Part shown: piece by piece, positions 1 to 64,000 of the stretch
Layout of the letters: each line of letters begins with the position of its first letter
Numbering within the stretch: the stretch's first letter is position 1
Assembly (NCBI RefSeq): GCF_014306105.1
Contig: NZ_JACRVF010000007.1
Coordinates: 62,001-126,000, forward strand
Source of the DNA: Pontibacter cellulosilyticus
GTDB lineage: Bacteria; Bacteroidota; Bacteroidia; Cytophagales; Hymenobacteraceae
Length of the DNA: 64,000 nt
Reading direction: 5' to 3'
Made by a program: the position numbers and the translations under genes
Notes under the pieces: model-generated
Databases searched by the model: none
The model's input: only the letters and a program-made list of their open reading frames with translations
What the model was told of the DNA's origin: nothing

Positions 1-23
1 AATATCTACCCAAGCATAACTTT

Positions 24-3000
24 ATGAGAAGATTAAGCCTATGGCTTGTTGCTACAGCAATGGCAACAGCCACAACGGCGTTTGCACAGCGTGGCGATGC
101 ACCTAGTGTTCGCGCTAATGTATCGGAGCTGGGCCGTATTGCCGTGGCAGCAGAAAAAGACTACAAAGCTAGCCGGAACAAGGCATTACAGCTCGCCAAA
201 AAGCATGGTTGGGTAGTAGAAAAAACCTATTCTGACGGTACATTCATTTCCTTGCAGGGCCTGGATGCCAAAGGCATGCCTATTTACTACATCACGTACA
301 ATAACTCCAGAGCAGCTGCATCTGTGGGCACAACTGAGCTTTGGGCCGGCGGTTCGCTTGGGCTTAGCTTGAGTGGTGCCAGCAATTCGGTAGCAGAAAA
401 ACTGGGTGTTTGGGATGGCGGCCGCGTAAGAGAATCGCATCAGGAGCTAACCGGCAGGGTAATACAAAAAGACAATCCTTCTTCTTCGAGCGAACACGCA
501 ACGCACGTAGCCGGAACCATGATGGCCAAAGGCGTTAACCCACTGGCAAAAGGCATGTCGTTTGGCTTAAAGAAACTCGCAGCATACGACTTTAGCAACG
601 ATGTATCGGAGATGGCGGCGGCGGCAAGCGAGTTACTAATCTCTAACCACTCGTATGGGGCTATTACCGGTTGGCGCTACAACTCTGATCGCAAAGGCAC
701 CACCGAAGATCCTTATTGGGAATGGTGGGGTGATACGGAAATAAGCGCTACTGAAGACTACAGGTTTGGCTACTACAACGAAACTGCCTCTAGTTGGGAT
801 CGCATTGCTTACAATGCTCCTTACTACCTAATTGTTAAATCTGCAGGCAACAACCGTGTAGAAAATGGCCCTGCCGTAGGTCAGCCATACTACCAGCGCG
901 ATAACGCTGGCAAGTTCACCAAAATAGATGCACGCCCAGCCGGCATGAACTTCAACAACGGCTTTGACATCATCTCTACCTACGGCACTGCTAAAAATAT
1001 ACTGACTGTAGGCGCTGTGAACCCTATTTCGGAGGGTTACAGAGATACTTCTGACGTGGTGATCTCCTCATTCAGCAGCTTTGGACCTACAGACGATGGC
1101 CGTATTAAGCCAGATCTGGTGGGAAACGGCGTGTCGGTACTATCTACATCAGATAAAAGTAATACAGCTTATACTTCGCTGAGCGGTACTTCTATGGCAT
1201 CTCCGAACGTAGCCGGCAGCTTACTGCTGTTACAGGAGCACTATGCTAACCTGAAGAACGGCCAGGTAATGCGAGCCGCCACTTTAAAAGGTCTGGCTAT
1301 ACATACCACAGACGAAGCCGGCAAAACTGCTGGTCCAGACTATAAGTTCGGCTGGGGATTGCTCAATGTGAAGCGCGCGGCTTCTGTTATATCTAACACA
1401 AACAATACAAACCTTATCCAGGAGAACTCCTTGGCGCAAGGACAGACCTATACTTACCAGGTTGTTGCCTCAGGCTCTGGGCCATTAGTGGTAACTATTT
1501 CCTGGACAGATCCGGAGGCTACTCCTTTTGCTATAGGCTCTTCTGCACTTAACAACCGCACAGCACGACTCATTAACGATATTGATGTCCGTGTAGCTAA
1601 GGGCAGCACAATTTACCAGCCTTGGGTGCTTGATCCGGCAAGTCCGGCGAGCGCGGCCACCACCGGCGATAATAAGCTGGACAATGTGGAGCAGGTAAAG
1701 ATCATGAACGCTGTGCCTGGCGAAACTTATACTATAACTGTTAATCATAAAGGCACTTTGCTAAAAGGCCCGCAGGCTTACTCAATGATCGTTAGCGGCA
1801 TTGGTGGTACAGCTGTTTGCGAAAGCAAGGCAACCTCGGATCAGGGTACGCAACTAACAAAAGTAACGCTTGGCAATACGTTCTATTCTTTTATAGGTGG
1901 CTGCAGGACTTACATGAACCTGACAGACAGAATTTTTATGTTTGAGCCAGGACAGCAGCAAAACCTTAGCTTGGAGCTTGGCACGTGCACTACGGATGCT
2001 GCAAAGATTGCAAAAGTATACATTGACTGGAATCGCAACGGAAGCTTTACAGATGCCGGAGAAGAAGTAGCTGCCTCAACAGTATTAAATGGCAATGCTA
2101 CCTTTACAGGATCTATTACAGCACCAGCCACGGCTCAGGTAGGTACTTCGGCACGTATGCGCATTGTAGTGCAGGAAACAAGCAACAGCGCAGATGTAAC
2201 TTCTTGTGGCACCTATAGCAGAGGCGAAACGCAGGATTATCTAGTGCAGTTTGTCCAGCCGAAGAAAGATGTAGGTGTGTCGGCTGTACTGCCAGTTGGT
2301 ACTTCGCTATGCGCAAACCCGGCACAGCAGATTGTGGTGAACATAAAGAACTATGGCACTACTTCTCAGAGCAATATCCCAGTTACAGTTAGTGTACTTA
2401 AAAACAACGCAGAGATAAAGCAAATATCATTTATATACATACCAGTGCTAGAGCCTAATGCACAGGTAGAAGTGCTGTTAAGCGAGACATTTGCTACAGA
2501 AGCAGGCGCAACGTATGAGTTTGTAGCCACTGCTGCTTTACAGGGCGATCCGGTAGAGGAGAACAACCGCAAGATACGCGCCTTTAGCGTTGGCACTCCA
2601 GCCGGCACACCAGTTAATGCCTCTGCGTTTCGCTGCGGCACTGACCCGAACTATGCGCTTTCGGCCACAGGCAATGGCGCTGTTTACTGGTACAACTCTG
2701 CCACCAGCACAACACCAATTGCCGCCGGCAATCAGATCTTAGTACCTGCTTCACAGATTAACGGAAAACTATTTGCAGCCTATAATGATTTTGCTGGAAC
2801 GATAGGGCCAGCAAACAAGAAGTTTGCATCAGGTGGTGGCTATAATACTTTCTCACCGGATGTGATAATCAACACAAAAGCTCCTGTTATTTTAGAAAGC
2901 GCCAGGCTATACATTGGCAATAGCGGAAAAATCACCTTTACTGTATTTAATGAGGAGGGTGCCCCTGTTTCAGCCAAAACATTATATGTAACCGCTACAC

Positions 3001-3788
3001 GCTCTACTCCAGCTCCGGGACCACAAACAGATGATCCGAGCGACCAAGGCGCTATTTATTATCTGGGATTAGAGTTACCTGCAGCCGGCACTTATAACAT
3101 TGCTATTTCCTACGAAAACGGCGCTACCATTTTCAGGAATAACGCCGGCGTTACAGGTTATCCATTCCAGGTAGGTAATGTGGTATCGATAACAGGCAAT
3201 ACGGCTACTACCACGCCAGAGTCTTACTACTACTACTTCTACGACATGAAGGTGCGTGCCCTGGGCTGCGCCGGACCACGTGTAGAAGCCATTATCAAAG
3301 GAGGCACTCCGCTTCAGCAGCCTGCTATATCGCGCAGCGAGCAGAAACTTGTATCCAGCGCTGCAGAGGGCAACCAGTGGTACAAAGATGATAAGCCAGT
3401 AGCTGGTGCGACCGGAAAAGAGTTCTCACCAACTGAGAGCGGCAACTACAGCGTGAAAGTATTTAAAGACGGCTGTATCTCGGAAATGTCGATGGCTTAC
3501 AACTTCTCTTATAAGCCGGGTATTCGTGAGTTGGGAACAGAATTGGTTGTATCGCCTAACCCTACCACAGGCCGCTTCAGGTTTGAGCTGGAGACAAGCC
3601 AGCCAGAAGACATTAACTTTGAGGTAGTGGATATGCTGGGCAACTTTATACTTTCTGGTAAAGTGGAGAACTACTACGGCCAGTACGAAGGCTTTATTAA
3701 CCTAAGCGACAAAGCCTCCGGTCTGTACATATTCAGGCTACGACACGGCGACAAGTCATATTCAGAAAAAATACTGGTGCAGCACTAA
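24..3788 (+). CDS. Secreted S8 (subtilisin-like) serine protease with T9SS type A sorting domain
   Basis: The 1254-residue protein starts with a signal peptide (about residues 1-22). The catalytic triad can be read as Asp131 (WDGGRV), His158 (HATHVAGT, a variant of HGTHVAGT) and Ser390 (SGTSMASP). The spacing and the WDGG context resemble the Kp43-type S8 subgroup. After the protease come a beta-rich region, a GEVED domain (about 633-745, with DWNRNGSFTDAGEE), a CARDB-like segment (about 747-870), an Ig-like segment (about 1096-1160) and a C-terminal sorting domain (about 1169-1254, with VSPNPTTGRF and ending in EKILVQH). By family knowledge it is exported by Sec, crosses the outer membrane through T9SS and works at the surface or outside the cell on proteins. 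Only 23 bases lie upstream, so promoter and operon context are unknown. A strong palindromic terminator follows. Confidence 0.93.
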   Translation: MRRLSLWLVATAMATATTAFAQRGDAPSVRANVSELGRIAVAAEKDYKASRNKALQLAKKHGWVVEKTYSDGTFISLQGLDAKGMPIYYITYNNSRAAASVGTTELWAGGSLGLSLSGASNSVAEKLGVWDGGRVRESHQELTGRVIQKDNPSSSSEHATHVAGTMMAKGVNPLAKGMSFGLKKLAAYDFSNDVSEMAAAASELLISNHSYGAITGWRYNSDRKGTTEDPYWEWWGDTEISATEDYRFGYYNETASSWDRIAYNAPYYLIVKSAGNNRVENGPAVGQPYYQRDNAGKFTKIDARPAGMNFNNGFDIISTYGTAKNILTVGAVNPISEGYRDTSDVVISSFSSFGPTDDGRIKPDLVGNGVSVLSTSDKSNTAYTSLSGTSMASPNVAGSLLLLQEHYANLKNGQVMRAATLKGLAIHTTDEAGKTAGPDYKFGWGLLNVKRAASVISNTNNTNLIQENSLAQGQTYTYQVVASGSGPLVVTISWTDPEATPFAIGSSALNNRTARLINDIDVRVAKGSTIYQPWVLDPASPASAATTGDNKLDNVEQVKIMNAVPGETYTITVNHKGTLLKGPQAYSMIVSGIGGTAVCESKATSDQGTQLTKVTLGNTFYSFIGGCRTYMNLTDRIFMFEPGQQQNLSLELGTCTTDAAKIAKVYIDWNRNGSFTDAGEEVAASTVLNGNATFTGSITAPATAQVGTSARMRIVVQETSNSADVTSCGTYSRGETQDYLVQFVQPKKDVGVSAVLPVGTSLCANPAQQIVVNIKNYGTTSQSNIPVTVSVLKNNAEIKQISFIYIPVLEPNAQVEVLLSETFATEAGATYEFVATAALQGDPVEENNRKIRAFSVGTPAGTPVNASAFRCGTDPNYALSATGNGAVYWYNSATSTTPIAAGNQILVPASQINGKLFAAYNDFAGTIGPANKKFASGGGYNTFSPDVIINTKAPVILESARLYIGNSGKITFTVFNEEGAPVSAKTLYVTATRSTPAPGPQTDDPSDQGAIYYLGLELPAAGTYNIAISYENGATIFRNNAGVTGYPFQVGNVVSITGNTATTTPESYYYYFYDMKVRALGCAGPRVEAIIKGGTPLQQPAISRSEQKLVSSAAEGNQWYKDDKPVAGATGKEFSPTESGNYSVKVFKDGCISEMSMAYNFSYKPGIRELGTELVVSPNPTTGRFRFELETSQPEDINFEVVDMLGNFILSGKVENYYGQYEGFINLSDKASGLYIFRLRHGDKSYSEKILVQH

Positions 3789-3794
3789 TAGGCA

Positions 3795-3848
3795 CAAGTA
3801 TAAACAGAAAGCCCCGGCACAAGTGCCGGGGCTTTCTGTTTATACTTG
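3795..3848. terminator. Long perfect palindrome terminator carrying inverted AAGTATA ends
   Basis: Two perfect 26-base arms (3795-3820 and 3823-3848) are separated by only 2 bases. The core is GCCCCGGCAC/GTGCCGGGGC. The outermost bases are CAAGTATAAA on the left and its complement TTTATACTTG on the right, so the stem ends are an inverted pair of the window-wide heptamer. It lies between the protease gene and the next co-directional gene. Confidence 0.85.
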
Positions 3849-3879
3849 TTATTTAGCCACTATTCTCTAATTTGGCTCT

Positions 3880-4425
3880 ATGAAACACCTCCTCCTCTCT
3901 CTGTGCCTGCTGTTTATACTTGCCTGCGCTAAACAGCCTTACCAGTTAAGCAAACCACAGCAGTCGTTTTATAAAAGTATAGCCAGCCATTGCGGCAAGT
4001 CTTATGCGGGCAAAGTTATCTTTCCTGCCGATGGCAAAGACCCTTTTGCGGGCCAGCCTCTCACAATGCATGTAGCCAGTTGCTCCGACACTACTATCCG
4101 TATTCCTTTTCATGTGGGGGAGGATAAATCTAGAACATGGGTGCTGCGAAAAACAGAGGAGGGACTGCAGCTAAAGCATGACCACCGCCACAAAGATGGT
4201 ACCCCTGACGAAATAACTATGTATGGCGGTATGGCCCTGGCCTCTGATAGCAAGCTGGAGCAACGTTTCCCGGCTGATGCCCATACAGCAAAACTGATAC
4301 CTGCAGCCGCCACTAATGAGTGGACATTGGCGTTGAGTCCCGACGGTAAAACGTTTAGCTATATACTTAAACGGGACAACCAGCTCCGCTTCCGGGCTGA
4401 TTTTGACCTCGCCAAACCGCTATAA
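3880..4425 (+). CDS. Hypothetical lipoprotein (181 aa)
   Basis: The first 15 residues are a hydrophobic signal ending in a lipobox (FILAC, Cys16), so the mature protein is predicted to be lipid-anchored in the envelope. The rest is hydrophilic, with a central stretch rich in His and Asp (KHDHRHKDGTPDE, about residues 100-112) that could bind metal, although no known metal motif is complete. I do not recognise a family. It stands alone between two terminators, is read in the same direction as the upstream protease, and converges with the DUF5916 gene. The ATG is 32 bases after the end of the preceding hairpin, so it must have its own promoter or depend on read-through. Confidence 0.75.
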   Translation: MKHLLLSLCLLFILACAKQPYQLSKPQQSFYKSIASHCGKSYAGKVIFPADGKDPFAGQPLTMHVASCSDTTIRIPFHVGEDKSRTWVLRKTEEGLQLKHDHRHKDGTPDEITMYGGMALASDSKLEQRFPADAHTAKLIPAAATNEWTLALSPDGKTFSYILKRDNQLRFRADFDLAKPL

Positions 4426-4438
4426 AACAGCAAAGTAT

Positions 4439-4485
4439 AAAGACACGAAAGCCGGGGCTATACTTGCTCCGGCTTTCGTGTCTTT
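4439..4485. terminator. Bidirectional terminator with motif in the loop
   Basis: Two 17-base arms (4439-4455, 4469-4485; core GACACGAAAGCCGG) enclose a 13-base loop that contains TATACTT. A further AAGTATA sits just left of the stem at 4433-4439. It separates the convergent lipoprotein and DUF5916 genes and can serve both. Confidence 0.85.
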
Positions 4486-4499
4486 ATATTTACAGTATT

Positions 4500-7037
4500 C
4501 TATGATTTCTTGAGCTTATCCTTTACAGTTAAGTAATCGATGTAGTATAAAATCTTAACAGATAATGAGTTAGTTTGCGGAGTTGATAAAGTTCGGGAGA
4601 AGTTGTCGAAATACTCCGGTATAACTCTGTTACCGCCCTCCGATATGGCGTTCTTCCAAACTATACTTATCTCGCTGCCTGGTGCAAACCACCACGAATA
4701 CACCATATCTATGTTAAAAGCGTTGAAGTTAACATTGTGATTTCTGTCAACAAACCTTCCGTTATAGCCTTGTGGGTAGCTATCAGGTTGTAACTCACCC
4801 TCCGGCGTTAAATTATAGAAGCGGTTATACTTAGCACTAGACCAATAATGGCGCGCTCTCAGAGATAAGGACATCTTGTTGTTAAAGATGTAGCTGCCTG
4901 AAAGCGTGTTAGATGTAGTTAAACGATCTCGCAAACCAAATATAACCCTGGTTGTACTACCCACCCCATTTTCGTAACCAAAGCTGTTAGCATAGCCCAT
5001 GTCATCGTACATCATGTTGCGGCTAAAGCTATAATTAAAAGACAGCTGGTTATTTACCCGATAGCGTGGCGAAACAGAAAAACTGATGTTGCGTCGGTCA
5101 TTCTCATCAAAAACACGATAGCTGCCATTTACATCCAGTGCTAGCTTTTTGCGATAATCTGTAGACATCCAAACCCCAACGCTGTTGTTTACCGGGTATA
5201 CATAGTGGCGACCTTGTACACGGGGCTCAAAAAAATCATTTGCTTTAACAGGCGCCACATTTAACCACATGCCTGCGTTCCAGAAATTTTTAAAAGTACC
5301 GCTCAGATTGCTGTAGATAAAAAAGTTTTGAAAGGTATTAGGCTCATACCTGCGCTCATAAATTGCACCTATGTTGCTGTACATATTCAGTAGTTTCCAG
5401 AACGGCTTGTACTTGTTGTACTGTAGATGCACATTCTCCTCAATATTGTTAGGCGTAAAAAGTAAGCCCAGATCGTTTGGGTTATAAGTATCCGACTCAA
5501 CCGTGTGGTTAATATTGTAGGTAAAATTGCCGCTTACCTTTCCAGCCCCAATGCGGTACATGTAGCCTAAGTCGGTGCTATCGGAGAAGTAACGTTGGCT
5601 AAGGGCTGCTTTACCGTTTATGGCATACTTGTTCTCCTTGTTTGCTAACCTGAATACCATGCCGGTTAAGTTGGCATCATAGGTGCTGCCTTGCCGCGTT
5701 ACGTTTGTGTTTATCAGCGTAACATAAGAGTTATTTTTAAGCGACTGGTCCAGCACTGTAATGTTGTAGTTGGTTAGTGGCTGTGTTTCTACTTCAAGCC
5801 TGTCTCCTTCCTCATTCTCTAAAGTGGCAAACTGACGCCCTACCACAGCATTAAACACACCTATACCTAAACCAGACTGTGTACGCCCAGAAATTTTTGT
5901 ACCGTTGATCATTTTGGTCTCGGCAGGATTATCGATTACAGTATAGCCTGCATATTTTTCTTTTGTGTCGATGTAGGAATTAATAGGTCTGCCCCCAATG
6001 CGTCTGGAATAAAGAAAGCCTCCTTTACTGAAAAGCTCTGTGCCTTCTATAAAGAAAGGACGGTTCTCATTGAACTGAATTTCAAAAGGGCTCAGGTTGA
6101 GCACCTGGTTATCAGATTGTACCTGACTAAAATCCGGGATTAGCGTCATATCCAGCGTAAAAGCATCGTTAATGCCATACTTCAGGTCCAAGCCGCCACT
6201 AAAGTTAAAGTCCTCTTTATAGTTAACATTCTCTCCGCTACCGTTTGGATAGCTGTTTGCCTGGCCGGCAACATAAGGCGTAAGCGATAAGCGCAAAGGA
6301 GCTTCCACGTTCTTTATTCCTGTTAACTTGCCCCACTGGTTCACAAAACCGTTTTTAGCTGGATTTACAAAGTTCCAGAAATAACCCTGTCTGGTAGACT
6401 GGCGGTTACGCATAAAGTTTAGCCCCCATAGCTGCTCTGGTTTGCTGCCGAAACGAATGGCTGAATACGGAATTTTAAACTCTGCCACCCAGCTGTTGCC
6501 CTGTAGGCTAGTATTACTTTCCCATACGGCATTCCAGCTAAAATCTTCTCCATTGGAAGAGTAACGGGCATCCAGCTGCACCCCCGCAGGCGTTGTAAAA
6601 AAGCCAAATCCGTTTATCTCATCGTTATAAGTATCCAAGAAAACCCCGAAAAAGTCTGTGTTGCCAAAGTTGTCGCGGCTGCCTAACTGCCGCAGTATGC
6701 TATCCTGCGAAACGTCGTGCATAACGGCGCCTACATAAATAGCTACGTCATCATAAAGTATGCGCACTTCAGTTTTGTGCTTTTCCAGTGGCCCGGGCGT
6801 GGGCCTGTTCTGAATAAAATCTGTTGCTACCTGCGCACTTTGCCAGATGGCTTCATCAAGGGTACCGTCAATTTTAGGAGGCTCGCTGATGCGCAGCGCG
6901 TTTAGTTGTTTTTGAGGATAATTATACTCTTTCTTTTGTTCCTGAGCATTGGCTTTAAATGTAAAGCAGGAGGCAAAGAAGAGTAACAGAACGAGGAGCT
7001 GCTGCGTGTTGCACAACAGGAGTAGCGGTTTCTTCAT
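4500..7037 (-). CDS. DUF5916 outer-membrane protein with N-terminal CBM9-like domain
   Basis: The 845-residue protein has a signal peptide (about 1-31) and then a CBM9_2-like domain (about 45-235; EPPKIDGTLDEAIWQ, the typical entry motif). A long beta-strand-rich region follows, typical of DUF5916 and predicted to form an outer-membrane barrel. Members of this family are common in Bacteroidota. They are usually annotated as carbohydrate-binding family 9-like proteins, and their substrate is unknown. The C-terminus (YYIDYLTVKDKLKKS) does not end in the usual aromatic residue. The gene appears monocistronic: it ends at a bidirectional terminator and has 241 bases of non-coding DNA upstream. Confidence 0.88.
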   Translation of the reverse strand: MKKPLLLLCNTQQLLVLLLFFASCFTFKANAQEQKKEYNYPQKQLNALRISEPPKIDGTLDEAIWQSAQVATDFIQNRPTPGPLEKHKTEVRILYDDVAIYVGAVMHDVSQDSILRQLGSRDNFGNTDFFGVFLDTYNDEINGFGFFTTPAGVQLDARYSSNGEDFSWNAVWESNTSLQGNSWVAEFKIPYSAIRFGSKPEQLWGLNFMRNRQSTRQGYFWNFVNPAKNGFVNQWGKLTGIKNVEAPLRLSLTPYVAGQANSYPNGSGENVNYKEDFNFSGGLDLKYGINDAFTLDMTLIPDFSQVQSDNQVLNLSPFEIQFNENRPFFIEGTELFSKGGFLYSRRIGGRPINSYIDTKEKYAGYTVIDNPAETKMINGTKISGRTQSGLGIGVFNAVVGRQFATLENEEGDRLEVETQPLTNYNITVLDQSLKNNSYVTLINTNVTRQGSTYDANLTGMVFRLANKENKYAINGKAALSQRYFSDSTDLGYMYRIGAGKVSGNFTYNINHTVESDTYNPNDLGLLFTPNNIEENVHLQYNKYKPFWKLLNMYSNIGAIYERRYEPNTFQNFFIYSNLSGTFKNFWNAGMWLNVAPVKANDFFEPRVQGRHYVYPVNNSVGVWMSTDYRKKLALDVNGSYRVFDENDRRNISFSVSPRYRVNNQLSFNYSFSRNMMYDDMGYANSFGYENGVGSTTRVIFGLRDRLTTSNTLSGSYIFNNKMSLSLRARHYWSSAKYNRFYNLTPEGELQPDSYPQGYNGRFVDRNHNVNFNAFNIDMVYSWWFAPGSEISIVWKNAISEGGNRVIPEYFDNFSRTLSTPQTNSLSVKILYYIDYLTVKDKLKKS

Positions 7038-7278
7038 AGTTTAGTATAGGTACAATCAGAAATAGGAACTAAGTAAAATAAAAGATGCAGCGGGTATAGC
7101 AAGGGTTGCTTTTGCTTAGCTTTTTTTTAATGCTCCGGCACGCGATTCTTTTAAAATGGCTGCAAGGTATACCAACTGCAAAAATCTGGCTAATAGAATA
7201 GATATACCCCTTATAACAAAAGGCACAATGCTAATAATATAGGCTGTAGCAGTTTTGCTTTATATGATACTGTGCCTC

Positions 7279-8964
7279 TTACTGCTTTGAATTTATTTCT
7301 CTCTGCAGCTCTTTAACTTCTTTGTGGTCAGGGTTTAGAGCAAGTGCTTTTTCAACAGTATTCCTTGCATCGATAGGTTTATTATTAAGAAGCTGCGCTT
7401 TTGCCAACCCCAGCAATGGCCATACTTCTTTTGGGTGCAGGCTACTTACATACGAGTACCAACCAGCCGCTTCGTTAAACTTCTTCTGCTCTAATAAGTG
7501 CTTACCAAACTCCTTCTCCGTGGTCTCTAGTACCTGGGCATTGTACCTGCTGTCGTTTTTGTAACGGATGTAGGTCCATGTGGCGCTGTTAAAGCCGCTT
7601 TTATCAAACACCGCTTTTACAATGTCAGCCATATTACCATTAAAGGTAAGCGCTGCATCCAATACAGGGTCCTGTCCTTTAAAATAGGTTGATGCAGTAT
7701 AAGCAACCGGAATATCAGGTGTAGTCCAAGGGCGATTTTCATTACCGTTCCAGTCGCGCCAGTAAATGCTAGAAGCCCTTACGGTAAGTTTGCTATTGGG
7801 CAGCTGAAACTTTTTAGAGTCGCCATAGCCGCTTGGCGAGGCGCCGGATGGTTCACCTACAAATAAAGTATTGGTAAAATACTCCAGGTTGTTAGCCAGC
7901 ATTTGTGCGGCAGAGAAAGTTTCGCGGCCTATTAAAGTATAAAGCTTGCCAAATTGGTTAAGCTCATTTAGCCGAACCAATGCCAGCACCAGTGGGCGCG
8001 ATAGGAAATTATTTCCGCCAGGGTTATGCCGCAAATCGAGCACAAGGCGTTCTACTTTGTTTTCTGCAACTGCCTGCTCTATCCTTTTAGTAAAGTCTAC
8101 CAGCAGCTCGTCTTCTTTATCATATACTTCATTTAGCTGAACATACAGCGCCCTGTGGTTTGGCAGATAGGTCATCCAGAACTTATCTTTCAACCTGCTT
8201 TCGCTTAGAGCCACCGGTATTTTAAGGGCTGCAGGAGCACCTACAAACTGTACTGCTTTAAACATAGGAAGGGCATCCAATTCTACTGTACGTAGCTTCC
8301 CCTTAGTGTCCTTTATCTTTAGCTGTACCTGTGTTCTCGTTTTAGCCAAGTTGAATGTATGCAGTATCTCCGGCACCTCCAGGTACTTAGAGGCCTGAAA
8401 CTTAAAGCCAATCTCATTATCGTAGTGTGTGGCAGGTCTGATCTTTTCTAAGGCATCCTCGGCAGGAACGGTTCCTACCTCAATTACTTTAGCACTAATC
8501 AAATCTTTATACTTTGGGGCAGCCTCCTTTATATAAAGTCCATCGTCAAACCACTCAAACCTGACCGGCAACTGATGAAAGAAGAGTGCAGAATCCGAAG
8601 GAGGAGGCGTAGTAGTATGTGCACGGCTGTGGGCTACGGCAAGGTCCTGAGGCAGCGTGAGGCGGGTGTGCCCGTCACCTAGCATTGCTATCAAGCGTGC
8701 AAAGCCTACTATAATTTTATGGTCTTCCAGCATAGGAATCTGTTGGCTTAGCTCTGCAACAGCACTGTCGAAAGCAACTCTGGTTATTTTATGAAATGGT
8801 TCCCGATGCTTTTTAGGTAACTCACTAGCCAGGTGCTGCAGGTCTTGCTGCCACTGCTCTGCCGTTAATACTCTAGGCTGTGCATTAGCCACAAAAGTTA
8901 ACTGCAACAGGAAAAACACCAGCAAAGCGTTCTTTCGAAATAGGGCTGTAGAAGTTAATCGCAT
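7279..8964 (-). CDS. Secreted S41-like peptidase with C-terminal TPR region
   Basis: A signal peptide (about 1-28) is followed by an N-terminal helical region and an S41 (tail-specific protease) core with LRHNPGG and a nucleophile region RETFSAAQM, in which Ser351 is the likely catalytic serine. The FGKG lysine motif of CtpA proteins is not obvious, so activity may follow the tricorn/IRBP-like branch, or be lost. Residues from about 470 contain TPR-like helices (WPLLGLAKAQLLNNKP, ARNTVEKALALNPDH). No PDZ domain is clear. It is probably periplasmic or extracellular. The gene stands alone: the gene upstream of it on the same strand, the GroES-like gene, is closed off by its own terminator at 9066-9102. 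Confidence 0.85.
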   Translation of the reverse strand: MRLTSTALFRKNALLVFFLLQLTFVANAQPRVLTAEQWQQDLQHLASELPKKHREPFHKITRVAFDSAVAELSQQIPMLEDHKIIVGFARLIAMLGDGHTRLTLPQDLAVAHSRAHTTTPPPSDSALFFHQLPVRFEWFDDGLYIKEAAPKYKDLISAKVIEVGTVPAEDALEKIRPATHYDNEIGFKFQASKYLEVPEILHTFNLAKTRTQVQLKIKDTKGKLRTVELDALPMFKAVQFVGAPAALKIPVALSESRLKDKFWMTYLPNHRALYVQLNEVYDKEDELLVDFTKRIEQAVAENKVERLVLDLRHNPGGNNFLSRPLVLALVRLNELNQFGKLYTLIGRETFSAAQMLANNLEYFTNTLFVGEPSGASPSGYGDSKKFQLPNSKLTVRASSIYWRDWNGNENRPWTTPDIPVAYTASTYFKGQDPVLDAALTFNGNMADIVKAVFDKSGFNSATWTYIRYKNDSRYNAQVLETTEKEFGKHLLEQKKFNEAAGWYSYVSSLHPKEVWPLLGLAKAQLLNNKPIDARNTVEKALALNPDHKEVKELQREINSKQ

Positions 8965-9065
8965 AAGCTTACATTTATACTTTGGAAATCCTGTGACTGG
9001 ATTATGTTAATAAAGATGTATCCGGTCTGGCAATAGTTGCTCCGTAGCTACGGAAAGTATAAAAC

Positions 9066-9102
9066 AAAAAGGCGCTGCCTCGGTAAAAGCAGCGCCTTTT
9101 TT
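9066..9102 (-). terminator. Terminator of the GroES-like operon
   Basis: The hairpin GGCGCTGC (9071-9078) / GCAGCGCC (9089-9096) is flanked by A and T runs on both sides. It lies 20 bases past the stop codon of the minus-strand GroES-like gene. AAGTATA copies flank it at about 9055 and 9113. Confidence 0.8.
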
Positions 9103-9122
9103 GGCTTATCTTAAAGTATAAA

Positions 9123-9518
9123 CTACAGGTCCTCTTCGCGCACCAGCATCAGCACCGCCGACTGTGGCACGATAAAGTACTTCTCGCCGAGGTAATTGAT
9201 TTCGATGGCATCGCGTTGCAGGTAAATGGCCAGATCGCCTTCTTTGGCCTGAAGTGGGATGTAGCGTACCTGCTCTTCCTCTTCCTGACCCCAGGCTTCT
9301 TCTTCAAATCCGTAGTCAGCAGGTATCGGGTAGCCAGGGCCTACTTTCATAATATACCCTTCCTGCACCTTCTCTTTTTCCTGCACGCCCGGCGGCAAGT
9401 ATAAACCGCTTTTGGTCTGTTCTTTCGAAGACTTCGGCTTTATCAGCACTCTGTCTCCTACAATAATGATCTTCTCCAGTTTATTCTTTTCAGAAATCCT
9501 CATGGGTAATGTGTGCAT
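9123..9518 (-). CDS. GroES (Cpn10)-like co-chaperone family protein
   Basis: The 131-residue protein matches the GroES fold: VGDRVLIKP near the N-terminus, SGLYLPPG in place of the mobile loop, a central acidic stretch (EEEAWGQEEEEQ), then GDLAIYLQRDAIEI and a C-terminal FIVPQSAVLML. Cytosolic GroES is about 95 residues. The extra length is the acidic insertion and a basic N-terminal extension, so this is probably a diverged paralogue rather than the GroEL partner; no groEL is adjacent. The start overlaps the upstream lipoprotein gene closely (TAA, one base, ATG), suggesting translational coupling. A second ATG five codons later is an alternative start. Confidence 0.82.
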   Translation of the reverse strand: MHTLPMRISEKNKLEKIIIVGDRVLIKPKSSKEQTKSGLYLPPGVQEKEKVQEGYIMKVGPGYPIPADYGFEEEAWGQEEEEQVRYIPLQAKEGDLAIYLQRDAIEINYLGEKYFIVPQSAVLMLVREEDL

Positions 9519-9519
9519 C

Positions 9520-10047
9520 TTATAAAGGATCTGCGGTTACTTTAAATCGCATGTTGGCTTTGATGGTAATATCATTGGTTACCGCTTTTGCCAAAGTAGC
9601 GCGGGTGCCGATGGTATATGATTCGCCTTTAATGTACTCATCCAGCTTTACATTGGTAGAGATTAGTTCGATCTTGTTCACGTTCTGCGGAATCTGCTCC
9701 AGGTAAGCAATTTTAATTACCGGCTTGCCCTCTGCAGAAATATAAATTTCAATCTTCTTCAGAAAATCGAAATTCTCCGTCTGTGGGTCTGTAATCTCCA
9801 GTGCCAACTTATCCAACACTACATTCTTAACCAGCTCAGCCTTGGTTTTATTATTTTTAAAGTCTTCGCTGGAGTTGGTAGTTACCGGAATTGGCGAAAT
9901 CGGAGCTACCGTGCCTACCGGAAAGTATGATTTGATCTCAATAGTCTCGTCGTGGTTGATGTAAAAGGTAAGCAGGTCATCAATTTTGTCGCAAGCCATA
10001 CTTGTAAAGGCAAGCAGCAACGTAAGGGCAAAAAGTACTCGTTTCAT
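9520..10047 (-). CDS. Hypothetical lipoprotein upstream of the GroES-like gene
   Basis: The 175-residue protein has a signal sequence ending in SMAC (Cys19), a likely lipobox. The mature part alternates short beta-type segments (ITIKANMRFKVTADPL at the end) and resembles other small Bacteroidota envelope beta-sandwich proteins, but I recognise no family. It is the first gene of a two-gene unit with the GroES-like gene, from which it is separated by one base. The pairing of an exported lipoprotein with a cytosolic chaperone-like protein is curious and may be only an operon of convenience. Confidence 0.72.
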   Translation of the reverse strand: MKRVLFALTLLLAFTSMACDKIDDLLTFYINHDETIEIKSYFPVGTVAPISPIPVTTNSSEDFKNNKTKAELVKNVVLDKLALEITDPQTENFDFLKKIEIYISAEGKPVIKIAYLEQIPQNVNKIELISTNVKLDEYIKGESYTIGTRATLAKAVTNDITIKANMRFKVTADPL

Positions 10048-10149
10048 TATAGTTAATTAAGGTGAAATATCAGCATAAAATATAAATGCGGCTGGAAAAG
10101 CAAGTATAAACTGCTTACCCAGCCGCAAATTTACAAAATCCTGATTGGA

Positions 10150-11349
10150 TTAATCAAACATATCACCTTTTCGGACACTGCCGTTGCCATCCTCGTTCCA
10201 GCTCATTGGGTAGTTCTGGTCCATAAACTGAACAGCATCCTCGGTCAAGTATAAAGGCTTAAACGTGTCGATCATCACGGCATACTCATGCGTTTCTTTT
10301 TTGCCTATACTTGCCTCCACGGTGCCTGGGTGCGGACCGTGCGGTATACCTCCCGGATGTATCGTAAAAGAAGCCCGGTCTACGCCTTTGCGGCTCATAA
10401 AGTCACCCTCCACATAGTATAGCACCTCATCGGAGTCTACATTGGAGTGGTTGTATGGTGCAGGTATAGAATCCGGGTGGTAATCGAACAGGCGCGGTAC
10501 AAAAGAGCAGATCACAAAATTATGTGCTTCAAAGTTCTGGTGCACCGGAGGTGGTTGGTGAATTCGGCCTGTTATCGGCTCAAAATCTTTAATATTGAAG
10601 GCATACGGATAGAAATAACCATCCCAACCTACGGCATCAAAAGGACTGAACTCGTAATAGAACTGGTGCAGCTCTCCTTCTTTTTTCACCTGTACCAGGT
10701 ACTCTCCTTTTTCTCTTTCGGTGATCAGCTCTACCGGCGGACGCATGTCGCGCTCACAGAACGGCGAGTGCTCCAGCAATTGGCCGAAGTGGTTGCGGTA
10801 GCGGCGCGGCGTCTCTATCGGGCTAAAAGACTCAATAACCAGCAGCCTTGCATCTCCTTCATCGAACCTGAACTTGTGGATAACTGTGCGTGGGATAACC
10901 AGGTAATCGCCAGGGCCAAACGGAATTCGACCCATCTGGGTAAGCAGATCACCAGTGCCATCGTGTACAAACACCACCTCATCAGCTTGGCCATTTTTAT
11001 AATAGTAGTCCATTTCATGCTCCGAAGGGTTGCAGATGCTGATAGCCACATCGCTGTTGAAAAGCATGGTTTTACGCGCATCCAGATAATCTTTACCTGT
11101 AGTTCCGGCGTTTAGCGTGCGCAAGTGGTGTGGCTGGAGCTTTATACCTTCTGCCTTTTTGGGTGCATATGGCTTGGGCTCTCCAATACGGCTCATTTTG
11201 GTTGGCGGGTTTATGTGGTACAGCAGCGATGATACGCCGCTAAACCCTAAGGTACCTACCAACTGCTCTGCGTAAAGCGAGCCGTCGGGCTGCCGGAACT
11301 GCGTGTGTCTTTTATGTGGGATCTCTCCCAGTTTATAATAAAATGCCAT
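10150..11349 (-). CDS. hmgA: Homogentisate 1,2-dioxygenase
   Basis: The 399-residue cupin-type enzyme opens the ring of homogentisate to maleylacetoacetate using Fe(II), in the tyrosine and phenylalanine degradation pathway. Recognisable segments are GFSGVSSLLYHINPPT near the N-terminus, GDYLVIPRTVIHKF in the first cupin, and the iron-binding region with PYNHSNVDSDE followed by HPGGIPHGPHPG. The length fits the shorter bacterial form (human about 445). No other tyrosine-catabolism gene (hpd, fah, maiA) is next to it, so the pathway is scattered. A 12-base perfect palindrome TTGCCTAGGCAA lies upstream at 11389-11400 and could be an operator. Confidence 0.9.
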   Translation of the reverse strand: MAFYYKLGEIPHKRHTQFRQPDGSLYAEQLVGTLGFSGVSSLLYHINPPTKMSRIGEPKPYAPKKAEGIKLQPHHLRTLNAGTTGKDYLDARKTMLFNSDVAISICNPSEHEMDYYYKNGQADEVVFVHDGTGDLLTQMGRIPFGPGDYLVIPRTVIHKFRFDEGDARLLVIESFSPIETPRRYRNHFGQLLEHSPFCERDMRPPVELITEREKGEYLVQVKKEGELHQFYYEFSPFDAVGWDGYFYPYAFNIKDFEPITGRIHQPPPVHQNFEAHNFVICSFVPRLFDYHPDSIPAPYNHSNVDSDEVLYYVEGDFMSRKGVDRASFTIHPGGIPHGPHPGTVEASIGKKETHEYAVMIDTFKPLYLTEDAVQFMDQNYPMSWNEDGNGSVRKGDMFD

Positions 11350-11388
11350 GCTTAGGATGCTTTCTTAGTTCTAAATCGGTTTAGTGCC

Positions 11389-11400
11389 TTGCCTAGGCAA
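11389..11400. promoter_or_regulatory. 12-bp perfect palindrome upstream of hmgA
   Basis: TTGCCTAGGCAA lies 40 bases upstream of the hmgA start and between hmgA and the end of the ctp gene. It could bind a dimeric regulator. No second copy was noticed, so support is weak. Confidence 0.25.
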
Positions 11401-11428
11401 TTTATGAAAGTATAGCTACAGATAACGG

Positions 11429-13090
11429 CTAGGCGCCTCCCTTTGCCAAACGCTGTGCCTGGTTAAAATGCTTTAGTGCCTTCTGAAACTCTTCGTCCTG
11501 CTCGTGCAACACCGGGAAAAAGCCTTTGTTGCCGTACAAACTGCGGGCAATAAATGCTTTCAGGTTGTTGCGTATAAGTTCTTTGGAACGGTTATATTCT
11601 GCAGCGTTATACTCTACACCGGCCTTTGTGGCCATCTGCACTATGTCCTGCAACATTTTATCCGACACTACAAAATCTTTGTTAAACTTATCGAAGGTCA
11701 TTTTCTCCAGCGCCTTGCGATTGTCGCGGTAGTAGTTCAGGCTATACTCTCGCAGAATATTATTATTGTAGAGCTGGCTCAGGTACTGTGTCAGGGCCAT
11801 GGTATCGCGTGGAACGAACACATCCGGCATTATACCACCACCGCCATATACAGCACGGCCTTTGGCTGTTTTATACTTCAGCGAGTCTACAAACAGGCTA
11901 CTGTCCGGGTGAAAGTACTCTCCGTTCTCATAACGGTTCAAAATATCCTGCTGGTATTCTTCTGGTTTGCCAGTATATGGTTTCTGGATGGAGCGGCCGC
12001 TTGGTGTGTAGTAGCGCGAAATAGTCAGGCGCAACTCAGACCCATCGTTCAAAGGTATCGGCATTTGCACTAAGCCTTTACCAAATGAACGGCGTCCTAC
12101 AATCAGGGCGCGATCATTGTCCTGCAAGGCGCCAGCCACAATCTCAGAGGCAGAGGCACTGCCTTCGTCTAGTAGAACAATTACAGGTCCTTTCTCGAAA
12201 TCGCCTTTGGTGTTGGCAAATGTTTCGGAGTCATACTTCTCGCCTTTTCCATCAGTATATACAATCATTTTCTCGCCGGCAATAAGCTCATCGGCCATAC
12301 GTATGGCATGGTCCATGTAACCGCCGGGGTTGCCGCGCAGGTCCAGCACCAGTTGCTGCATTCCTTTCTGCTTCAACTCAGTTAGTGCTTTCTTAAACTC
12401 TTCAAAAGTAGTGGCCGAGAAGCGGCTAACCTTGATATAACCCACTTTATCGTTCACCATGTAGCTTACATCAACAGAATAGGTAGGAATCTTGCTGCGA
12501 ACAATCGTGATGCTGAGTGGCTTTTTGTTGCCCTTGCGGATGATGCCCAGATTCACTTTAGAGCCTTTAGGGCCACGCAAGCGCTTAAACACACCCTCAT
12601 TGTTTATTTCGATGCCAGCTACTGTTTCGCCGTCTACCTTCACAATCTTATCGCCGGCTTGTATACCAGCTGCCTCTGATGGGCCTCCGCTAAGCGGACT
12701 AATCACATAGATGGTATCTTTAAAAATATTGAACTCCACGCCAATTCCCTCGAAGTCACCTTCTAAGTATGAGCGGGCCATGGCCATTTCGTCGGCTGGG
12801 ATGTAGGAAGTGTGGGGATCCAGCTTCTCCAGCATTTTAGTAATGCCGTAGTCTGCCAGTTCTTCAATATCCACAGTATCCACATAATCGCGATCAATGT
12901 AGCTAAGTATATCGCGAAACTTCAGGTAGCTTTTTGCAGTGCCCTGCGGATTATTGGTTGACGGGGAAAACGTGGTGGCGCCGATCAACACACCCACCAC
13001 CAGCGCCAGCGAAATAAACAGCGGCAGCTTAATCTGGAACGGTGAGTTACGAACCTTGCCTCTCTCCTCTCCGTGTTCGGTATTTTCCAT
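11429..13090 (-). CDS. S41 C-terminal processing peptidase (CtpA-like) with PDZ domain
   Basis: The 553-residue protein has one N-terminal transmembrane anchor (about 23-41), so its bulk is periplasmic. A PDZ domain (about 107-195, SEAAGIQAGDKIVKVDG) is followed by the S41 core with LRGNPGG, the nucleophile motif GSASASE (Ser313) and the general-base lysine in RRSFGKG (Lys338). The 25-residue spacing between them matches active CtpA/CtpB enzymes. These proteases trim or degrade envelope proteins from their C-termini. The C-terminal extension (about 400-553) is mostly helical and typical of Bacteroidota members. It is transcribed divergently from the DUF4856 cassette across a 264-base region. 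Confidence 0.93.
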   Translation of the reverse strand: MENTEHGEERGKVRNSPFQIKLPLFISLALVVGVLIGATTFSPSTNNPQGTAKSYLKFRDILSYIDRDYVDTVDIEELADYGITKMLEKLDPHTSYIPADEMAMARSYLEGDFEGIGVEFNIFKDTIYVISPLSGGPSEAAGIQAGDKIVKVDGETVAGIEINNEGVFKRLRGPKGSKVNLGIIRKGNKKPLSITIVRSKIPTYSVDVSYMVNDKVGYIKVSRFSATTFEEFKKALTELKQKGMQQLVLDLRGNPGGYMDHAIRMADELIAGEKMIVYTDGKGEKYDSETFANTKGDFEKGPVIVLLDEGSASASEIVAGALQDNDRALIVGRRSFGKGLVQMPIPLNDGSELRLTISRYYTPSGRSIQKPYTGKPEEYQQDILNRYENGEYFHPDSSLFVDSLKYKTAKGRAVYGGGGIMPDVFVPRDTMALTQYLSQLYNNNILREYSLNYYRDNRKALEKMTFDKFNKDFVVSDKMLQDIVQMATKAGVEYNAAEYNRSKELIRNNLKAFIARSLYGNKGFFPVLHEQDEEFQKALKHFNQAQRLAKGGA

Positions 13091-13256
13091 AGTATACTTT
13101 AATAAGTGTAGCGAAGCCTGTTAAGCCCAAAAGCAACAGATGCTACAATTTAGTAATTTCTTGTGTGGAGTTAATCATCTATACAAGTAGAAAATTGCGA
13201 AGGTTGCGATTTGCCCCTGCGCCTGATTCACGCTCCTTTATTTAATCAACAAAAGC

Positions 13257-13279
13257 TTATTTAAAATAATTTTAAATAA
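13257..13279. promoter_or_regulatory. Upstream palindromic operator, Fur/DtxR-like
   Basis: A perfect inverted repeat has 11-base arms around one central base (TTATTTAAAAT, A, ATTTTAAATAA). It ends four bases before the predicted -33 TTG. The outline TATTTA-N9-TAAATA is repeated in the second site at 13320-13340. Size and symmetry fit a dimeric metalloregulator such as Fur. That assignment is inferred from symmetry and the genes controlled. Confidence 0.6.
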
Positions 13280-13282
13280 GGC

Positions 13283-13313
13283 TTGCCTAATATTAAGATG
13301 GTGCTTAGCTTTG
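13283..13313 (+). promoter_or_regulatory. Bacteroidota-type promoter of the DUF4856 cassette
   Basis: TTG (13283-13285), 20 bases, then TAGCTTTG (13306-13313) matches the Bacteroidota TTG-N19-21-TAnnTTTG consensus exactly. Transcription should start around 13318-13323, inside the second operator. The TTG here is therefore a -33 box, not the start codon of the gene. Confidence 0.6.
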
Positions 13314-13319
13314 CCTCAC

Positions 13320-13340
13320 TATTTAAAATAAGTCTAAATA
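13320..13340. promoter_or_regulatory. Second palindromic operator overlapping the start of transcription
   Basis: This 21-base site shares TATTTAAAATAA with the first operator and keeps the TATTTA-N9-TAAATA frame (its right half reads GTCTAAATA). It covers the predicted transcription start, so a bound repressor would block RNA polymerase. Confidence 0.55.
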
Positions 13341-13354
13341 AAAATACATACACA

Positions 13355-14461
13355 ATGCTTTCTACATTTAAAAACAAAGCTGTTGCGTTTGCGGCACTTG
13401 CGGCCTGCGTCGCTTTCACGTCTTGTTCTGATGATAAAGAGGATACTCCATCTTACAACGTTCCAGAAACTTACAACTTCGCTAACGTTGATTATACCGG
13501 ACAGGAGCAGCGTATTGCCATGTTGGGTGAGATTGACACATACATTAAGATAGGCAATAACGGAACAGTGCTAAATGCGCAGAAGCTGAAAAATATGTAT
13601 GCCAATACAAACAGCCCGTTCTCTGATGCCAGTTTAAATGCAGCTACTTCTAAACAGCTTAAAAATAAGACTATATCTGTTGCGGTAGCAGAATTCGAAA
13701 GCATGTTCGACAAAGTAGCGGCTGCTAGCCAATCGGCGGGTGCAGCTGCCAGCAACGGTACAGCAGGTATCTTAACGTCAACTACTGATCCTTCTAAAAA
13801 ATATTTAGTGGATGCTAACGGTGTAGAGTACGGCCAGGTAATTTCTAAAGGCCTGATGGGCGCGGTATTCTATAACCAGGCTGTAGAAGGTTATCTATCA
13901 GCAGAAAAAATAGGCCCGACTGTAGACAACACAAACGTAACGCCAAATGTTGGCACCACCATGGAGCACCACTGGGATGAGGCTTTCGGTTACTTCGGCG
14001 CACCAAAAGACTTCCCTACTAACCTGAACAACCTGAAGTACTGGGCTAACTACAGCAATAAAGTAAGTGCAGCCATTGGCAGCAACAAAGCCATAATGGA
14101 TGCTTTTATTAAAGGCCGTGCTGCTATCTCTGCGAAAGACATGGCAGGAAAAGACGCCGCAGCCGCTATCATCAAAACTGAGTGGGAGCGTTTGGTAGCA
14201 GCCTCTGCCATACTTGAACTGAACGCAGCAAAGAAGAACATAGCAGACCAGTCACTTAAGAGCCACTACCTTTCTGAGGCCCTTGGCTTTGTGATGAGCC
14301 TGAAGTATAAAGGCGACCGCAAATTATCTGATGCAAAGTATAACGAAGTGATGGCGAAGATCGGCACTAACTTCTACAACACAACCGGTACAGATATCGC
14401 CGCTGCTGTAGACATTATCAGCACTGCCTATAACCTGGATAGCGTAAAAGCCCAGTTATAG
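13355..14461 (+). CDS. DUF4856 lipoprotein, first gene of the putative iron cassette
   Basis: I place the start at the ATG at 13355 because the longer frame (from 13283) would use the promoter -33 box as its start codon. The 368-residue product begins with a signal and lipobox (FTSC) followed by an acidic linker. The body matches DUF4856: YNVPETYNF with NVDYTGQEQRIAMLGEI, MEHHWDEAFGYFG and a helical C-terminal half. The HHWDEAFGY segment has clustered His, Asp and Glu and is a plausible metal site (inference). DUF4856 proteins often neighbour imelysin-type proteins in Bacteroidota, as here. The gene is preceded by two palindromic operators, and the next gene follows after 92 bases. Confidence 0.85.
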   Translation: MLSTFKNKAVAFAALAACVAFTSCSDDKEDTPSYNVPETYNFANVDYTGQEQRIAMLGEIDTYIKIGNNGTVLNAQKLKNMYANTNSPFSDASLNAATSKQLKNKTISVAVAEFESMFDKVAAASQSAGAAASNGTAGILTSTTDPSKKYLVDANGVEYGQVISKGLMGAVFYNQAVEGYLSAEKIGPTVDNTNVTPNVGTTMEHHWDEAFGYFGAPKDFPTNLNNLKYWANYSNKVSAAIGSNKAIMDAFIKGRAAISAKDMAGKDAAAAIIKTEWERLVAASAILELNAAKKNIADQSLKSHYLSEALGFVMSLKYKGDRKLSDAKYNEVMAKIGTNFYNTTGTDIAAAVDIISTAYNLDSVKAQL

Positions 14462-14553
14462 TAAAAAGAAACGTTTTTAATTTTTAGAGAAGCAGCAGTT
14501 TCGGCACCGCCATATGCCTTAGCTGCTGCCTTTCGCTTAACAACAGGTACAGA

Positions 14554-15666
14554 ATGAAAGCTTTAAGAAACTATACTTTGGCCATACTTGCAGGCTTTAC
14601 CATGTTAACAGCTTGTGACTCAGACGGAGATTCAGGGCCAAAAACAGAGTATGACCGCCAGGCTATGCTGGCGAACTATGCCGATAACCTGATCGTGCCG
14701 GGGTATGAGAAGTTTAAAACAGAGACGACTGAGTTAAGCACGGCTGTCTCGGCTTTCACGGCCAGTCCTTCTGAGGCTACGCTGGCCAATGCCAGAAAAG
14801 AGTACTTGGATGCTTATAAAGTATGGCAGGACGTTATGACTTATGAGTTTGGCCCTGCTGATGACCAGATGCTGCGTAGCAACCTGAACATCTATCCTAC
14901 CAACGCCTCAAAGATCGAGAGCAATGTTTCCGCTGGCTCTTATGACCTTCAGGCAGCTGCCAACATCGATGCCAAAGGTTTCCCGGCACTGGACTACCTG
15001 CTTTATGGCAAACCAACAGATGCCGAGGTAACAGCGCTTTATACTTCTGATGCCAATGCTGCTAAAAGAAAGAAATACCTGCAGGACTTGGCAAACCTGA
15101 TAAAACAGCGTGCCGAAGCTACCTATAACAGCTGGACCACCGCCAACTATGCCACAACATTTAAAGAGTCGGCGGGTACGGCTGTAGGCAGCGCTGTAGG
15201 CAACCTGGTAAACCAGCTTAACTTTGAAATAGACCTGACTAAACGCGCCAAGGTGGGCATTCCATCCGGACGCCAGTCAGCTAACATAGCCAGGCCGGAA
15301 ACTGTGGAGGCTTACTACAGCAAAAACTCACTGGAGCTGCTAAAGCGTGCTCTTATGGCTCAGAAGGCAATATTTATGGGTGTAAGCACTTCCGGCACCA
15401 ATGGCCCGGGACTCGATGATTACTTGGATCATGTTGACGCTAAGTATAACAACATGCTGCTTTCCGATGCCATTGAGGCGCAGTTCGATGCTGCCATTGC
15501 AGCCATAGATGGAGTTACTGTACCTTTGTCACAGGCTGTTACATCTAATCCGCAGGCAGTAAGCAAGCTGTACGAAGAGCTGCAGAAGCTGATTGTGCTT
15601 ACCAAAACAGATATGCCATCTGCGCTTGGCGTAGCCATTACCTACAACGATAATGACGGCGATTAA
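14554..15666 (+). CDS. Imelysin-family (M75-like) lipoprotein
   Basis: The 370-residue product has a lipobox (LTAC, Cys21) and the two four-helix-bundle halves of the imelysin/IrpA/EfeO-like family (YEKFKTETTELSTAV; DYLDHVDAKYNNMLL). Known members are iron-regulated and often sit in iron-uptake loci; a protease role is doubtful for most. The family GxHxxE motif appears here as GFPALD (residues 142-147), with Pro for His and Asp for Glu, so the classic metal site is altered. It lies 12 bases before the HTTM gene and is probably co-transcribed with it. It is likely anchored in the periplasm or at the outer membrane beside the downstream receptor. Confidence 0.88.
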   Translation: MKALRNYTLAILAGFTMLTACDSDGDSGPKTEYDRQAMLANYADNLIVPGYEKFKTETTELSTAVSAFTASPSEATLANARKEYLDAYKVWQDVMTYEFGPADDQMLRSNLNIYPTNASKIESNVSAGSYDLQAAANIDAKGFPALDYLLYGKPTDAEVTALYTSDANAAKRKKYLQDLANLIKQRAEATYNSWTTANYATTFKESAGTAVGSAVGNLVNQLNFEIDLTKRAKVGIPSGRQSANIARPETVEAYYSKNSLELLKRALMAQKAIFMGVSTSGTNGPGLDDYLDHVDAKYNNMLLSDAIEAQFDAAIAAIDGVTVPLSQAVTSNPQAVSKLYEELQKLIVLTKTDMPSALGVAITYNDNDGD

Positions 15667-15678
15667 TCAAAATTCAAC

Positions 15679-17055
15679 GTGGCCTCACAAAAGCTAACGT
15701 CATACCTTACTGCACCTGTGTCTGCGGCACCGCTGGCAGTGTTCCGCATTATCTTTGGCGGGATGATGCTGGCCAGCATTGTGCGCTTTATGCTGAAGGG
15801 CTGGGTGACGGAGCTGTATGTGCTGCCCAAAGTATATTTCCCATACTACGGTTTTGAGTGGGTAAAGCCGCTTGGCGAAACAGGCATGTACGCGCTGTTC
15901 GGCCTGATGGCACTATCAGCCTTGGGCATTATGCTAGGGCTGTTTTACCGCTGGTCTGCTGTGCTGTTTTTCCTGAGCTTTACCTATGTTGAGCTGATCG
16001 ATAAGACCAACTACCTTAACCACTACTACTTTGTTAGTGTAGTAGCTTTTTTAATGATATTGGTGCCGGCGCAGCGCCATTTTTCGCTGGATGTACTGCG
16101 CAAGCCGCATACCTGGGTAAGCCATGTGCCACGCTGGGCAGTGCTGATCTTTCAGTTACAACTGGGACTGGTATACTTTTACGCCGGTGTAGCCAAACTT
16201 AATCCTGATTGGCTGCTGGAGGCCATGCCACTGCGCTACTGGCTGCCAGCACACACGCACTTGCCGCTCATCGGTCCGCTGCTCGACAAAGTATGGGTGG
16301 CTTACCTGTTCTGCTGGTTCGGAGCCTTTTACGACCTGACGATTCCGTTCTTCCTGAACTGGCGAAAAAGCAGGTTACTGGCATACTTCACAGTTGTCGT
16401 GTTTCATGTGCTGACGGCGGTGCTGTTCCAGATTGGGATGTTCCCTTATATCATGATGGTAAGCACGCTGATATTCTTTTCTGCCGGTTTCCATGAGAAA
16501 GTACTGAACTGGTTCCGAAGTATAGCCAACGTGCGTCAGCCTGCATTCCCAAAGTTTGCGGAGCTGTCTGCACAGCCACTGCTACTGAACCTGCTGGCGC
16601 TGCATTTTATACTTCAGGTGCTGGTGCCATGGCGCTTTATGCTGTACCCCGACAAACTATTCTGGACCGAACAAGGCTATCGCTTCTCCTGGCGCGTGAT
16701 GCTGATGGAAAAAACAGGTACTGCCTTCTTTTATGTGCGTGATCCTGAAACGGGCGGAGAAACAGAAATCAACAACAGAGATTACCTGACGGTAGCACAG
16801 GAAAAGCAGATGTCAACGCAGCCCGATATGCTGCTGCAGTTCGCGCACATGCTCCGCGATGACTTTAAGCGCAAAGGCATTTCTGCCCCTGAGGTACGCA
16901 CCGAAACTTACATAAGTATGAACGGCCGCGGCAGCAGGCTATTTCTGGACCCAAACGTGAACCTAGCCGCTGAGCAGGAAAGCTTTTTACCCAAGACCTG
17001 GATTTTACCTTTTAATGACGATAAGCTGCAGCAGGAGGCTGTAGGGCAGAAATAA
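15679..17055 (+). CDS. HTTM / vitamin-K gamma-carboxylase-like integral membrane protein
   Basis: The frame opens with GTG at 15679, 12 bases after the imelysin stop; no ATG fits. Several transmembrane helices fill residues 18-300, then a soluble tail. The block ELIDKTNYLNHYY (105-117) aligns by eye with human gamma-glutamyl carboxylase LLDKTSWNNHSY, keeping the lysine (Lys109 here, Lys218 in human) known as the catalytic base. VYFYAGVAKLNPDW and FQIGMFPY also match. HTTM-domain proteins are known in bacteria, and the Leptospira homologue has been described as having altered activity. Position between imelysin and a TonB receptor suggests an envelope redox or modification step in uptake (inference). 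Confidence 0.85.
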   Translation: MASQKLTSYLTAPVSAAPLAVFRIIFGGMMLASIVRFMLKGWVTELYVLPKVYFPYYGFEWVKPLGETGMYALFGLMALSALGIMLGLFYRWSAVLFFLSFTYVELIDKTNYLNHYYFVSVVAFLMILVPAQRHFSLDVLRKPHTWVSHVPRWAVLIFQLQLGLVYFYAGVAKLNPDWLLEAMPLRYWLPAHTHLPLIGPLLDKVWVAYLFCWFGAFYDLTIPFFLNWRKSRLLAYFTVVVFHVLTAVLFQIGMFPYIMMVSTLIFFSAGFHEKVLNWFRSIANVRQPAFPKFAELSAQPLLLNLLALHFILQVLVPWRFMLYPDKLFWTEQGYRFSWRVMLMEKTGTAFFYVRDPETGGETEINNRDYLTVAQEKQMSTQPDMLLQFAHMLRDDFKRKGISAPEVRTETYISMNGRGSRLFLDPNVNLAAEQESFLPKTWILPFNDDKLQQEAVGQK

Positions 17056-17056
17056 T

Positions 17057-19486
17057 ATGATGTATCGCATTCCGCTAACGCTTGTGTTTATACTTTGCAG
17101 CCTGCACCTGGCGCTGGCGCAGACCTTTTCCATCTCCGGTAGGGTAACAAATGTCAGTACTAAACAGCCGGTGCCACAGGCAGAGATACTGTTGGTAAAC
17201 ACAGGAGGCTTGTACCAGGCTGATGCAAAAGGTAACTATCAAATCAACAACCTGGCCCCTGGCACTTATACTTTAACGGCCTACAGCGTTGGCTTGGGTT
17301 CTTCCACACAGCCTGTTACCATCAGCAACAGCAACGTTATACTTAACCTGGAACTGAAACCGCTGGAGGGGCAGCTAAAGGAAGTAAATGTAAAAGGTGA
17401 AGTGGAGAAAACCTTTAGCGTTACACGACTTAACTCTGTGGAAGGTGCCGCAATTTACGAGGCGAAGAAAAGCGAAGTAGTGGTGCTGAATGATATCACT
17501 GCTAACTTGGCTACCAACAACAGCCGTCAGGTATTTGGCCGCGTGGCTGGTCTTAACATCTGGGAAAGCGACGGTGCCGGCCTGCAACTTGGCATTGGCG
17601 GCCGTGGCCTCAGCCCGAATCGCACCTCCAACTTTAATACCCGCCAAAACGGCTATGACATCTCTGCCGATGCACTTGGTTACCCGGAAAGTTACTACAC
17701 CCCTCCTACCGAAGCACTGGACAGAATAGAGGTAGTACGCGGAGCAGCCTCTTTACAGTACGGCACGCAGTTCGGCGGTATGATCAACTTTGTGATGAAG
17801 GAAGGTCCGGAAGATAAGCCTTTTGAACTGACCAGTCGCCAGACTGCCGGATCGTGGGGCCTGTTCAACTCTTTTAACAGCATTGGCGGCACCAAAGGCA
17901 AACTGCACTACTATACTTTCTACCAATATAAGCGCGGCGATGGTTGGCGCAGAAACTCCGGTTTTGATGCACACACAGCCTTTGCCTCTGTACACTATAA
18001 GCCAACAGATAAGCTGGAGATAGGCGCCAACTATACATACATGAACTACCTGGCACAGCAACCGGGAGGATTAACTGATGCCGCCTTTGCCGCAGACCCG
18101 CGCCAATCGGTGCGCGACAGGAACTGGTTTAACGTTAACTGGAACTTGTTTGCACTTACCATGGATTACCGCTTGGGCGAACGAACCAAACTGAACATGC
18201 GCAATTTTGGCCTTATTGCAGAACGTAGCGCCTTAGGTTACCTAGAAAAAATCAACCGACCGGACCCGAACGTGGAGCGCCTCCTGCTACAGGACCAATT
18301 CCGCAACTTCGGTAACGAAACACGCCTGGTTCACCGCTACGATTTCCTGAATGCTTTTTCTACTATACTGGTGGGGGCACGCTACTACCACGGCTTTACA
18401 GACCAGAAACAAGGCATGGGCTCTGCCGCCGCTGATGCTAACTTTAGGTACTACCCAGACAATGGCAACCCTAGCATCTCCGACTACGATTACCCTAGCC
18501 GCAACCTGGCTTTGTTTGCAGAGAACATCTTTAACATCTCTCCTAAGCTAAGCATAACGCCCGGAATTCGTTACGAGTGGATTCGCACCATAGCCGATGG
18601 CCGCTACGACGTGGTAAACAAAGACTTGGCAGGCAACATCATATATGAGGAACGTGTGCAGGAGAATCGCACCAACACCCGCGATCTTATACTTTTTGGA
18701 CTAGGTGCAAGCTATAAGCACACTGAGAACTTCGAGATTTACGGTAATTTCTCGCAAAACTACCGCGCCATCAATTTTAACGACATGCGCGTGGTAAACG
18801 CCAACATCCGCATTGACCAAAAGTTACAGGACGAGAAAGGCTACAGCGCCGACCTTGGCTTGCGCGGCGGCATTGCAGAGTTGGTAAACTTCGACATCAG
18901 TCTTTTCCATTTAGCGTACGATAACCGCATTGGTCTGCAGCCGGCCAAAGACACTGTTACCTATATGAACTACCTGCTGCGCACCAACATTGGCAAGTCG
19001 CGTAACCGCGGTGTAGAGACCTATGTAGAAACCGATGTGCTGAAGTTGCTTTATGGTAAAGGGTATAACCGCTACAGCTTGTCTGTGTTCTCCAACCTTA
19101 CGTTTGTAGATGCCGATTACCTGATAGAAGAGCAGGTGTTTAAGGACAAAAAGGTCGAATTAGCTCCTGCACTTATCGCCAAAGCAGGTATAGCCTTTAA
19201 GCGCAACAACCTAAAGCTGTCGTACCAGTATGCCTATACTTCGGAGCAGTTTACCGATGCCACCAACAGTATTTCAGAGCCAACCGCTGTGTTTGGCAAA
19301 GTGCCAGCCTATTGGGTAATGGACCTCTCGGGCAGCTATACTTATAAGCGCTTTACATTAGAAACCGGCCTTAATAACCTGACAGATGAGCGTTATTTTA
19401 CACGCCGTGCCACAGCTTATCCGGGGCCAGGCATTATACCTTCGGATGCCAGGAACTATTATGTAACGCTGCAGGTAAAGCTCTAG
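17057..19486 (+). CDS. TonB-dependent outer-membrane receptor (FecA-like)
   Basis: A signal peptide (about 1-21) precedes a carboxypeptidase-regulatory (CnaB-like) domain (about 24-105, SGRVTNVSTKQPVPQAEILL), a plug domain (about 125-255, EALDRIEVVRGAASLQYGTQFGG) and a 22-strand barrel ending in YYVTLQVKL. The architecture fits receptors for ferric chelates or other large ligands. The SusC signature and a SusD partner are absent, so glycan import is unlikely. The start follows the HTTM stop by a single base (TAA T ATG), so the two are translationally linked. The ligand is unknown; the probable metal-responsive operators upstream point to iron. Confidence 0.92.
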   Translation: MMYRIPLTLVFILCSLHLALAQTFSISGRVTNVSTKQPVPQAEILLVNTGGLYQADAKGNYQINNLAPGTYTLTAYSVGLGSSTQPVTISNSNVILNLELKPLEGQLKEVNVKGEVEKTFSVTRLNSVEGAAIYEAKKSEVVVLNDITANLATNNSRQVFGRVAGLNIWESDGAGLQLGIGGRGLSPNRTSNFNTRQNGYDISADALGYPESYYTPPTEALDRIEVVRGAASLQYGTQFGGMINFVMKEGPEDKPFELTSRQTAGSWGLFNSFNSIGGTKGKLHYYTFYQYKRGDGWRRNSGFDAHTAFASVHYKPTDKLEIGANYTYMNYLAQQPGGLTDAAFAADPRQSVRDRNWFNVNWNLFALTMDYRLGERTKLNMRNFGLIAERSALGYLEKINRPDPNVERLLLQDQFRNFGNETRLVHRYDFLNAFSTILVGARYYHGFTDQKQGMGSAAADANFRYYPDNGNPSISDYDYPSRNLALFAENIFNISPKLSITPGIRYEWIRTIADGRYDVVNKDLAGNIIYEERVQENRTNTRDLILFGLGASYKHTENFEIYGNFSQNYRAINFNDMRVVNANIRIDQKLQDEKGYSADLGLRGGIAELVNFDISLFHLAYDNRIGLQPAKDTVTYMNYLLRTNIGKSRNRGVETYVETDVLKLLYGKGYNRYSLSVFSNLTFVDADYLIEEQVFKDKKVELAPALIAKAGIAFKRNNLKLSYQYAYTSEQFTDATNSISEPTAVFGKVPAYWVMDLSGSYTYKRFTLETGLNNLTDERYFTRRATAYPGPGIIPSDARNYYVTLQVKL

Positions 19487-19549
19487 CTTAAGTACTTCAT
19501 TTTAATTTTACTATATTTAATTGATCATCATAAACCACAATAACTAATC

Positions 19550-19867
19550 ATGAAACTATCTAAACTATTTATGCCTGCCCTTATAGCTGCAGTGCCTTTC
19601 CTTTACAGCTGCGAAGAAAAAACTGATGTAGTAGAGTCTGGCACATACCAGGGCACGCTGCACGAGGTAGAGCCTGAGAAAACAGAGATCTATGTAAAAA
19701 CTGACGACGACAAACTGCTGGAGCTATATTTCACGGAGTCTACCACGCTTACTAAAAACGGCGAAACTGTAGCATTTGACCAGCTACAAGAAGGCGGCAA
19801 AGTAGAAGTTGAGGTTGAGAAAGTAGGCAATCGTCTGGACCCAGTGGCAGTTAGAATACTGGAATAA
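19550..19867 (+). CDS. Small lipoprotein in the iron cassette (105 aa)
   Basis: A short protein with signal and lipobox (LYSC, Cys21), then an acidic, beta-rich domain of about 80 residues with alternating hydrophobic and charged residues (EIYVKTDDDKLLELYF, KVEVEVEKVGNRLDP). This is consistent with a small OB-fold-like or beta-barrel domain; I do not recognise the family. It sits 63 bases after the receptor and 5 bases before the DUF2231 gene, all in one direction, so it probably belongs to the same transcription unit. Confidence 0.72.
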   Translation: MKLSKLFMPALIAAVPFLYSCEEKTDVVESGTYQGTLHEVEPEKTEIYVKTDDDKLLELYFTESTTLTKNGETVAFDQLQEGGKVEVEVEKVGNRLDPVAVRILE

Positions 19868-19872
19868 CAAGC

Positions 19873-20358
19873 ATGACTGAACCGACCTTTTGGCGCGCTG
19901 AGATCTGGCACCCGCTTACGCTGCACTTCCCGATAACGCTGTTGCTTGTAGCCACAGTGGTAATGGTGGTGGTGCTGTTTCTAAGCGGCGACAAGAAGAT
20001 CTTCTGGCAAAAGGTCGGTTCTTATTCACTTTACGCTGGCTGCCTCGCTGCTTGGGTAGCCATCTATACCGGCGATATGGCTGATGGCATTGTTTCGCGT
20101 AAAATATGCGACCCCACCGTGCTGAAGAGCCATGAGAATGCCGCCTTTAACCTTGCCTATCTTTTCACGGCCGCAACGGCACTTACGCTTTCCCTGAACA
20201 TCATTAACCTGTACCACAAAACCCTGCGCATTCTGGTAGTGCTGCTTATGATAGCCGGTACTTACTACCTGGTAGAAACCGGACATAAAGGGGCACAGGT
20301 AGTATATGAGCAAGGTGGCGGCGTAAACATGCCCGCTTCCGACTGCGCTGGTTACTAA
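19873..20358 (+). CDS. DUF2231 integral membrane protein
   Basis: The 161-residue protein has four predicted transmembrane helices and the DUF2231 hallmarks: an N-terminal IWHPLTLHFPI and a C-terminal GHKGAQVVYEQGGGV. The conserved histidines near the membrane faces (HPLTLH, SHENAA, GHKGA) are suggestive of haem or metal binding, which is often proposed but unproven for the family. A CDPTV stretch and a DCAGY C-terminus add two cysteines. It is the last gene of the co-directional run that starts at the double operator. No clear terminator follows before ruvX. Confidence 0.85.
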   Translation: MTEPTFWRAEIWHPLTLHFPITLLLVATVVMVVVLFLSGDKKIFWQKVGSYSLYAGCLAAWVAIYTGDMADGIVSRKICDPTVLKSHENAAFNLAYLFTAATALTLSLNIINLYHKTLRILVVLLMIAGTYYLVETGHKGAQVVYEQGGGVNMPASDCAGY

Positions 20359-20459
20359 ACTTATCTTATTTCATTTTCCTTATGATGCTGCTTTTGCTCT
20401 GCTGCAAGTATAGCTGCGCAGCTGTAAATGCCTGTAAGTGCGCATAAGATTAAAATTCT

Positions 20460-20467
20460 TACCTTTG
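20460..20467 (+). promoter_or_regulatory. Probable -7 element of the ruvX-def promoter
   Basis: TACCTTTG matches TAnnTTTG and lies 17 bases before the ruvX ATG. No good TTG is seen 19-21 bases upstream, so support is partial. Confidence 0.3.
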
Positions 20468-20484
20468 TAATCCAATTTATATTT

Positions 20485-20901
20485 ATGGGCAGAATACTGG
20501 CAATTGATTACGGAACGAAGCGTGTGGGACTGGCTGCAACCGATGTGCTGCAGATAATCGCCAACCCTTTAGAAACCGTTCATGCCAAAGATGTGTTAGC
20601 CTACCTGAAGGACTATGTGCAGCGCGAGCCGGTAGAGGCATTTGTGCTGGGCATGCCCAAGCGCCTGTCCGGCGAAGACACAGACGCGACGCAGCATGTG
20701 GTGGGTTTCCACAGGCTGTTGCAGAAAACGTTTCCGGGTATACCGGTGCATTTAGTGGACGAACGCTTTACTTCTAAAATGGCCCAGCAGGCGATGCTGG
20801 CCGGGGGCATGAAGAAGAAAGATCGCCAGGACAAAGGCAACGTAGACCGCATAAGCGCGGCCATAATTTTACAATCGTATTTAGATAGCAGAACCATATG
20901 A
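20485..20901 (+). CDS. ruvX: RuvX/YqgF Holliday-junction-resolvase-like nuclease
   Basis: I choose the ATG at 20485 because the product then starts MGRILAIDYGTKRVGLA, the normal N-terminus of the family; the frame is open 19 codons further upstream without homology. The 138-residue RNase H-fold protein shows Asp8 (AIDYGTKR), LVDERFTS and a late Asp in KGNVDRISAAIIL. The family acts in the cytosol on branched DNA and in processing of pre-16S rRNA. Its stop overlaps the def start by four bases (ATGA), so the two form an operon. Confidence 0.92.
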   Translation: MGRILAIDYGTKRVGLAATDVLQIIANPLETVHAKDVLAYLKDYVQREPVEAFVLGMPKRLSGEDTDATQHVVGFHRLLQKTFPGIPVHLVDERFTSKMAQQAMLAGGMKKKDRQDKGNVDRISAAIILQSYLDSRTI

Positions 20902-21467
20902 TTTACCCAATCACCGCTTACGGCGATCCAGTTTTAAAAGAAGAAGCACAAGACATTCCGCAGGACTATCCGAACCTGAAGGAACTGGTACAGGATATGT
21001 TTGACACCATGTACTATGCGCATGGAGTTGGCCTGGCGGCTCCGCAAATCAGCAAGAGCATCCGCCTTTTTGTAATTGACTCAGAGCCAATGATGGATGA
21101 GAAAGACGAAGGCAAAGGCGTAAAGAAAGCATTTATTAACCCGGAGATTATTGAGGAAAGTGGCGAAGAATGGGGCTTTGAAGAAGGCTGCTTAAGTATA
21201 CCAGGTGTGCGCGAAGTGGTTTACCGCCCGGAGCGCCTGGTGATTCGTTACTTTGATGAAGAGTGGAACGAGCACGAAGACACCTATGATGGCATGACGG
21301 CACGCGTTATCCAGCACGAGTATGACCACATCGAGGGCATACTTTTCACAGACCACCTGAACGGCCTGAAGAAACGCCTTATTAAGAACAAGCTGGCAAA
21401 GATCTCGAAAGGTGAGGTAGATGCTGATTATAAAATGAAGTTTCCGGCACTGGCAAAGAAGCGCTAA
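20898..21467 (+). CDS. def: Peptide deformylase
   Basis: This 189-residue metalloenzyme removes the N-formyl group from nascent proteins. All three motifs are intact: GVGLAAPQ (43-50), EEGCLS (metal ligand Cys98) and QHEYDH (His140, Glu141, His144). Length and motifs match the type 1 enzymes of Gram-negative bacteria, with a moderately lysine-rich C-terminal tail. It overlaps ruvX by four bases and ends just before a strong bidirectional terminator. Confidence 0.97.
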   Translation: MIYPITAYGDPVLKEEAQDIPQDYPNLKELVQDMFDTMYYAHGVGLAAPQISKSIRLFVIDSEPMMDEKDEGKGVKKAFINPEIIEESGEEWGFEEGCLSIPGVREVVYRPERLVIRYFDEEWNEHEDTYDGMTARVIQHEYDHIEGILFTDHLNGLKKRLIKNKLAKISKGEVDADYKMKFPALAKKR

Positions 21468-21474
21468 GGCTATA

Positions 21475-21534
21475 AAGTATAAAAGCAAAACCGCCTGTTA
21501 TATGAAAGTAGCAGGCGGTTTTGCTTTTATACTT
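21475..21534. terminator. Bidirectional terminator bounded by inverted AAGTATA copies
   Basis: Perfect 23-base arms (21475-21497, 21512-21534) surround a 14-base loop. The stem core is CAAAACCGCCTG/CAGGCGGTTTTG, and the stem bases at each end are AAGTATA and TATACTT. It separates def from the convergent hydrolase gene. Confidence 0.88.
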
Positions 21535-21605
21535 CATCAGGCACCAATTATCCTACACACGATACTCACTTGCAGCACGCATTATTCTATCTTTTACGTA
21601 CTTCA

Positions 21606-23234
21606 TTACTTAGCATTTGTTTTATCAACAACCCAACCAATAATAGTTTGAAGCACCTCTGGAGATACCTCAAAAGATTTCAGGTTCTGGTAGTTCTTCG
21701 GGTTACCGTTCGGGTCATGTAAAAAGACGTGGTTGAAGTTATTAAACATCTTGAGAGTTACATCTTTGTTTCCAGCTTGTTTAAAAGCCTTTTCCAACTC
21801 TTTCGCATCCCCCGGCGGCACATTTTTATCTGTTGTACCCTGTAGAATCAGAACCGGGACTTGCTTTACCTGCTTCGCTGTTGCCAAAGGATCGTAAGTT
21901 AAAAAGTAGCGGAGCCAAGGGTTGTTCTCTGCTTCCTTAGTATACTCCTTCATAGCCTGCTGAAAAGCCTCCTCCTTCTTTTCCTGTGAAATCTCCTTCG
22001 ACTGGTCCAGACTGTTTAACAACTGGTACTTCAGAATGTCTTTACCGGTACTGGCCGGCCCCGCCATAATTACAATTCCGTTTAGGGTGCTGTTTGTCTT
22101 GGCTATCATTGGTGCGATCATTCCACCCTCACTAAGTCCAACTAAAGCTACTCTGTTCTTGTCGATTGCCTTATGCTGCTTTACAAACGCGATACCCTCC
22201 CTTATGTCATCTGCTCTTTCAGGGGTAGTGGCGCTTTCAAAATTACCAGTAGATTTTCCCACGCCACGATCATCCATACGCAAAACGGCTACTCCATTTC
22301 GCCCCAACTCATCTGCAAGCTGGCGAAATATGCGATAATCTCCGCCAAAAGGAGTATTGTGGTCCCTGTCCTGCGGACTTGATCCAGTAATTGTCACTAC
22401 TACAGGTACAGGCTTTACAGCATTTTTCGGTATCGTTAAAGTGCCTGCCAGCACATGGCCCGCTTTCGTTTGTATGCGTACATCCTCTGCTGTATATGGC
22501 GCACCAGGAGGCGCAGAATAATCCGGGGGATGTGTGGCAAAGGCTGCATCCGGTATTTTCTCCAGCCTTTTTATAGTTTGCCCATTAGAGGTTTTACCCG
22601 ATAGTATTTTACCGTCTTCACTCACTTTTAAATGTATACTCACGTTCCCAAGCGTCAGATGGGCAGAGTCTTTATGTGAAAAATTGACGGGTACCTGTAT
22701 TGTCTGGCCTTTGGAGCTAAGCAGAAAAACGGGTAACTCAACTTTGTTACCTCCCATTGTTCGAGCCCTTATCACGATTTGCTCCAGTAACGAGAGCATA
22801 GGCAAGTTAGGGTGATAAGTCATTGCACCAGTACTAGTCTTTATTGTATCTCGCTCAGTATTTTGCCCTTTTTTTGATATACTGTATATGCTGTCCCCCT
22901 TAAAAACTAATATTGCCTCCTGTTGAGGGGCAGCGCCTTCTGGCGCACCTCGCTGCAGCACTTCTATACTTATTCTCTCAATTGCTTTATTGTTTTTAAT
23001 AGCTGCCTTATACACAAAAGGCACTTGGTTTCGTACCAGAACTCTCCCTTCCAACGTGTTACCCTTTCTAGTGTAACGCTCAATTGTTAACGTATCGCTG
23101 CCATTCTGTAGCAGAAACCCACCTTGAACAGGCTTAACTCCCTGAGACATTAGATATTGAGTTGGAAATATGAAAAGCGCTACCACTAACACCACAGCAC
23201 TAATCAATTGTTGTTTATTTAGGATGGATTGCAT
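21606..23234 (-). CDS. Secreted alpha/beta hydrolase with N-terminal extension
   Basis: A hydrophobic N-terminus (signal peptide or anchor, about 7-31) leads to a beta-rich region of about 200 residues of unknown role, then an alpha/beta-hydrolase domain (about 235-542). The nucleophile elbow GLSEGG contains Ser368, the oxyanion region is ITGSSPQDRD, and later TTDKNVP and FNHVF supply the likely Asp and His. The organisation matches exported acyl-peptidase/esterase-like enzymes annotated in Bacteroidota (for example of the S9/YqiA-like type). Substrate unknown. It is single, converging with ruvX-def. Confidence 0.85.
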   Translation of the reverse strand: MQSILNKQQLISAVVLVVALFIFPTQYLMSQGVKPVQGGFLLQNGSDTLTIERYTRKGNTLEGRVLVRNQVPFVYKAAIKNNKAIERISIEVLQRGAPEGAAPQQEAILVFKGDSIYSISKKGQNTERDTIKTSTGAMTYHPNLPMLSLLEQIVIRARTMGGNKVELPVFLLSSKGQTIQVPVNFSHKDSAHLTLGNVSIHLKVSEDGKILSGKTSNGQTIKRLEKIPDAAFATHPPDYSAPPGAPYTAEDVRIQTKAGHVLAGTLTIPKNAVKPVPVVVTITGSSPQDRDHNTPFGGDYRIFRQLADELGRNGVAVLRMDDRGVGKSTGNFESATTPERADDIREGIAFVKQHKAIDKNRVALVGLSEGGMIAPMIAKTNSTLNGIVIMAGPASTGKDILKYQLLNSLDQSKEISQEKKEEAFQQAMKEYTKEAENNPWLRYFLTYDPLATAKQVKQVPVLILQGTTDKNVPPGDAKELEKAFKQAGNKDVTLKMFNNFNHVFLHDPNGNPKNYQNLKSFEVSPEVLQTIIGWVVDKTNAK

Positions 23235-23522
23235 GTTTCTGAATTATACAAGCAGAAACGGGAACTCTTTAATTTAGATACAGCCATGCTTCAACATTCT
23301 GACCTTTTCACCGTCAAGAAAACCATTTAGATAACCCAAACCATTTGCTAAAGTACCTTATGATATATAGGATGTAGGTGTTCTTGTAGATTAAAAGCAA
23401 AATGCTGTTGCCAATATTCCCATGTTTACACATTAAAAATACAGATAACTTATGTTTTAACGAATTGATGTGTAGCTTTACTAAAATTGGCTGATAATTA
23501 ACTGCTTTAAACTGTCAAACTT

Positions 23523-24311
23523 ATGGATGCTGTAAAGAGGAACAATGTTAAAGTTATCGGAAAGGGAGAAAAACCAATGCTGTTTGCGCACGGCTACGGC
23601 TGCGACCAAAATATGTGGCGATTCATCACACCTGCTTTCGAGGAAGACTACAAGATTGTTCTTTTTGACCACATTGGTTTTGGTAGCTCAGACATCTCCG
23701 AATATAACAAAGAGCGGTATGCCTCCTTACATGGGTACGCTGAAGACGTATTAAAAATCTGCCATGAACTGGAGCTGCAGGATGTAGTTTTTGTAGGCCA
23801 CTCCGTTAGTGCTATGATTGGCGTTCTGGCGGCAACAAAGGAGCCGGAGCGCTTCTCAAAACTCATCCTGGTCAGTCCTTCTCCCAGCTTTATTAACGAA
23901 GGAGACTATATTGGCGGCTTTAACCGGGAGGATATTGAGGGCCTGCTTAGCTCTCTGGACAGTGATTACCTGGGCTGGTCAAACACAATTGCTCCTGTTA
24001 TTATGGGTAATCCTGATAAGCCGGAGCTAGGCCAAGAACTGGCTCAAAGCTTCTGCAGCAGCAACGAAGAAGTAGCCCGTGACTTTGCCCATGTTACTTT
24101 CCTTTCGGATCATAAAAAGGATTTGGCTAAAGTTAAAGTACCCACCCTGATCTTGCAGTGCTCCGAAGATGCCATTGCACCCTTAACCGTTGGCGAGTAT
24201 ACAAGTAAAAGTATAGCCGGCAGCCAGCTTGTTGTGCTTGAAGCCACTGGCCATTGCCCAAACCTGAGTGCACCGGAGGAAACAATAGCAGCCATTAAAA
24301 GCTTTTTATAA
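23523..24311 (+). CDS. RsbQ/KAI2-like alpha/beta hydrolase
   Basis: The 262-residue cytosolic protein closely follows the RsbQ family: LFAHGYGCDQNMWR near the N-terminus, VGHSVSAMIG (nucleophile Ser94), Asp216 and His244 (TGHCPNLSAPEE). RsbQ in Bacillus is a hydrolase required for energy-stress activation of sigma-B through the PAS phosphatase RsbP, and plant KAI2/D14 receptors share the fold. No RsbP-like phosphatase is adjacent, but the next gene encodes a short protein that may have a STAS-like fold. Its natural ligand is unknown. It is preceded by 288 bases with no other feature. Confidence 0.85.
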   Translation: MDAVKRNNVKVIGKGEKPMLFAHGYGCDQNMWRFITPAFEEDYKIVLFDHIGFGSSDISEYNKERYASLHGYAEDVLKICHELELQDVVFVGHSVSAMIGVLAATKEPERFSKLILVSPSPSFINEGDYIGGFNREDIEGLLSSLDSDYLGWSNTIAPVIMGNPDKPELGQELAQSFCSSNEEVARDFAHVTFLSDHKKDLAKVKVPTLILQCSEDAIAPLTVGEYTSKSIAGSQLVVLEATGHCPNLSAPEETIAAIKSFL

Positions 24312-24393
24312 AAGCCACCGTACAAATTAAAACAGCATCTAGATAAATCGATTAAGATGAATCGATCTATCTCGTTTATTTGACAATCCGCAA

Positions 24394-24825
24394 TTGATAG
24401 ATAATAAAAATAGCACCAAACTTAAGAAGGCAAATGGGGACGTTTTCTTCGAGGCTCGAAGAAGCCCCGACAGCAACTTTATAGTTGTCAACTGGATTGG
24501 CATACAATCTATGGAAACAGTTGTAATGGGAGGCAACCACATACTCGCTATGCTACGGGAGCAGCCTTGCCAAGGGCTGCTGAACAGCAACAGAGAGCTG
24601 ATAGGCCCTTGGGACTCTGCTGTTAACTGGCTGGCTTATAAGTGGGCTCCTAGTGCAAAAATGCTGGGCCTGCGCTATTTTGCACACGTGGTCTCTCCGG
24701 GCATCTATGGGCAGCGGTCTTTTGAGGCCCTCTACCCTAAACTCAAAGATATACTAGAGGTTAAAGCATTTGACGACGACGAAGCCGCAGAAGCCTGGTT
24801 TAAGATAGGTCAGCTTGAGTCCTAA
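24394..24825 (+). CDS. Small cytosolic protein, possibly STAS/SpoIIAA-like
   Basis: The frame has no ATG at its 5' end; an in-frame stop lies at 24358 and the best start is TTG at 24394, giving 143 residues. The sequence has the alternating pattern of STAS-like proteins found in Bacteroidota: VVNWIGIQSMETVVMGG, LLNSNRELIGPW and a final DDDEAAEAWF. There is no signal peptide. It follows the RsbQ-like gene by 82 bases in the same direction. A role in partner switching would suit that neighbour but is inference only. Confidence 0.6.
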   Translation: MIDNKNSTKLKKANGDVFFEARRSPDSNFIVVNWIGIQSMETVVMGGNHILAMLREQPCQGLLNSNRELIGPWDSAVNWLAYKWAPSAKMLGLRYFAHVVSPGIYGQRSFEALYPKLKDILEVKAFDDDEAAEAWFKIGQLES

Positions 24826-24922
24826 CTCCATACTTGCCCCGGCCATGAGACTTTGCCACGCTAGCATCAACTAAACTAAACACCCTTCTCCCGCAGGTAT
24901 ACTTCCCGTAATTCTGATATCT

Positions 24923-25417
24923 TTATTTGTCTTTACCAGGCTTTTTATTCTTCTCCTGCTCTCCATTGCTTTCTTCCTGCGTAACCATAGGGCCTAACTT
25001 ACGGCCGCCCAGCAGGTGCATGTGCAAATGAAACACCGACTGCCCCGCATCTTCATTCATGTTCATGGTTAGCCGGTAGCCTGTTTCGGCAATTCCTTTT
25101 TCCTTAGCCAGCTTTTTAGCTACCAGGAAGAGCTTGCCCAGCATCGCTGCGTCTTCTTCGGTTACATCGTTAATGGTAGGAATCTCTTTCTTAGGTACAA
25201 TGAGCAAGTGCACCGGAGCCTGTAGCCTGTTTGGAACGAAGGCAATCACATCATCATCTTCATACACAATAGTGGCAGGAGCTTCTCTTTTTATAATCTT
25301 TGTGAAGATAGAGCCCTCCGCAATCTTTGCTGCTTTTTGTTTTTGGTATGCTTCGCTTTGGCTCCAGGCAGGGGCACTAAGCAGAAGCAGTAGAGTTAGG
25401 CTTAATAGTTTTTTCAT
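24923..25417 (-). CDS. HIT-family protein with an export signal
   Basis: The HIT core is clear: SIFTKIIKREAPATIVYEDDDVIAF, the strand APVHLLIVPK, and the histidine triad HLHMH (His130, His132, His134). HINT-type enzymes hydrolyse purine-nucleotide phosphoramidates and are normally cytosolic. Here the first 20 residues form a good signal peptide (charged, Leu-rich, ending AWSQ), and a lysine-rich tail (EQEKNKKPGKDK) follows the core. The protein is therefore probably periplasmic. It lies 62 bases downstream of the zinc-protease-like gene, likely in one transcript. Confidence 0.88.
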   Translation of the reverse strand: MKKLLSLTLLLLLSAPAWSQSEAYQKQKAAKIAEGSIFTKIIKREAPATIVYEDDDVIAFVPNRLQAPVHLLIVPKKEIPTINDVTEEDAAMLGKLFLVAKKLAKEKGIAETGYRLTMNMNEDAGQSVFHLHMHLLGGRKLGPMVTQEESNGEQEKNKKPGKDK

Positions 25418-25479
25418 AGTTTATGAGGAGCTTTTATATACTTTCTTAATCAGCAGTAGCAGTGTCTACATCAATCCTT

Positions 25480-26634
25480 TTAGATATTCAAATATCCACT
25501 TTTTAATAATAGCTGATTAAAGTCTCTGATATTTAGGAGCTCTTTTATGGCTTCCTTCTTATTTGCTGACTTTTGGTAATAGTTTTCACAAATCCTAAAT
25601 CCTATAAAATAGCCTAGGTTTCCGGGGTAGCCCGTCTGGGAGTTATATCCGTTAAAAAGCCAGTTATCAGTATTTTCTCCCTGCATATCCTGCGAAAAGT
25701 GTTTCTTTAACGTTGTTTCGTTTTTAAAACCATACTTAAATACATCTGGATTTGTGTACCTGCCCGTAATCTGATATGTGATAAAGTCTGCGACACCTTC
25801 CATAATAGTAAGCTCCAGCAAACTCGATTCAGGCTTATTGCTCTGTTGAAAATGAACATACTCGTGCACGATCAGTGGTACGGCAAGGGTACTATCAAAC
25901 AGCACCATCTTGTCGAAATCTGATAATTGGGTAGTGTCTGTGCCATAAGACCTGCACAAATGCTCTGTACCAATTAACAAACCTGCGTAACCATCAGCAG
26001 TACCTACATTATTCAGGTGCCCCATTATGAAGTAAATTGGGGGAAAGATGGACTCAGGGTACAGTTTTTCAAGCTTTTTAGCAGCAGCAACAAACTGCGG
26101 CTTCATACTGTCAAATTGTTTTGAAACATCCCTTATGCTGTTGTAAAAGCTAGGCGAGTTATTAACCTTCTTCACAAGGCCATCCAAACTATTATTCATT
26201 CGGATTTGATAGAACGTTTTCAAACCCACAGTGCCGTCTAAAATGTAATTGTTAAACAGACTGTCCTTAAATACCGGGTCTGTCCGCAATGCGTATGTAT
26301 CCCAGAAATTGTTAATGTCGTGAGTATGGACTTTTATTGCAGATGGTTTGGCTAGCTTTTTCCTGTTTGTAAGAACGCCGGCTTTAATTTGCTGCATCTG
26401 ACGGGGAGATAGCGTGTTAACAAACTGCTTATTTCTAGAAACAGCAGCAGTGTCAAACAGGCCGAACTTTACTGCGTTTTCTAAGGCCGTAAATGTACCT
26501 GAAGCATCATTGACAGACGCTTTGCTTCTAGCTTCCCGCAACCAAGATAGAGGTGTATTTAAAGGCGCAGTGTTTTGTGCACAGACGTGCAGCATACTAC
26601 AAGCTAAAATGGCAAGTAAAAAAATCTTTTTCAT
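25480..26634 (-). CDS. Exported gluzincin-like zinc protease (DUF2268/DUF5700-like)
   Basis: After a signal peptide (about 1-19, ending VCAQ) the 384-residue protein contains HEYVH (257-261) and, 18 residues on, Glu279 in MEGVADFI, the HExxH...E pattern of gluzincins. The C-terminal GYFIGFRICENYY is also typical of the DUF2268-like group. It is predicted to act in the periplasm or outside the cell; the substrate is unknown. It is upstream of the exported HIT gene on the same strand, and 224 bases with no clear feature separate it from lepB. Confidence 0.82.
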   Translation of the reverse strand: MKKIFLLAILACSMLHVCAQNTAPLNTPLSWLREARSKASVNDASGTFTALENAVKFGLFDTAAVSRNKQFVNTLSPRQMQQIKAGVLTNRKKLAKPSAIKVHTHDINNFWDTYALRTDPVFKDSLFNNYILDGTVGLKTFYQIRMNNSLDGLVKKVNNSPSFYNSIRDVSKQFDSMKPQFVAAAKKLEKLYPESIFPPIYFIMGHLNNVGTADGYAGLLIGTEHLCRSYGTDTTQLSDFDKMVLFDSTLAVPLIVHEYVHFQQSNKPESSLLELTIMEGVADFITYQITGRYTNPDVFKYGFKNETTLKKHFSQDMQGENTDNWLFNGYNSQTGYPGNLGYFIGFRICENYYQKSANKKEAIKELLNIRDFNQLLLKSGYLNI

Positions 26635-26858
26635 AGTTAGGTTTTTCAGTTATGGTGCTTTTTTCTATAAACTGTAGCGCAGCTAAAGTCTAGGTCAGGT
26701 ACAACTATAGGGAAAAGGCTGCGGCTAAATATAATAACAACAACTATTTGCTAAAATCAACAGATAATCACAAATTGACCAACTAATATACAATTTAGCA
26801 AGCAATATTACATATTTATACAATACCGCAATAAAGATCGACGCTAACGCTTCAAGCA

Positions 26859-27950
26859 CTACTCCACCATACTAAACACCCTGCTCCACCTTACCTTATC
26901 CAACAAATCTCCATTAGGGTCTACAGACATCCATACAAACACGGCCTTGCCCACCACATGGTCCTCAGGCACGAATCCCCAATAGCGAGAGTCGAGGGAG
27001 TTGTGGCGGTTGTCTCCCATCATGAAGTAATAGTTTTGCTTAAAAGTGTAATGGCTCACCTGTTTGCCGTCGATGTACAGTTTACCGTCTCTTACCTCAG
27101 TGTTTTCGTTGTGCTCGTACTTCAGGATCACATGCTCGTAGAGCGGCAGCGTCTGCTCGTTAATATCTACCGTAGCGCCCTCTTTCGGGATGTACAGCGG
27201 ACCTAAGTTATCTTTGTTCCACCCATACTTGCCTGGCACTTGCGGGAAAACTTCTGCTGTTCCCACGCCTGCACCTGCCTGTAGCAGCTTCACCTCCTTC
27301 ATAATGTCCAGAGCCGCCAGCTGTGCGGCCTTACCCGGTGAAGTATGCACCTCGTAACCAGTTGGCGTGCGATAATAGTCAGTAATGTTATGGCTCCGGA
27401 AAAACTTCTCGTTCAACACCCTGTCTGTGCTGATGTGGTAAGAGAACTGTCGCTGCTCAGGGTTTTCTACAACTTTGCCGTTGATATACACCTGCCCACT
27501 TCGGATATTGATGTAGTCTCCGGCAATACCAATAGCCCGTTTTATATAGTATGTTTTGAGGTCGTCGGGGTGGCCGTCTTCTACCGGATAGTTAAACACC
27601 ACGGCATCGTTACGTTTAACCTCTGAAAAACCTGGCAGGCGAAAAGATGGCAGTTGCAAGGCATCCAGGTAAGAAGGGATTTCGGTGCCCCAGATGGTTT
27701 GGTGCGTGAGCGGTACCTGTAGCGGCGTTCCCGGAGTTCGTGCGCCATAATGTAGCTTGCTTACAAACAGGTAATCGCCGACCAGCAACGACTTCTCCAT
27801 AGAGGAAGTCGGAATGGCGTAGGCCTCAAAAGTTGCCCACCTTATTATACTTGCCGCCACTACGGCAAACATAACGGCATCGGCCCACTCCCGGGCTGCG
27901 CTTTTCTTTATAGGTGCTTCGGTTTTCTTCTTCCAGAATTTTAGTCTCAT
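26859..27950 (-). CDS. lepB: Signal peptidase I
   Basis: This S26 membrane protease cleaves Sec signal peptides. Signals seen are one N-terminal transmembrane helix (about 24-38), the nucleophile Ser50 in PTSSMEKS, the general base Lys137 in YYIKRAIGIAGD, and the late box GDNRHNSLDSRYWG. Its 363 residues are longer than the E. coli-independent minimal form because of an insertion of about 100 residues (about 170-270) in the periplasmic domain, usual in Bacteroidota. A perfect 9-base inverted repeat lies directly before the start codon. Confidence 0.95.
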   Translation of the reverse strand: MRLKFWKKKTEAPIKKSAAREWADAVMFAVVAASIIRWATFEAYAIPTSSMEKSLLVGDYLFVSKLHYGARTPGTPLQVPLTHQTIWGTEIPSYLDALQLPSFRLPGFSEVKRNDAVVFNYPVEDGHPDDLKTYYIKRAIGIAGDYINIRSGQVYINGKVVENPEQRQFSYHISTDRVLNEKFFRSHNITDYYRTPTGYEVHTSPGKAAQLAALDIMKEVKLLQAGAGVGTAEVFPQVPGKYGWNKDNLGPLYIPKEGATVDINEQTLPLYEHVILKYEHNENTEVRDGKLYIDGKQVSHYTFKQNYYFMMGDNRHNSLDSRYWGFVPEDHVVGKAVFVWMSVDPNGDLLDKVRWSRVFSMVE

Positions 27951-27973
27951 TATAGTATAGAGCTTATACTATA
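27951..27973. promoter_or_regulatory. Inverted repeat immediately upstream of the lepB start
   Basis: TATAGTATA (27951-27959) and TATACTATA (27965-27973) are perfect complements around a 5-base spacer and abut the lepB ATG. It could be an operator or a 5'-UTR hairpin that limits translation. Confidence 0.35.
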
Positions 27974-28045
27974 TTATAACTGTTCCCGAAGACCTGGTAG
28001 TATAGTTTACTGAATGTTATTAACCAAAGTGCCTCACGACAGCAG

Positions 28046-28789
28046 CTACTTCCCTCGCTTTGCCGCTTTTTGCATCGCCAGTAACTGTCTATACTTCTCA
28101 GTATAAGTGGCCTCTGCTTTAAGCCTGTTGTTATACTCCTCCAGGTAAGTTTCTGCGGTGTAGCTCCCTGACATTGACGCTATCAGGAGCCGGATGCCTA
28201 ACGCCATTTTCTCCTGCATGTCGGTTTCTGATCCGGAATCCTGCGCCTGCCACTCCATATTTTCATATTCGCGCAGCGTTTCCATGATCTGGTGCTGGCT
28301 ATATTTTATACCTGAACTGAGTTTTACATCGCGCTTTAGCCTATTTCCTTTGTAGTAATAATACTCTGTAAGCCAGTGGCTATTTACCAACTCCCGGTTA
28401 TCTCCCAAAGCCAGTAGTTCCACCTTATGTAGTTTTAAAGTATCCTGCTTAAACTCTATCTCGTAGCGCTCCGCAGCCTCCCAAAAATCGATAATGCGCC
28501 TATCGCCGCACTCCGACAGCACAAACTCCGAGAATACCTTTCTGCCTGCCTCCACGTCATAGTAGCCACAAATTAATAGCCTTCTGCCGTTCGTAAAATT
28601 GAAAGCGGTATCAGGTTCCAGCTTGGTGCCAAACTCAGATGCAGCGCACTTCTGGCATCCAACGTCAGACGCATTGTTACCTACAGTAGTTACTTCCTTT
28701 CTTGCAGCAACAGAGGCTTCCGGTACAGATATAAACTCCAGTGCCTGGCCAGCTAGCAGCAAGGTAAGCATTAGGTATAGTTCTTTCAT
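28046..28789 (-). CDS. Hypothetical exported protein (247 aa)
   Basis: The first 20 residues are hydrophobic and look like a signal peptide. The body contains a CxxC (GCQKCAA, about 44-50) and two further Cys, a beta-rich middle and a helical, charged C-terminal third (RLKAEATYTEKYRQLLAMQ). I recognise no family. It is upstream of lepB on the same strand with a 95-base gap that holds the lepB inverted repeat. The CxxC pair could form a disulphide or bind a metal in the periplasm, but nothing further supports this. Confidence 0.65.
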   Translation of the reverse strand: MKELYLMLTLLLAGQALEFISVPEASVAARKEVTTVGNNASDVGCQKCAASEFGTKLEPDTAFNFTNGRRLLICGYYDVEAGRKVFSEFVLSECGDRRIIDFWEAAERYEIEFKQDTLKLHKVELLALGDNRELVNSHWLTEYYYYKGNRLKRDVKLSSGIKYSQHQIMETLREYENMEWQAQDSGSETDMQEKMALGIRLLIASMSGSYTAETYLEEYNNRLKAEATYTEKYRQLLAMQKAAKRGK

Positions 28790-29075
28790 TCAGCTAAACA
28801 TTAGTGGGATTGCAAGCTGAGAAAACGAAAATATACAAAAATAGTTATAGTTTAATATAATATTTTCATAATATTTTGATTTTTTAATTAGCTAGCTAAA
28901 GTAGAAGGGAGTTACAAAGCCATATTGATGCGTTGTTACACTTCTATCCGTTCTTACTTAGTAGCACAAAATTGTGCCACATGTACTATACATAGTTAAT
29001 GCCTAAGAAAGTATAAATGCTGTAGTAACTTATACCATTGCTACCTCACCTGCTCAAAAAACGTAAGCAGCAAGT

Positions 29076-30050
29076 ATGGCCATCAGAACAAAGTATATAT
29101 TTCTGACACTGTGTTTCCTCCTACCTCTGCAAGGATACAGCTGGGGTTTTTACGCGCACCAGCGGATAAACCGACTAGCTGTTTTCGCCTTGCCGCCTGA
29201 GATGGTTGGCTTCTACAAAAAACACATCCGCTACATCACCGAAAATGCCGTTAACCCTGATAAACGCCGCTATGCCGTAGCCAACGAAGCCCCTCGCCAC
29301 TACATAGATCTGGATGTTTACGGCGACAGCGCTTTATATAAAATGCCACGCTTCTGGCAACAGGCCATCGACAAGTATACCGAAGATACCCTACAGGCGT
29401 ACGGGATCGTGCCGTGGCATATCAACTTTATGAAGTACCAGCTAACCCAAGCTTTCAAAGAGCGGAACGTGGATAAGATATTGAGACTAAGTGCGGAGTT
29501 GGGCCACTATGTAGCCGATGCCTGTGTTCCGCTGCACACCACCCAAAACTACAACGGACAGCTAACAGGGCAACGCGGTATCCATGGTTTTTGGGAATCG
29601 CGGTTGCCAGAGCTGTTTTCAGATAACTATGATTTTTTTGTGGGGCAGGCGCAGTACATAGAGCAGCCACAGCTAAAAGCCTGGGATTTAGTTGCCAGTT
29701 CGCACCTTGCTCTGGACTCTGTTTTTAGTTTTGAGCGGCAGCTTACACAGGAGTTTGACGAAGAGAAGAAGTATAGCTTTGAGGTGCGCAACAACCTGAC
29801 CACCCGCGTATACTCTCGCGCCTTTTCACAAGCCTACAGCAACAAACTTAATGGGCAGGTGGAGCGGCAGATGAGGCTGGCTATTAAAATGACGGCTAGT
29901 TACTGGTACACTGCCTGGGTAGATGCTGGTCAGCCGAACTTGGGTACACTTAAATCTAAACTATCACCGGAGGAGCTGCACCGCCTGGAAATGGAGAAGA
30001 AGGAATACGAAACCGGCAACCACAAACCACGCGAAGAGCACGACCACTAG
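29076..30050 (+). CDS. Zinc-dependent phospholipase C / S1-P1 nuclease-like secreted enzyme
   Basis: Signal peptide cleavage after GYS would expose Trp23 as the new N-terminus (WGFYAHQRIN). In this superfamily the N-terminal Trp and nearby His are zinc ligands. Further ligands are visible in APRHYIDLD, ELGHYVADACVPLHT and GIHGFWESRL. The all-helical 324-residue form is common in Bacteroidota and annotated as zinc-dependent PLC family or S1/P1 nuclease; I cannot decide between lipid and nucleic acid as substrate. Its TAG stop lies inside a CTAG shared with the stop of the opposing acyltransferase gene. Confidence 0.85.
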   Translation: MAIRTKYIFLTLCFLLPLQGYSWGFYAHQRINRLAVFALPPEMVGFYKKHIRYITENAVNPDKRRYAVANEAPRHYIDLDVYGDSALYKMPRFWQQAIDKYTEDTLQAYGIVPWHINFMKYQLTQAFKERNVDKILRLSAELGHYVADACVPLHTTQNYNGQLTGQRGIHGFWESRLPELFSDNYDFFVGQAQYIEQPQLKAWDLVASSHLALDSVFSFERQLTQEFDEEKKYSFEVRNNLTTRVYSRAFSQAYSNKLNGQVERQMRLAIKMTASYWYTAWVDAGQPNLGTLKSKLSPEELHRLEMEKKEYETGNHKPREEHDH

Positions 30051-31018
30051 CCTCTTAACCGCTGCACCAGCCGCATCCGCAGCTCCCGGATCCACTTTAT
30101 ACTTTTGGGCAACCTGTTATACTTTAGTACTGGTATAAGCATCGTTTGGGAGCCGAAACTACGGTAAAAGTGCACAATATCCGGCTCACGGTCGTCAGGG
30201 CTTTCAAAGTCAAGTATAAACTTCTGTGTAGCGTACTTTTGGATGATATGGTCAAGTATAAGGGTGCGGCCATTTTGCTTGCGGCCATGTGAAGGAGCAG
30301 CGTTAAAGATATACACGATCCGGTTTCGCCACACTGTAAACAAGCATCCGGCATTCTCTCTGCCTCCGGCATCTACAGTATAGTATAACTGCGCCAGCCC
30401 CCTCTCCTGCAACGCCTCGTAGAGCTGTCGCAGCAGCATATATGCCTTTTCTGATACGCCGCCATAAATTTTATCTGCAGTCTCATCCTTAAAAAACTGT
30501 ATCAGTGGCTCTAGGTTATTGCTTTGATGTAGCAGCAACCCTGCATTTTGAGAACGTTTCAGGTTTAGCTTCCTGTCTCGTGTATAGTGCTGCTTTATTT
30601 CCTGGTAGGGCTTGTTCAAATCCAAGTATAAAGTATAAGTATATTCCTGCTCCAGCTGCGGCGGTAATTGGTTGTCAGTGTTGAACTGATAGCCTACCAC
30701 ATACCTAAAGCGCTGCTGCACCTCTGCCCAGAATTTTTGGTAAGTTGCTGCTACTATACTTTCTTTCAAACTATAAATTCCTAACTGCTGGCAAAAAAGA
30801 GGCTGCAGCACATAGCGTATGCCTAGCTTGGTACGCCATGGTATCGGCATTACTGTTTTATACTTTCCGGCTTTGTTCAGCTCTACCACAGCCTCCCAGT
30901 TGGGTGCTACCACATCCAAGTACCAGCTTAGCGCATACACTTGCCCCTGCTCCGATTTTTCAATCAAAACGTCCCATTGCGATTTATCAATCTTGTGATG
31001 CTGCAGGTATTGAATCAT
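30047..31018 (-). CDS. FemAB/GNAT-type acyltransferase
   Basis: The 323-residue cytosolic protein has the double-GNAT layout of the FemAB/Acetyltransf_6 group: an N-terminal WDVLIEKSEQGQVYALSWYLD, a central RDRKLNLKRSQNAGL and a C-terminal LDFESPDDREPDIVHFYRSFG. Relatives add amino acids or acyl groups to cell-wall precursors or lipids; the acceptor here is unknown. Its start overlaps the stop of the Kir-type channel gene by four bases, so they are co-translated. One stretch (30624-30643) packs three copies of AAGTATA into 20 bases. Confidence 0.8.
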   Translation of the reverse strand: MIQYLQHHKIDKSQWDVLIEKSEQGQVYALSWYLDVVAPNWEAVVELNKAGKYKTVMPIPWRTKLGIRYVLQPLFCQQLGIYSLKESIVAATYQKFWAEVQQRFRYVVGYQFNTDNQLPPQLEQEYTYTLYLDLNKPYQEIKQHYTRDRKLNLKRSQNAGLLLHQSNNLEPLIQFFKDETADKIYGGVSEKAYMLLRQLYEALQERGLAQLYYTVDAGGRENAGCLFTVWRNRIVYIFNAAPSHGRKQNGRTLILDHIIQKYATQKFILDFESPDDREPDIVHFYRSFGSQTMLIPVLKYNRLPKSIKWIRELRMRLVQRLRG

Positions 31019-31935
31019 ACAGGCAACTCCCCTTCCACTGGCTCTGTCTCATGCAGTTGCAACAGGTTAAATATTATCTCTCCGGTGTCATCTGCATCAT
31101 AGGGTTTTTTAAACCTCACGTTCCAGAGTATCTCATCATACAGGTAAGAAAACCGCGAGTGAATATGATGCCCAAAAGCATCGTCATATCCTTTTATCAG
31201 CACCAGCACCTCTGCGCGCTGTTTCTCCAACTGCTTAGGCGTTAGACCATGAAGCGGACTATCTTTATCGATGTGGTGCACAATGGTCCAGTTTAGCGGG
31301 AAAAAATGTTTAGAAGACTGCTCCAGCTTAAGATTATAGTAATGTCGCACGTAGTTAACATCCTGCACCATCAATATAACTTTTGCCTCTAGCTCCATTA
31401 GCATATTGTTACGCTTGTTTGCAAGACGGAACTGTAATATTTTACCCTCTGTAGTAGGGGTGATAAGCGCATGGTTACTGTACAATATCCGTACATTAGG
31501 CTTGGCAAAGCGTCCGTATACCAACCCCGTAATAATAGCAAACCCTACCCAACCCAATAACGACTCCAGCGTTACTATCAGATTTACAGCCATTCCGTGC
31601 GGCGACAGTACGCCATAGCCAACCGTGGTAAAAGTCTGTACGCTGAAGAAAAAGGCATTCAGGAAGGGTGGAAGATTCGGGTCTACACCATGCAGGTTCT
31701 CGACACCGCAACCTACATACAGCAACGCAAACATAACATTGATCAGAAGATAAAAACTCAGTATGATGAGTAGGAGTTTTCCCACAGACACATTACTCAA
31801 ATACTGATAAGCATCATACAGGCGTGGTTCACTGCCTCGTTTCACAATGTTAAACGTACCATCCTTATTTATCAGGCGTTTGGTCCGGCTATTATACTTT
31901 TCTCCAAGTCCGGGGTCTACTGTTTGCCTCCACAT
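31015..31935 (-). CDS. Inward-rectifier (KirBac-type) potassium channel
   Basis: Two transmembrane helices (about 53-77 and 116-140) flank a pore loop with the selectivity filter TVGYG (104-108). An amphipathic slide-helix region precedes TM1 and a beta-sandwich cytoplasmic domain follows (about 150-295), as in KirBac channels. It forms a tetramer in the inner membrane and passes potassium. The length (306) is normal. It is the first gene of a two-gene unit with the FemAB/GNAT-type gene, an odd pairing. Confidence 0.92.
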   Translation of the reverse strand: MWRQTVDPGLGEKYNSRTKRLINKDGTFNIVKRGSEPRLYDAYQYLSNVSVGKLLLIILSFYLLINVMFALLYVGCGVENLHGVDPNLPPFLNAFFFSVQTFTTVGYGVLSPHGMAVNLIVTLESLLGWVGFAIITGLVYGRFAKPNVRILYSNHALITPTTEGKILQFRLANKRNNMLMELEAKVILMVQDVNYVRHYYNLKLEQSSKHFFPLNWTIVHHIDKDSPLHGLTPKQLEKQRAEVLVLIKGYDDAFGHHIHSRFSYLYDEILWNVRFKKPYDADDTGEIIFNLLQLHETEPVEGELPV

Positions 31936-32056
31936 TTTCCTTATAGGCTTGTTTGGTTACAGCAAGATACAAAGTATAGTATTATGCTACAGCACACCAT
32001 TTCCGCTGTTCTTTAAAAATGAGTAACTTGCTGCATTCATTTAAGCAAAACAACCC

Positions 32057-33643
32057 ATGATACTAACCTATACAAGCCTTTTAAGGCTTAAAGTGCTGTT
32101 GCTGCTTTGCGCTATACTTGTGCTGCCACAGGCGCAGGCGCAAACAAAAGCTGACCTGAATAAACTGGATGCCTATTACCAGAAAGCCCTCAAGGATTGG
32201 GATGTGCCGGGCATGGCCATTGCCATCGTAAAAGACGACTCTGTGATTTTTGCAAAAGGCTACGGTGTGCTAGATAATAAGAAAGGTGGCCAGGTAGATG
32301 CCAATACGGTTTTCGGAATAGCCTCTAACTCCAAAGCCTACACTGCTGCTGCGCTTGCTACTCTCGTAGATGCCGGCAAAATCAGTTGGAAAGACAAGGT
32401 GAAGAAATATGTACCTAACCTGCAGCTTTATGATCCTTTCGTTACCGAAAACCTGACCATAGAAGATTTGTTGAGCCACAGAGTTGGATTTAAGACCTAC
32501 AGCGGCGATTTACTCTGGTACAACACCACCTACAGCCGCGAAGAGATCATCCACCGCATGCGCTACCTGAAACCGACCTACAATTTCCGCGACGGTTACG
32601 GCTACTCGAACCTCATGTTTATAACAGCTGGCCAGGTAATTGAGAACGTAAGCGGCAAAAGCTGGGAGAACTACATCAAAGAAACTTTCCTGCAGCCGCT
32701 GGGCATGAGCCGCACCTATACTTCTGTTAATGATCTGAAGGGTGTTAACAACGTGGCCTCTCCGCATGGCTTTGACGAGAATAGCAAGCCCTATGCTACC
32801 ACACAGGTTGCCTGGGATAACTGGAACCCTGCTGCAGGTATCTTTACCAGCGTTAACCAACAGGCACAGTGGATGCGCCTGCAGCTAAACAGGGGCACCT
32901 ACAAAGGCAAGCGCATTTTCAGTGAGAACGCCAGCCGCAACATGTGGGCTCCGCACAACCCGATGCCTATTTCTAAAAGAGCCGAGGAAATAACGCCTTC
33001 CACACACTTTGCCGCTGCAGCCTTAGGTTGGTTCGTGAGCGACTATGAGGGACGTAAGCTGATTTACCACGGCGGTGGCCACGAAGGCATGAACAGCCGC
33101 ACTGTACTGGTGCCTGAGGAAAAACTAGGCATCGTTATACTTACCAACAGCATGAGCAGCATTATGGCGCCGCTTGCCAACTATACCATCGATCAGTTTT
33201 TAGGAATTAACAATGGGCGTGACTGGAGCCGTTTTAACCTGGATGCCGCAGCACAGGCCAAAAAAGCACAGGCAAAAGCTGAAGAGAATAAACCAAAAGA
33301 GAAGAAGAAAGCCGGTAAGCCAACGCGTGATTTGAATGACTATGTAGGCACTTACCGCAGCCAGTTGTACGGCGACGCCACTATAACACTTAAAAACGGA
33401 AAGCTGGAGTTACAGTTGTTGCCGGCACCTGCCTTAGGGGGCACATTAAATTTCTGGCAGCACGAGATCTTTGATTTAGACTGGAGAAATGACTTTGCCC
33501 TGCTGCATCCGACAAAGGTGCGCTTTCTGGTGGGAGAAGATGGAAGTATAGCACAAATGCGCCTTGACTCAAACAACCCTGATTTTCACTTTGATGAACT
33601 TGAGTTTGTAAGAGTACCGGCTGGAGCTTCTGCTCAACGATAA
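32057..33643 (+). CDS. Class C beta-lactamase-family serine hydrolase with DUF3471 tail
   Basis: After a signal peptide (about 1-29) the beta-lactamase/DD-peptidase fold shows SxxK (Ser90, Lys93 in IASNSKAYT), YxN (Tyr183, Asn185 in GYSNLMF) and HGGG near residue 340. A low-complexity Lys/Ala/Glu linker (about 396-420) joins a DUF3471 beta domain (about 425-520). Such proteins are usually periplasmic esterases or D-aminopeptidases, not resistance enzymes. It is alone and followed by a hairpin terminator. Confidence 0.9.
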   Translation: MILTYTSLLRLKVLLLLCAILVLPQAQAQTKADLNKLDAYYQKALKDWDVPGMAIAIVKDDSVIFAKGYGVLDNKKGGQVDANTVFGIASNSKAYTAAALATLVDAGKISWKDKVKKYVPNLQLYDPFVTENLTIEDLLSHRVGFKTYSGDLLWYNTTYSREEIIHRMRYLKPTYNFRDGYGYSNLMFITAGQVIENVSGKSWENYIKETFLQPLGMSRTYTSVNDLKGVNNVASPHGFDENSKPYATTQVAWDNWNPAAGIFTSVNQQAQWMRLQLNRGTYKGKRIFSENASRNMWAPHNPMPISKRAEEITPSTHFAAAALGWFVSDYEGRKLIYHGGGHEGMNSRTVLVPEEKLGIVILTNSMSSIMAPLANYTIDQFLGINNGRDWSRFNLDAAAQAKKAQAKAEENKPKEKKKAGKPTRDLNDYVGTYRSQLYGDATITLKNGKLELQLLPAPALGGTLNFWQHEIFDLDWRNDFALLHPTKVRFLVGEDGSIAQMRLDSNNPDFHFDELEFVRVPAGASAQR

Positions 33644-33655
33644 CATGAGTTTATA

Positions 33656-33689
33656 CTTTGCTGCAGGGCTTACGGGCCCTGCAGCAAAG
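33656..33689. terminator. Bidirectional hairpin after the serine hydrolase
   Basis: Arms CTTTGCTGCAGGGC (33656-33669) and GCCCTGCAGCAAAG (33676-33689) enclose six bases. TATACTT partly overlaps the left side (33652-33658). It can also end a small minus-strand ORF at 33700-33798. Confidence 0.75.
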
Positions 33690-33699
33690 TCTTTAAAAC

Positions 33700-33798
33700 T
33701 TAAACTGCAATTGCTGCTACCACGCTTATAGCAGCTAGCCATCCTGCTATTACCCAGTAAGCTATTGCTTCACTACTGGTTGGGTAAACTTTTTTCAT
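33700..33798 (-). CDS. Candidate 32-aa single-pass membrane miniprotein
   Basis: An ATG-initiated frame encodes MKKVYPTSSEAIAY followed by WVIAGWLAAISVVAAIAV. That is a short polar N-terminus with two lysines and then one transmembrane helix running to the end. It lies in a 597-base stretch without other genes, and its stop is 11 bases before a hairpin that can terminate on this strand. This layout is what a real small gene would show. No clear ribosome binding site is seen, as is common in Bacteroidota. Function unknown. Confidence 0.42.
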   Translation of the reverse strand: MKKVYPTSSEAIAYWVIAGWLAAISVVAAIAV

Positions 33799-34175
33799 AA
33801 CCGTTCAATTTTATATTTGAATAATACATTAATGTTAAAACACCTAAGTGCTTTAGTATTAATAGTATACGGCTATAACAAAAGATATGTTTATTCCAAT
33901 GCACCACATTTCTTTTCAGAAACATGTACAACATATAACATAGATACAAAACTATATTTTTAAAAATATATAATACTGTAAATCAATAATTTACAGTAAC
34001 TACTTTCTGAACACCCACGGACAACCAACCGACTTAATTAATAGGACATTATTAAGAGCGCATCCTCTTTTCCCTCTACAGTAGATTCGCAACATCTTCG
34101 CTCAAGCTCTATCAAACAAAATTGTGAGGTAGCTTTATTTCCCATCTTGGAGTTTGATCAACGCCTGCACCTGCA
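33799..34175. other. AT-rich gene-free stretch with two inverted repeats
   Basis: No convincing ORF is seen. A 15-base stem with G-T pairs and a 4-base loop lies at 33829-33862. A perfect inverted repeat TACTGTAAAT-CAATA-ATTTACAGTA lies at 33974-33998. Either could regulate the miniprotein at 33700-33798 or mark an unannotated small RNA. The rest shows no recognisable structure. Confidence 0.4.
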
Positions 34176-34221
34176 GTAAAAGGAAAGGCCCCTGCTATTT
34201 AGCAGGGGCCTTTCCTTTTAC
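34176..34221 (-). terminator. Terminator of ettA
   Basis: Perfect 21-base arms (34176-34196, 34201-34221; core AAAGGCCCCTGCT) around ATTT, 20 bases beyond the ettA stop on the minus strand. Confidence 0.85.
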
Positions 34222-34240
34222 ATTATAGCTTAAAATAAGC

Positions 34241-35911
34241 TTAAGCAAGCTTCTTATAGCGGATTCGCTTCGGCTCAATGTCGCCCATACGCTTCTTCTT
34301 ATTCTCTTCGTACTCAGTGTAGTTACCCTCAAACCAGTATACCTGCGAGTCGCCTTCAAAAGCAAGGATGTGCGTACAGATACGGTCCAGGAACCAACGG
34401 TCGTGAGAGATGATAACGGCGCAACCGGCGAAGTTCTCAAGCGCGTCTTCCAGCGCACGGATCGCGTTCACGTCCAGGTCGTTGGTTGGCTCATCGAGTA
34501 ATAGTAAGTTGCCGCCTTCTTTCAGCGTCATGGCCAGGTGCACGCGGTTACGCTCACCACCCGACAGCTTCTCTACCTTCTTCTCCTGGTCACCACCCGA
34601 GAAGTTGAACTTGCTAACATAGGCACGTGAGTTAACCTGGCGTCCGGCCATCATCATATGCTCCGTACCACCTGAGATCACCTCAAACACCGACTTAGTC
34701 GAGTCAAGGTTAACGTGCTCCTGATCTACGTAAGAAGTCTGCACCGTAGAGCCCACCTCAAAGTTGCCTGCATCCGGCTTTTCCTGGCCAGTTATCAGCT
34801 TAAACAGAGTAGTTTTACCGGCGCCGTTCGGGCCGATGATACCCACGATACCACCTTGCGGAAGGGCAAAGTTAAGGTCTTCGAACAGCAGCTTATCGCC
34901 GTAGGCTTTGCTTACATGGTGCGCCTCTACGACCTGGCTACCCAAACGTGGGCCATCAGGTATGAAAAGCTCCAGTTTCTCTTCTTTCTTGGATGCATCT
35001 TCGCTGGCTAGTTTATCATATTGGCTAATACGCGCCTTAGATTTGGCATGACGGGCTTTCGGGGCCATACGCACCCACTCCAACTCGCGCTGTAATGTTT
35101 TCTGGCGCTTGCTTTCGGTTTTCTCCTCTTTGGCAAGGCGGGCAGCCTTCTGCTCTAACCAGCTGCTATAGTTGCCTTTCCACGGAATACCTTCGCCACG
35201 GTCCAGTTCCAGAATCCATCCGGCCACGTTGTCCAGGAAGTAACGGTCGTGGGTTACGGCGATAACAGTACCTTTGTACTGCTGCAGGTGCTGCTCCAAC
35301 CAGTCAACAGACTCAGCGTCCAGGTGGTTGGTAGGCTCGTCCAGCAATAGCACGTCTGGCTCCTGCAACAACAGGCGGCAAAGGGCCACGCGGCGCTTCT
35401 CACCACCCGACAGGTTACCGATGATAGCATCTTCCGGTGGTGTGCGCAAGGCATCCATGGCACGCTCCAGGCGGTTATCCAATTCCCAGGCGTTATAGTG
35501 GTCAAGTTTCTCCTGCACCTCACCCTGGCGCTGAATAAGCTTGTTCATCTCATCGTCGGTCATCTCCTCGGCAAACTTCATGTTTATCTCGTCGAACTCC
35601 TTCAACAAAGCCACCACTTCGCTTACGCCTTCTTCTACAACCTCACGCACTGTTTTGGTTGGGTCTAGCTGCGGCTCCTGCTCCAGGTAGCCAACACTGT
35701 ATCCTGGACTCCAGACTACTTCACCCTGAATCTGCTTATCAACTCCGGCAATGATTTTCAACAAGCTCGACTTACCAGAACCGTTCAGGCCCAGCACGCC
35801 AATCTTAGCGCCGTAGAAAAAAGACAGGTAAATATTTTTAAGCACTTGTTTCTGAGGCGGGTAGATTTTGCTTACCCCAGCCATCGAGAAAATAATGGTT
35901 TCGTTACTCAT
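34241..35911 (-). CDS. ettA: Energy-dependent translational throttle protein EttA (ABC-F)
   Basis: The 556-residue cytosolic protein has two ABC domains, with Walker A GLNGSGKS and GPNGAGKT, signatures LSGGEKRR and LSGGERN, and Walker [12 protein letters not shown] and [11 protein letters not shown]. They are joined by the linker that contacts tRNA in the ribosomal E site. EttA gates the first peptide bond according to ATP/ADP. The N-terminus ([14 protein letters not shown]) and C-terminus are typical of EttA rather than Uup or resistance ABC-F proteins. It stands alone, with its own terminator. Confidence 0.95.
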
Positions 35912-36066
35912 ACTTTAGCTTTATGATTGTTTGCTTATTTTTTGCTGCTGTTGGACGTGGTTATACGCGAGGGCACCACATTCACTAAAATTTCCCTAAA
36001 TATTTCGTACTGAATCACAAATATCGCAAAAAATCATGTCTTTGTGCTTCACAAAATTGATTTGAA

Positions 36067-36222
36067 ATGATTAAACTTGTAAAAACTGTATGGGTAAAGT
36101 GTGCCCAAACTTACTTTAGCACCAGGCCCGGCTTTATCTTGTTCCTATGGCTGCTGCACTACAAGCAGAATTTAGAGAACGCTGATAGCCAACCTGCGTA
36201 TGTTACAGTTAGTTTAAACTAA
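36067..36222 (+). CDS. Candidate small ORF (51 aa) in the ettA-DUF349 gap
   Basis: This ATG frame fills the middle of the 352-base region between ettA and the DUF349 gene. It encodes a basic N-terminus (MIKLVKTVWVK), a hydrophobic patch GFILFLWLLHY (about 24-34) and a polar tail ending VTVSLN. A possible but imperfect -7 element (TGTCTTTG, 36037-36044) lies 22 bases upstream. No homologue is recognised and chance is not excluded. The rest of the gap shows nothing clear. Confidence 0.3.
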   Translation: MIKLVKTVWVKCAQTYFSTRPGFILFLWLLHYKQNLENADSQPAYVTVSLN

Positions 36223-36263
36223 ACGCCTTACCCTTTTTTCGATCCATAACCCAATCCAGTAAC

Positions 36264-37577
36264 ATGGAAAACAACAACCTATTGGAAGAAGCCAAAAAAT
36301 ATGGCTTTATTCAAGACCAGCAAGTGTGGTTAAAGCCCTTTATGAATTACCCAGCCAGACAGGTGGGTGAGGTAAAAGAGTCAGAAGATGATTCGCTGGT
36401 ATACTTCGCTAAGCGTTTCGAAATGTTCCAAGGCAAGGTAAACAGCCTGCTGGAGCGTATCGCAACCTCCGAAAACAAAGGCTCCTTTTTGATGAAGGTG
36501 CTGCACATGAAAGAGCAGGTAGGCAACTATGATGCTCTTGGCGATTTTGAGCAGGTCTACCATACGCTTACCAAGGCAGAGGAAGACATCAACGAAACCA
36601 TAAAACAGAATCGCGAAAAAAATCTCTCTACAAAAATTGCCCTGATACAGGAAGCAGAGGCACACAGCAACAGCATTGAGTGGAAAGAAGCCACTGAAAA
36701 GCTGAAAGACCTGCGCAGCACCTGGATCAAAACCGGCCCTGTAGAAAAAGAACTGACCGACGAAATAGAAGAGCGTTTCCGGAATGCCATCGATAAGTTT
36801 TTTGAGCGTAAGAAAAACTACTTCGAGGACAAGAAGCGCATGCTCAACCGCACATACGAGCGGTACAGAGACCTTATCAGGCAATCGGTGGCTTTACAGA
36901 ACTCAGAGGACTGGGAAGGCACTACAGCCAAACTAAAGCAACTCCAAAACCAGTGGAAAGAAGTAGGCGGCAACCTGCCACGCAAAACCACCACTAACCT
37001 GTGGACGGAGTTCCGCAAGGCACACAACCATTTCTTTGACCGCCTGAAGCAGAAAATAAACAACGAGAAGAACGAGTCGAGGGAGAAGTACTACGAGGTT
37101 AACTTCGAGCGCAAGAAAGAATTGGCTATACAAGCCGAAAAGCTGCTGCAGCAAAACAGCCTGAATGATGCCGTTAAAGGCGCTAAAGAACTGCAGGCCG
37201 AGTGGAAAAAGGTAGGACCTGTGCACCCAAGTGTGTCAGATATGATCTGGGAACGCTTTATCAAAGCCTGCGACAGGGTATTTGAGATGAGCAGCCTAGA
37301 GCATTACATCCGTAAGCGCCAGCAAGCCGGAAACGAAACCTTTACTGAAACAGACGGTTTACAGGCACGCATCAACGCACTAAGGGATTTCATCAAATCC
37401 GACAAAAACGAGCTGAGCCTTTTAGAAGACAACTTAGGCAAGTTGAGTGATGCGCCTGGCAACGACTCGTTCCGCAACATGTTGAAGGGTAAAATCCGTA
37501 ACTTTAACCGCAAGATCAACACCAAGCAGGAACTAATCGAGATGTTTCAGGGCCAGTTGAGCGCCATAACTAAGTAA
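36264..37577 (+). CDS. DUF349 repeat protein
   Basis: The 437-residue acidic and basic, highly helical protein carries repeated DUF349 units (about 100-345), each with a pattern like LKQLQNQWKEVG or AKELQAEWKKVGPV followed by LWTEFRKAHNHFFD or IWERFIKACDRVFE. Coiled-coil segments fill the ends. It is cytosolic and of unknown biochemical function; it is one of the very common conserved proteins of Bacteroidota. It is a single gene with a strong terminator. Confidence 0.9.
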   Translation: MENNNLLEEAKKYGFIQDQQVWLKPFMNYPARQVGEVKESEDDSLVYFAKRFEMFQGKVNSLLERIATSENKGSFLMKVLHMKEQVGNYDALGDFEQVYHTLTKAEEDINETIKQNREKNLSTKIALIQEAEAHSNSIEWKEATEKLKDLRSTWIKTGPVEKELTDEIEERFRNAIDKFFERKKNYFEDKKRMLNRTYERYRDLIRQSVALQNSEDWEGTTAKLKQLQNQWKEVGGNLPRKTTTNLWTEFRKAHNHFFDRLKQKINNEKNESREKYYEVNFERKKELAIQAEKLLQQNSLNDAVKGAKELQAEWKKVGPVHPSVSDMIWERFIKACDRVFEMSSLEHYIRKRQQAGNETFTETDGLQARINALRDFIKSDKNELSLLEDNLGKLSDAPGNDSFRNMLKGKIRNFNRKINTKQELIEMFQGQLSAITK

Positions 37578-37597
37578 TTGCAAACATAGTATAGAAG

Positions 37598-37630
37598 CGC
37601 CTGCTACAGCTGTAGCAGGCGTTTTTTTTT
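37598..37630 (+). terminator. Rho-independent terminator of the DUF349 gene
   Basis: A perfect palindrome (CGCCTGCTACAG/CTGTAGCAGGCG, 37598-37621) is followed by a run of T. Classical intrinsic terminator. Confidence 0.9.
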
Positions 37631-37780
37631 GCTCAAACACAAGCACTTCACCTCTTGTTAGAATTGCACGAAAAAATATGTGCGTTTTTGAACATTTGTG
37701 CCTTATTTGCGTTGTGTTGTTAAAAACAGACAAAAAAGCAATTTATTTGAGTAAAAAATTTTAGTTTTTATATTTATTCA

Positions 37781-37788
37781 TACTTTTG
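37781..37788 (+). promoter_or_regulatory. -7 element and ribosome binding site of the DUF2795 gene
   Basis: TACTTTTG matches TAnnTTTG and is followed by C. A purine-rich AAAGGAGA lies about 8 bases before the ATG at 37831, unusually strong for this phylum, so high expression is plausible. The -33 element is unclear. Confidence 0.35.
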
Positions 37789-37830
37789 CAATCCATTCAA
37801 AACAGCCAATAAGTTAAAGGAGAAAATACT

Positions 37831-38052
37831 ATGTACTGGACACTTGAATTAGCCTCATACCTGGAAGATGCACCCTGGCCAGCAACAAAAGACGAGTTAA
37901 TCGACTTTTCAATTCGCTCAGGTGCCCCAATGGAAGTTGTAGAAAACCTACAAGCCCTGGAAGACGACGGACAGCCTTACGAGAACATCGAAGAGATCTG
38001 GCCTGATTATCCTACGAAAGAGGATTTCATGTTTAACGAAGACGAGTACTAA
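37831..38052 (+). CDS. DUF2795 small acidic protein
   Basis: The 73-residue protein starts MYWTLELASYLEDAPWPATKDELIDFS and ends with a strongly acidic tail (EDFMFNEDEY). This matches the DUF2795 family, conserved in Bacteroidota and other phyla, whose function is unknown. A good SD-like sequence and a -7 element precede it, suggesting strong constitutive expression. It is a single cytosolic gene followed by an AT-rich palindromic repeat. Confidence 0.88.
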   Translation: MYWTLELASYLEDAPWPATKDELIDFSIRSGAPMEVVENLQALEDDGQPYENIEEIWPDYPTKEDFMFNEDEY

Positions 38053-38055
38053 GGC

Positions 38056-38141
38056 TAATTAGAAATTACGAATTAGGAATTAGAAATTGCTCTTAAAGGA
38101 TACTCACATTTCTAATTTTGAATCTCTAATTTTTAATTAAT
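38056..38141. repeat. AT-rich imperfect palindromic intergenic element
   Basis: The left half (AATTAGAAATTACGAATTAG, then AATTAGAAATT) is mirrored imperfectly by the right half (ATTTCTAATTTTGAATCTC, then TAATTTTTAATT). It fills the space between the DUF2795 gene and the ABC ATPase gene. A similar element lies at 60181-60279. Confidence 0.5.
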
Positions 38142-38147
38142 CTGATC

Positions 38148-38873
38148 TTGATCGTTGAAGTAAAAAACTTGGTTGCGGGTTATGGCCATAGGGTCCTGAT
38201 TCGCAACCTTTCTTTTTCTGTACCCTCTCCTGCCTTTGTGGCAATTATTGGCCATAACGGTGCAGGCAAAACAACCTTTTTCAAAGCTTTTCAGCAGAAA
38301 ATCGATTATGAAGGGCAACTGCTGCTACATAACCAAGACCTGAAGCAACTTTCCAATCCTGCTGAAAAAGGCCTGCTCTCTTACCTCCCGCAGAAAAACG
38401 TAATAAACTTCCCGATAAAGGTGCACGACCTGGTAGTGATGGGCTTATTCCGGAAGAAGCGATTTTTTGAGAATTACGATACCGCAGATTATACACAGGC
38501 AGCTCAAATATTAGAGCAATTGCAACTCTCCCACCTCATCGACCACGACTTCACGACTTTATCCGGAGGAGAGCAACAGCTAGTATGGCTGGCACAACTG
38601 ATGCTGCAGGACGCTGAGATCATATTTTTAGATGAGCCGACCCAACAGTTGGATGTATACTATAAAAATAAGGTATTTAGCCTGCTGCAGGATTGGGCGA
38701 TAACAAAGGGCAAAACCATACTTTGCATCACACACGACTTGAGTAACCTGGTCCCTCTGCAGGGCTACCTGCTAAACCTTTCTAAGCCTGAACCTATACT
38801 TGAACCTATTTCAGCTGAGGTTGTTCAGGAGAATCAAGTTTTTCTGGAGGCTGGGCGGCAGGTAATTTCATAG
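38148..38873 (+). CDS. Orphan ABC transporter ATPase (FecE/HmuV-like)
   Basis: Translation most likely starts at TTG (38148), giving 241 residues; no ATG precedes the conserved N-terminus (EVKNLVAGYG). Walker A GHNGAGKTT, Q-loop LPQKNVINFP, signature LSGGEQQ, Walker B IIFLDEP and H-loop ITHD are all intact. The overall pattern resembles ATPases of iron-chelate, haem or zinc importers. No permease or binding-protein gene is adjacent, so its partner is elsewhere. It is separated from the ispD gene by a nested inverted-repeat element. Confidence 0.85.
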   Translation: MIVEVKNLVAGYGHRVLIRNLSFSVPSPAFVAIIGHNGAGKTTFFKAFQQKIDYEGQLLLHNQDLKQLSNPAEKGLLSYLPQKNVINFPIKVHDLVVMGLFRKKRFFENYDTADYTQAAQILEQLQLSHLIDHDFTTLSGGEQQLVWLAQLMLQDAEIIFLDEPTQQLDVYYKNKVFSLLQDWAITKGKTILCITHDLSNLVPLQGYLLNLSKPEPILEPISAEVVQENQVFLEAGRQVIS

Positions 38874-38908
38874 CCTGTCTGAATCAGGATTTTCAGGATT
38901 ATAGGATC

Positions 38909-39199
38909 AGGAGGATTGTATTGCAGTACCGGGCCAACCACCCCTAACCCCTTCTTATCCAAGGCAGGGAATTTTACTTACTACTTGCAATCATAATAGC
39001 AATTGTTTTTCATTTGTCATCCTGCAAGTGGCACATCCCAGACTTGTTCCGGGGAACGCAGTTTAAAGGAGGTCAAGCAGAAGCTACTATGCCTATACTT
39101 TTACTGGAGTAATGCGAGAGTTCCCTGCCTTGGATAAGGAGGGGTTAGGGGTTGGAATCCTTTTTACAAATCACTCCTAGTAATCAACCCAATCCTCCT
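38909..39199. repeat. Nested inverted-repeat (REP/MITE-like) element
   Basis: The main arms, 38934-38971 and 39121-39155, are complementary over 34 of 35 positions apart from a 3-base insertion; the shared core is CTTATCCAAGGCAGGGAA. They enclose 149 bases without an ORF. An outer pair, AGGAGGATTG (38909-38918) and its complement (39190-39199), reaches the ispD stop. It accounts for nearly all of the 325-base gap. No transposase or target duplication was identified. Confidence 0.6.
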
Positions 39200-39876
39200 T
39201 AATTACCACTCGCGAAAGATTCTGCCAAGATCAAATCTTCTGGTGTGGTGATTTTGATGTTGCGATAGCTGCCTTCTACTAAAGTTATACTCTCGCCTAT
39301 ACTTTCCACTACCGAGGCGTCGTCGGTGAAGTACTCCTGCTCTGGCTGCTCGTAGGCTTTGCGAAGTATACTTGCCTGGAAAACCTGCGGCGTTTGCACC
39401 AGTTTATACTTTGTGCGCGGCACTGCGCGGCTTCCTTCTTCTGTCAGTTCCCTGATGGAGTCTTTTGGTGAAACGGCTACCACAGCGCTGCCATACTTTG
39501 TCGCGGCTACATAGGCTGCCTGTATTGTCTCAACCTCTACAAATGGGCGCACACCGTCATGCACAGCAATCAAACCATCTCCCATTACGGCACCTAGTCC
39601 ATTTTTTACCGAGCCAAAACGTGTTGTGCCTCCGGCCACTGTCATATGGAAAAGCTTAAAGTTATGCTTGCGGCACAATTCACGCCAAGTAGTTAACTGC
39701 TCCTGCGGCAGTACCACTATCAACCTGATAGCAGGGTTATACTTATAGAAGCGCTCTATCGTGTGCATAAGTATAGGTTTACCAGCCACTTCTATAAACT
39801 GCTTGGGAAGGTCGTGCTGCATGCGGGCACCGGTGCCGCCAGCTACAATAATTGCATATTCCGGGAGTTGAGCCAT
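39199..39876 (-). CDS. ispD: 2-C-methyl-D-erythritol 4-phosphate cytidylyltransferase
   Basis: IspD transfers CMP from CTP to MEP in the non-mevalonate isoprenoid pathway. The N-terminal AIIVAGGTGARMQHDLPKQF carries the nucleotide-binding loop (IspD form of GGxGxRM...PKQ). VHDGVRPFV is the substrate region, followed by KLVQTPQVF and, near the C-terminus, NIKITTPEDLILAE. At 225 residues it is of normal length and cytosolic. The gene contains several copies of the window heptamer, including a palindromic AAGTATACTT at 39364-39373. Confidence 0.95.
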   Translation of the reverse strand: MAQLPEYAIIVAGGTGARMQHDLPKQFIEVAGKPILMHTIERFYKYNPAIRLIVVLPQEQLTTWRELCRKHNFKLFHMTVAGGTTRFGSVKNGLGAVMGDGLIAVHDGVRPFVEVETIQAAYVAATKYGSAVVAVSPKDSIRELTEEGSRAVPRTKYKLVQTPQVFQASILRKAYEQPEQEYFTDDASVVESIGESITLVEGSYRNIKITTPEDLILAESFASGN

Positions 39877-39932
39877 ACAACAAAGATAAGTTTTACAGTG
39901 CCGAGTTCCGAATGATGAGTTCTGGCTATACT

Positions 39933-40562
39933 TTACTCACAGGTTGCAAGTGCCTCCACGTCTGTAGCATGGATCAGGTGCAGGTTACGGGTTATCTTTT
40001 CCACATTCCAGTTCCACCAGCCTATATTTAGCAACTGCTGGACTTGATCCTCCGTGAAGCGCATTTTTACCACCACGGCAGGGTTCCCGGCTACTATGGC
40101 ATAGTCTGGTACGTCTTTGGTTACAACTGCCTTAGTTGCCACTATTGCTCCGTTGCCTATTCTAACGCCCGGCATGATCACTGCTTCGGTGCCTATCCAC
40201 ACATCATTTTCCACCACAGTGTCTCCTTTCATAGGATAGGCCACACGATTTGATATACTTTCCCAGCCACTCCCGAAGATCTGAAACGGGTAGCTGGAAA
40301 TAGGCTTGGTTTCGTGGTTACCGCCGTTCATGATAAACTTTACACCGGATGCAATGGCACAGAATTTACCGATCAGCAGCTTATCCCCGATAAAATCGAA
40401 GTGGTAGAGCACGTTCTTTTCAAAGTTGCTTGGGTCCTCCAGGTCGTCGTAGTAAGTATAATCTCCTACTTCAATGTTAGGGTTCTGGATGATGTTTTTC
40501 AAGAAAACCAGCTTTTTGTAGTGCGGCAGCGGGTAAGTGATAGTTGGATCTGGTCCAGTCAT
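39933..40562 (-). CDS. Vat-type xenobiotic O-acetyltransferase
   Basis: The 209-residue left-handed beta-helix (hexapeptide) enzyme aligns by eye along its length with Vat proteins that acetylate streptogramin [28 protein letters not shown], the catalytic histidine in MNGGNHE (His83), [29 protein letters not shown] and a final WWNW. Vat enzymes are clinically known on plasmids, but chromosomal homologues are widespread and may act on other alcohols. It lies between ispD and queA on the same strand, after the queA terminator. Confidence 0.88.
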
Positions 40563-40599
40563 AGTTTTATGGTTTTTGTCAGAACTAAAAGTATAAAAA

Positions 40600-40626
40600 A
40601 TGCCCCAACCAGTCAGGTTGGGGCAT
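40600..40626 (-). terminator. Terminator of queA
   Basis: ATGCCCCAACC/GGTTGGGGCAT stem with a 5-base loop, an A run on its left (T run on the minus strand) and an AAGTATA copy at about 40589. It lies between the queA stop and the Vat-type gene. Confidence 0.82.
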
Positions 40627-40650
40627 CTATATTTTAGGTAACGAATAAAG

Positions 40651-41697
40651 TTACAGGATAAGCATTACGTCGCCGTAGCTAAAGAAACGATATTTCTCTT
40701 TTACCGCCTCTCCGTAAGCTTTCATGATCAGTTCATAGCCACCAAAGGCAGCAGCCATCATCAGGAGCGTGCTCTCAGGCATATGGAAGTTAGTTACCAG
40801 GGCGTTCGCAATCTTAAAGTCATATGGAGGGAAGATAAAACGATCTGTCCAGCCTTCGTTCGGCTTCAGGCGGTTGTTCGCTGATACCGAAGACTCCAGT
40901 GCACGCATAGTAGTAGTACCAATGGCGCAAACACGCTTCTTGTTATCCAGTGCTTTGTTTACAAGCTCAGCAGTATCGGCAGGAACCATAAAGTTCTCTG
41001 AGTCCATTTTGTGCTTGGTCAGGTCTTCCACATCTACCGGACGGAAAGTACCCAAGCCTACGTGCAGTGTTATTGGAGCCATGTCAACGCCTTTGATCTC
41101 CAGGCGCTTCATTACCTCTTTTGTAAAGTGCAAACCTGCCGTTGGAGCAGCCACAGCACCTACGTTTTTAGCGTAAACTGTCTGGTAACGATCTCTGTCT
41201 TCCGGCTCAGCCTCACGCTTAATGTATTTCGGAAGCGGCGTTTCGCCCAAATCGTTAATGGTTTTATAGAACTCCTCGTCAGTACCATCAAACAAGAACT
41301 TGATGGTACGCCCACGCGATGTTGTATTGTCAATTACCTCGGCTACCAGGTCGCTGTCGCCAAAGTATAACTTATTACCTACTCGTATCTTACGCGCCGG
41401 ATCTACCAGCACATCCCACAGGTGAATATCTTTGTTTAGCTCGCGCAGCAGGAAAACCTCAATTTTGGCACCTGTTTTCTCTTTGTTGCCATACAGGCGG
41501 GCTGGGAACACCTTCGTGTCATTTACCACCATCACATCGCCATCATCGAAGTACTCCAGGATGTCTTTAAAAATGCGGTGCTCTATTTTGCCTGTGTCGC
41601 GGTGCACTACCATCATGCGCGACTCATCGCGGTTTTCGCTTGGGTGCGTTGCTAACAGGTTCTCAGGGAGGTCAAACTTAAATTCTGATAATTTCAT
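40651..41697 (-). CDS. queA: S-adenosylmethionine:tRNA ribosyltransferase-isomerase
   Basis: QueA makes epoxyqueuosine in tRNA by transferring and isomerising the ribosyl part of SAM. The 348-residue protein opens with [18 protein letters not shown] and contains [14 protein letters not shown], the signature [20 protein letters not shown] and [12 protein letters not shown]. It is full length and cytosolic. It is upstream of the Vat-type gene but separated from it by a terminator, so it is likely monocistronic. Confidence 0.96.
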
Positions 41698-41892
41698 AAA
41701 TTTAATATTACGGTATTAAACTTTAAGTAAATGTGTCTGGCTATAAAACAGGCAAATACCCCACCGGGGTTTAACAAGCTTAACCCAGCAAAAAAACAAA
41801 AAATCGAGCCGCAAATTTACTTAGTTTGCCCGAATTATTCTTACTTTTAAGAAAATTACTTCTGCCCAACCAGATAATATTACCAGAAAACT

Positions 41893-43140
41893 ATGATATA
41901 CCTGCGCTTGATAGCTGAGAGCTTCCGTTTTGCATGGCAAGCGCTGCGCTCTAACCTGCTGCGTACTATTCTATCATTACTAGGGGTTACCATAGGTATA
42001 TTTGCCATCATCTCAGTTTTTACGCTGGTAGATTCGCTTGAGAAGAATGTGCGCGATAGCATGAGCTTTATAGGTGATAAGGTAATTTATGTGCAAAAGT
42101 GGCCTTGGTCTTTTGGGGGCAACTATCCGTGGTGGAAGTATTTTCAGCGACCTGAGCCTAATATGCGTGAGTTCAGGCTGCTGGAGCGCAACCTTACAAA
42201 TGATGCCGGAGCAGCTATTTTTGTAGACAAAGGAAACAACACTTTTAAGCAGGGCAGCAACAGCTTCTCTGACGCCAACTTAATGGGAGTAACCTTTGAG
42301 TATAACAAAGTAGCTGAAATTCCGATCGAAACCGGCCGCTATTTCATACCTCAGGAAGTTGACGGAGGGCGTAATGTAGTAATTATCGGCAGCGAAATGG
42401 CCACCGCGCTTTTCCCCTACACAGAGCCATTGGGGCAGCAGGTAAAGGTGGCAGGGCAAAAGCTTGTTGTAATCGGGGTAATGGAAAAGCAGGGCGAAAG
42501 CATGTTTGGTTTGCCTAACTACGACCAAATGGGTATTATTCCGTATGGTGCCTTCGCTAAAATGTTTGATGTTGGCCCAGATGGGCTCGGATCTACTATT
42601 TCTGTAAAAGGCCGCGAAGAGGATGCTGGCCTGCTGGAGTTAGAGTACGAAATACGTGGTTTGATGCGAAACATACGTGGCCTGCGGCCGCGCGATGAAG
42701 ATAATTTTGCTCTGAACCGGCCAGAGATGGCTACACAGGCAATTGGCGGTTTCTTTGAGGTAGTAGGTCTGGCGGGTTGGGTAATCGGTGGTTTTGCCAT
42801 ACTTGTGGGCGGCTTTGGCATCGCTAACATCATGTTCGTGTCTGTGAAAGAGCGCACCAACATTATCGGAATACAGAAATCATTGGGAGCTAAAAATTAT
42901 TTCATACTTTTCCAGTTCCTGTTCGAGTCAGTATTCCTGAGCTTAATTGGCGGAGGCATAGGCATTTTGCTTGTTTTCCTGCTCACGCTCATCCCGCAGG
43001 ATATGATGGAGGTATCTTTGTCGGTGGGCAACATTATACTTGGGCTTGGCGTATCGGCGGTGATAGGTATGCTCTCAGGGATAATTCCAGCTGTTTTAGC
43101 CTCAAATTTGGATCCTGTTATTGCAATACGCTCCAAATAG
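41893..43140 (+). CDS. MacB/FtsX-type ABC transporter permease
   Basis: The 415-residue protein has the MacB-type layout: one N-terminal transmembrane helix (LLRTILSLLGVTIGIFAIIS), a periplasmic domain of about 230 residues, and three C-terminal helices (VIGGFAILVGGFGIANIMFVS and after). The motif VKERTNIIGIQKSLGAK lies between TM2 and TM3. These proteins use mechanotransmission to act on periplasmic lipoproteins or toxins. No ATPase or fusion protein gene is adjacent, so partners are elsewhere. Confidence 0.9.
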   Translation: MIYLRLIAESFRFAWQALRSNLLRTILSLLGVTIGIFAIISVFTLVDSLEKNVRDSMSFIGDKVIYVQKWPWSFGGNYPWWKYFQRPEPNMREFRLLERNLTNDAGAAIFVDKGNNTFKQGSNSFSDANLMGVTFEYNKVAEIPIETGRYFIPQEVDGGRNVVIIGSEMATALFPYTEPLGQQVKVAGQKLVVIGVMEKQGESMFGLPNYDQMGIIPYGAFAKMFDVGPDGLGSTISVKGREEDAGLLELEYEIRGLMRNIRGLRPRDEDNFALNRPEMATQAIGGFFEVVGLAGWVIGGFAILVGGFGIANIMFVSVKERTNIIGIQKSLGAKNYFILFQFLFESVFLSLIGGGIGILLVFLLTLIPQDMMEVSLSVGNIILGLGVSAVIGMLSGIIPAVLASNLDPVIAIRSK

Positions 43141-43223
43141 ATATATTTACACCCTTGGTTGATTTGCAGTGCTTCCTCACTTGATGCAAAACACCCTTAA
43201 ATTTTATTTTATAGAGATGATGT

Positions 43224-43264
43224 GCGCCGACATATGCTGGCGCCTGGAGGCACGCGTGCCTCTA
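43224..43264. repeat. Tandem hairpins upstream of the LOG gene
   Basis: First stem: GCGCC (43224-43228) / GGCGC (43239-43243). Second: the perfect 16-base palindrome GAGGCACGCGTGCCTC (43247-43262). They sit 22 bases before the ATG at 43286, so they could be a terminator for the permease gene, a 5'-UTR structure, or a REP unit. Confidence 0.5.
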
Positions 43265-43285
43265 TGATGAAGATGACGAAAAATT

Positions 43286-44149
43286 ATGACAAAGCTTAGA
43301 AAGACAAGCAAAACAAAGCTCCAGGATCAGGAGCTGAACACAGGCAGCGGGCAAACTATCCTGAAGCCGGATGTAAACGAGAACAAGGCAAGATCAGTAA
43401 CTGATTTGCGCGAAAGCGGCCAGGTTACTGCGCCTCCTGCCTCGCCAGAGGACAAAAAGATTCGCCAGGCATTTGTAGACAAAGATTGGAATGAGATAAA
43501 GATCGCAGACTCGTGGCAGATATTTAAAGTAATGTCGGAGTTTGTGGAAGGATTTGAGAAACTGGCTAAAATTGGCCCATGCGTTTCTATCTTCGGCTCT
43601 GCCCGTACTAAAAACACACACAAGTATTACATTATGGCCGAGGAGATTGCCGCTAAGTTGGTGCGCCACGGTTACGGTGTAATTACAGGCGGAGGCCCAG
43701 GCATTATGGAGGCCGGCAACAAAGGTGCTCACTCAGAAGGCGGCAAATCTGTGGGTCTTAACATCCACCTGCCGTTCGAGCAGTTCAACAATATTTATAT
43801 CGACTCAGATAAGTTGATCAATTTTGATTACTTCTTTGTGCGTAAAGTAATGTTTGTGAAGTATGCGCAGGGCTTCGTGGTTATGCCAGGTGGCTTTGGT
43901 ACGCTTGATGAGTTGTTCGAGGCGATCACGCTGATCCAGACCAAGAAGATCGGTGCATTCCCAATCGTGCTGGTAGGCCGTGAGTACTGGAGTGGCCTAA
44001 TGCAGTGGGTAGAGGATGTGATGCTGAAAGTGGAAAGTAACATCAGCCCAGAAGATTTGGATCTGGTACACATCGTAGATGACCCGTCGGAAGCTGTAAA
44101 AGTGATTGACGATTTCTACAGCAAATACCTGCTGTCTCCAAACTTCTAA
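43286..44149 (+). CDS. LOG-family protein (TIGR00730), cytokinin riboside monophosphate hydrolase-like
   Basis: After a charged N-terminal extension of about 75 residues the Rossmann-like LOG domain shows SIFGSART, GGGPGIMEAGNKGA and the active-site motif MPGGFGTLDELFE. LOG enzymes release the base from nucleoside monophosphates. In bacteria the group overlaps with nucleosidases of purine metabolism, so plant-hormone synthesis should not be assumed. The longer N-terminus is typical of the Bacteroidota form. It is single, preceded by two hairpins and followed by a terminator. Confidence 0.88.
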   Translation: MTKLRKTSKTKLQDQELNTGSGQTILKPDVNENKARSVTDLRESGQVTAPPASPEDKKIRQAFVDKDWNEIKIADSWQIFKVMSEFVEGFEKLAKIGPCVSIFGSARTKNTHKYYIMAEEIAAKLVRHGYGVITGGGPGIMEAGNKGAHSEGGKSVGLNIHLPFEQFNNIYIDSDKLINFDYFFVRKVMFVKYAQGFVVMPGGFGTLDELFEAITLIQTKKIGAFPIVLVGREYWSGLMQWVEDVMLKVESNISPEDLDLVHIVDDPSEAVKVIDDFYSKYLLSPNF

Positions 44150-44172
44150 GAGAAAGAGGTTTTATACTTACA

Positions 44173-44204
44173 CGAAAGCCCGCTGCCCTGGTAGCGGGCT
44201 TTCG
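44173..44204 (+). terminator. Terminator of the LOG gene
   Basis: CGAAAGCCCGCT (44173-44184) and AGCGGGCTTTCG (44193-44204) form the stem, with a TATACTT copy just before it and TTTTATACTA after it. Confidence 0.83.
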
Positions 44205-44265
44205 CTTTTATACTATATTTGTTAGGGAAGTATACAGAAACTTTCATTACTAAGGCCTTAACGAT

Positions 44266-44351
44266 TTGTCATATCGAACAACGTCAGAGATTTCTATAAA
44301 ACTTGTATAAGAGAATCCTAAAAAGATCTCTCACGATGTTCGAGATGACAA
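44266..44351. repeat. REP-like palindromic element before the AraC gene
   Basis: Arms 44266-44291 and 44326-44351 are complementary at 23 of 26 positions (TTGTCAT.TCGAACA.CGT.AGAGAT). The sequence resembles palindromes of the TGTCATTTCGAAC type often seen between Bacteroidota genes. It ends 43 bases before the AraC start. Confidence 0.55.
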
Positions 44352-44394
44352 CTTTATCTCATACACACAATCACTTATTCTGCTTTAACCACCC

Positions 44395-45261
44395 ATGCCC
44401 AAACAAAACATCCTGCACTTCGATTTTCTTCGGAATAAGTATGGCCAAGAGCTGCTACTGGATGTGGGGCGTATGGAATCGCTGCAGAACTTTGTGCTTT
44501 CGGACACACCGCATGTGCTTTCGTTTTACGACATCATGTTCCTGGAGCACGGCAGCGGCACCTTTAGCTTAGACGGAGTGGCTTATACTTTGGAACCGGG
44601 AAGGATAGTATTTACCTCGCCGGGGCAGGTACGTCAGTGGAATGCAAAAGGCGAAGTGGCTGGCTATACTTTATTTTTTGAGGAGGATTTTATCACCAGC
44701 TTTTTTAATGATCCGCTTTTCCTGAGCCGGTTTCAGTTCTTTAACAATGCAGGGCAACCTTCCGGTATACTCGCACCTGCTTCTGGTTTCCAGCAGCACC
44801 AGCAAACCATACAGGCCATTGAACAGGAGATAAAGCAACTGCAGAACGACAGCCCTCATATGCTGCGCGCTTTGCTGTACCAGTTGCTCATTAGCCTAAA
44901 CCGCTTATATGCCCAGCAGCACAGCACCAACGCCGATACCGAGGGCAACCACGTTGTTTATACTTTCCGGAAGCTGCTGGAGCAACATTACCAGCAAAAG
45001 CACCAGGTGCAGGAGTACGCGCAGTTGCTGCATACTACTCCTGCGCATCTAAACAGTATTACCCAGCGGTACTTCGGGGCCACTGCCTCTACGCTTATCA
45101 AAAACCGCCTGCTACTGGAGGCGAAACGGCAACTGCTGTATACTTCCAAAACCGTAGCTGAGATTGCCTACAGCCTCAACTTCTCCGATACCGCCAACTT
45201 CAACCGCTTCTTCCGCACACAGGTGGGGCAGTCGCCGAAGATCTATCGCAGCCAAGTATAA
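44395..45261 (+). CDS. AraC-family transcriptional regulator
   Basis: An N-terminal cupin-like sensing domain (about 30-120; FLEHGSGTFSLDGVAYTLEPG) precedes two helix-turn-helix motifs (about 190-288) with VQEYAQLLHTTPAHLNSI and TVAEIAYSLNFSDTANFNRFF, then GQSPKIYR. This is the usual AraC layout of 288 residues. It would bind DNA in response to a small ligand. The target may be the downstream LamG-like secreted protein gene, but that gene has its own promoter-like sequence. Confidence 0.93.
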   Translation: MPKQNILHFDFLRNKYGQELLLDVGRMESLQNFVLSDTPHVLSFYDIMFLEHGSGTFSLDGVAYTLEPGRIVFTSPGQVRQWNAKGEVAGYTLFFEEDFITSFFNDPLFLSRFQFFNNAGQPSGILAPASGFQQHQQTIQAIEQEIKQLQNDSPHMLRALLYQLLISLNRLYAQQHSTNADTEGNHVVYTFRKLLEQHYQQKHQVQEYAQLLHTTPAHLNSITQRYFGATASTLIKNRLLLEAKRQLLYTSKTVAEIAYSLNFSDTANFNRFFRTQVGQSPKIYRSQV

Positions 45262-45291
45262 ATTGACCATAACAACCTGCAAAACGACCTG

Positions 45292-45320
45292 TTGCAGCGC
45301 CATACTTTAGCCGACCTTTG
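45292..45320 (+). promoter_or_regulatory. Possible promoter of the gene at 45373
   Basis: TTG (45292-45294), 18 bases, then GACCTTTG (45313-45320), one mismatch from TAnnTTTG. Confidence 0.33.
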
Positions 45321-45372
45321 TACTATGCAGTTCGAGCAAAAACTGCTTTAATTAACAGTACAAAGTAAGACT

Positions 45373-46485
45373 ATGAAAAAGCTATTCGTTTTTCTGTGGA
45401 GTTTAGTCATAAGCGCAACCGCTATGGCCAGTGAAGGTAAATTTTCATTTAACTCAGGTAACTGGGCCGCTGATGGGGAAAAAACAAAAGTAGAAAAGCA
45501 CCTGGGGCAGGAAAGCCTGTACCTGCAGCGCGGGCACTTGCTTTACCAGGAGGCTGAGATGCAGGATGGAATTCTGGAGGTAGACATTGCGCCAGATCCG
45601 GCACGCGGTATGGCTGGCATCATCTTCCGGCACGACGGCAAAAACAACTACGAAGAAATTTACATTCGCCAAGGCAAGTCGGGGCAGCCGGACGCGCTGC
45701 AGTACACACCTGTGTTCAACGGAAGCAGTTCGTGGCAGCTGTACGCCGAGCACCAGTCAAGGCAGGTGTTTAAACCGGGTGAGTGGATCCACTTAAAGAT
45801 ACACGTACAGGGCGCTCTGGCAAAAGTATACCTCGACCACTCCGACACACCGGCTATGGTCATACCTAACTTGCTTCACGGCAGCAAAGGCGGCAAGTTT
45901 GGCCTCTGGACTTTGAATGGGGCGCACTTCAGCAACTTCAACTTTACGCCTCTAAATCCCGCCTCAGCACCTACCACAACAGTTAGTACAGATTTGCCGG
46001 CCAATGCTATACAAAGATGGCAAGTATCGCAGCCGTTTCTGGTAAAGGATGTACAGCCCGAATCATGGCCGAACCTGCAGCAGCTAAAGTGGGAGACGTT
46101 ACCTACCGATGCACAAGGGTTACTAAATATCGCTCAGTACCGCAGCAAGCAGGAAGCGGAAGCGTTTGAGAGCAACACCGATGATATGGTGTGGGTGAAG
46201 CTGGAACTTAAATCAGATAAGGAGCAGACAAAGAAGCTATACTTTGAGTACAGCAACAAAGCGCACGTGCTGGTAAACGGACAGCCTATTTTCTTCGGCG
46301 ACAACAGCTTCAGAGCCAAAAACATGATCTTTAGGGGCGAAATAGACAAAAATCTCCGCACCAACGCTCTTTACCTCCCGCTTAGAAGAGGTAGTAATAC
46401 CATACTTGTCGCTTTGTCGTCTAGGGCTAATGGTTGGGGTATTATGGGACGGTTTGAAGACATGACAGGAATTAGTATAAAATAA
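45373..46485 (+). CDS. Secreted protein with LamG/GH16-like N-terminal and galactose-binding-like C-terminal domain
   Basis: A signal peptide (about 1-19, ending AMAS) leads to a concanavalin-type beta-sandwich (about 22-195) with GILEVDIAPDPARGMAGIIFRHDGKNNYEEIYIRQ and WIHLKIHVQGALAKVYLD, features shared with DUF1080/LamG proteins. The C-terminal domain (about 215-370; HVLVNGQPIFFGDNSF, SNTILVALSSRANGWGIMG) resembles galactose-binding beta-sandwiches. It probably binds or acts on a glycan in the envelope. Its location next to an AraC regulator hints at control by a sugar or metabolite. Confidence 0.7.
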   Translation: MKKLFVFLWSLVISATAMASEGKFSFNSGNWAADGEKTKVEKHLGQESLYLQRGHLLYQEAEMQDGILEVDIAPDPARGMAGIIFRHDGKNNYEEIYIRQGKSGQPDALQYTPVFNGSSSWQLYAEHQSRQVFKPGEWIHLKIHVQGALAKVYLDHSDTPAMVIPNLLHGSKGGKFGLWTLNGAHFSNFNFTPLNPASAPTTTVSTDLPANAIQRWQVSQPFLVKDVQPESWPNLQQLKWETLPTDAQGLLNIAQYRSKQEAEAFESNTDDMVWVKLELKSDKEQTKKLYFEYSNKAHVLVNGQPIFFGDNSFRAKNMIFRGEIDKNLRTNALYLPLRRGSNTILVALSSRANGWGIMGRFEDMTGISIK

Positions 46486-46510
46486 AATGTTTGATTGATT
46501 TTTTGAGTAC

Positions 46511-46535
46511 AGCCCTTGCCGCTTCGGCAAGGGCT
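46511..46535 (+). terminator. Terminator after the LamG-like gene
   Basis: AGCCCTTGCCG / CGGCAAGGGCT with a 3-base loop followed by TTTTTG. It shows that the downstream CDS cannot start at 46491. Confidence 0.88.
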
Positions 46536-46542
46536 TTTTGTT

Positions 46543-46550
46543 TACTTTTG
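46543..46550 (+). promoter_or_regulatory. Possible -7 element of the gliding-motility gene
   Basis: TACTTTTG matches TAnnTTTG and lies 90 bases before the chosen ATG at 46641. No well-spaced -33 TTG. Confidence 0.28.
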
Positions 46551-46640
46551 TTTACTAAAATATCTGCAACAACCTCTTTACCATTACAATCCAACAGCTA
46601 TATTTACAGCATATTGGACAAATCAGCTCAAAAAAATAGT

Positions 46641-49376
46641 ATGGCTCTTGGTAACAGTTTTCGTACGTGGTGTAAATGGCCATTAATGCTACTGCTTTGC
46701 TGCATAACTCAGCTAACGGCACAGGCACAGTTCCAAGATCAAAAGCACACCAACATCTGGTACTTTGGCACTGCTGGCCTCGACTTTAACAGCGGCAAAC
46801 CAGTTCCACTTACTAACAGCGCCATGGACGCTTTCGAAGGTACTGCTTCTATTGCTGATGATCAGGGCAACTTGCTTTTTTACTCTGATGGCACCACTGT
46901 TTGGAACAAGCAGCACCAGGTAATGGCCAATGGCAGCGGCTTACTGGGCCACTCAAGCTCAGCGCAATCCTGCCTTATAGTACCTAAACCCGGTAGCAAA
47001 ACTATCTACTACCTTTTTACAACCGACAATAACGGTCGCTCCAATGGCTTACGCTACAGCACCATTGATATGTCCAGAGCAGGTGGTTTAGGTGAAGTAA
47101 CAGAGAAAAACATACTTCTTTACACCCCTACAGCAGAAAAGCTTACAGCCACACTGCATCAAAACAAAAAGGATATCTGGGTGGTATCGCACGAGTATGG
47201 TTCCAACACTTACTATTCCTACTTGGTTACTGAAAATGGCATCAAGACTGTTGCCACTAAAAGCAGTATCGGCAATACTATTCCTTCTGACCTAAACGGC
47301 GTATCTGCTATTGGGTGCATGAAAATATCCCCTGACGGTAGCAAAATAGCAGTCACTAATTTTATAGGTAACAGTGTGCAGATATTCGCATTTGATAAAA
47401 CTACCGGCATGCTGTTGTCACTGCCTTCTCTCTCTTCCAGCGTTAGTTTGCCTGTGGGCACCTCACCCTATGGAGTTGAGTTTTCGCCGGACAACACGAA
47501 GCTTTACGTTACGGTAGATGCGGGCACAAGGCTGATCCAGTACGACCTTAGCTCTAATTTAGAAGCTACAATAATCGCTTCCCGCAGAGAAGTAGCTCAA
47601 ATTAACCTTAATTCCAGCACTCGCTATGTCGGAAACAGTCTTCAGTTGGGCCCTGATGGAAAAATTTACGTTGCAAAAGTTACTAACACACATATTGGCG
47701 TCATTAATAACCCCAATGCAGCAGGCGCTGCCATCAACTACGTAGACAATGGCGTTGATTTAGGCGGCAGGAAAAGCCAAATGGGCTTACCGGCGTTTAT
47801 ACAAAGCTACTTCAGTTATTCATATGATGTAAAGTATACACTTAACTGCTTTGGCCAACCCAGCCACTTCTCTTTTGACGCACCGCCATGGGAGCAGCCT
47901 ACCTTTATGCAGTGGGATTTTGGCGACCCGGCATCCGGGGCAAACAATACCTCCAGCAATCTTAGCGCCAGCCATAACTTCAGCGCCCCTGGTACCTATA
48001 CAGTTACTTTTACCCGCCACATCAACAACAAAACTGAAACCTATGCTATTACCTTTCAAATTCAAGCTCCGCCGGTAGTAGACTTGGGTCCTGAGCGAAA
48101 AATATGTCCGGGCGCTTCAGTTACATTAGGTGCTACTATAGCTAATGCAAACTATACCTGGAGTACTGGCGCTACTTCCCCTACCATCACTACCTCCACT
48201 CCTGGTACATATTGGGTGGATGTGAAAGTTGGCAACTGTACCACTCGCGCCACTGTTAAAGTGTCGCATTTGCCTTTACCTGTTGTAAATTTAGGTCCGG
48301 ATAAAGAGTTATGCCAAGGAGATGTGTTAGGATTAAACGCATTTAACCAAGGCACCACTTACCGTTGGCAAGATGGCTCTACCGATGCTACCTTTAGAGT
48401 TACGAGCCCCGGCACATATCGTGTAGAGGTAACTAATGCAGAAGGCTGTACAGTAGTCGACGAAATCAACATCAAGTATAACGATTTGCCTGTTGTTAAC
48501 CTGGGGCCGGACAAGGATATCTGCGCCAATACCACCATTACGCTTGATGCCACTCAATCCGGCATGACCTACAGGTGGCAGGATGGCAGCACGGCTCCTA
48601 CTTTCACTGTAAGGGCCCCGGGCAAGTATTCGGTAACGCTTACCAACAGCAAAGGCTGCAGTGCTACTGGCTCCATCAACATTAACCATTTGCCTCTACC
48701 TGTAGTAAACCTTGGCCGAGATACGACCCTTTGCACCGGCGAAACACTGCTGCTTAATGCTACCTTTCCTAACTCTACCTATCTGTGGCAGGATGGCTCT
48801 ACCAGCCCAACCTTTACTGTAAAAGAAAGCGGTACCTATTGGGTAGATGTAACCAATGAGTTTGGCTGCACTGTACGCGATCAGATTTGGGTGCCTTATC
48901 TGGTACGCCCTACCATTTTCCTGGGCAACGACACCACCCTTTGCTACGGCGACACACTAGTGATAGGCAGGGAACTACCAGGAGGCGTAAAGTATAAATG
49001 GCAGGACGGCAGCACTGAGGCAAAGCTTACAGTTACCAAACCTGGAGTATATAAGCTTAGCGCCTACAACCAGCACTGCGAAGCCAACGACGAGATACGG
49101 ATTAAATTTAAAGATTGTGTTGGCGGCTTGTTTGTACCAAATATCATCACTCCTAATGGCGATGGCTTAAACGATGTGTTCTTTGTGCATGGCCTTATGG
49201 AAGATAACTGGGAGCTGAAGATCTATAGCCGCTGGGGAAAGGAAGTATACCGCGCCAACAATTATAAAAACGACTGGGCACCGCCTGCCGCAGCAGGTAC
49301 TGGTGTATACTTCTATCATCTTACACACCCAGCCACAGGCAGAACATATAAGGGATCGCTGGAGGTAGTCTTTTAG
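46641..49376 (+). CDS. Gliding-motility-associated (CHU_C, T9SS type B) secreted protein with five tandem Ig-like repeats
   Basis: The ATG at 46641 gives a proper signal peptide (ending AQAQ) and avoids the terminator that an upstream start would include. The 911-residue product has a beta-propeller-like region (about 30-390; GTTVWNKQHQVM, FSPDNTKLYVTVD), a PKD domain (about 400-475; WDFGDPASG, FSAPGTYTVTF) and five repeats of about 70 residues starting near nt 48076, 48285, 48490, 48700 and 48910. Each repeat has NLGPDK-type starts, a Cys, and WQDGST. The CHU_C domain (about 825-911) has FVPNIITPNGDGLNDVF. It is exported by T9SS and probably surface-exposed. Confidence 0.92.
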   Translation: MALGNSFRTWCKWPLMLLLCCITQLTAQAQFQDQKHTNIWYFGTAGLDFNSGKPVPLTNSAMDAFEGTASIADDQGNLLFYSDGTTVWNKQHQVMANGSGLLGHSSSAQSCLIVPKPGSKTIYYLFTTDNNGRSNGLRYSTIDMSRAGGLGEVTEKNILLYTPTAEKLTATLHQNKKDIWVVSHEYGSNTYYSYLVTENGIKTVATKSSIGNTIPSDLNGVSAIGCMKISPDGSKIAVTNFIGNSVQIFAFDKTTGMLLSLPSLSSSVSLPVGTSPYGVEFSPDNTKLYVTVDAGTRLIQYDLSSNLEATIIASRREVAQINLNSSTRYVGNSLQLGPDGKIYVAKVTNTHIGVINNPNAAGAAINYVDNGVDLGGRKSQMGLPAFIQSYFSYSYDVKYTLNCFGQPSHFSFDAPPWEQPTFMQWDFGDPASGANNTSSNLSASHNFSAPGTYTVTFTRHINNKTETYAITFQIQAPPVVDLGPERKICPGASVTLGATIANANYTWSTGATSPTITTSTPGTYWVDVKVGNCTTRATVKVSHLPLPVVNLGPDKELCQGDVLGLNAFNQGTTYRWQDGSTDATFRVTSPGTYRVEVTNAEGCTVVDEINIKYNDLPVVNLGPDKDICANTTITLDATQSGMTYRWQDGSTAPTFTVRAPGKYSVTLTNSKGCSATGSININHLPLPVVNLGRDTTLCTGETLLLNATFPNSTYLWQDGSTSPTFTVKESGTYWVDVTNEFGCTVRDQIWVPYLVRPTIFLGNDTTLCYGDTLVIGRELPGGVKYKWQDGSTEAKLTVTKPGVYKLSAYNQHCEANDEIRIKFKDCVGGLFVPNIITPNGDGLNDVFFVHGLMEDNWELKIYSRWGKEVYRANNYKNDWAPPAAAGTGVYFYHLTHPATGRTYKGSLEVVF

Positions 49377-49461
49377 CTATTGCCGAGCCTAAGTATAGTA
49401 GCTGTAATGTTCAATATACTTAACGCTACTATGGCCGTATATTTTTAAAGGCGGCAAAACC

Positions 49462-49839
49462 ATGCATGACAAAGACGAAATAAAGCGGCTGAAGAAAAAG
49501 CTGAAAGTACAGGAGAAGAAGAACAGCGAAATCAGGGACCAAATGGCTCTGGAACGCACTGTTTTTGCTAATGAGCGTACTTTTATGGCTTATGTACGCA
49601 CGGCCATAGCCATTATAGGTGCCAGCATCGTGGCTGTTAAGTTTGCCAACGACCTGTACCTGAAAGTTGCCGGTTTTATACTGCTTCCTTTAGGCTTAGC
49701 GCTTGGAGTATATGGCTTTTACCGTTACCGCCTGAAACAGAAAACTATTCTCAACCACCACCAGCATTACTCCAAAACCAGCCATCACCACGCCGAGATT
49801 CACGAAAAGGAAGCAAGCAGCTACGGCAACATAGATTAA
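49462..49839 (+). CDS. DUF202 (YidH-like) membrane protein
   Basis: The 125-residue protein has a charged, coiled-coil-like N-terminus of about 30 residues (Lys-rich), then the DUF202 core LERTVFANERTFMAYVRTAIAIIG and two to three transmembrane helices ending FYRYRLKQK. The C-terminus is His-rich (HHQHYSKTSHHHAEIH) and could bind metal. The core resembles the VTC-type membrane domain. Function unknown; inner membrane. It is alone. Confidence 0.85.
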   Translation: MHDKDEIKRLKKKLKVQEKKNSEIRDQMALERTVFANERTFMAYVRTAIAIIGASIVAVKFANDLYLKVAGFILLPLGLALGVYGFYRYRLKQKTILNHHQHYSKTSHHHAEIHEKEASSYGNID

Positions 49840-49905
49840 GCATCTCCTGCTACTTTACCTGCAGAATGGTAAACCAATTACCTCTGTTTTCTGTTAAGAG
49901 TGGTT

Positions 49906-49929
49906 AGGGTTTTGCTGCTGTAAAACCCT
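49906..49929 (+). terminator. Short hairpin downstream of the DUF202 gene
   Basis: AGGGTTTT/AAAACCCT with an 8-base loop followed after 4 bases by TTTTTG. Likely an intrinsic terminator, but the stem is AT-rich. Confidence 0.5.
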
Positions 49930-49969
49930 TGCATTTTTGTAAATTGCGATTTAAAACCACTTATCCTGA

Positions 49970-52876
49970 ATGGATTTCAACCAAGAGCAACAAACTGCTT
50001 TAACAGGCACAGCAACCAGCGCACAAACCCCAAGTATAAACGGCGATGCGCAACAGATAGAAGTATACGGTGCCCGTGAACATAATCTGAAAAATATCTC
50101 CATTAAGCTACCGCGCTATCAACTGGTAGTGTTTACCGGTATCAGTGGCTCGGGCAAGTCTTCCCTGGCCTTTGATACGATTTATGCCGAAGGGCAGCGC
50201 CGCTACATGGAAACCTTCTCGGCCTATGCCCGCTCATTTATGGGCGGACTTGAGAGGCCGAACGTTGATAAAATAGAGGGGCTTTCGCCGGTAATTTCCA
50301 TTGAGCAGAAAACTACCAGCCGCAACCCACGCTCTACCGTAGGCACCATCACCGAGATTTATGACTTTATGCGACTACTGTGGGCACGTACTGCAGAGGC
50401 ATTCAGTTATGTAACCGGCGATAAAATGGTGCGCCAGAGCGATGATCAAATTGTAAACCACATCTTGGAGAACTTTGACAGCAAACGTATTGTGGTGCTG
50501 GCGCCGGTGGTAAAAGGCCGTAAAGGTCACTACCGCGAGTTGTTCCAGCAGATCCGCAAAATGGGCTTTATTCGTGCCCGCGTAGACGGCGAACTGGTAG
50601 AAATAACGCCAAAGATGCAGGTTGATCGCTACAAGATCCATGACATCGAAATTGTGGTGGACAAGATCGTGGTGAAGGAAGAAGATCGCTTCCGGCTGTC
50701 CAGCTCTATCCAGAATGCCCTGACGCACGGCAAAGGCACGGTGCTTATACTTGATGTGGATGCTGATAAAACGCATTTCTTCTCACGCCACCTCATGGAC
50801 CCTGCCACTGGCATTGCCTACGACGACCCGGCTCCAAACTCCTTTTCGTTTAACTCGCCTTACGGTGCCTGCCCAGTGTGTAACGGCTTGGGAGAGATAC
50901 AGGAGATTACCGAAGAATCAGTTATACCTGACAAGAACTTAAGTATACGCCGGGGTGGTATAGCGCCGTTGGGCGAGTACCGCGACATCTGGATTTTCAA
51001 GCAAATAGAGGCGCTGTTTAAGCACTTCAAGATTTCTGTTTCTACGCCTATAAAAGACCTGCCGGAGGATATGCTGAAGGTGCTACTGTATGGTTTAGAG
51101 GAGGACCTGGAAGTGAATACCAAGAAGGGCAGCTACATCGTGGAGTTTGAGGGCATCATCAATTTCCTCAAAAACCAGATGGACTCCGACTCTGACAACA
51201 TTCGTTCTTGGGTTGAAGATTTTACGCAGAACAGCGTTTGCCCAGAATGTAATGGCCACAGGCTCAAAAAAGAATCGCTGCACTTTAAGATTGACGGCAA
51301 GAACATCGGTGAGCTTTCTGTATTGGATATCACTAAACTAGCCGCTTGGTTTGAGGGACTGGAGGAAAGACTGAGTGAACGCCAGAACGTAATTGCGCGG
51401 GAGCTGCTAAAGGAAATTCGTAAGCGTATCGGCTTTTTGCTGGATGTTGGTTTAGATTATTTGAGCCTGCACCGCCCTGTAAAAACGCTTTCGGGTGGCG
51501 AGAGCCAGCGTATCCGTTTAGCTACCCAGATTGGTACGCAGCTGGTTGGTGTGCTTTATATCATGGACGAGCCAAGTATAGGCCTGCACCAGCGCGACAA
51601 CGAACGTCTGATAAAAGCCTTACAAGATCTCCGCGATCTGGGTAACTCCATTATTGTAGTGGAGCACGACAAAGATATGATCATGCAGTCGGATTATGTC
51701 GTGGATATTGGCCCGGGAGCAGGTATACATGGAGGCCAGGTAGTTACAGCAGGCACACCTGAGCAGATGATGAAAGCCGGAACGACTACTGCAGACTTCC
51801 TGAGCAACCGCAGAGGCATACCTGTACCGCGTAAAAAGCGCGAGGGCAACGGCGAAAAGCTTGTACTCAAAGGCGCAACCGGCCATAACCTGAAAAACGT
51901 GAAGCTGGAGCTGCCATTAGGTAAGATGATCTGTGTAACGGGTGTGTCGGGTAGTGGCAAGTCGTCGCTGATACACGATACGCTGTACCCTATACTTAAC
52001 ACACACTTCTTCAGAGCCAAGCGTGAGCCATTACCTTATAAAAGTATAGAAGGCCTAGAGCACCTGGACAAAGTAATAGAAGTGGACCAGTCGCCGATTG
52101 GCCGTACTCCTCGCTCTAACCCGGCTACTTATACCGGAGTGTTTACAGATATCCGTACGTTGTTTGCGCAATTGCCGGAGGCCAAGATCAGAGGCTACTC
52201 ACCGGGCCGCTTCTCATTTAACGTGAAGGGTGGACGCTGCGAAGCATGTGAGGGTGCTGGTATGCGTACCATTGAAATGAATTTCCTGCCGGATGTGTAT
52301 GTGCCATGCGAAGTGTGCAAAGGCAAACGCTACAACCGCGAAACATTGGAAGTTCGCTTTAAAGGCAAAAGTATAACCGACGTGCTGGATATGACGGTAG
52401 AGCAAGCTGTAGACTTTTTTGAGAGCCAGCCGCGCATACTCCGCAAAATACAGACCCTGAATGACGTTGGCTTGGGATATATTACACTCGGTCAGCAGGC
52501 TACCACTTTATCAGGTGGAGAAGCGCAGCGCGTAAAGTTGGCAACAGAACTCTCCAAGAAGGACACAGGCAAAACACTGTATATTCTGGATGAGCCAACT
52601 ACGGGACTTCACTTCCAGGACATTGAGCACCTGACGGAGGTACTGCATAAGCTAACAGACAAAGGCAATACAGTACTTATTATCGAGCACAACCTGGACC
52701 TGATTAAAGTAGCTGATTATATTATCGACATTGGGCCTGAGGGCGGCGAAGGCGGAGGCACTATAGTTGCAGCCGGAACACCTGAAGAGGTGGCCAATGT
52801 GAAAAAAGGCTATACTTCCCGGTTCCTAAAAGAAGAACTGAAGACCAGCCACTACCGCGAAAACGGTCAGGCCTAG
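49970..52876 (+). CDS. uvrA: Excinuclease ABC subunit A
   Basis: UvrA finds DNA damage for nucleotide excision repair. The 968-residue protein has two ABC modules: GISGSGKSSLAFDTIYAEGQ and GVSGSGKSSLIHDT (Walker A), LSGGESQR and LSGGEAQR signatures. Cys pairs CPVCNG (about residue 300) and CPECNG (about 424) form the first zinc module; CEACEG (about 756) and CEVCKG (about 780) the second. The N-terminal 30 residues (rich in Gln, Thr, Ala) are an extension. Full length; no truncation. It ends at a bidirectional terminator. Confidence 0.98.
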   Translation: MDFNQEQQTALTGTATSAQTPSINGDAQQIEVYGAREHNLKNISIKLPRYQLVVFTGISGSGKSSLAFDTIYAEGQRRYMETFSAYARSFMGGLERPNVDKIEGLSPVISIEQKTTSRNPRSTVGTITEIYDFMRLLWARTAEAFSYVTGDKMVRQSDDQIVNHILENFDSKRIVVLAPVVKGRKGHYRELFQQIRKMGFIRARVDGELVEITPKMQVDRYKIHDIEIVVDKIVVKEEDRFRLSSSIQNALTHGKGTVLILDVDADKTHFFSRHLMDPATGIAYDDPAPNSFSFNSPYGACPVCNGLGEIQEITEESVIPDKNLSIRRGGIAPLGEYRDIWIFKQIEALFKHFKISVSTPIKDLPEDMLKVLLYGLEEDLEVNTKKGSYIVEFEGIINFLKNQMDSDSDNIRSWVEDFTQNSVCPECNGHRLKKESLHFKIDGKNIGELSVLDITKLAAWFEGLEERLSERQNVIARELLKEIRKRIGFLLDVGLDYLSLHRPVKTLSGGESQRIRLATQIGTQLVGVLYIMDEPSIGLHQRDNERLIKALQDLRDLGNSIIVVEHDKDMIMQSDYVVDIGPGAGIHGGQVVTAGTPEQMMKAGTTTADFLSNRRGIPVPRKKREGNGEKLVLKGATGHNLKNVKLELPLGKMICVTGVSGSGKSSLIHDTLYPILNTHFFRAKREPLPYKSIEGLEHLDKVIEVDQSPIGRTPRSNPATYTGVFTDIRTLFAQLPEAKIRGYSPGRFSFNVKGGRCEACEGAGMRTIEMNFLPDVYVPCEVCKGKRYNRETLEVRFKGKSITDVLDMTVEQAVDFFESQPRILRKIQTLNDVGLGYITLGQQATTLSGGEAQRVKLATELSKKDTGKTLYILDEPTTGLHFQDIEHLTEVLHKLTDKGNTVLIIEHNLDLIKVADYIIDIGPEGGEGGGTIVAAGTPEEVANVKKGYTSRFLKEELKTSHYRENGQA

Positions 52877-52890
52877 TTCATATCAAGAAA

Positions 52891-52921
52891 ACGGCAGCTA
52901 CTAAAATATAGTGGCTGCCGT
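52891..52921. terminator. Bidirectional terminator between uvrA and the DUF4142 gene
   Basis: ACGGCAGCTACT (52891-52902) pairs with AGTGGCTGCCGT (52910-52921) with one G-T pair. An A run on the left and T6 on the right allow termination both ways. Confidence 0.82.
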
Positions 52922-52924
52922 TTT

Positions 52925-53485
52925 TTATTCTATCTTCTCTTCCAATCTTTCGGTAGCTTCTTCGTGCTGTCGCAGTAGGGGTAGTTGCCTTGATGCAAAC
53001 TGCTTAAGCTCCATGGTGGTGCCGTTTTCGGCTATATCATCATATCTTCTTAGCAACTCTTTGTGCTGCTCGCGCATTGTTCTAATAAACGCGACATCAA
53101 AGGCTATACCTTCCTTTTCCATCAGCTCGTCATAAATCTTTTGGTCTGCATTACCCAATGTCTGAGGTAGGACGATATCTGTCTGGCGAGCCACATCCTC
53201 CAGTTCGTTGTTCATTTGGCGATGTGTGCTCTCTGCGCGCTGTGCAAAGTTTTTCACCTCAGGACTCACACCCTTGTTTACGGCTGCATCGCTTAGCTGT
53301 ACCAGCAGCATATTAGCACTAACGGCTTCTGCTGCAAACAAAGCGTCGTTCTCCATGTTTTCTACACCAGCCGCCTCGAACTGCTGCATACTTTGCTCTT
53401 TTGCCTGCTCTATACTATCATCAGAGTTGCAGCCAACTATAAACAGCAGACAGAGCAAAAAGCCAAAAGTTAAATATCCTTTCAT
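52925..53485 (-). CDS. DUF4142 lipoprotein (copy 2)
   Basis: I start at the ATG at 53485, because it yields a signal with lipobox (IVGC) while the longer frame adds 19 residues reading into a terminator. The helical DUF4142 domain (ferritin-like, about 40-180) has LVQLSDAAVNKGVSPEVKNFAQ and FIRTMREQHKELLRRYDD. It is lipid-anchored in the envelope. It is a paralogue of the neighbour at 53571 and is read in the same direction, but a perfect hairpin lies between them. Function unknown; DUF4142 proteins are often stress-related by annotation. Confidence 0.85.
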   Translation of the reverse strand: MKGYLTFGFLLCLLFIVGCNSDDSIEQAKEQSMQQFEAAGVENMENDALFAAEAVSANMLLVQLSDAAVNKGVSPEVKNFAQRAESTHRQMNNELEDVARQTDIVLPQTLGNADQKIYDELMEKEGIAFDVAFIRTMREQHKELLRRYDDIAENGTTMELKQFASRQLPLLRQHEEATERLEEKIE

Positions 53486-53506
53486 AGTAATGGGGTTAAA
53501 TAAAAA

Positions 53507-53536
53507 GCATCTGTAAGTATAGATACTTACAGATGC
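53507..53536 (-). terminator. Hairpin between the two DUF4142 genes
   Basis: Perfect 14-base arms (GCATCTGTAAGTAT and its complement) separated by AG, with T runs on the minus-strand side. The centre carries AAGTAT/ATACTT halves. It terminates the gene at 53571-54155. Confidence 0.8.
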
Positions 53537-53570
53537 TTTCATATGTTTTCTTTAATAGGCTACTTTTGCC

Positions 53571-54155
53571 TTACTGGTTCTTTTTATCCACCATGTCTTT
53601 CACTTGCTTGGCACGGTCCAGGTGCTGGAGAAGTGTAGTTACAGTAGCGTTTGCAAAGCTTTTAGCTTCTGGGTCCTGTAGGTTATTAGCAGCGTCTTCG
53701 AACAAATTAACATCTTCCTGGTGATCTTCTACCATCAGGCTCATGTATGCTTTGTCGAACTCTGCTCCTGTCATATTGCGCAGTTCATTAACATGTTCCA
53801 TGTGTTTTTCACTCATGCTATCGGGCAACGCAATGTTTTTCTGAGCGGCAAGTGCTTTTAGCTGTTCGTTTGCCTTTTGGTGGTCAGTCACCATCATTTG
53901 CCCAAAGTCTTTTACTTCCTGCATCTGGCCTTTCTCCTGTGCCATTTTGCCCAGTTCTACCTCCATCATACCACCAGATGCGGCTTTGGTCATGAAGTCA
54001 GACATCTCTGTCATCTGGTCTTCCATTTCAGTGCCTTCGGCCATTTGCTCGTTTGTTTCCTGAGCTTCTTCTACAGCTCCTTGCTCCTGGTTACAAGATG
54101 ACATTCCAAATAAGAAAGCCGCCACCAATACTCCTGTTGATGCAATTTTTTTCAT
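53571..54155 (-). CDS. DUF4142 lipoprotein (copy 1)
   Basis: The 194-residue protein has a lipobox (MSSC, Cys21), an acidic Glu/Met-rich linker of about 40 residues, and the DUF4142 domain (about 55-190; EVELGKMAQEKGQMQEVKDFGQMMVTDH with YMSLMVEDHQEDVNLFED). The linker is unusually rich in methionine, which could bind copper or other soft metals (inference). It is upstream of its paralogue, from which it differs in charge and linker. Confidence 0.85.
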   Translation of the reverse strand: MKKIASTGVLVAAFLFGMSSCNQEQGAVEEAQETNEQMAEGTEMEDQMTEMSDFMTKAASGGMMEVELGKMAQEKGQMQEVKDFGQMMVTDHQKANEQLKALAAQKNIALPDSMSEKHMEHVNELRNMTGAEFDKAYMSLMVEDHQEDVNLFEDAANNLQDPEAKSFANATVTTLLQHLDRAKQVKDMVDKKNQ

Positions 54156-54378
54156 AGCTTTTGAAATTTATGTTAGCTGATTTCCATATAAATCGATTGG
54201 GTATACGCCCTATAATCTTACAAGTTTTAAATTGCGGACTGTTACAGGCTGTTCTACTTTTCAGGGCGCACTCACCGCATAGTGCAATATTAAACGAAAA
54301 GAATTAGTCAGCCGTAGCTAAAAGCTAACGCTTTATTTTGCAGTCTTTTATCTTGATAGATGAATTAACTTTCTTACA

Positions 54379-55095
54379 ATGAAATACATAGAACACTTAC
54401 GTTGGCTGGTTTTTGCAGCCTTAGTTATACTTTCGCCTATAACCATGGCACAAGTGCAGGATGAGGAAGTATTGGATACTGAAGATAAGGTTATCAACAC
54501 AGCGCATGATCGCATAATTAAATTCAGGCCATTTGATTTGGGGCAGGTTAGTTTTGCTTACGAAAAGCTGAGGTCGTCTCGTGTATCGAACGAACTTGGC
54601 CTTGGCTACATTTACACAACTTATTTAAAAGACTCCGACGAGGGCGCTGGTTTTATAACCGGTCCGGAAGAGAAAAAAGTAAATGGATTGAGCGTGCGCA
54701 TGAGCCAGCGCCACTATACGTCCAATAAGAAACTAGCTCCTTTTGGCTTTTACCACGGCCCAGTGTTCGGATACAGGCTGCTTATTTTTGAACGAAATGT
54801 TTTTGGCTTAGATCAGCTTCCGCCATCAGACCCTAACTACCGCTTTGTTGGCAGGCTATACCAAAACTCTATTGACCTTAGCTACCAGATTGGTGGGCAG
54901 TTTCAGTTGGGCAAGCATTTTACTACAGAAATTGGCTTGGCTTTAGGTGGCCGTATTAAATATGCCCGCTCCGTTGGCGCCGACGAGTTACTAACGGAAC
55001 ATATCATCGGGCATGCCGTGGTTGCCGAAAAGAATTCTGCCATTTTCCTAGTGCCCTTGCCACAGCTTAACTTTTCGGTAGGTTATTCTTTTTAA
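54379..55095 (+). CDS. Outer-membrane beta-barrel protein, DUF3575-like
   Basis: A signal peptide (about 1-24, ending TMAQ) is followed by beta-strand-rich sequence (ELGLGYIYTTYLKD, YQIGGQFQLG, TEIGLALGGRIKYARS) ending LNFSVGYSF. The aromatic C-terminal residue is typical of outer-membrane barrel proteins. Length 238 fits an 8- to 10-stranded barrel. Family assignment is approximate. It is preceded by 223 bases with no clear signals and followed closely by another envelope protein gene. Confidence 0.7.
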   Translation: MKYIEHLRWLVFAALVILSPITMAQVQDEEVLDTEDKVINTAHDRIIKFRPFDLGQVSFAYEKLRSSRVSNELGLGYIYTTYLKDSDEGAGFITGPEEKKVNGLSVRMSQRHYTSNKKLAPFGFYHGPVFGYRLLIFERNVFGLDQLPPSDPNYRFVGRLYQNSIDLSYQIGGQFQLGKHFTTEIGLALGGRIKYARSVGADELLTEHIIGHAVVAEKNSAIFLVPLPQLNFSVGYSF

Positions 55096-55186
55096 GGCAT
55101 TTACAGGTATAATAAATTTCTCTATATAGAGTTTAACTTTTGTAGATTATGCACATCTAAACGCTACACCTATAAAGAGAAATAAA

Positions 55187-56017
55187 ATGAAAAACCGCCT
55201 GCTTAACTTGTTTGTGCTCTTGCTACTAGGAAGCACGTTTATACTTACTGCCTGCCAACGAGACAACGAGGATGCGCAGGCTGCTATAGAAGCAGAGTCT
55301 GCTGAAGACAATGCACTTGCCGAGGGAGAATTTACTTCACTGGATTCGTTTGTGGAAGATGCCTCTGCTGCAGAGCCGCTGCTGGCAGGAAGTATGGCCA
55401 CTGCAGCAAGCCTGCCATCGTGCGCCACCACCTCTTACAACAGAGACTCACGCACCCTTACCATCGATTTTGGTACCACCAATTGCCTGTGCCGCGATGG
55501 CCTTTACCGCCGAGGTAAGCTTGTAGCGGTGTTTAACGGGAGTTATGGCGAAGTTGGATCATCGGTAACTATTACGCCACAGAACTACTTCGTTAACGAC
55601 AACCAAATAGCAGGCACAAAGGTTAGAACACACCTGGGTAACAGGAAAATGAGTGTGGTAGTAACAGGCGCAAGTATAACTACACCCAAGGGCACTGCTA
55701 CCTGGCAGGCAAACAGGGTAATAGAGAAAATTGCAGGCTACGACACACCGATTATAACGGATGATGTATGGCTGATAACAGGCGAGGCATCAGGCGTAAA
55801 CCGAAGAGGAGTAGCCTACACAGCCGTAATTGAGCAGCCGCTTAAAAAAGTACTGAGCTTTGGCTGTGCAAGAAACTTTGTTTCAGGTGTACTAACTATT
55901 ACCAACCAGCGCGGCGGCACACTATCCGTTAACTACGACCCGATTGGCGGAGAGCCATGCGATAAGGTTGCCGAAGTAACAATAAACGGCAGAAAGAAAC
56001 TGATCCAATTACGCTAA
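55187..56017 (+). CDS. Hypothetical lipoprotein (276 aa)
   Basis: Signal with lipobox (LTAC, Cys23), an acidic linker of about 45 residues, then a beta-rich domain with eight-residue turns (TTSYNRDSRTLTIDFGTTNCLCRDG, RRGKLVAVFNG, GVLTITNQRGGTLSVNYD). Five or six cysteines in the mature part may form disulphides. A family widespread in Bacteroidota but without known function. It lies 91 bases after the barrel protein gene; an operon is possible. A terminator follows. Confidence 0.75.
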   Translation: MKNRLLNLFVLLLLGSTFILTACQRDNEDAQAAIEAESAEDNALAEGEFTSLDSFVEDASAAEPLLAGSMATAASLPSCATTSYNRDSRTLTIDFGTTNCLCRDGLYRRGKLVAVFNGSYGEVGSSVTITPQNYFVNDNQIAGTKVRTHLGNRKMSVVVTGASITTPKGTATWQANRVIEKIAGYDTPIITDDVWLITGEASGVNRRGVAYTAVIEQPLKKVLSFGCARNFVSGVLTITNQRGGTLSVNYDPIGGEPCDKVAEVTINGRKKLIQLR

Positions 56018-56035
56018 GTATAGCGACTATTTATA

Positions 56036-56074
56036 CAAAAGCCGGTTGCGCCATACTTGTGCAACCGGCTTTTG
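56036..56074. terminator. Bidirectional terminator with ATACTT in the loop
   Basis: CAAAAGCCGGTTGC and GCAACCGGCTTTTG (14-base perfect arms) around an 11-base loop that contains CATACTT, one base from the window heptamer. Confidence 0.85.
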
Positions 56075-56092
56075 CTTTTTATCAGCAGCAGC

Positions 56093-56809
56093 TTATTTGC
56101 TTACTTTATTTAACACGCTGTACGACATAAGCTTTCCGTTGCGGTAACTCTCTGAGCGCACCATGCCAATGTTAGGCACATAGTACTCTATTGTTTGGAT
56201 GCGCATGCCCGGCATCTTCATACCCATGGCCCGATTTTCCATCTCAGTGTTCTGGCTTATCTTATAGCTATCGTACGTTCCGGCAGGCACTTTTATACTT
56301 TCTTTCCCTTCTACTGTTCTATCCGTGATCTTCATGGCCATGGTGCTCATGGTTTGCCCGCTGCCGCTGTCTTTTACGGTTATGGTCATGGTGCCGTCTT
56401 CTAGTTTCTGCCCCGCCTTCAGGCTGCCAGGGTACAACATTTTATCTCCTTCCATACTTACCTCCATGTTTTTATAAGCTTCCATCATACCCGGGTTCAT
56501 CATAGACCGCATGTCCATTGAGATGTTTCCTCCGTCACAGCCAACAGTAAACTCTCCTTCCGATACTGGCTTGTCTTTGTTATCATAGATTTTAGTCTGG
56601 ATAGTAGCTTCTACTTTTCCATTGTTCCGGTTTACGTTCTTTACATGGTAAGTGGCCCGGCTCTCTAATTTGTCTTTGTTGTTGTAGGTTAGAATCTCAT
56701 ACTGCGCATTGTTGCTGAGCAGCATGTACTCATTGCAGTTTTGTGCTTTGGCTGGTAAAGCCAACACAGCTATTAATAGGATTAGCAGACAGTTTACTAA
56801 ATTTTTCAT
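56093..56809 (-). CDS. Secreted DUF3108/TapB-like protein
   Basis: Start chosen at the ATG at 56809, which begins a good signal peptide (MKNLVN..., ending AKAQ); the frame is open 33 codons further but that part lacks a signal. The 238-residue product is beta-rich, with YEILTYNNKDKLESR, SYKISQNTEMENRA and a methionine-rich stretch (MDMRSMMNPGMMEA, about 105-118, and later MGMKMPGM). It resembles the DUF3108/TapB-like group by pattern. Probably periplasmic or outer-membrane associated. It converges with the lipoprotein gene at 55187. Confidence 0.65.
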   Translation of the reverse strand: MKNLVNCLLILLIAVLALPAKAQNCNEYMLLSNNAQYEILTYNNKDKLESRATYHVKNVNRNNGKVEATIQTKIYDNKDKPVSEGEFTVGCDGGNISMDMRSMMNPGMMEAYKNMEVSMEGDKMLYPGSLKAGQKLEDGTMTITVKDSGSGQTMSTMAMKITDRTVEGKESIKVPAGTYDSYKISQNTEMENRAMGMKMPGMRIQTIEYYVPNIGMVRSESYRNGKLMSYSVLNKVSK

Positions 56810-56954
56810 AATCAGAAAGTTAAGAGGCGAATAATTAATTTTAATGCATATATAAATGTAGGTAAACAGCGTCCTTTTTAAAACGTGGCATTTGGGTTTT
56901 AGAGGCATAGTGTCAGCTTATTTTCGTGTAGCATCAAAAATATTTAGCATAAAA

Positions 56955-56978
56955 AAAGCCAGCACGTGGGCTGGCTTT
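56955..56978 (-). terminator. Terminator of the enoyl-CoA hydratase gene
   Basis: AAAGCCAGC/GCTGGCTTT stem with a 6-base loop; on the minus strand it is followed by seven T. Confidence 0.82.
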
Positions 56979-56998
56979 CCTGTAAAGGGTTTCTGGTG

Positions 56999-57781
56999 TT
57001 AAGCGCCTTTAAACTGTGGTTTTCGCTTCTCGTTAAATGCGGTAACGCCTTCTTTATAATCTTCAGAGTTGCCGGCAATTTTCTGGCAGTAAGCCTCATA
57101 ATCCAGCATTTCGTCCAGTGTAGAGTTGAAAGACTTATTCAGCATTTTCTTCATCAAGCCTATGGCTTTGGTAGGGCCTGATGCATAGCGTGCGGCAAGC
57201 TCTGCTACGGCAGCATCCAACTCTTCTGGGGCCACCACTTTATTTACCATACCAAGCTGCAGTGCCTCTTCTGCGGTTACTTTAGAACCCAGTGTGCTCA
57301 ACTCAAATGCCTTGAGCGAGCCAACCACACGCGGCAGGAAGAACGATGATCCGGAATCCAGCACCAGCCCCACGTTCACGAACACCTCTATCATACTTGC
57401 TGCTGTAGATGCCACCACCATGTCGCAGGCAAGGGCAAGCGAGCAGCCTGCACCGGCAGCCACACCATTAAGCTTGCAGATGATAGGTTTAGGCAGATTG
57501 CGCATGGCGCTTATAATCGGGTTATAGCGCTTCTCCAGAGACTCCGATAGGTCGCGCTTGCTGGCACTTGCAATGGCTTTCAGGTCCTGCCCCGAACAAA
57601 ACGCTTTGCCTGCACCCGTCAATACTACTACACGCACCTGCTCATCGCGGGCAACCTGCTTCAGGGCATCCTGCAGGTCGTAGCTTTGCTGGTCGTTAAA
57701 GGCATTAAAAACATCAGGTCTGTTCAGAGTGATGGTCGCAACGCCATCCTGTACATCATATAATAAACACTCGTAAGTCAT
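56999..57781 (-). CDS. Enoyl-CoA hydratase/isomerase, PaaG-like
   Basis: Start set at the ATG at 57781, since a good promoter lies just upstream and the longer frame (to 57910) has no homology. The 260-residue crotonase-fold protein shows VATITLNRPDVFNAFN, FCSGQDLKAI, oxyanion-hole KLNGVAAGAGCSLALACD and GLVLDSGSSFFLPR, whose Asp matches the PaaG catalytic residue. The C-terminus (DYKEGVTAFNEKRKPQF) is characteristic. PaaG isomerises ring-1,2-epoxyphenylacetyl-CoA; no paa cluster is nearby, so beta-oxidation-type roles remain possible. Confidence 0.88.
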   Translation of the reverse strand: MTYECLLYDVQDGVATITLNRPDVFNAFNDQQSYDLQDALKQVARDEQVRVVVLTGAGKAFCSGQDLKAIASASKRDLSESLEKRYNPIISAMRNLPKPIICKLNGVAAGAGCSLALACDMVVASTAASMIEVFVNVGLVLDSGSSFFLPRVVGSLKAFELSTLGSKVTAEEALQLGMVNKVVAPEELDAAVAELAARYASGPTKAIGLMKKMLNKSFNSTLDEMLDYEAYCQKIAGNSEDYKEGVTAFNEKRKPQFKGA

Positions 57782-57805
57782 ACTTTTCTTATTTGTTGTG
57801 ATACC

Positions 57806-57835
57806 CAAAGTTAGTAAAACGGTAGCGTTTGGCAA
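57806..57835 (-). promoter_or_regulatory. Promoter of the enoyl-CoA hydratase gene
   Basis: On the minus strand: TTG (57835-57833), 19 bases, TAACTTTG (57813-57806). This is a full Bacteroidota consensus, 25 bases before the ATG at 57781. Confidence 0.55.
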
Positions 57836-58021
57836 GGCGAACACAATACCATACCACCTACACCTTATGTTAAAACAATTATAACAAATATTATAATTAA
57901 TCATATACAACTTATAAAACTTCGCTGTATATTTGCTACACTTTGCATCAGTTTAACACTGATATTCAAGGCTATACTTGTATAGTTAAGAGCGCTACCA
58001 AACCTATAAAACTATATTACT

Positions 58022-59416
58022 ATGAAAAAAATGTTTACGCTTCTGCTGTTTACAGCAGCACTTCTTGCATGCCCTTTACTTCAGGCCCAGGATCTTTCAG
58101 CTTTATTCAACGCCCCCTCTTTTAAAGCACCGCTAAAAAGCAGCAGCAAACTTACAGCAACTGACAATGCCAGGCTTGCTGTAGCCCAAGCCATACGCGT
58201 TGCCCAAACAGAGGTTTACAGCACCTGGAGCGAGACAAACCAGTGGGAAGAGAAAATTCGTACCAACATTACCTACAACAGCCGTGGCTTAAAGGAAACC
58301 GTTACTGTTATAAGCCTGCCAGATAATATAAACCTGTCGCAGTACACGTATACCTATAATTCTCTAGGTCAGTCAACGGAAATGCTTCTGAAAACCTGGC
58401 AAAATAATGCGTGGGTTAATTCCATGAAGATGACGCTTGAGATGGAAGGGGAATCGTTAAAAAACTTTGGCATTTATAACTGGACTAACGGCGCCTGGGT
58501 AATGTCGGTGGGTATGCGCAGCACAAACACCCGTACAAATGGCCAGCTAACAGAAACCGTTACAGAGTCTTATGTGCTTCTTCCAGCCCCTGCCGTATCT
58601 GCCTGGACACTTGATGAGAAGATGGTTTATACTTACAACGGCAGCGACAACAGACCTGTCAGCATTACCACTTATAACCATAGTAATAACGCTTGGGTAT
58701 TAGTTGAAAAAGAGACAAATATAGCTTACGTGGGCAGTACCTCAGAGCGCAGCAGCTATTACCTTGAAGAACTGGACACTATGCTGAACACCTGGAGCAA
58801 GTATAAGTATGAATACGTGTATACCCCAGATGCTGCCAACGGCACCAGAACAGTTGTAGAAACTGAATTTTATGTAGAAGGCTCTACTCACACGCCACAC
58901 CTGCGCTATACTACCAAAGAAATAACTACCGGCGAAGCATACTTATCCACATTCACCTTTGGCACGCTGGAAGAGATCTACGATGATGAAACTGACCTTT
59001 GGGTGCGAAGCAACGAGGAAAAAGCAATTATCACAAAAGATGGCAGCGGCAGCATTACAGAAATTGTAGTGCAGGAGTACACCCCACTAAGTGCCGCTTT
59101 CGTTAACAAAGAAAGATACCTGTACTCTAACTTTACTACCCTTACAGTAACTGGCACAGCCGACGATGCGCTGGCTCAGGCAACAGAAGTATATCCAAAC
59201 CCTGTACAAAACACGCTGCGCATTTCGTTAGATGCCGCTAAGGTTCGCAATGCCACCGTAAATATTTACAGCATTACTGGCCAGAAAGTATACGAGCAAA
59301 GCAGACTGGCCGCTACTACTACTGTAGATGTAAGCACACTACCTGCAGGTGTATACATGGTAAAAATTGCTGATGATAAAAATGCCTCTGTGGTTCGCAG
59401 AATTGTGAAGCAGTAA
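58022..59416 (+). CDS. T9SS type A sorting-domain protein with repeated YxYNxxG motifs
   Basis: A signal peptide (about 1-22, ending LLQAQ) leads to a region of about 350 residues with repeated short units such as TYNSRGLKETV, YTYNSLGQSTEM and YTYNGSDNRPVSITTY, alternating with WxNNAW (NAWVNSMKM, GAWVMSVGM, NAWVLVEKE). This resembles YD/RHS-like extracellular repeat proteins. The C-terminal sorting domain (about 385-464) has VYPNPVQNTLRISLD, NIYSITGQKVYEQ and a final VVRRIVKQ. It is secreted or surface-bound; function unknown. Confidence 0.88.
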   Translation: MKKMFTLLLFTAALLACPLLQAQDLSALFNAPSFKAPLKSSSKLTATDNARLAVAQAIRVAQTEVYSTWSETNQWEEKIRTNITYNSRGLKETVTVISLPDNINLSQYTYTYNSLGQSTEMLLKTWQNNAWVNSMKMTLEMEGESLKNFGIYNWTNGAWVMSVGMRSTNTRTNGQLTETVTESYVLLPAPAVSAWTLDEKMVYTYNGSDNRPVSITTYNHSNNAWVLVEKETNIAYVGSTSERSSYYLEELDTMLNTWSKYKYEYVYTPDAANGTRTVVETEFYVEGSTHTPHLRYTTKEITTGEAYLSTFTFGTLEEIYDDETDLWVRSNEEKAIITKDGSGSITEIVVQEYTPLSAAFVNKERYLYSNFTTLTVTGTADDALAQATEVYPNPVQNTLRISLDAAKVRNATVNIYSITGQKVYEQSRLAATTTVDVSTLPAGVYMVKIADDKNASVVRRIVKQ

Positions 59417-59438
59417 GTACGATCATACTTTAACATGA

Positions 59439-59474
59439 AAAGAGCAGCTCCAGACTTTAATGGAGCTGCTCTTT
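59439..59474 (+). terminator. Terminator of the T9SS type A gene
   Basis: AAAGAGCAGCTCCA/TGGAGCTGCTCTTT with an 8-base loop and a T7 tail. Confidence 0.9.
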
Positions 59475-59551
59475 TTTTATCTCAGCAATTATAACAGATG
59501 CATAAGGAGACTACCTAGATATAAAAAGGTAACACCTGATAGCTTTTCTTA

Positions 59552-60172
59552 TTAAATGGCGATATATGCAGTAGTGATCGTAAGAAGCAAACCTGCCCCA
59601 TAACCGGTATAGACTTGTGCCGGTGTATGTGCATGCAAAGCCAACCTAGCCGAAAGTACTGCTCCGCTAAGTATGATTACGACAACAATAGCCATTGTAA
59701 TCGAGCCATCAGGCATCAGGCGGTTTAACACCAGCAGCAGCCCCAAGGCCCCGCCCATACCCACACTATGGGCACTTACTTTCCAGAAAAGCGAAACGAA
59801 ATAGGTTAGAAAAACTGAGGCAGCGATCAACCCCATCACAAAGAAGAAGATCTGGTCGAGGGCGGAAGTGTTGTATAGTAGGTAAGCTGTTAAAGTATAG
59901 CACGCACCCGTAAACAGTAGCGGCAACCGGCGCTGTTCTCGCCTGTCCATCTCCAGGTTGTCCAGGTATCCCATTCGCATCATGCTATAGGCTCCCAGTC
60001 CCGGTACTATAAACGTAGACAGCACGATCATACTTAACACCACCCAACGGCTCTCCAACGGCAGCGTGAGCATGGAGGCCGGCATGTAGTAAAGTATGAA
60101 GGAGAACAAATATGTAGGCAGAAGCAGCGGGTGAAAAACAACTGATAACAACTGCGCCAAGGAACGGTTCAC
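59552..60172 (-). CDS. PAP2-superfamily-like membrane protein
   Basis: Six predicted transmembrane helices. The PAP2 phosphatase motifs are only partly kept: REQRRLP stands for KxxxxxxRP, KVSAHSVGMGG for PSGH, and ARLALHAHTPAQVYTG for SRxxxxxHxxxD, in which Asp is replaced by Gln. This form, with SAHS and HTPAQV, is common in Bacteroidota and usually labelled PAP2 family or hypothetical. Catalysis is possible but not certain. Located in the inner membrane; convergent with the T9SS gene and downstream of rpoN. Confidence 0.72.
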   Translation of the reverse strand: MNRSLAQLLSVVFHPLLLPTYLFSFILYYMPASMLTLPLESRWVVLSMIVLSTFIVPGLGAYSMMRMGYLDNLEMDRREQRRLPLLFTGACYTLTAYLLYNTSALDQIFFFVMGLIAASVFLTYFVSLFWKVSAHSVGMGGALGLLLVLNRLMPDGSITMAIVVVIILSGAVLSARLALHAHTPAQVYTGYGAGLLLTITTAYIAI

Positions 60173-60180
60173 TTACGGTT

Positions 60181-60279
60181 AATTATAAATTATTGATTAT
60201 GAATGATGATACACTTAAACAGATAAACAGACTAAAGTTTGCCAAAATTCATAATTAATAATTCAGCATTTATAATTCC
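60181..60279. repeat. AT-rich imperfect palindromic intergenic element
   Basis: AATTATAAATTATTGATTAT (from 60181) is mirrored by AATTATTAATTATGAATTTT (complement of 60245-60264). It fills the 110-base gap between the PAP2-like gene and rpoN and resembles the element at 38056-38141. Confidence 0.5.
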
Positions 60280-60282
60280 ATA

Positions 60283-61722
60283 CTATAACTCTTTACGCAG
60301 GCGAGCCACAGGTATATTTAGCTGCTCTCTATACTTGGCTACGGTACGGCGGGCAATGTTATAGCCTTTATCGTTCAGCATCTTCTCTATTTTCTCGTCA
60401 GAGAGTGGTTTGCGCTTGCTCTCGTTGTCGATGATTTCCTTTAGGATATGCTTTACTTCACGGCTGCTGGCATCCTCGCCAGAATCAGTGGCAATACCCT
60501 CTGAGAAGAAATACTTAAGCGGGTAGATACCAAACTCCGTCTGTACGGCTTTGCTGTTGGCCACACGGCTTACAGTACTGATGTCCATACCGATCTCCTC
60601 GGCAATATCTTTCAGGATCATCGGGCGCAGCATACTTTCATCACCTTCCAAAAAGAAGTCGTGCTGGTATTTGATGATAGCCTCCATCGTGCGCAGCAGC
60701 GTGTTCTGGCGCTGGCGAATGGCATCAATAAACCACTTGGCCGCATCCAGCTTCTGCTTCACGAAAGCCACCGTCTCCTTCAGCTTCTTATCCTTCTTGT
60801 CCGACTTATCATAGGCATCGAACATGTCGGCATAAGAACGGCTGATGCGCAGGTCCGGGGCGTTGCGCGAGTTAAGCGACAGCTCCAGTTCCCCGTTGTT
60901 ATTGTTAAGTATAAAATCCGGGATGATGTACTGCACGCGTGTCATGCTGGCACCTGCCCCACCCGGCTTAGGATTCAGCTTAATGATCAGGTCGATAGCC
61001 TTTTTCAGCTCCTCCTCCGATACCCCGAATTTGCTCTGAATTTTGGAGTAGTGCTTTTTAGAGAACTCATCGAATGTTTCTCGGATAATGCGCTCGGCAA
61101 GAATGGTTGTCTCATCCTGTTCGCGGCGCTCCAGTTGTAGCAGCAGGCACTCCGGCAGATCGCGTGCACCTATACCTGCTGGGTCAAAGGTCTGGATCAG
61201 GTGCAACACCTGCTCAATCTCTTCTTCAGAGGTTTCGATATTTTGCGAAAAAGCAAGGTCGTTGGCAATAGAGCTCAATTCCCGGCGAATATAGCCGTCA
61301 TGGTCTATACTTCCGATCAGCTGCATGCCAATGTTATACTGCTTATCGTCCAGGCTCAGGAAGCTCAGCTGGTCCATAAGCGAGTCGGTTAGCGTAGAAG
61401 TCATGGCGATTGGCATCTCGCGGTCTTCTTCGTCATCGCCGCCACGGTCGCCCTGCATCTTATAACCGCTTATCTCGTCATCATGCAGATAGTCGTCTAT
61501 ATCAAGGTCATCGTCCTTGCTGTACTCCTCTTCGTAGTCGTCGGTGTCGCTGTATTCGTCTGTGTTTTCCTCACGCCCCTCTTCCAGTGCAGGGTTTACT
61601 TCCAGTTCTTCTTTTATGCGCATCTCCAACTCAGCAGTAGGTATCTGCAGCAGCTTGATAAATTGTATCTGCTGCGGCGATAGCTTCTGGGATAAAAGTT
61701 GTCTTAGATCGAGTCGCTGCAT
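60283..61722 (-). CDS. rpoN: RNA polymerase sigma-54 factor
   Basis: The 479-residue protein has the N-terminal region that binds activators (LSQKLSPQQIQFIKLLQIPTAELE), an acidic region II of about 80 residues (Asp/Glu/Tyr-rich, about 48-105), the core-binding region, and the C-terminal RpoN box ARRTVAKYREQLNIP, which recognises the -24 element. Sigma-54 needs an AAA+ enhancer-binding protein; none is in the window. A promoter of the housekeeping type lies upstream. The gene is transcribed divergently from asnS. Confidence 0.97.
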   Translation of the reverse strand: MQRLDLRQLLSQKLSPQQIQFIKLLQIPTAELEMRIKEELEVNPALEEGREENTDEYSDTDDYEEEYSKDDDLDIDDYLHDDEISGYKMQGDRGGDDEEDREMPIAMTSTLTDSLMDQLSFLSLDDKQYNIGMQLIGSIDHDGYIRRELSSIANDLAFSQNIETSEEEIEQVLHLIQTFDPAGIGARDLPECLLLQLERREQDETTILAERIIRETFDEFSKKHYSKIQSKFGVSEEELKKAIDLIIKLNPKPGGAGASMTRVQYIIPDFILNNNNGELELSLNSRNAPDLRISRSYADMFDAYDKSDKKDKKLKETVAFVKQKLDAAKWFIDAIRQRQNTLLRTMEAIIKYQHDFFLEGDESMLRPMILKDIAEEIGMDISTVSRVANSKAVQTEFGIYPLKYFFSEGIATDSGEDASSREVKHILKEIIDNESKRKPLSDEKIEKMLNDKGYNIARRTVAKYREQLNIPVARLRKEL

Positions 61723-61759
61723 AGTTTTTAGAAAAATCGGATACGCTTTCGCGCTACTT

Positions 61760-61791
61760 CAAATTTAGGATAATTTTACTCTAGTTTACAA
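61760..61791 (-). promoter_or_regulatory. Promoter of rpoN
   Basis: On the minus strand: TTG (61791-61789), 21 bases, TAAATTTG (61767-61760), 37 bases before the ATG. Confidence 0.42.
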
Positions 61792-61995
61792 AAAAGGTTA
61801 AAATATCGTTACTTTGAGGGATTTTTTAAGAAAATCGTTTAAGGCTGGCACATAAGCACCTATTTAAAGTATAAAGCAGTGGCAAAACCTTGTCTTACTA
61901 CAGCTACGTTAGCTAGGGATTTACTGCATTTGATTGTAAGTTTATACTTTCTAGGCCATTTTGTGCCTTTGATACAGGCAACATAACCATTACAC

Positions 61996-63435
61996 ATGCA
62001 ACGCACAAAAGTAAAAGATCTGCTACAGGGTGCCGAGGTAGACAAAGAAGTTCTGCTAAAAGGCTGGGTGCGCACTAAGCGCGGGAACAAGTTTGTGAAT
62101 TTTATCGCCGTGAACGACGGCTCTACGATAAATAATTTGCAGGTAGTGGCCGATGCCGAGAAGTTTAGCGAAGAGACATTAAAAGATGTTACTACGGGTG
62201 CCGCCATCGCCGTAACAGGCACGTTGGTTGCCTCTCAGGGCAAAGGACAGGCTTACGAGGTACAGGCATCAAGTATAGAAGTACTGGGAAAAGCCGACCC
62301 GGAGACTTATCCGCTTCAGAAGAAGGCGCACTCGCTGGAGTTTTTGCGTGAGATTGCGCACCTGCGCTTCCGTACAAACACGTTTGGCGCTGTATTCCGT
62401 GTGCGTAACGCTATGGCTTTTGCCGTGCACAAGTTCTTTAACGAGAACGGATTCGTTTACGTGCATACGCCTATCATCACCGCTTCTGACGCAGAGGGTG
62501 CAGGTGAGATGTTTCAGGTAACCACGATGGACCTAAACAACCCTCCGCGCACTGAGGATGGCAACATTAATTTTGAAGAGGATTTCTTCGGCCGCTCTAC
62601 AAACCTGACTGTATCGGGCCAGATGGAAGGCGAAGTGGCTGCCATGGCACTGAGCGATATTTATACTTTCGGTCCGACTTTCCGTGCCGAGAATTCCAAC
62701 ACCACGCGCCACCTGGCAGAATTCTGGATGATTGAGCCGGAGATGGCTTTCTACGACCTGAAGATGAATGCTGACCTGGCCGAGGAGTTTATCAAGTATA
62801 TCATCCGTTACGCGCTGGAGAACAACCGCGAGGATATTGAGTTCCTAGCACAAAGACAGGCAGAGGAAGACAAGAGCAAGCCGCAGAACGAACGCCAGGA
62901 GATGACACTGATCGAGAAACTGGAGTTTGTGGTTAACAATGACTTTGAACGCATCACGTACACCGAGGCCATTGATATTCTGCTCAACTCAAATCACTAT
63001 AAGAAAAAGAAATTCCAGTTCGACGTGAAATGGGGTGTTGACCTGCAGAGTGAGCACGAGCGTTACCTGGTGGAGAAGCACTTTAAAAAGCCGGTGATCG
63101 TAATGGATTACCCTAAGGATATAAAGTCTTTCTACATGCGCCAGAACGACGACGGCAAAACCGTAGCGGCTATGGATATTTTGGCTCCGGGTATCGGAGA
63201 AATTGTAGGTGGCTCGCAGCGTGAGGAGCGTATGGACATCCTGATTGAGCGCATGAAGGCCGTAGGCATTAACCCGGACGACATGTGGTGGTTCCTGGAT
63301 ACCCGCCGTTTCGGTGGATGTCCGCATGCAGGCTTCGGATTGGGCTTTGAGCGTATGGTGCAGTTCGTAACGGGCATGGGTAACATTAGAGACGTAATTC
63401 CTTTCCCGAGAACACCGCAGAACGCAGAGTTTTAA
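61996..63435 (+). CDS. asnS: Asparaginyl-tRNA synthetase
   Basis: The 479-residue class IIb synthetase has an N-terminal OB-fold anticodon-binding domain (about 1-120; [21 protein letters not shown]) and the catalytic domain with motif 2 ([21 protein letters not shown]) and motif 3 ([12 protein letters not shown]). The residues distinguishing Asn from Asp enzymes are consistent with AsnRS (for example [16 protein letters not shown]). Complete; divergent from rpoN across 273 bases. Confidence 0.97.
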
Positions 63436-63455
63436 GAATTTTATACTTACAGAAG

Positions 63456-63480
63456 AGCCCGGCTATACTTTGGTCGGGCT
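63456..63480 (+). terminator. Terminator of asnS with TATACTT in the loop
   Basis: AGCCCG/CGGGCT stem, whose loop region contains TATACTT; followed by eight T. Confidence 0.78.
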
Positions 63481-63550
63481 TTTTTTGTGGCACCGACATC
63501 ACAGAACAGATTTTACCTTATATTCATCATTGATAACTATGTGATGCTAT

Positions 63551-64000
63551 ATGAGGAAATTTTATACCCTACTTTTCGCTGTGCTAGTGGTAACAGGTTC
63601 TGCTTTCGCCCAAACAGAATTCTCCAGCTTTCAGGTGCCATTCAGGTCGGCTGAGTATTTGAAGTCTTCTGTTTCTGCTGACGGCGAGATCTGCCTTTAT
63701 GCTTATAGCCAAAACCTTATACACCTGCTGCACCTCGACAGCAACGGACAGGTAAAAGCGCGTGCGTCTAACACAGCACCGCTGGGTGCAATGCCGCAAC
63801 TCCTCGGCGACCTCCCGCTCCGGGATAAATTTGTATACTTTGAGCGCAGAAACGGCCCTAACGGGGAAAAAATACAGCCATTTTACCTTAACAAGGCTGA
63901 TGGCAGGCTGCTACACGCCGAGGAAGCCGATCTGCCACTAGACCCGCGCAGCCAACTCCTGCAGGCCTTTACCTCCGACAGCACGTTTTATGCCTTGTAC
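63551..64000 (+). CDS. Exported protein, 3' end cut by the window
   Basis: An ATG frame is open from 63551 to the window edge (150 codons). The first 20 residues form a signal peptide (MRKFYTLLFAVLVV, ending AFAQ). The rest has short beta-strand segments with YERRNGPNGEK, FYLNKADGRLLHAEE and repeated YAYSQNLIHLLHLDSNG-like units, suggesting a beta-propeller or similar repeat fold. No family can be assigned from the fragment. Confidence 0.65.
   Translation, partial: MRKFYTLLFAVLVVTGSAFAQTEFSSFQVPFRSAEYLKSSVSADGEICLYAYSQNLIHLLHLDSNGQVKARASNTAPLGAMPQLLGDLPLRDKFVYFERRNGPNGEKIQPFYLNKADGRLLHAEEADLPLDPRSQLLQAFTSDSTFYALY

What the first reader, a model, noticed from the sequence alone, without database searches (positions are those of the whole stretch)
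1170..63840. A dispersed heptamer, AAGTATA/TATACTT, is about 15-fold over-represented
I counted about 135 copies in 64 kb against about 9 expected. It is in both orientations nearly equally (about 74 and 62), inside genes of unrelated function, and in different reading frames: Ile-Leu (ATA CTT), Ser-Ile (AGT ATA), Tyr-Thr (TAT ACT), Lys-Tyr (AAG TAT) and Val-Tyr (GTA TAC). So it is not a protein motif. Elsewhere in these genes Ile is mostly ATT or ATC, so the ATA codon appears mainly inside this word. Similar enrichment is known for DNA-uptake sequences of Neisseria and Haemophilus, for Chi and for KOPS. The near-equal orientation argues against polar motifs such as KOPS. A DNA-uptake or self-recognition tag, or a binding site for an abundant nucleoid protein, is possible. 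I know of no description of it in this phylum.
Basis: partly seen in the sequence, partly recalled or inferred. Interest (0 to 1): 0.85.

Follow-up and report, generated by a model that had tools for sequence, protein, structure and literature searches.

The report
Dialect DNA words linked to transformation
Thousands of copies of a short DNA word sit in the chromosomes of Pontibacter bacteria, different species use different 'dialects' of it, and it tends to be sparser in species whose gene for integrating outside DNA is broken, so it is probably a self-recognition tag for DNA exchange.

Summary
The organism is a Pontibacter. Species use dialects of a ~10-bp word with a TATA core: AAGTATA, AGGTATA, AACTATA. 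Of 50 genus genomes, 38 carry one or two dialects, 11 have it weakly or not at all, 1 was not typed. Words are 3-8 times denser between genes, show no polarity, and are kept at homologous places mainly between species sharing a dialect. Main new result: comM, a transformation helicase, is broken in 5 of 19 AAGTATA genomes; these five hold 0.43-0.78 of the words of intact partners in the same DNA, intact genomes 0.71-1.30 (p about 0.001 with phylogeny). I conclude a transformation-driven self-recognition word that works like Neisseria DUS in a genus where no pilus motor was found. The receptor is not identified. Against it: wordless species keep the competence genes tested, and G009, with lesions in its competence genes, still has dense words.

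The parts
1170..63840 (.). 136 dispersed copies of AAGTATA (62) / TATACTT (74); extended preference (A)AAGTATA(A/G)(A)
   Evidence: counts, expectation, flank profile (position -1 A 0.45; +7 A 0.55 / G 0.24; +8 A 0.43 over 669 copies in 13 AAGTATA sequences incl. the window)
4826..7935 (.). longest stretch between two words in the window (word desert over the ORF 4500-7037)
33652..38795 (.). second word-poor stretch (one word inside it, at 36400), over the EttA gene and its neighbour
60283..61722 (-). rpoN (sigma-54), used as anchor to find named relatives and to align word sites
   Evidence: NCBIfam TIGR02395; 94% identical protein in an uncultured Pontibacter sp. (L006) and in P. aydingkolensis (L042)

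Best explanation
The word is a self-recognition tag maintained by natural transformation. A DNA-reading component, most likely an unidentified surface or periplasmic receptor of a pilus-independent uptake machine (ComEC, a three-HHH ComEA-like protein, DprA and ComM are encoded), prefers DNA that carries the species' dialect. Because such DNA is taken up and recombined more often, chance matches spread and lost copies are restored, so the word builds up wherever the sequence is free to vary (intergenic DNA, synonymous sites), on both strands, in long-resident chromosomal DNA. When the receptor's preference changes the dialect changes; when it loses preference, or when transformation is damaged (islands or mutations in comM), the word decays. 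SHOWN: enrichment, dialects, conservation mainly among word users, low density on secondary contigs (two of three clearly), association with comM integrity.
For: (1) Dialects with a common TATA core: AAGTATA, AGGTATA (CAGGTATAGC) and AACTATA, following the rpoN tree (AGGTATA loci form one clade; AACTATA is nested in AAGTATA). (2) Word sites are kept at homologous places between same-dialect species: 1102 of 2043 (AAG, 13 loci; identity^7 predicts 0.20) and 2580 of 3791 (AGG, 12 loci; predicts 0.29), but AAG sites in 14 of 342 in five AGG loci and in 12 of 237 and 13 of 257 in two sets of four wordless loci (pairs not independent). (3) Single losses between AAG loci occur at all seven positions, as transitions and transversions. 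(4) Density 5.8, 5.4 and 12.0 per kb outside called genes against 1.65, 1.67 and 1.47 inside; highest between convergent and lowest between divergent genes in all three dialects, narrowly so in AACTATA. (5) No polarity: 201 with and 176 against the sense of GC skew in 18 stretches of G022 (my sum). (6) Secondary contigs of G001, G020, G021: 11, 31 and 18 words per 60 kb, against 76, 49 and 104 from the genome-wide density; base composition alone gives about 7, 8 and 9, so G020's contig is intermediate. (7) comM is truncated in 6 of 50 genomes. The five AAG-word ones (G001, G012, G020, G022, G032) have the five lowest densities of 19, though G032 (1.46 per kb) is within rounding of G035 and G019. 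In the same orthologous DNA they rank 1, 2, 3, 4 and 7 lowest of the 19 genomes compared there. Effect on log ratio -0.46 to -0.47 (p 0.0006 without, 0.0011 with full phylogenetic weighting; with GC as covariate p 0.002-0.005; N = 18). (8) ComM is a transformation helicase: insertions in its homologue cut transformation in Riemerella, a pilus-less bacteroidete (PMC8459023 passages), and comM loss lowers transformation in Acinetobacter (PMC11472951 passages).
Against: All 11 wordless or weak genomes have full-length ComM frames, and the 8 of them that were searched have open ComEC, DprA and HHH_3 genes, so word loss there needs loss of specificity, not of competence. G009 (AGG dialect) has lesions in ComEC, DprA and ComM, plus a stop at residue 15 of the HHH protein that leaves a 304-aa frame, yet 2.0 words per kb, second highest of nine AGG genomes. 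G018 has a frameshift in ComEC with a dense AACTATA word. Two intact genomes (G021 0.71, G035 0.77) lie within the range of the broken ones, and G012 (0.78) does not differ from its intact relative G035. With counts divided by the reversed-word control the comM effect is weaker (Mann-Whitney p 0.014; regression p 0.05-0.12). In G032 the DNA following broken comM is not word-free (12 words in 9.4 kb). No receptor was found; the one known bacteroidete surface-domain lead, PF18942, does not track the word. No uptake experiment was done, and I saw none for this genus.
Confidence: 0.66

Rival explanations
1. Binding site of an abundant chromosome-organising or segregation protein whose specificity drifted between clades; the word is under selection for binding, not for DNA exchange.
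For: Both strands, genome-wide, conserved at homologous places; low density on secondary contigs could reflect chromosome-specific organisation.
Against: Spacing in the window is clumpy rather than even (sd 536 for mean 464 bp); density follows lack of constraint; up to 13,168 copies in 4.3 Mb; wordless loci fall in several places of the tree, so the protein would have been lost or changed repeatedly; does not predict the comM association.
Confidence: 0.15
2. A HIP1-like word created by a DNA methylase coupled to biased mismatch repair.
For: HIP1 of cyanobacteria also has alternates tied to lineages and to matching methylases (abstract of PMC4390886).
Against: The word is not a palindrome; losses hit all seven positions by several kinds of change; N6/N4 methylases of PF01555 are sporadic, 31 of 50 genomes and none in the window's own genome; two of three secondary contigs are near background. 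Other methylase families (C5, Eco57I/MmeI type, N6_Mtase) were not searched genus-wide.
Confidence: 0.07
3. A Chi-like or other post-uptake recombination signal: the word biases which incoming or broken DNA is recombined, not which is taken up.
For: Also predicts dependence on recombination functions such as ComM and a non-palindromic short word.
Against: Chi and KOPS are polar (recalled); this word is not. Density of 2-3 per kb is far above known Chi sites (recalled).
Confidence: 0.09
4. Neutral compositional or codon artefact, or a regulatory/promoter motif.
For: None beyond the AT-rich core.
Against: Synonymous-shuffle control 104 vs 16.1; reversed word 531 vs 9120; more frequent between convergent than divergent genes; 22 genomes of other families in the order show 0.44-1.81 of control (my ratios).
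Confidence: 0.01

Closest known systems
DNA uptake sequence (DUS) dialects of Neisseriaceae, read by the minor pilin ComP (PMC3630211, passages read)
   Same: About 10-bp non-palindromic word at thousands of copies, permissive intergenic and coding sites, several dialects that share a short core and follow phylogeny.
   Different: Different phylum and word (TATA core, not CTG); no type IV pilus or type II secretion motor found in 41 of 41 genomes, so no ComP-type receptor is expected; few inverted-pair copies (14 AAGTATACTT in 13 AAGTATA sequences); uptake function not shown.
Uptake signal sequence (USS) of Pasteurellaceae (recalled; papers seen only as listings)
   Same: Dispersed uptake word maintained by transformation bias; species variants.
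   Different: T4P-dependent; longer word with spaced A/T tracts; Gammaproteobacteria (recalled).
HIP1 of cyanobacteria (PMC4390886, abstract and outline)
   Same: Highly iterated genome-wide word with alternates in some lineages.
   Different: HIPs are GC-rich palindromes tied to methylases; this word is AT-rich, asymmetric, has no conserved PF01555 methylase partner, and is associated with comM integrity.
Pilus-independent transformation of Riemerella (PMC8459023, passages; PMC7965970, passages)
   Same: Bacteroidete without pili that is transformable through ComEC, DprA, ComM (YifB), an HHH protein and outer-membrane proteins; R. columbina was reported to prefer its own DNA.
   Different: No over-represented uptake word came up in the passages I read; its surface-protein domain PF18942 does not track the word in Pontibacter.

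Membership tests
DNA uptake sequence (DUS/USS) | Short word strongly over-represented genome-wide on both strands | tested here: met
DNA uptake sequence (DUS/USS) | Dialects with a common core, congruent with phylogeny | tested here: met
   TATA core in three dialects; single-gene (rpoN) tree only
DNA uptake sequence (DUS/USS) | Maintained in lineages able to transform, decays otherwise | tested here: inconclusive
   Ratio below 1 in 5 of 5 AAG genomes with broken comM (0.43-0.78), but G009 with lesions in its competence genes is not depleted, and wordless species keep the competence genes tested
DNA uptake sequence (DUS/USS) | Raises DNA uptake/transformation of the same species | not testable with these tools
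   needs an assay
DNA uptake sequence (DUS/USS) | Read by a type IV pilus component (ComP or ComN type) | tested here: not met
   PF00437 (PilB/PilT/GspE) gave only short stretches around the P-loop in 41 of 41 genomes (two just over the cut-off), none a full-length motor; pilins themselves were not searched
HIP1-type iterated palindrome | Palindromic word | tested here: not met
   AAGTATA is not palindromic; orientation-specific flanks
HIP1-type iterated palindrome | Matching methyltransferase in every user | tested here: inconclusive
   PF01555 absent from 19 of 50 genomes incl. G000; other methylase families not searched
Chi / KOPS | Strand polarity relative to replication | tested here: not met
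   201 vs 176 relative to GC skew in 18 G022 stretches (my sum); 4391 vs 4729 genome-wide

The most novel reading that the evidence does not exclude
Pontibacter has a self-recognition DNA uptake system with at least three dialects that arose independently of the Neisseriaceae and Pasteurellaceae systems, uses a pilus-independent, still unknown receptor, and is being dismantled repeatedly by mobile islands that break comM, so that word density records each lineage's history of sexual exchange.
Probability: 0.55. Interest if true: 0.9.

Novelty: new variant of a known kind. Interest (0 to 1): 0.83.

Why it matters
Uptake words are known (as far as I recall) from only two proteobacterial families and are tied to type IV pili. 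A third origin, in a genus where no pilus motor was found, with dialects, mixed-dialect genomes, wordless sister species and natural comM breaks, would make two open questions testable: what reads self-DNA without pili, and whether such words arise by uptake drive or by selection. The comM-broken genomes act as a natural experiment for word decay. Practically, adding the right dialect word to donor DNA could make these environmental bacteria transformable in the laboratory.

Tried and rejected
Regulatory or promoter motif: rejected, words are rarest between divergent genes and show no fixed distance to starts. Terminator pairs: rejected, only 14 AAGTATACTT palindromes in 13 sequences. Type IV pilus reader: no full-length motor ATPase. 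Riemerella-type PF18942 surface protein as reader: 17 of 41 genomes, not tracking the word and absent from G000; six of the eight ~430-aa members sit beside ORFs that look SusD-like to my eye. NamZ (PF07075; the Riemerella DUF1343 protein): at least one copy in 50 of 50; a second copy does not track the word. Neighbours of comEC, the HHH gene and dprA: no surface-receptor candidate recognised. PF01555 methylases: sporadic. Extension to other genera: the top words of 44 non-Pontibacter loci were listed and some of them followed further; the strongest were short-spaced repeats (L051, L041), a weakly enriched ACGTA (L057), or GC-rich words that lay only in called genes (for example L052, L065), none of them this word.

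Caveats: my gene calls are simple longest-ORF calls, so 'intergenic' includes missed genes and boundary words; pooled pairwise conservation counts are not independent; the comM test rests on five genomes, two of them sisters with different lesions, and G004 and G062 are missing from the phylogenetic fit; its ratios were typed at two decimals; genome sizes of most relatives are rounded by the tool, so neighbouring densities (G032, G035, G019) cannot be ordered safely. AACTATA was counted in all 50 genomes; AAGTATA and AGGTATA were counted whole in 37, and the dialects of G059-G067 and G069-G071 rest for these two words on a 20-kb stretch each; G068 could not be typed (its stretch of 1142 bases held no G or C and none of the words).
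Full report
WHAT IS THERE. The window has 62 AAGTATA and 74 TATACTT (overlapping count) between 1170 and 63840; Markov orders 0-3 predict 11.0, 10.4, 16.3 and 25.6, and shuffling synonymous codons within genes predicts 16.1 coding copies against 104 found. In the whole 4.61-Mb genome the word occurs 9120 times (4391 + 4729) against 531 for the word read backwards.

WHOSE GENOME. RpoN of the window (60283-61722, minus) is 92-94% identical to RpoN of several Pontibacter (for example P. aydingkolensis, P. chinhatensis and an uncultured Pontibacter sp.). I did not name the species. The 22 genomes of other families in the order (G037-G058) show AAGTATA at 0.44-1.81 times its control (my ratios), so the enrichment looks like a property of the genus.

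DIALECTS. Among 36 named Pontibacter/Botryobacter rpoN loci, AAGTATA is the top word in 12, AGGTATA in 12 (CTATACC edges it by one copy in L031) and AACTATA in 3, two of which also hold AAGTATA well above expectation (L024 45, L028 29 copies); 9 have no such word or only a weak remnant (grouping mine). Flank profiles give about ten positions: (A)AAGTATA(A/G)(A), CAGGTATAGC, (A/C)AACTATA(A/G). Whole-genome counts: AAGTATA at 8.8-38.5 times control in 19 of the 37 genus genomes counted (my ratios); AGGTATA is the dominant word in 9 of the same 37; AACTATA stands at 11,674-13,168 copies in 5 of 50, with two further genomes (G027, G033) rich in both AACTATA and AAGTATA and one (G071) partial. Typing the rest from 20-kb stretches, my tally for 50 genomes is 20 AAGTATA, 3 mixed AAG/AAC (G027, G033, G067), 4 AACTATA, 11 AGGTATA, 11 weak or none, 1 untyped (G068). 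On the rpoN tree AGGTATA loci form one clade, AACTATA nests in AAGTATA, and wordless loci fall in several places.

ACTIVE MAINTENANCE. Between same-dialect loci the exact word is kept at 1102 of 2043 (AAG) and 2580 of 3791 (AGG) aligned sites, against 0.20 and 0.29 expected from overall identity; AAG sites are exact in only 14 of 342 cases in AGG loci and in 12 of 237 and 13 of 257 in wordless loci (13 AAG and 12 AGG loci for the same-dialect sets, 5-6 AAG, 5 AGG and two sets of 4 wordless loci for the others). In AGG loci 47 of those 342 sites read AGGTATA, that is, they are translated into the other dialect; in the first wordless set 22 of 237 do. For AAG sites the positions that differ most in AGG and wordless loci are word positions 0, 3 and 6 (identity 0.41-0.55), as expected if words are gained at synonymous sites. 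Single losses between AAG loci hit all positions by several kinds of substitution, so a single repair reaction is unlikely to be the maker.

DISTRIBUTION. Outside called genes the density is 5.8, 5.4 and 12.0 per kb, inside 1.65, 1.67 and 1.47; convergent spacers are densest and divergent ones poorest in all three dialects, narrowly so in AACTATA. All reading phases and both senses occur in AAGTATA and AGGTATA; AACTATA, with 79 coding copies, lacks one of six. In 18 stretches of the single-contig genome G022 there is no clear link with GC skew (201 with, 176 against, my sums). On secondary contigs (60 kb read of each: G001 116 kb, G020 204 kb, G021 74 kb) there are 11, 31 and 18 words against about 7, 8 and 9 from base composition and 76, 49 and 104 from the genome-wide density; 20 of G020's 31 lie in one 20-kb stretch. 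The DNA that follows broken comM (below) holds 0, 6, 3 and 12 words in 9.1-9.6 kb in G001, G012, G020 and G032, against 15, 15, 8 and 26 in the 10.4-10.9 kb before the break; in G032 this is near its genome average, so that insert is not word-free.

LINK TO TRANSFORMATION. No type II/IV pilus motor was found (41 of 41 genomes give only short stretches around the P-loop to PF00437). ComEC, a ComEA-like protein with three HHH_3 motifs (three shown for G000) and DprA are present in 41 of 41, ComM in 50 of 50. ComM has an open frame of 512-577 aa in 44 of 50 genomes and of 226-380 aa in six: G001, G009, G012, G020, G022, G032. In G012, G020 and G032 the gene stops matching at residue 222-223 and is followed by unrelated DNA with a tyrosine integrase (by Pfam in G012 and G020; a similar, split ORF in G032 by eye); cargo includes a CBASS-like SMODS + ThiF pair (G012) and a type ISP restriction-modification protein (G020). 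In G001 the match stops at 355 and unrelated DNA follows, with a resolvase-family ORF about 3.9 kb on; in G022 there is a stop, in G009 a frameshift. The far ends of these insertions were not read. Acinetobacter comM is interrupted in a like way by islands, CBASS among them, and its loss lowers transformation (passages of PMC11472951).

Among the 19 AAGTATA genomes counted whole, the five with broken comM are the five least dense (0.82-1.46 per kb), but G032 at 1.46 is within rounding of G035 (1.47) and G019 (1.49). To remove accessory DNA, I compared words in the same aligned DNA of the comEC, HHH and comM regions of 19 genomes (G004 left out, G062 added; not every region was at hand for each): G020 0.43, G022 0.62, G032 0.64, G001 0.70 and G012 0.78 of the words of intact partners, ranks 1, 2, 3, 4 and 7; the 14 intact genomes run from 0.71 to 1.30. 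Regression on 18 of them: effect on log ratio -0.47 (p 0.0006, no phylogenetic weight, the best fit) or -0.46 (p 0.0011, full weight); with GC p 0.002-0.005. With the reversed-word control as denominator of whole-genome counts the effect is weaker (Mann-Whitney p 0.014, regression p 0.05-0.12). The lesions differ in kind or place between sister genomes G012 and G022 and are otherwise spread over the tree. In G022 not only comM but comEC, dprA and the HHH gene are broken; of 24 conserved orthologues checked in its three competence-gene regions, the broken ones are comEC, dprA and one doubtful 102-aa ORF that also fails in three other genomes, while the HHH gene was too degraded to be counted. 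In the three 20-kb regions around comEC, dprA and the HHH gene G022 keeps 38-41% of the aligned sites of G000, G008 and G013, while they keep 55-71% of its sites.

AGAINST. G009 has lesions in comEC, dprA and comM and a stop at residue 15 of the HHH protein (304-aa frame left), but 2.0 words per kb and no sign of decay in aligned DNA, so its loss must be recent or the link looser. G018 has a frameshifted ComEC but a dense word. The 11 wordless or weak species keep full-length ComM, and the 8 searched keep open ComEC, DprA and HHH genes, so they would have lost word preference, not competence. G012 equals its intact relative G035.

READING. The pattern is what an uptake-driven word predicts: asymmetric motif with dialects, build-up where constraint is low, maintenance mainly among users, lower density in mobile-looking DNA, lower density with broken comM. 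A pilus-less bacteroidete, Riemerella, is transformable through ComEC, DprA, a YifB/ComM protein, an HHH protein and outer-membrane proteins (passages of PMC8459023), and R. columbina was reported to prefer its own DNA (section heading and passage of PMC7965970). No candidate receptor was found: PF18942 and PF07075 do not track the word.

LITERATURE. Full-text searches gave 0 papers with 'Pontibacter' and 'DNA uptake sequence'; a six-term search on uptake sequences, Bacteroidetes, dialects and Cytophagales listed 20 of 91 papers, none by title about such a word in this phylum; 5 with 'uptake sequence' and 'Bacteroidetes', none by its title about a bacteroidete word; 0 with 'uptake sequence' and 'Bacteroidota'; and 1 with Pontibacter, overrepresented, motif and genome, on LexA. 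The library holds open-licence papers only, so absence there is not proof.

Noticed in passing
L212 (G012), L213 (G020), L215 (G032), L211 (G001): Unrelated DNA follows comM broken at residue 222-223 (three genomes) or 355 (G001): a tyrosine integrase by Pfam in G012 and G020, a resolvase-family ORF in G001; cargo includes a CBASS-like SMODS/ThiF pair (G012) and a type ISP restriction-modification protein (G020). A bacteroidete parallel to comM islands of Acinetobacter.
   Followed up: partly
L151, L152, L153, L214 (G022); L154, L155, L183, L216 (G009): comEC, dprA, comM and the HHH/comEA-like gene carry lesions in both genomes (in G009 the HHH one is only a stop at residue 15), while nearly all conserved neighbours checked are open: concerted loss of competence genes.
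   Followed up: yes
L171 11929-13068 (minus), beside the HHH gene: An S9-peptidase-like gene, apparently of a lipoprotein, found near the HHH gene in all 9 word-bearing genomes compared, but in only 2 of 5 wordless or weak ones (present G002, G034; not seen G024, G026, G028).
   Followed up: no
L057 (Spirosoma profusum rpoN locus): ACGTA/TACGT is 3.6-fold over expectation (111 in 14.2 kb), mostly in genes; possibly another iterated word in Spirosoma.
   Followed up: no
L041 (Rufibacter ruber rpoN locus): AAAACAG is 7-fold over expectation and mainly intergenic; many copies lie 10-11 bp apart in short runs.
   Followed up: partly
L051 (Spirosoma utsteinense), about 927-1060 and 7260-7428: Clusters of AGTCGTA, many spaced about 9 bp: two repeat arrays, not a dispersed word.
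   Followed up: partly
L195 (G020:C2:20001-40000): 20 words in this 20-kb stretch of an otherwise word-poor secondary contig; perhaps chromosome-derived DNA.
   Followed up: no
L177 (G033), L206 (G067): Genomes with both AAGTATA and AACTATA at high density: possible dialect switch in progress.
   Followed up: partly
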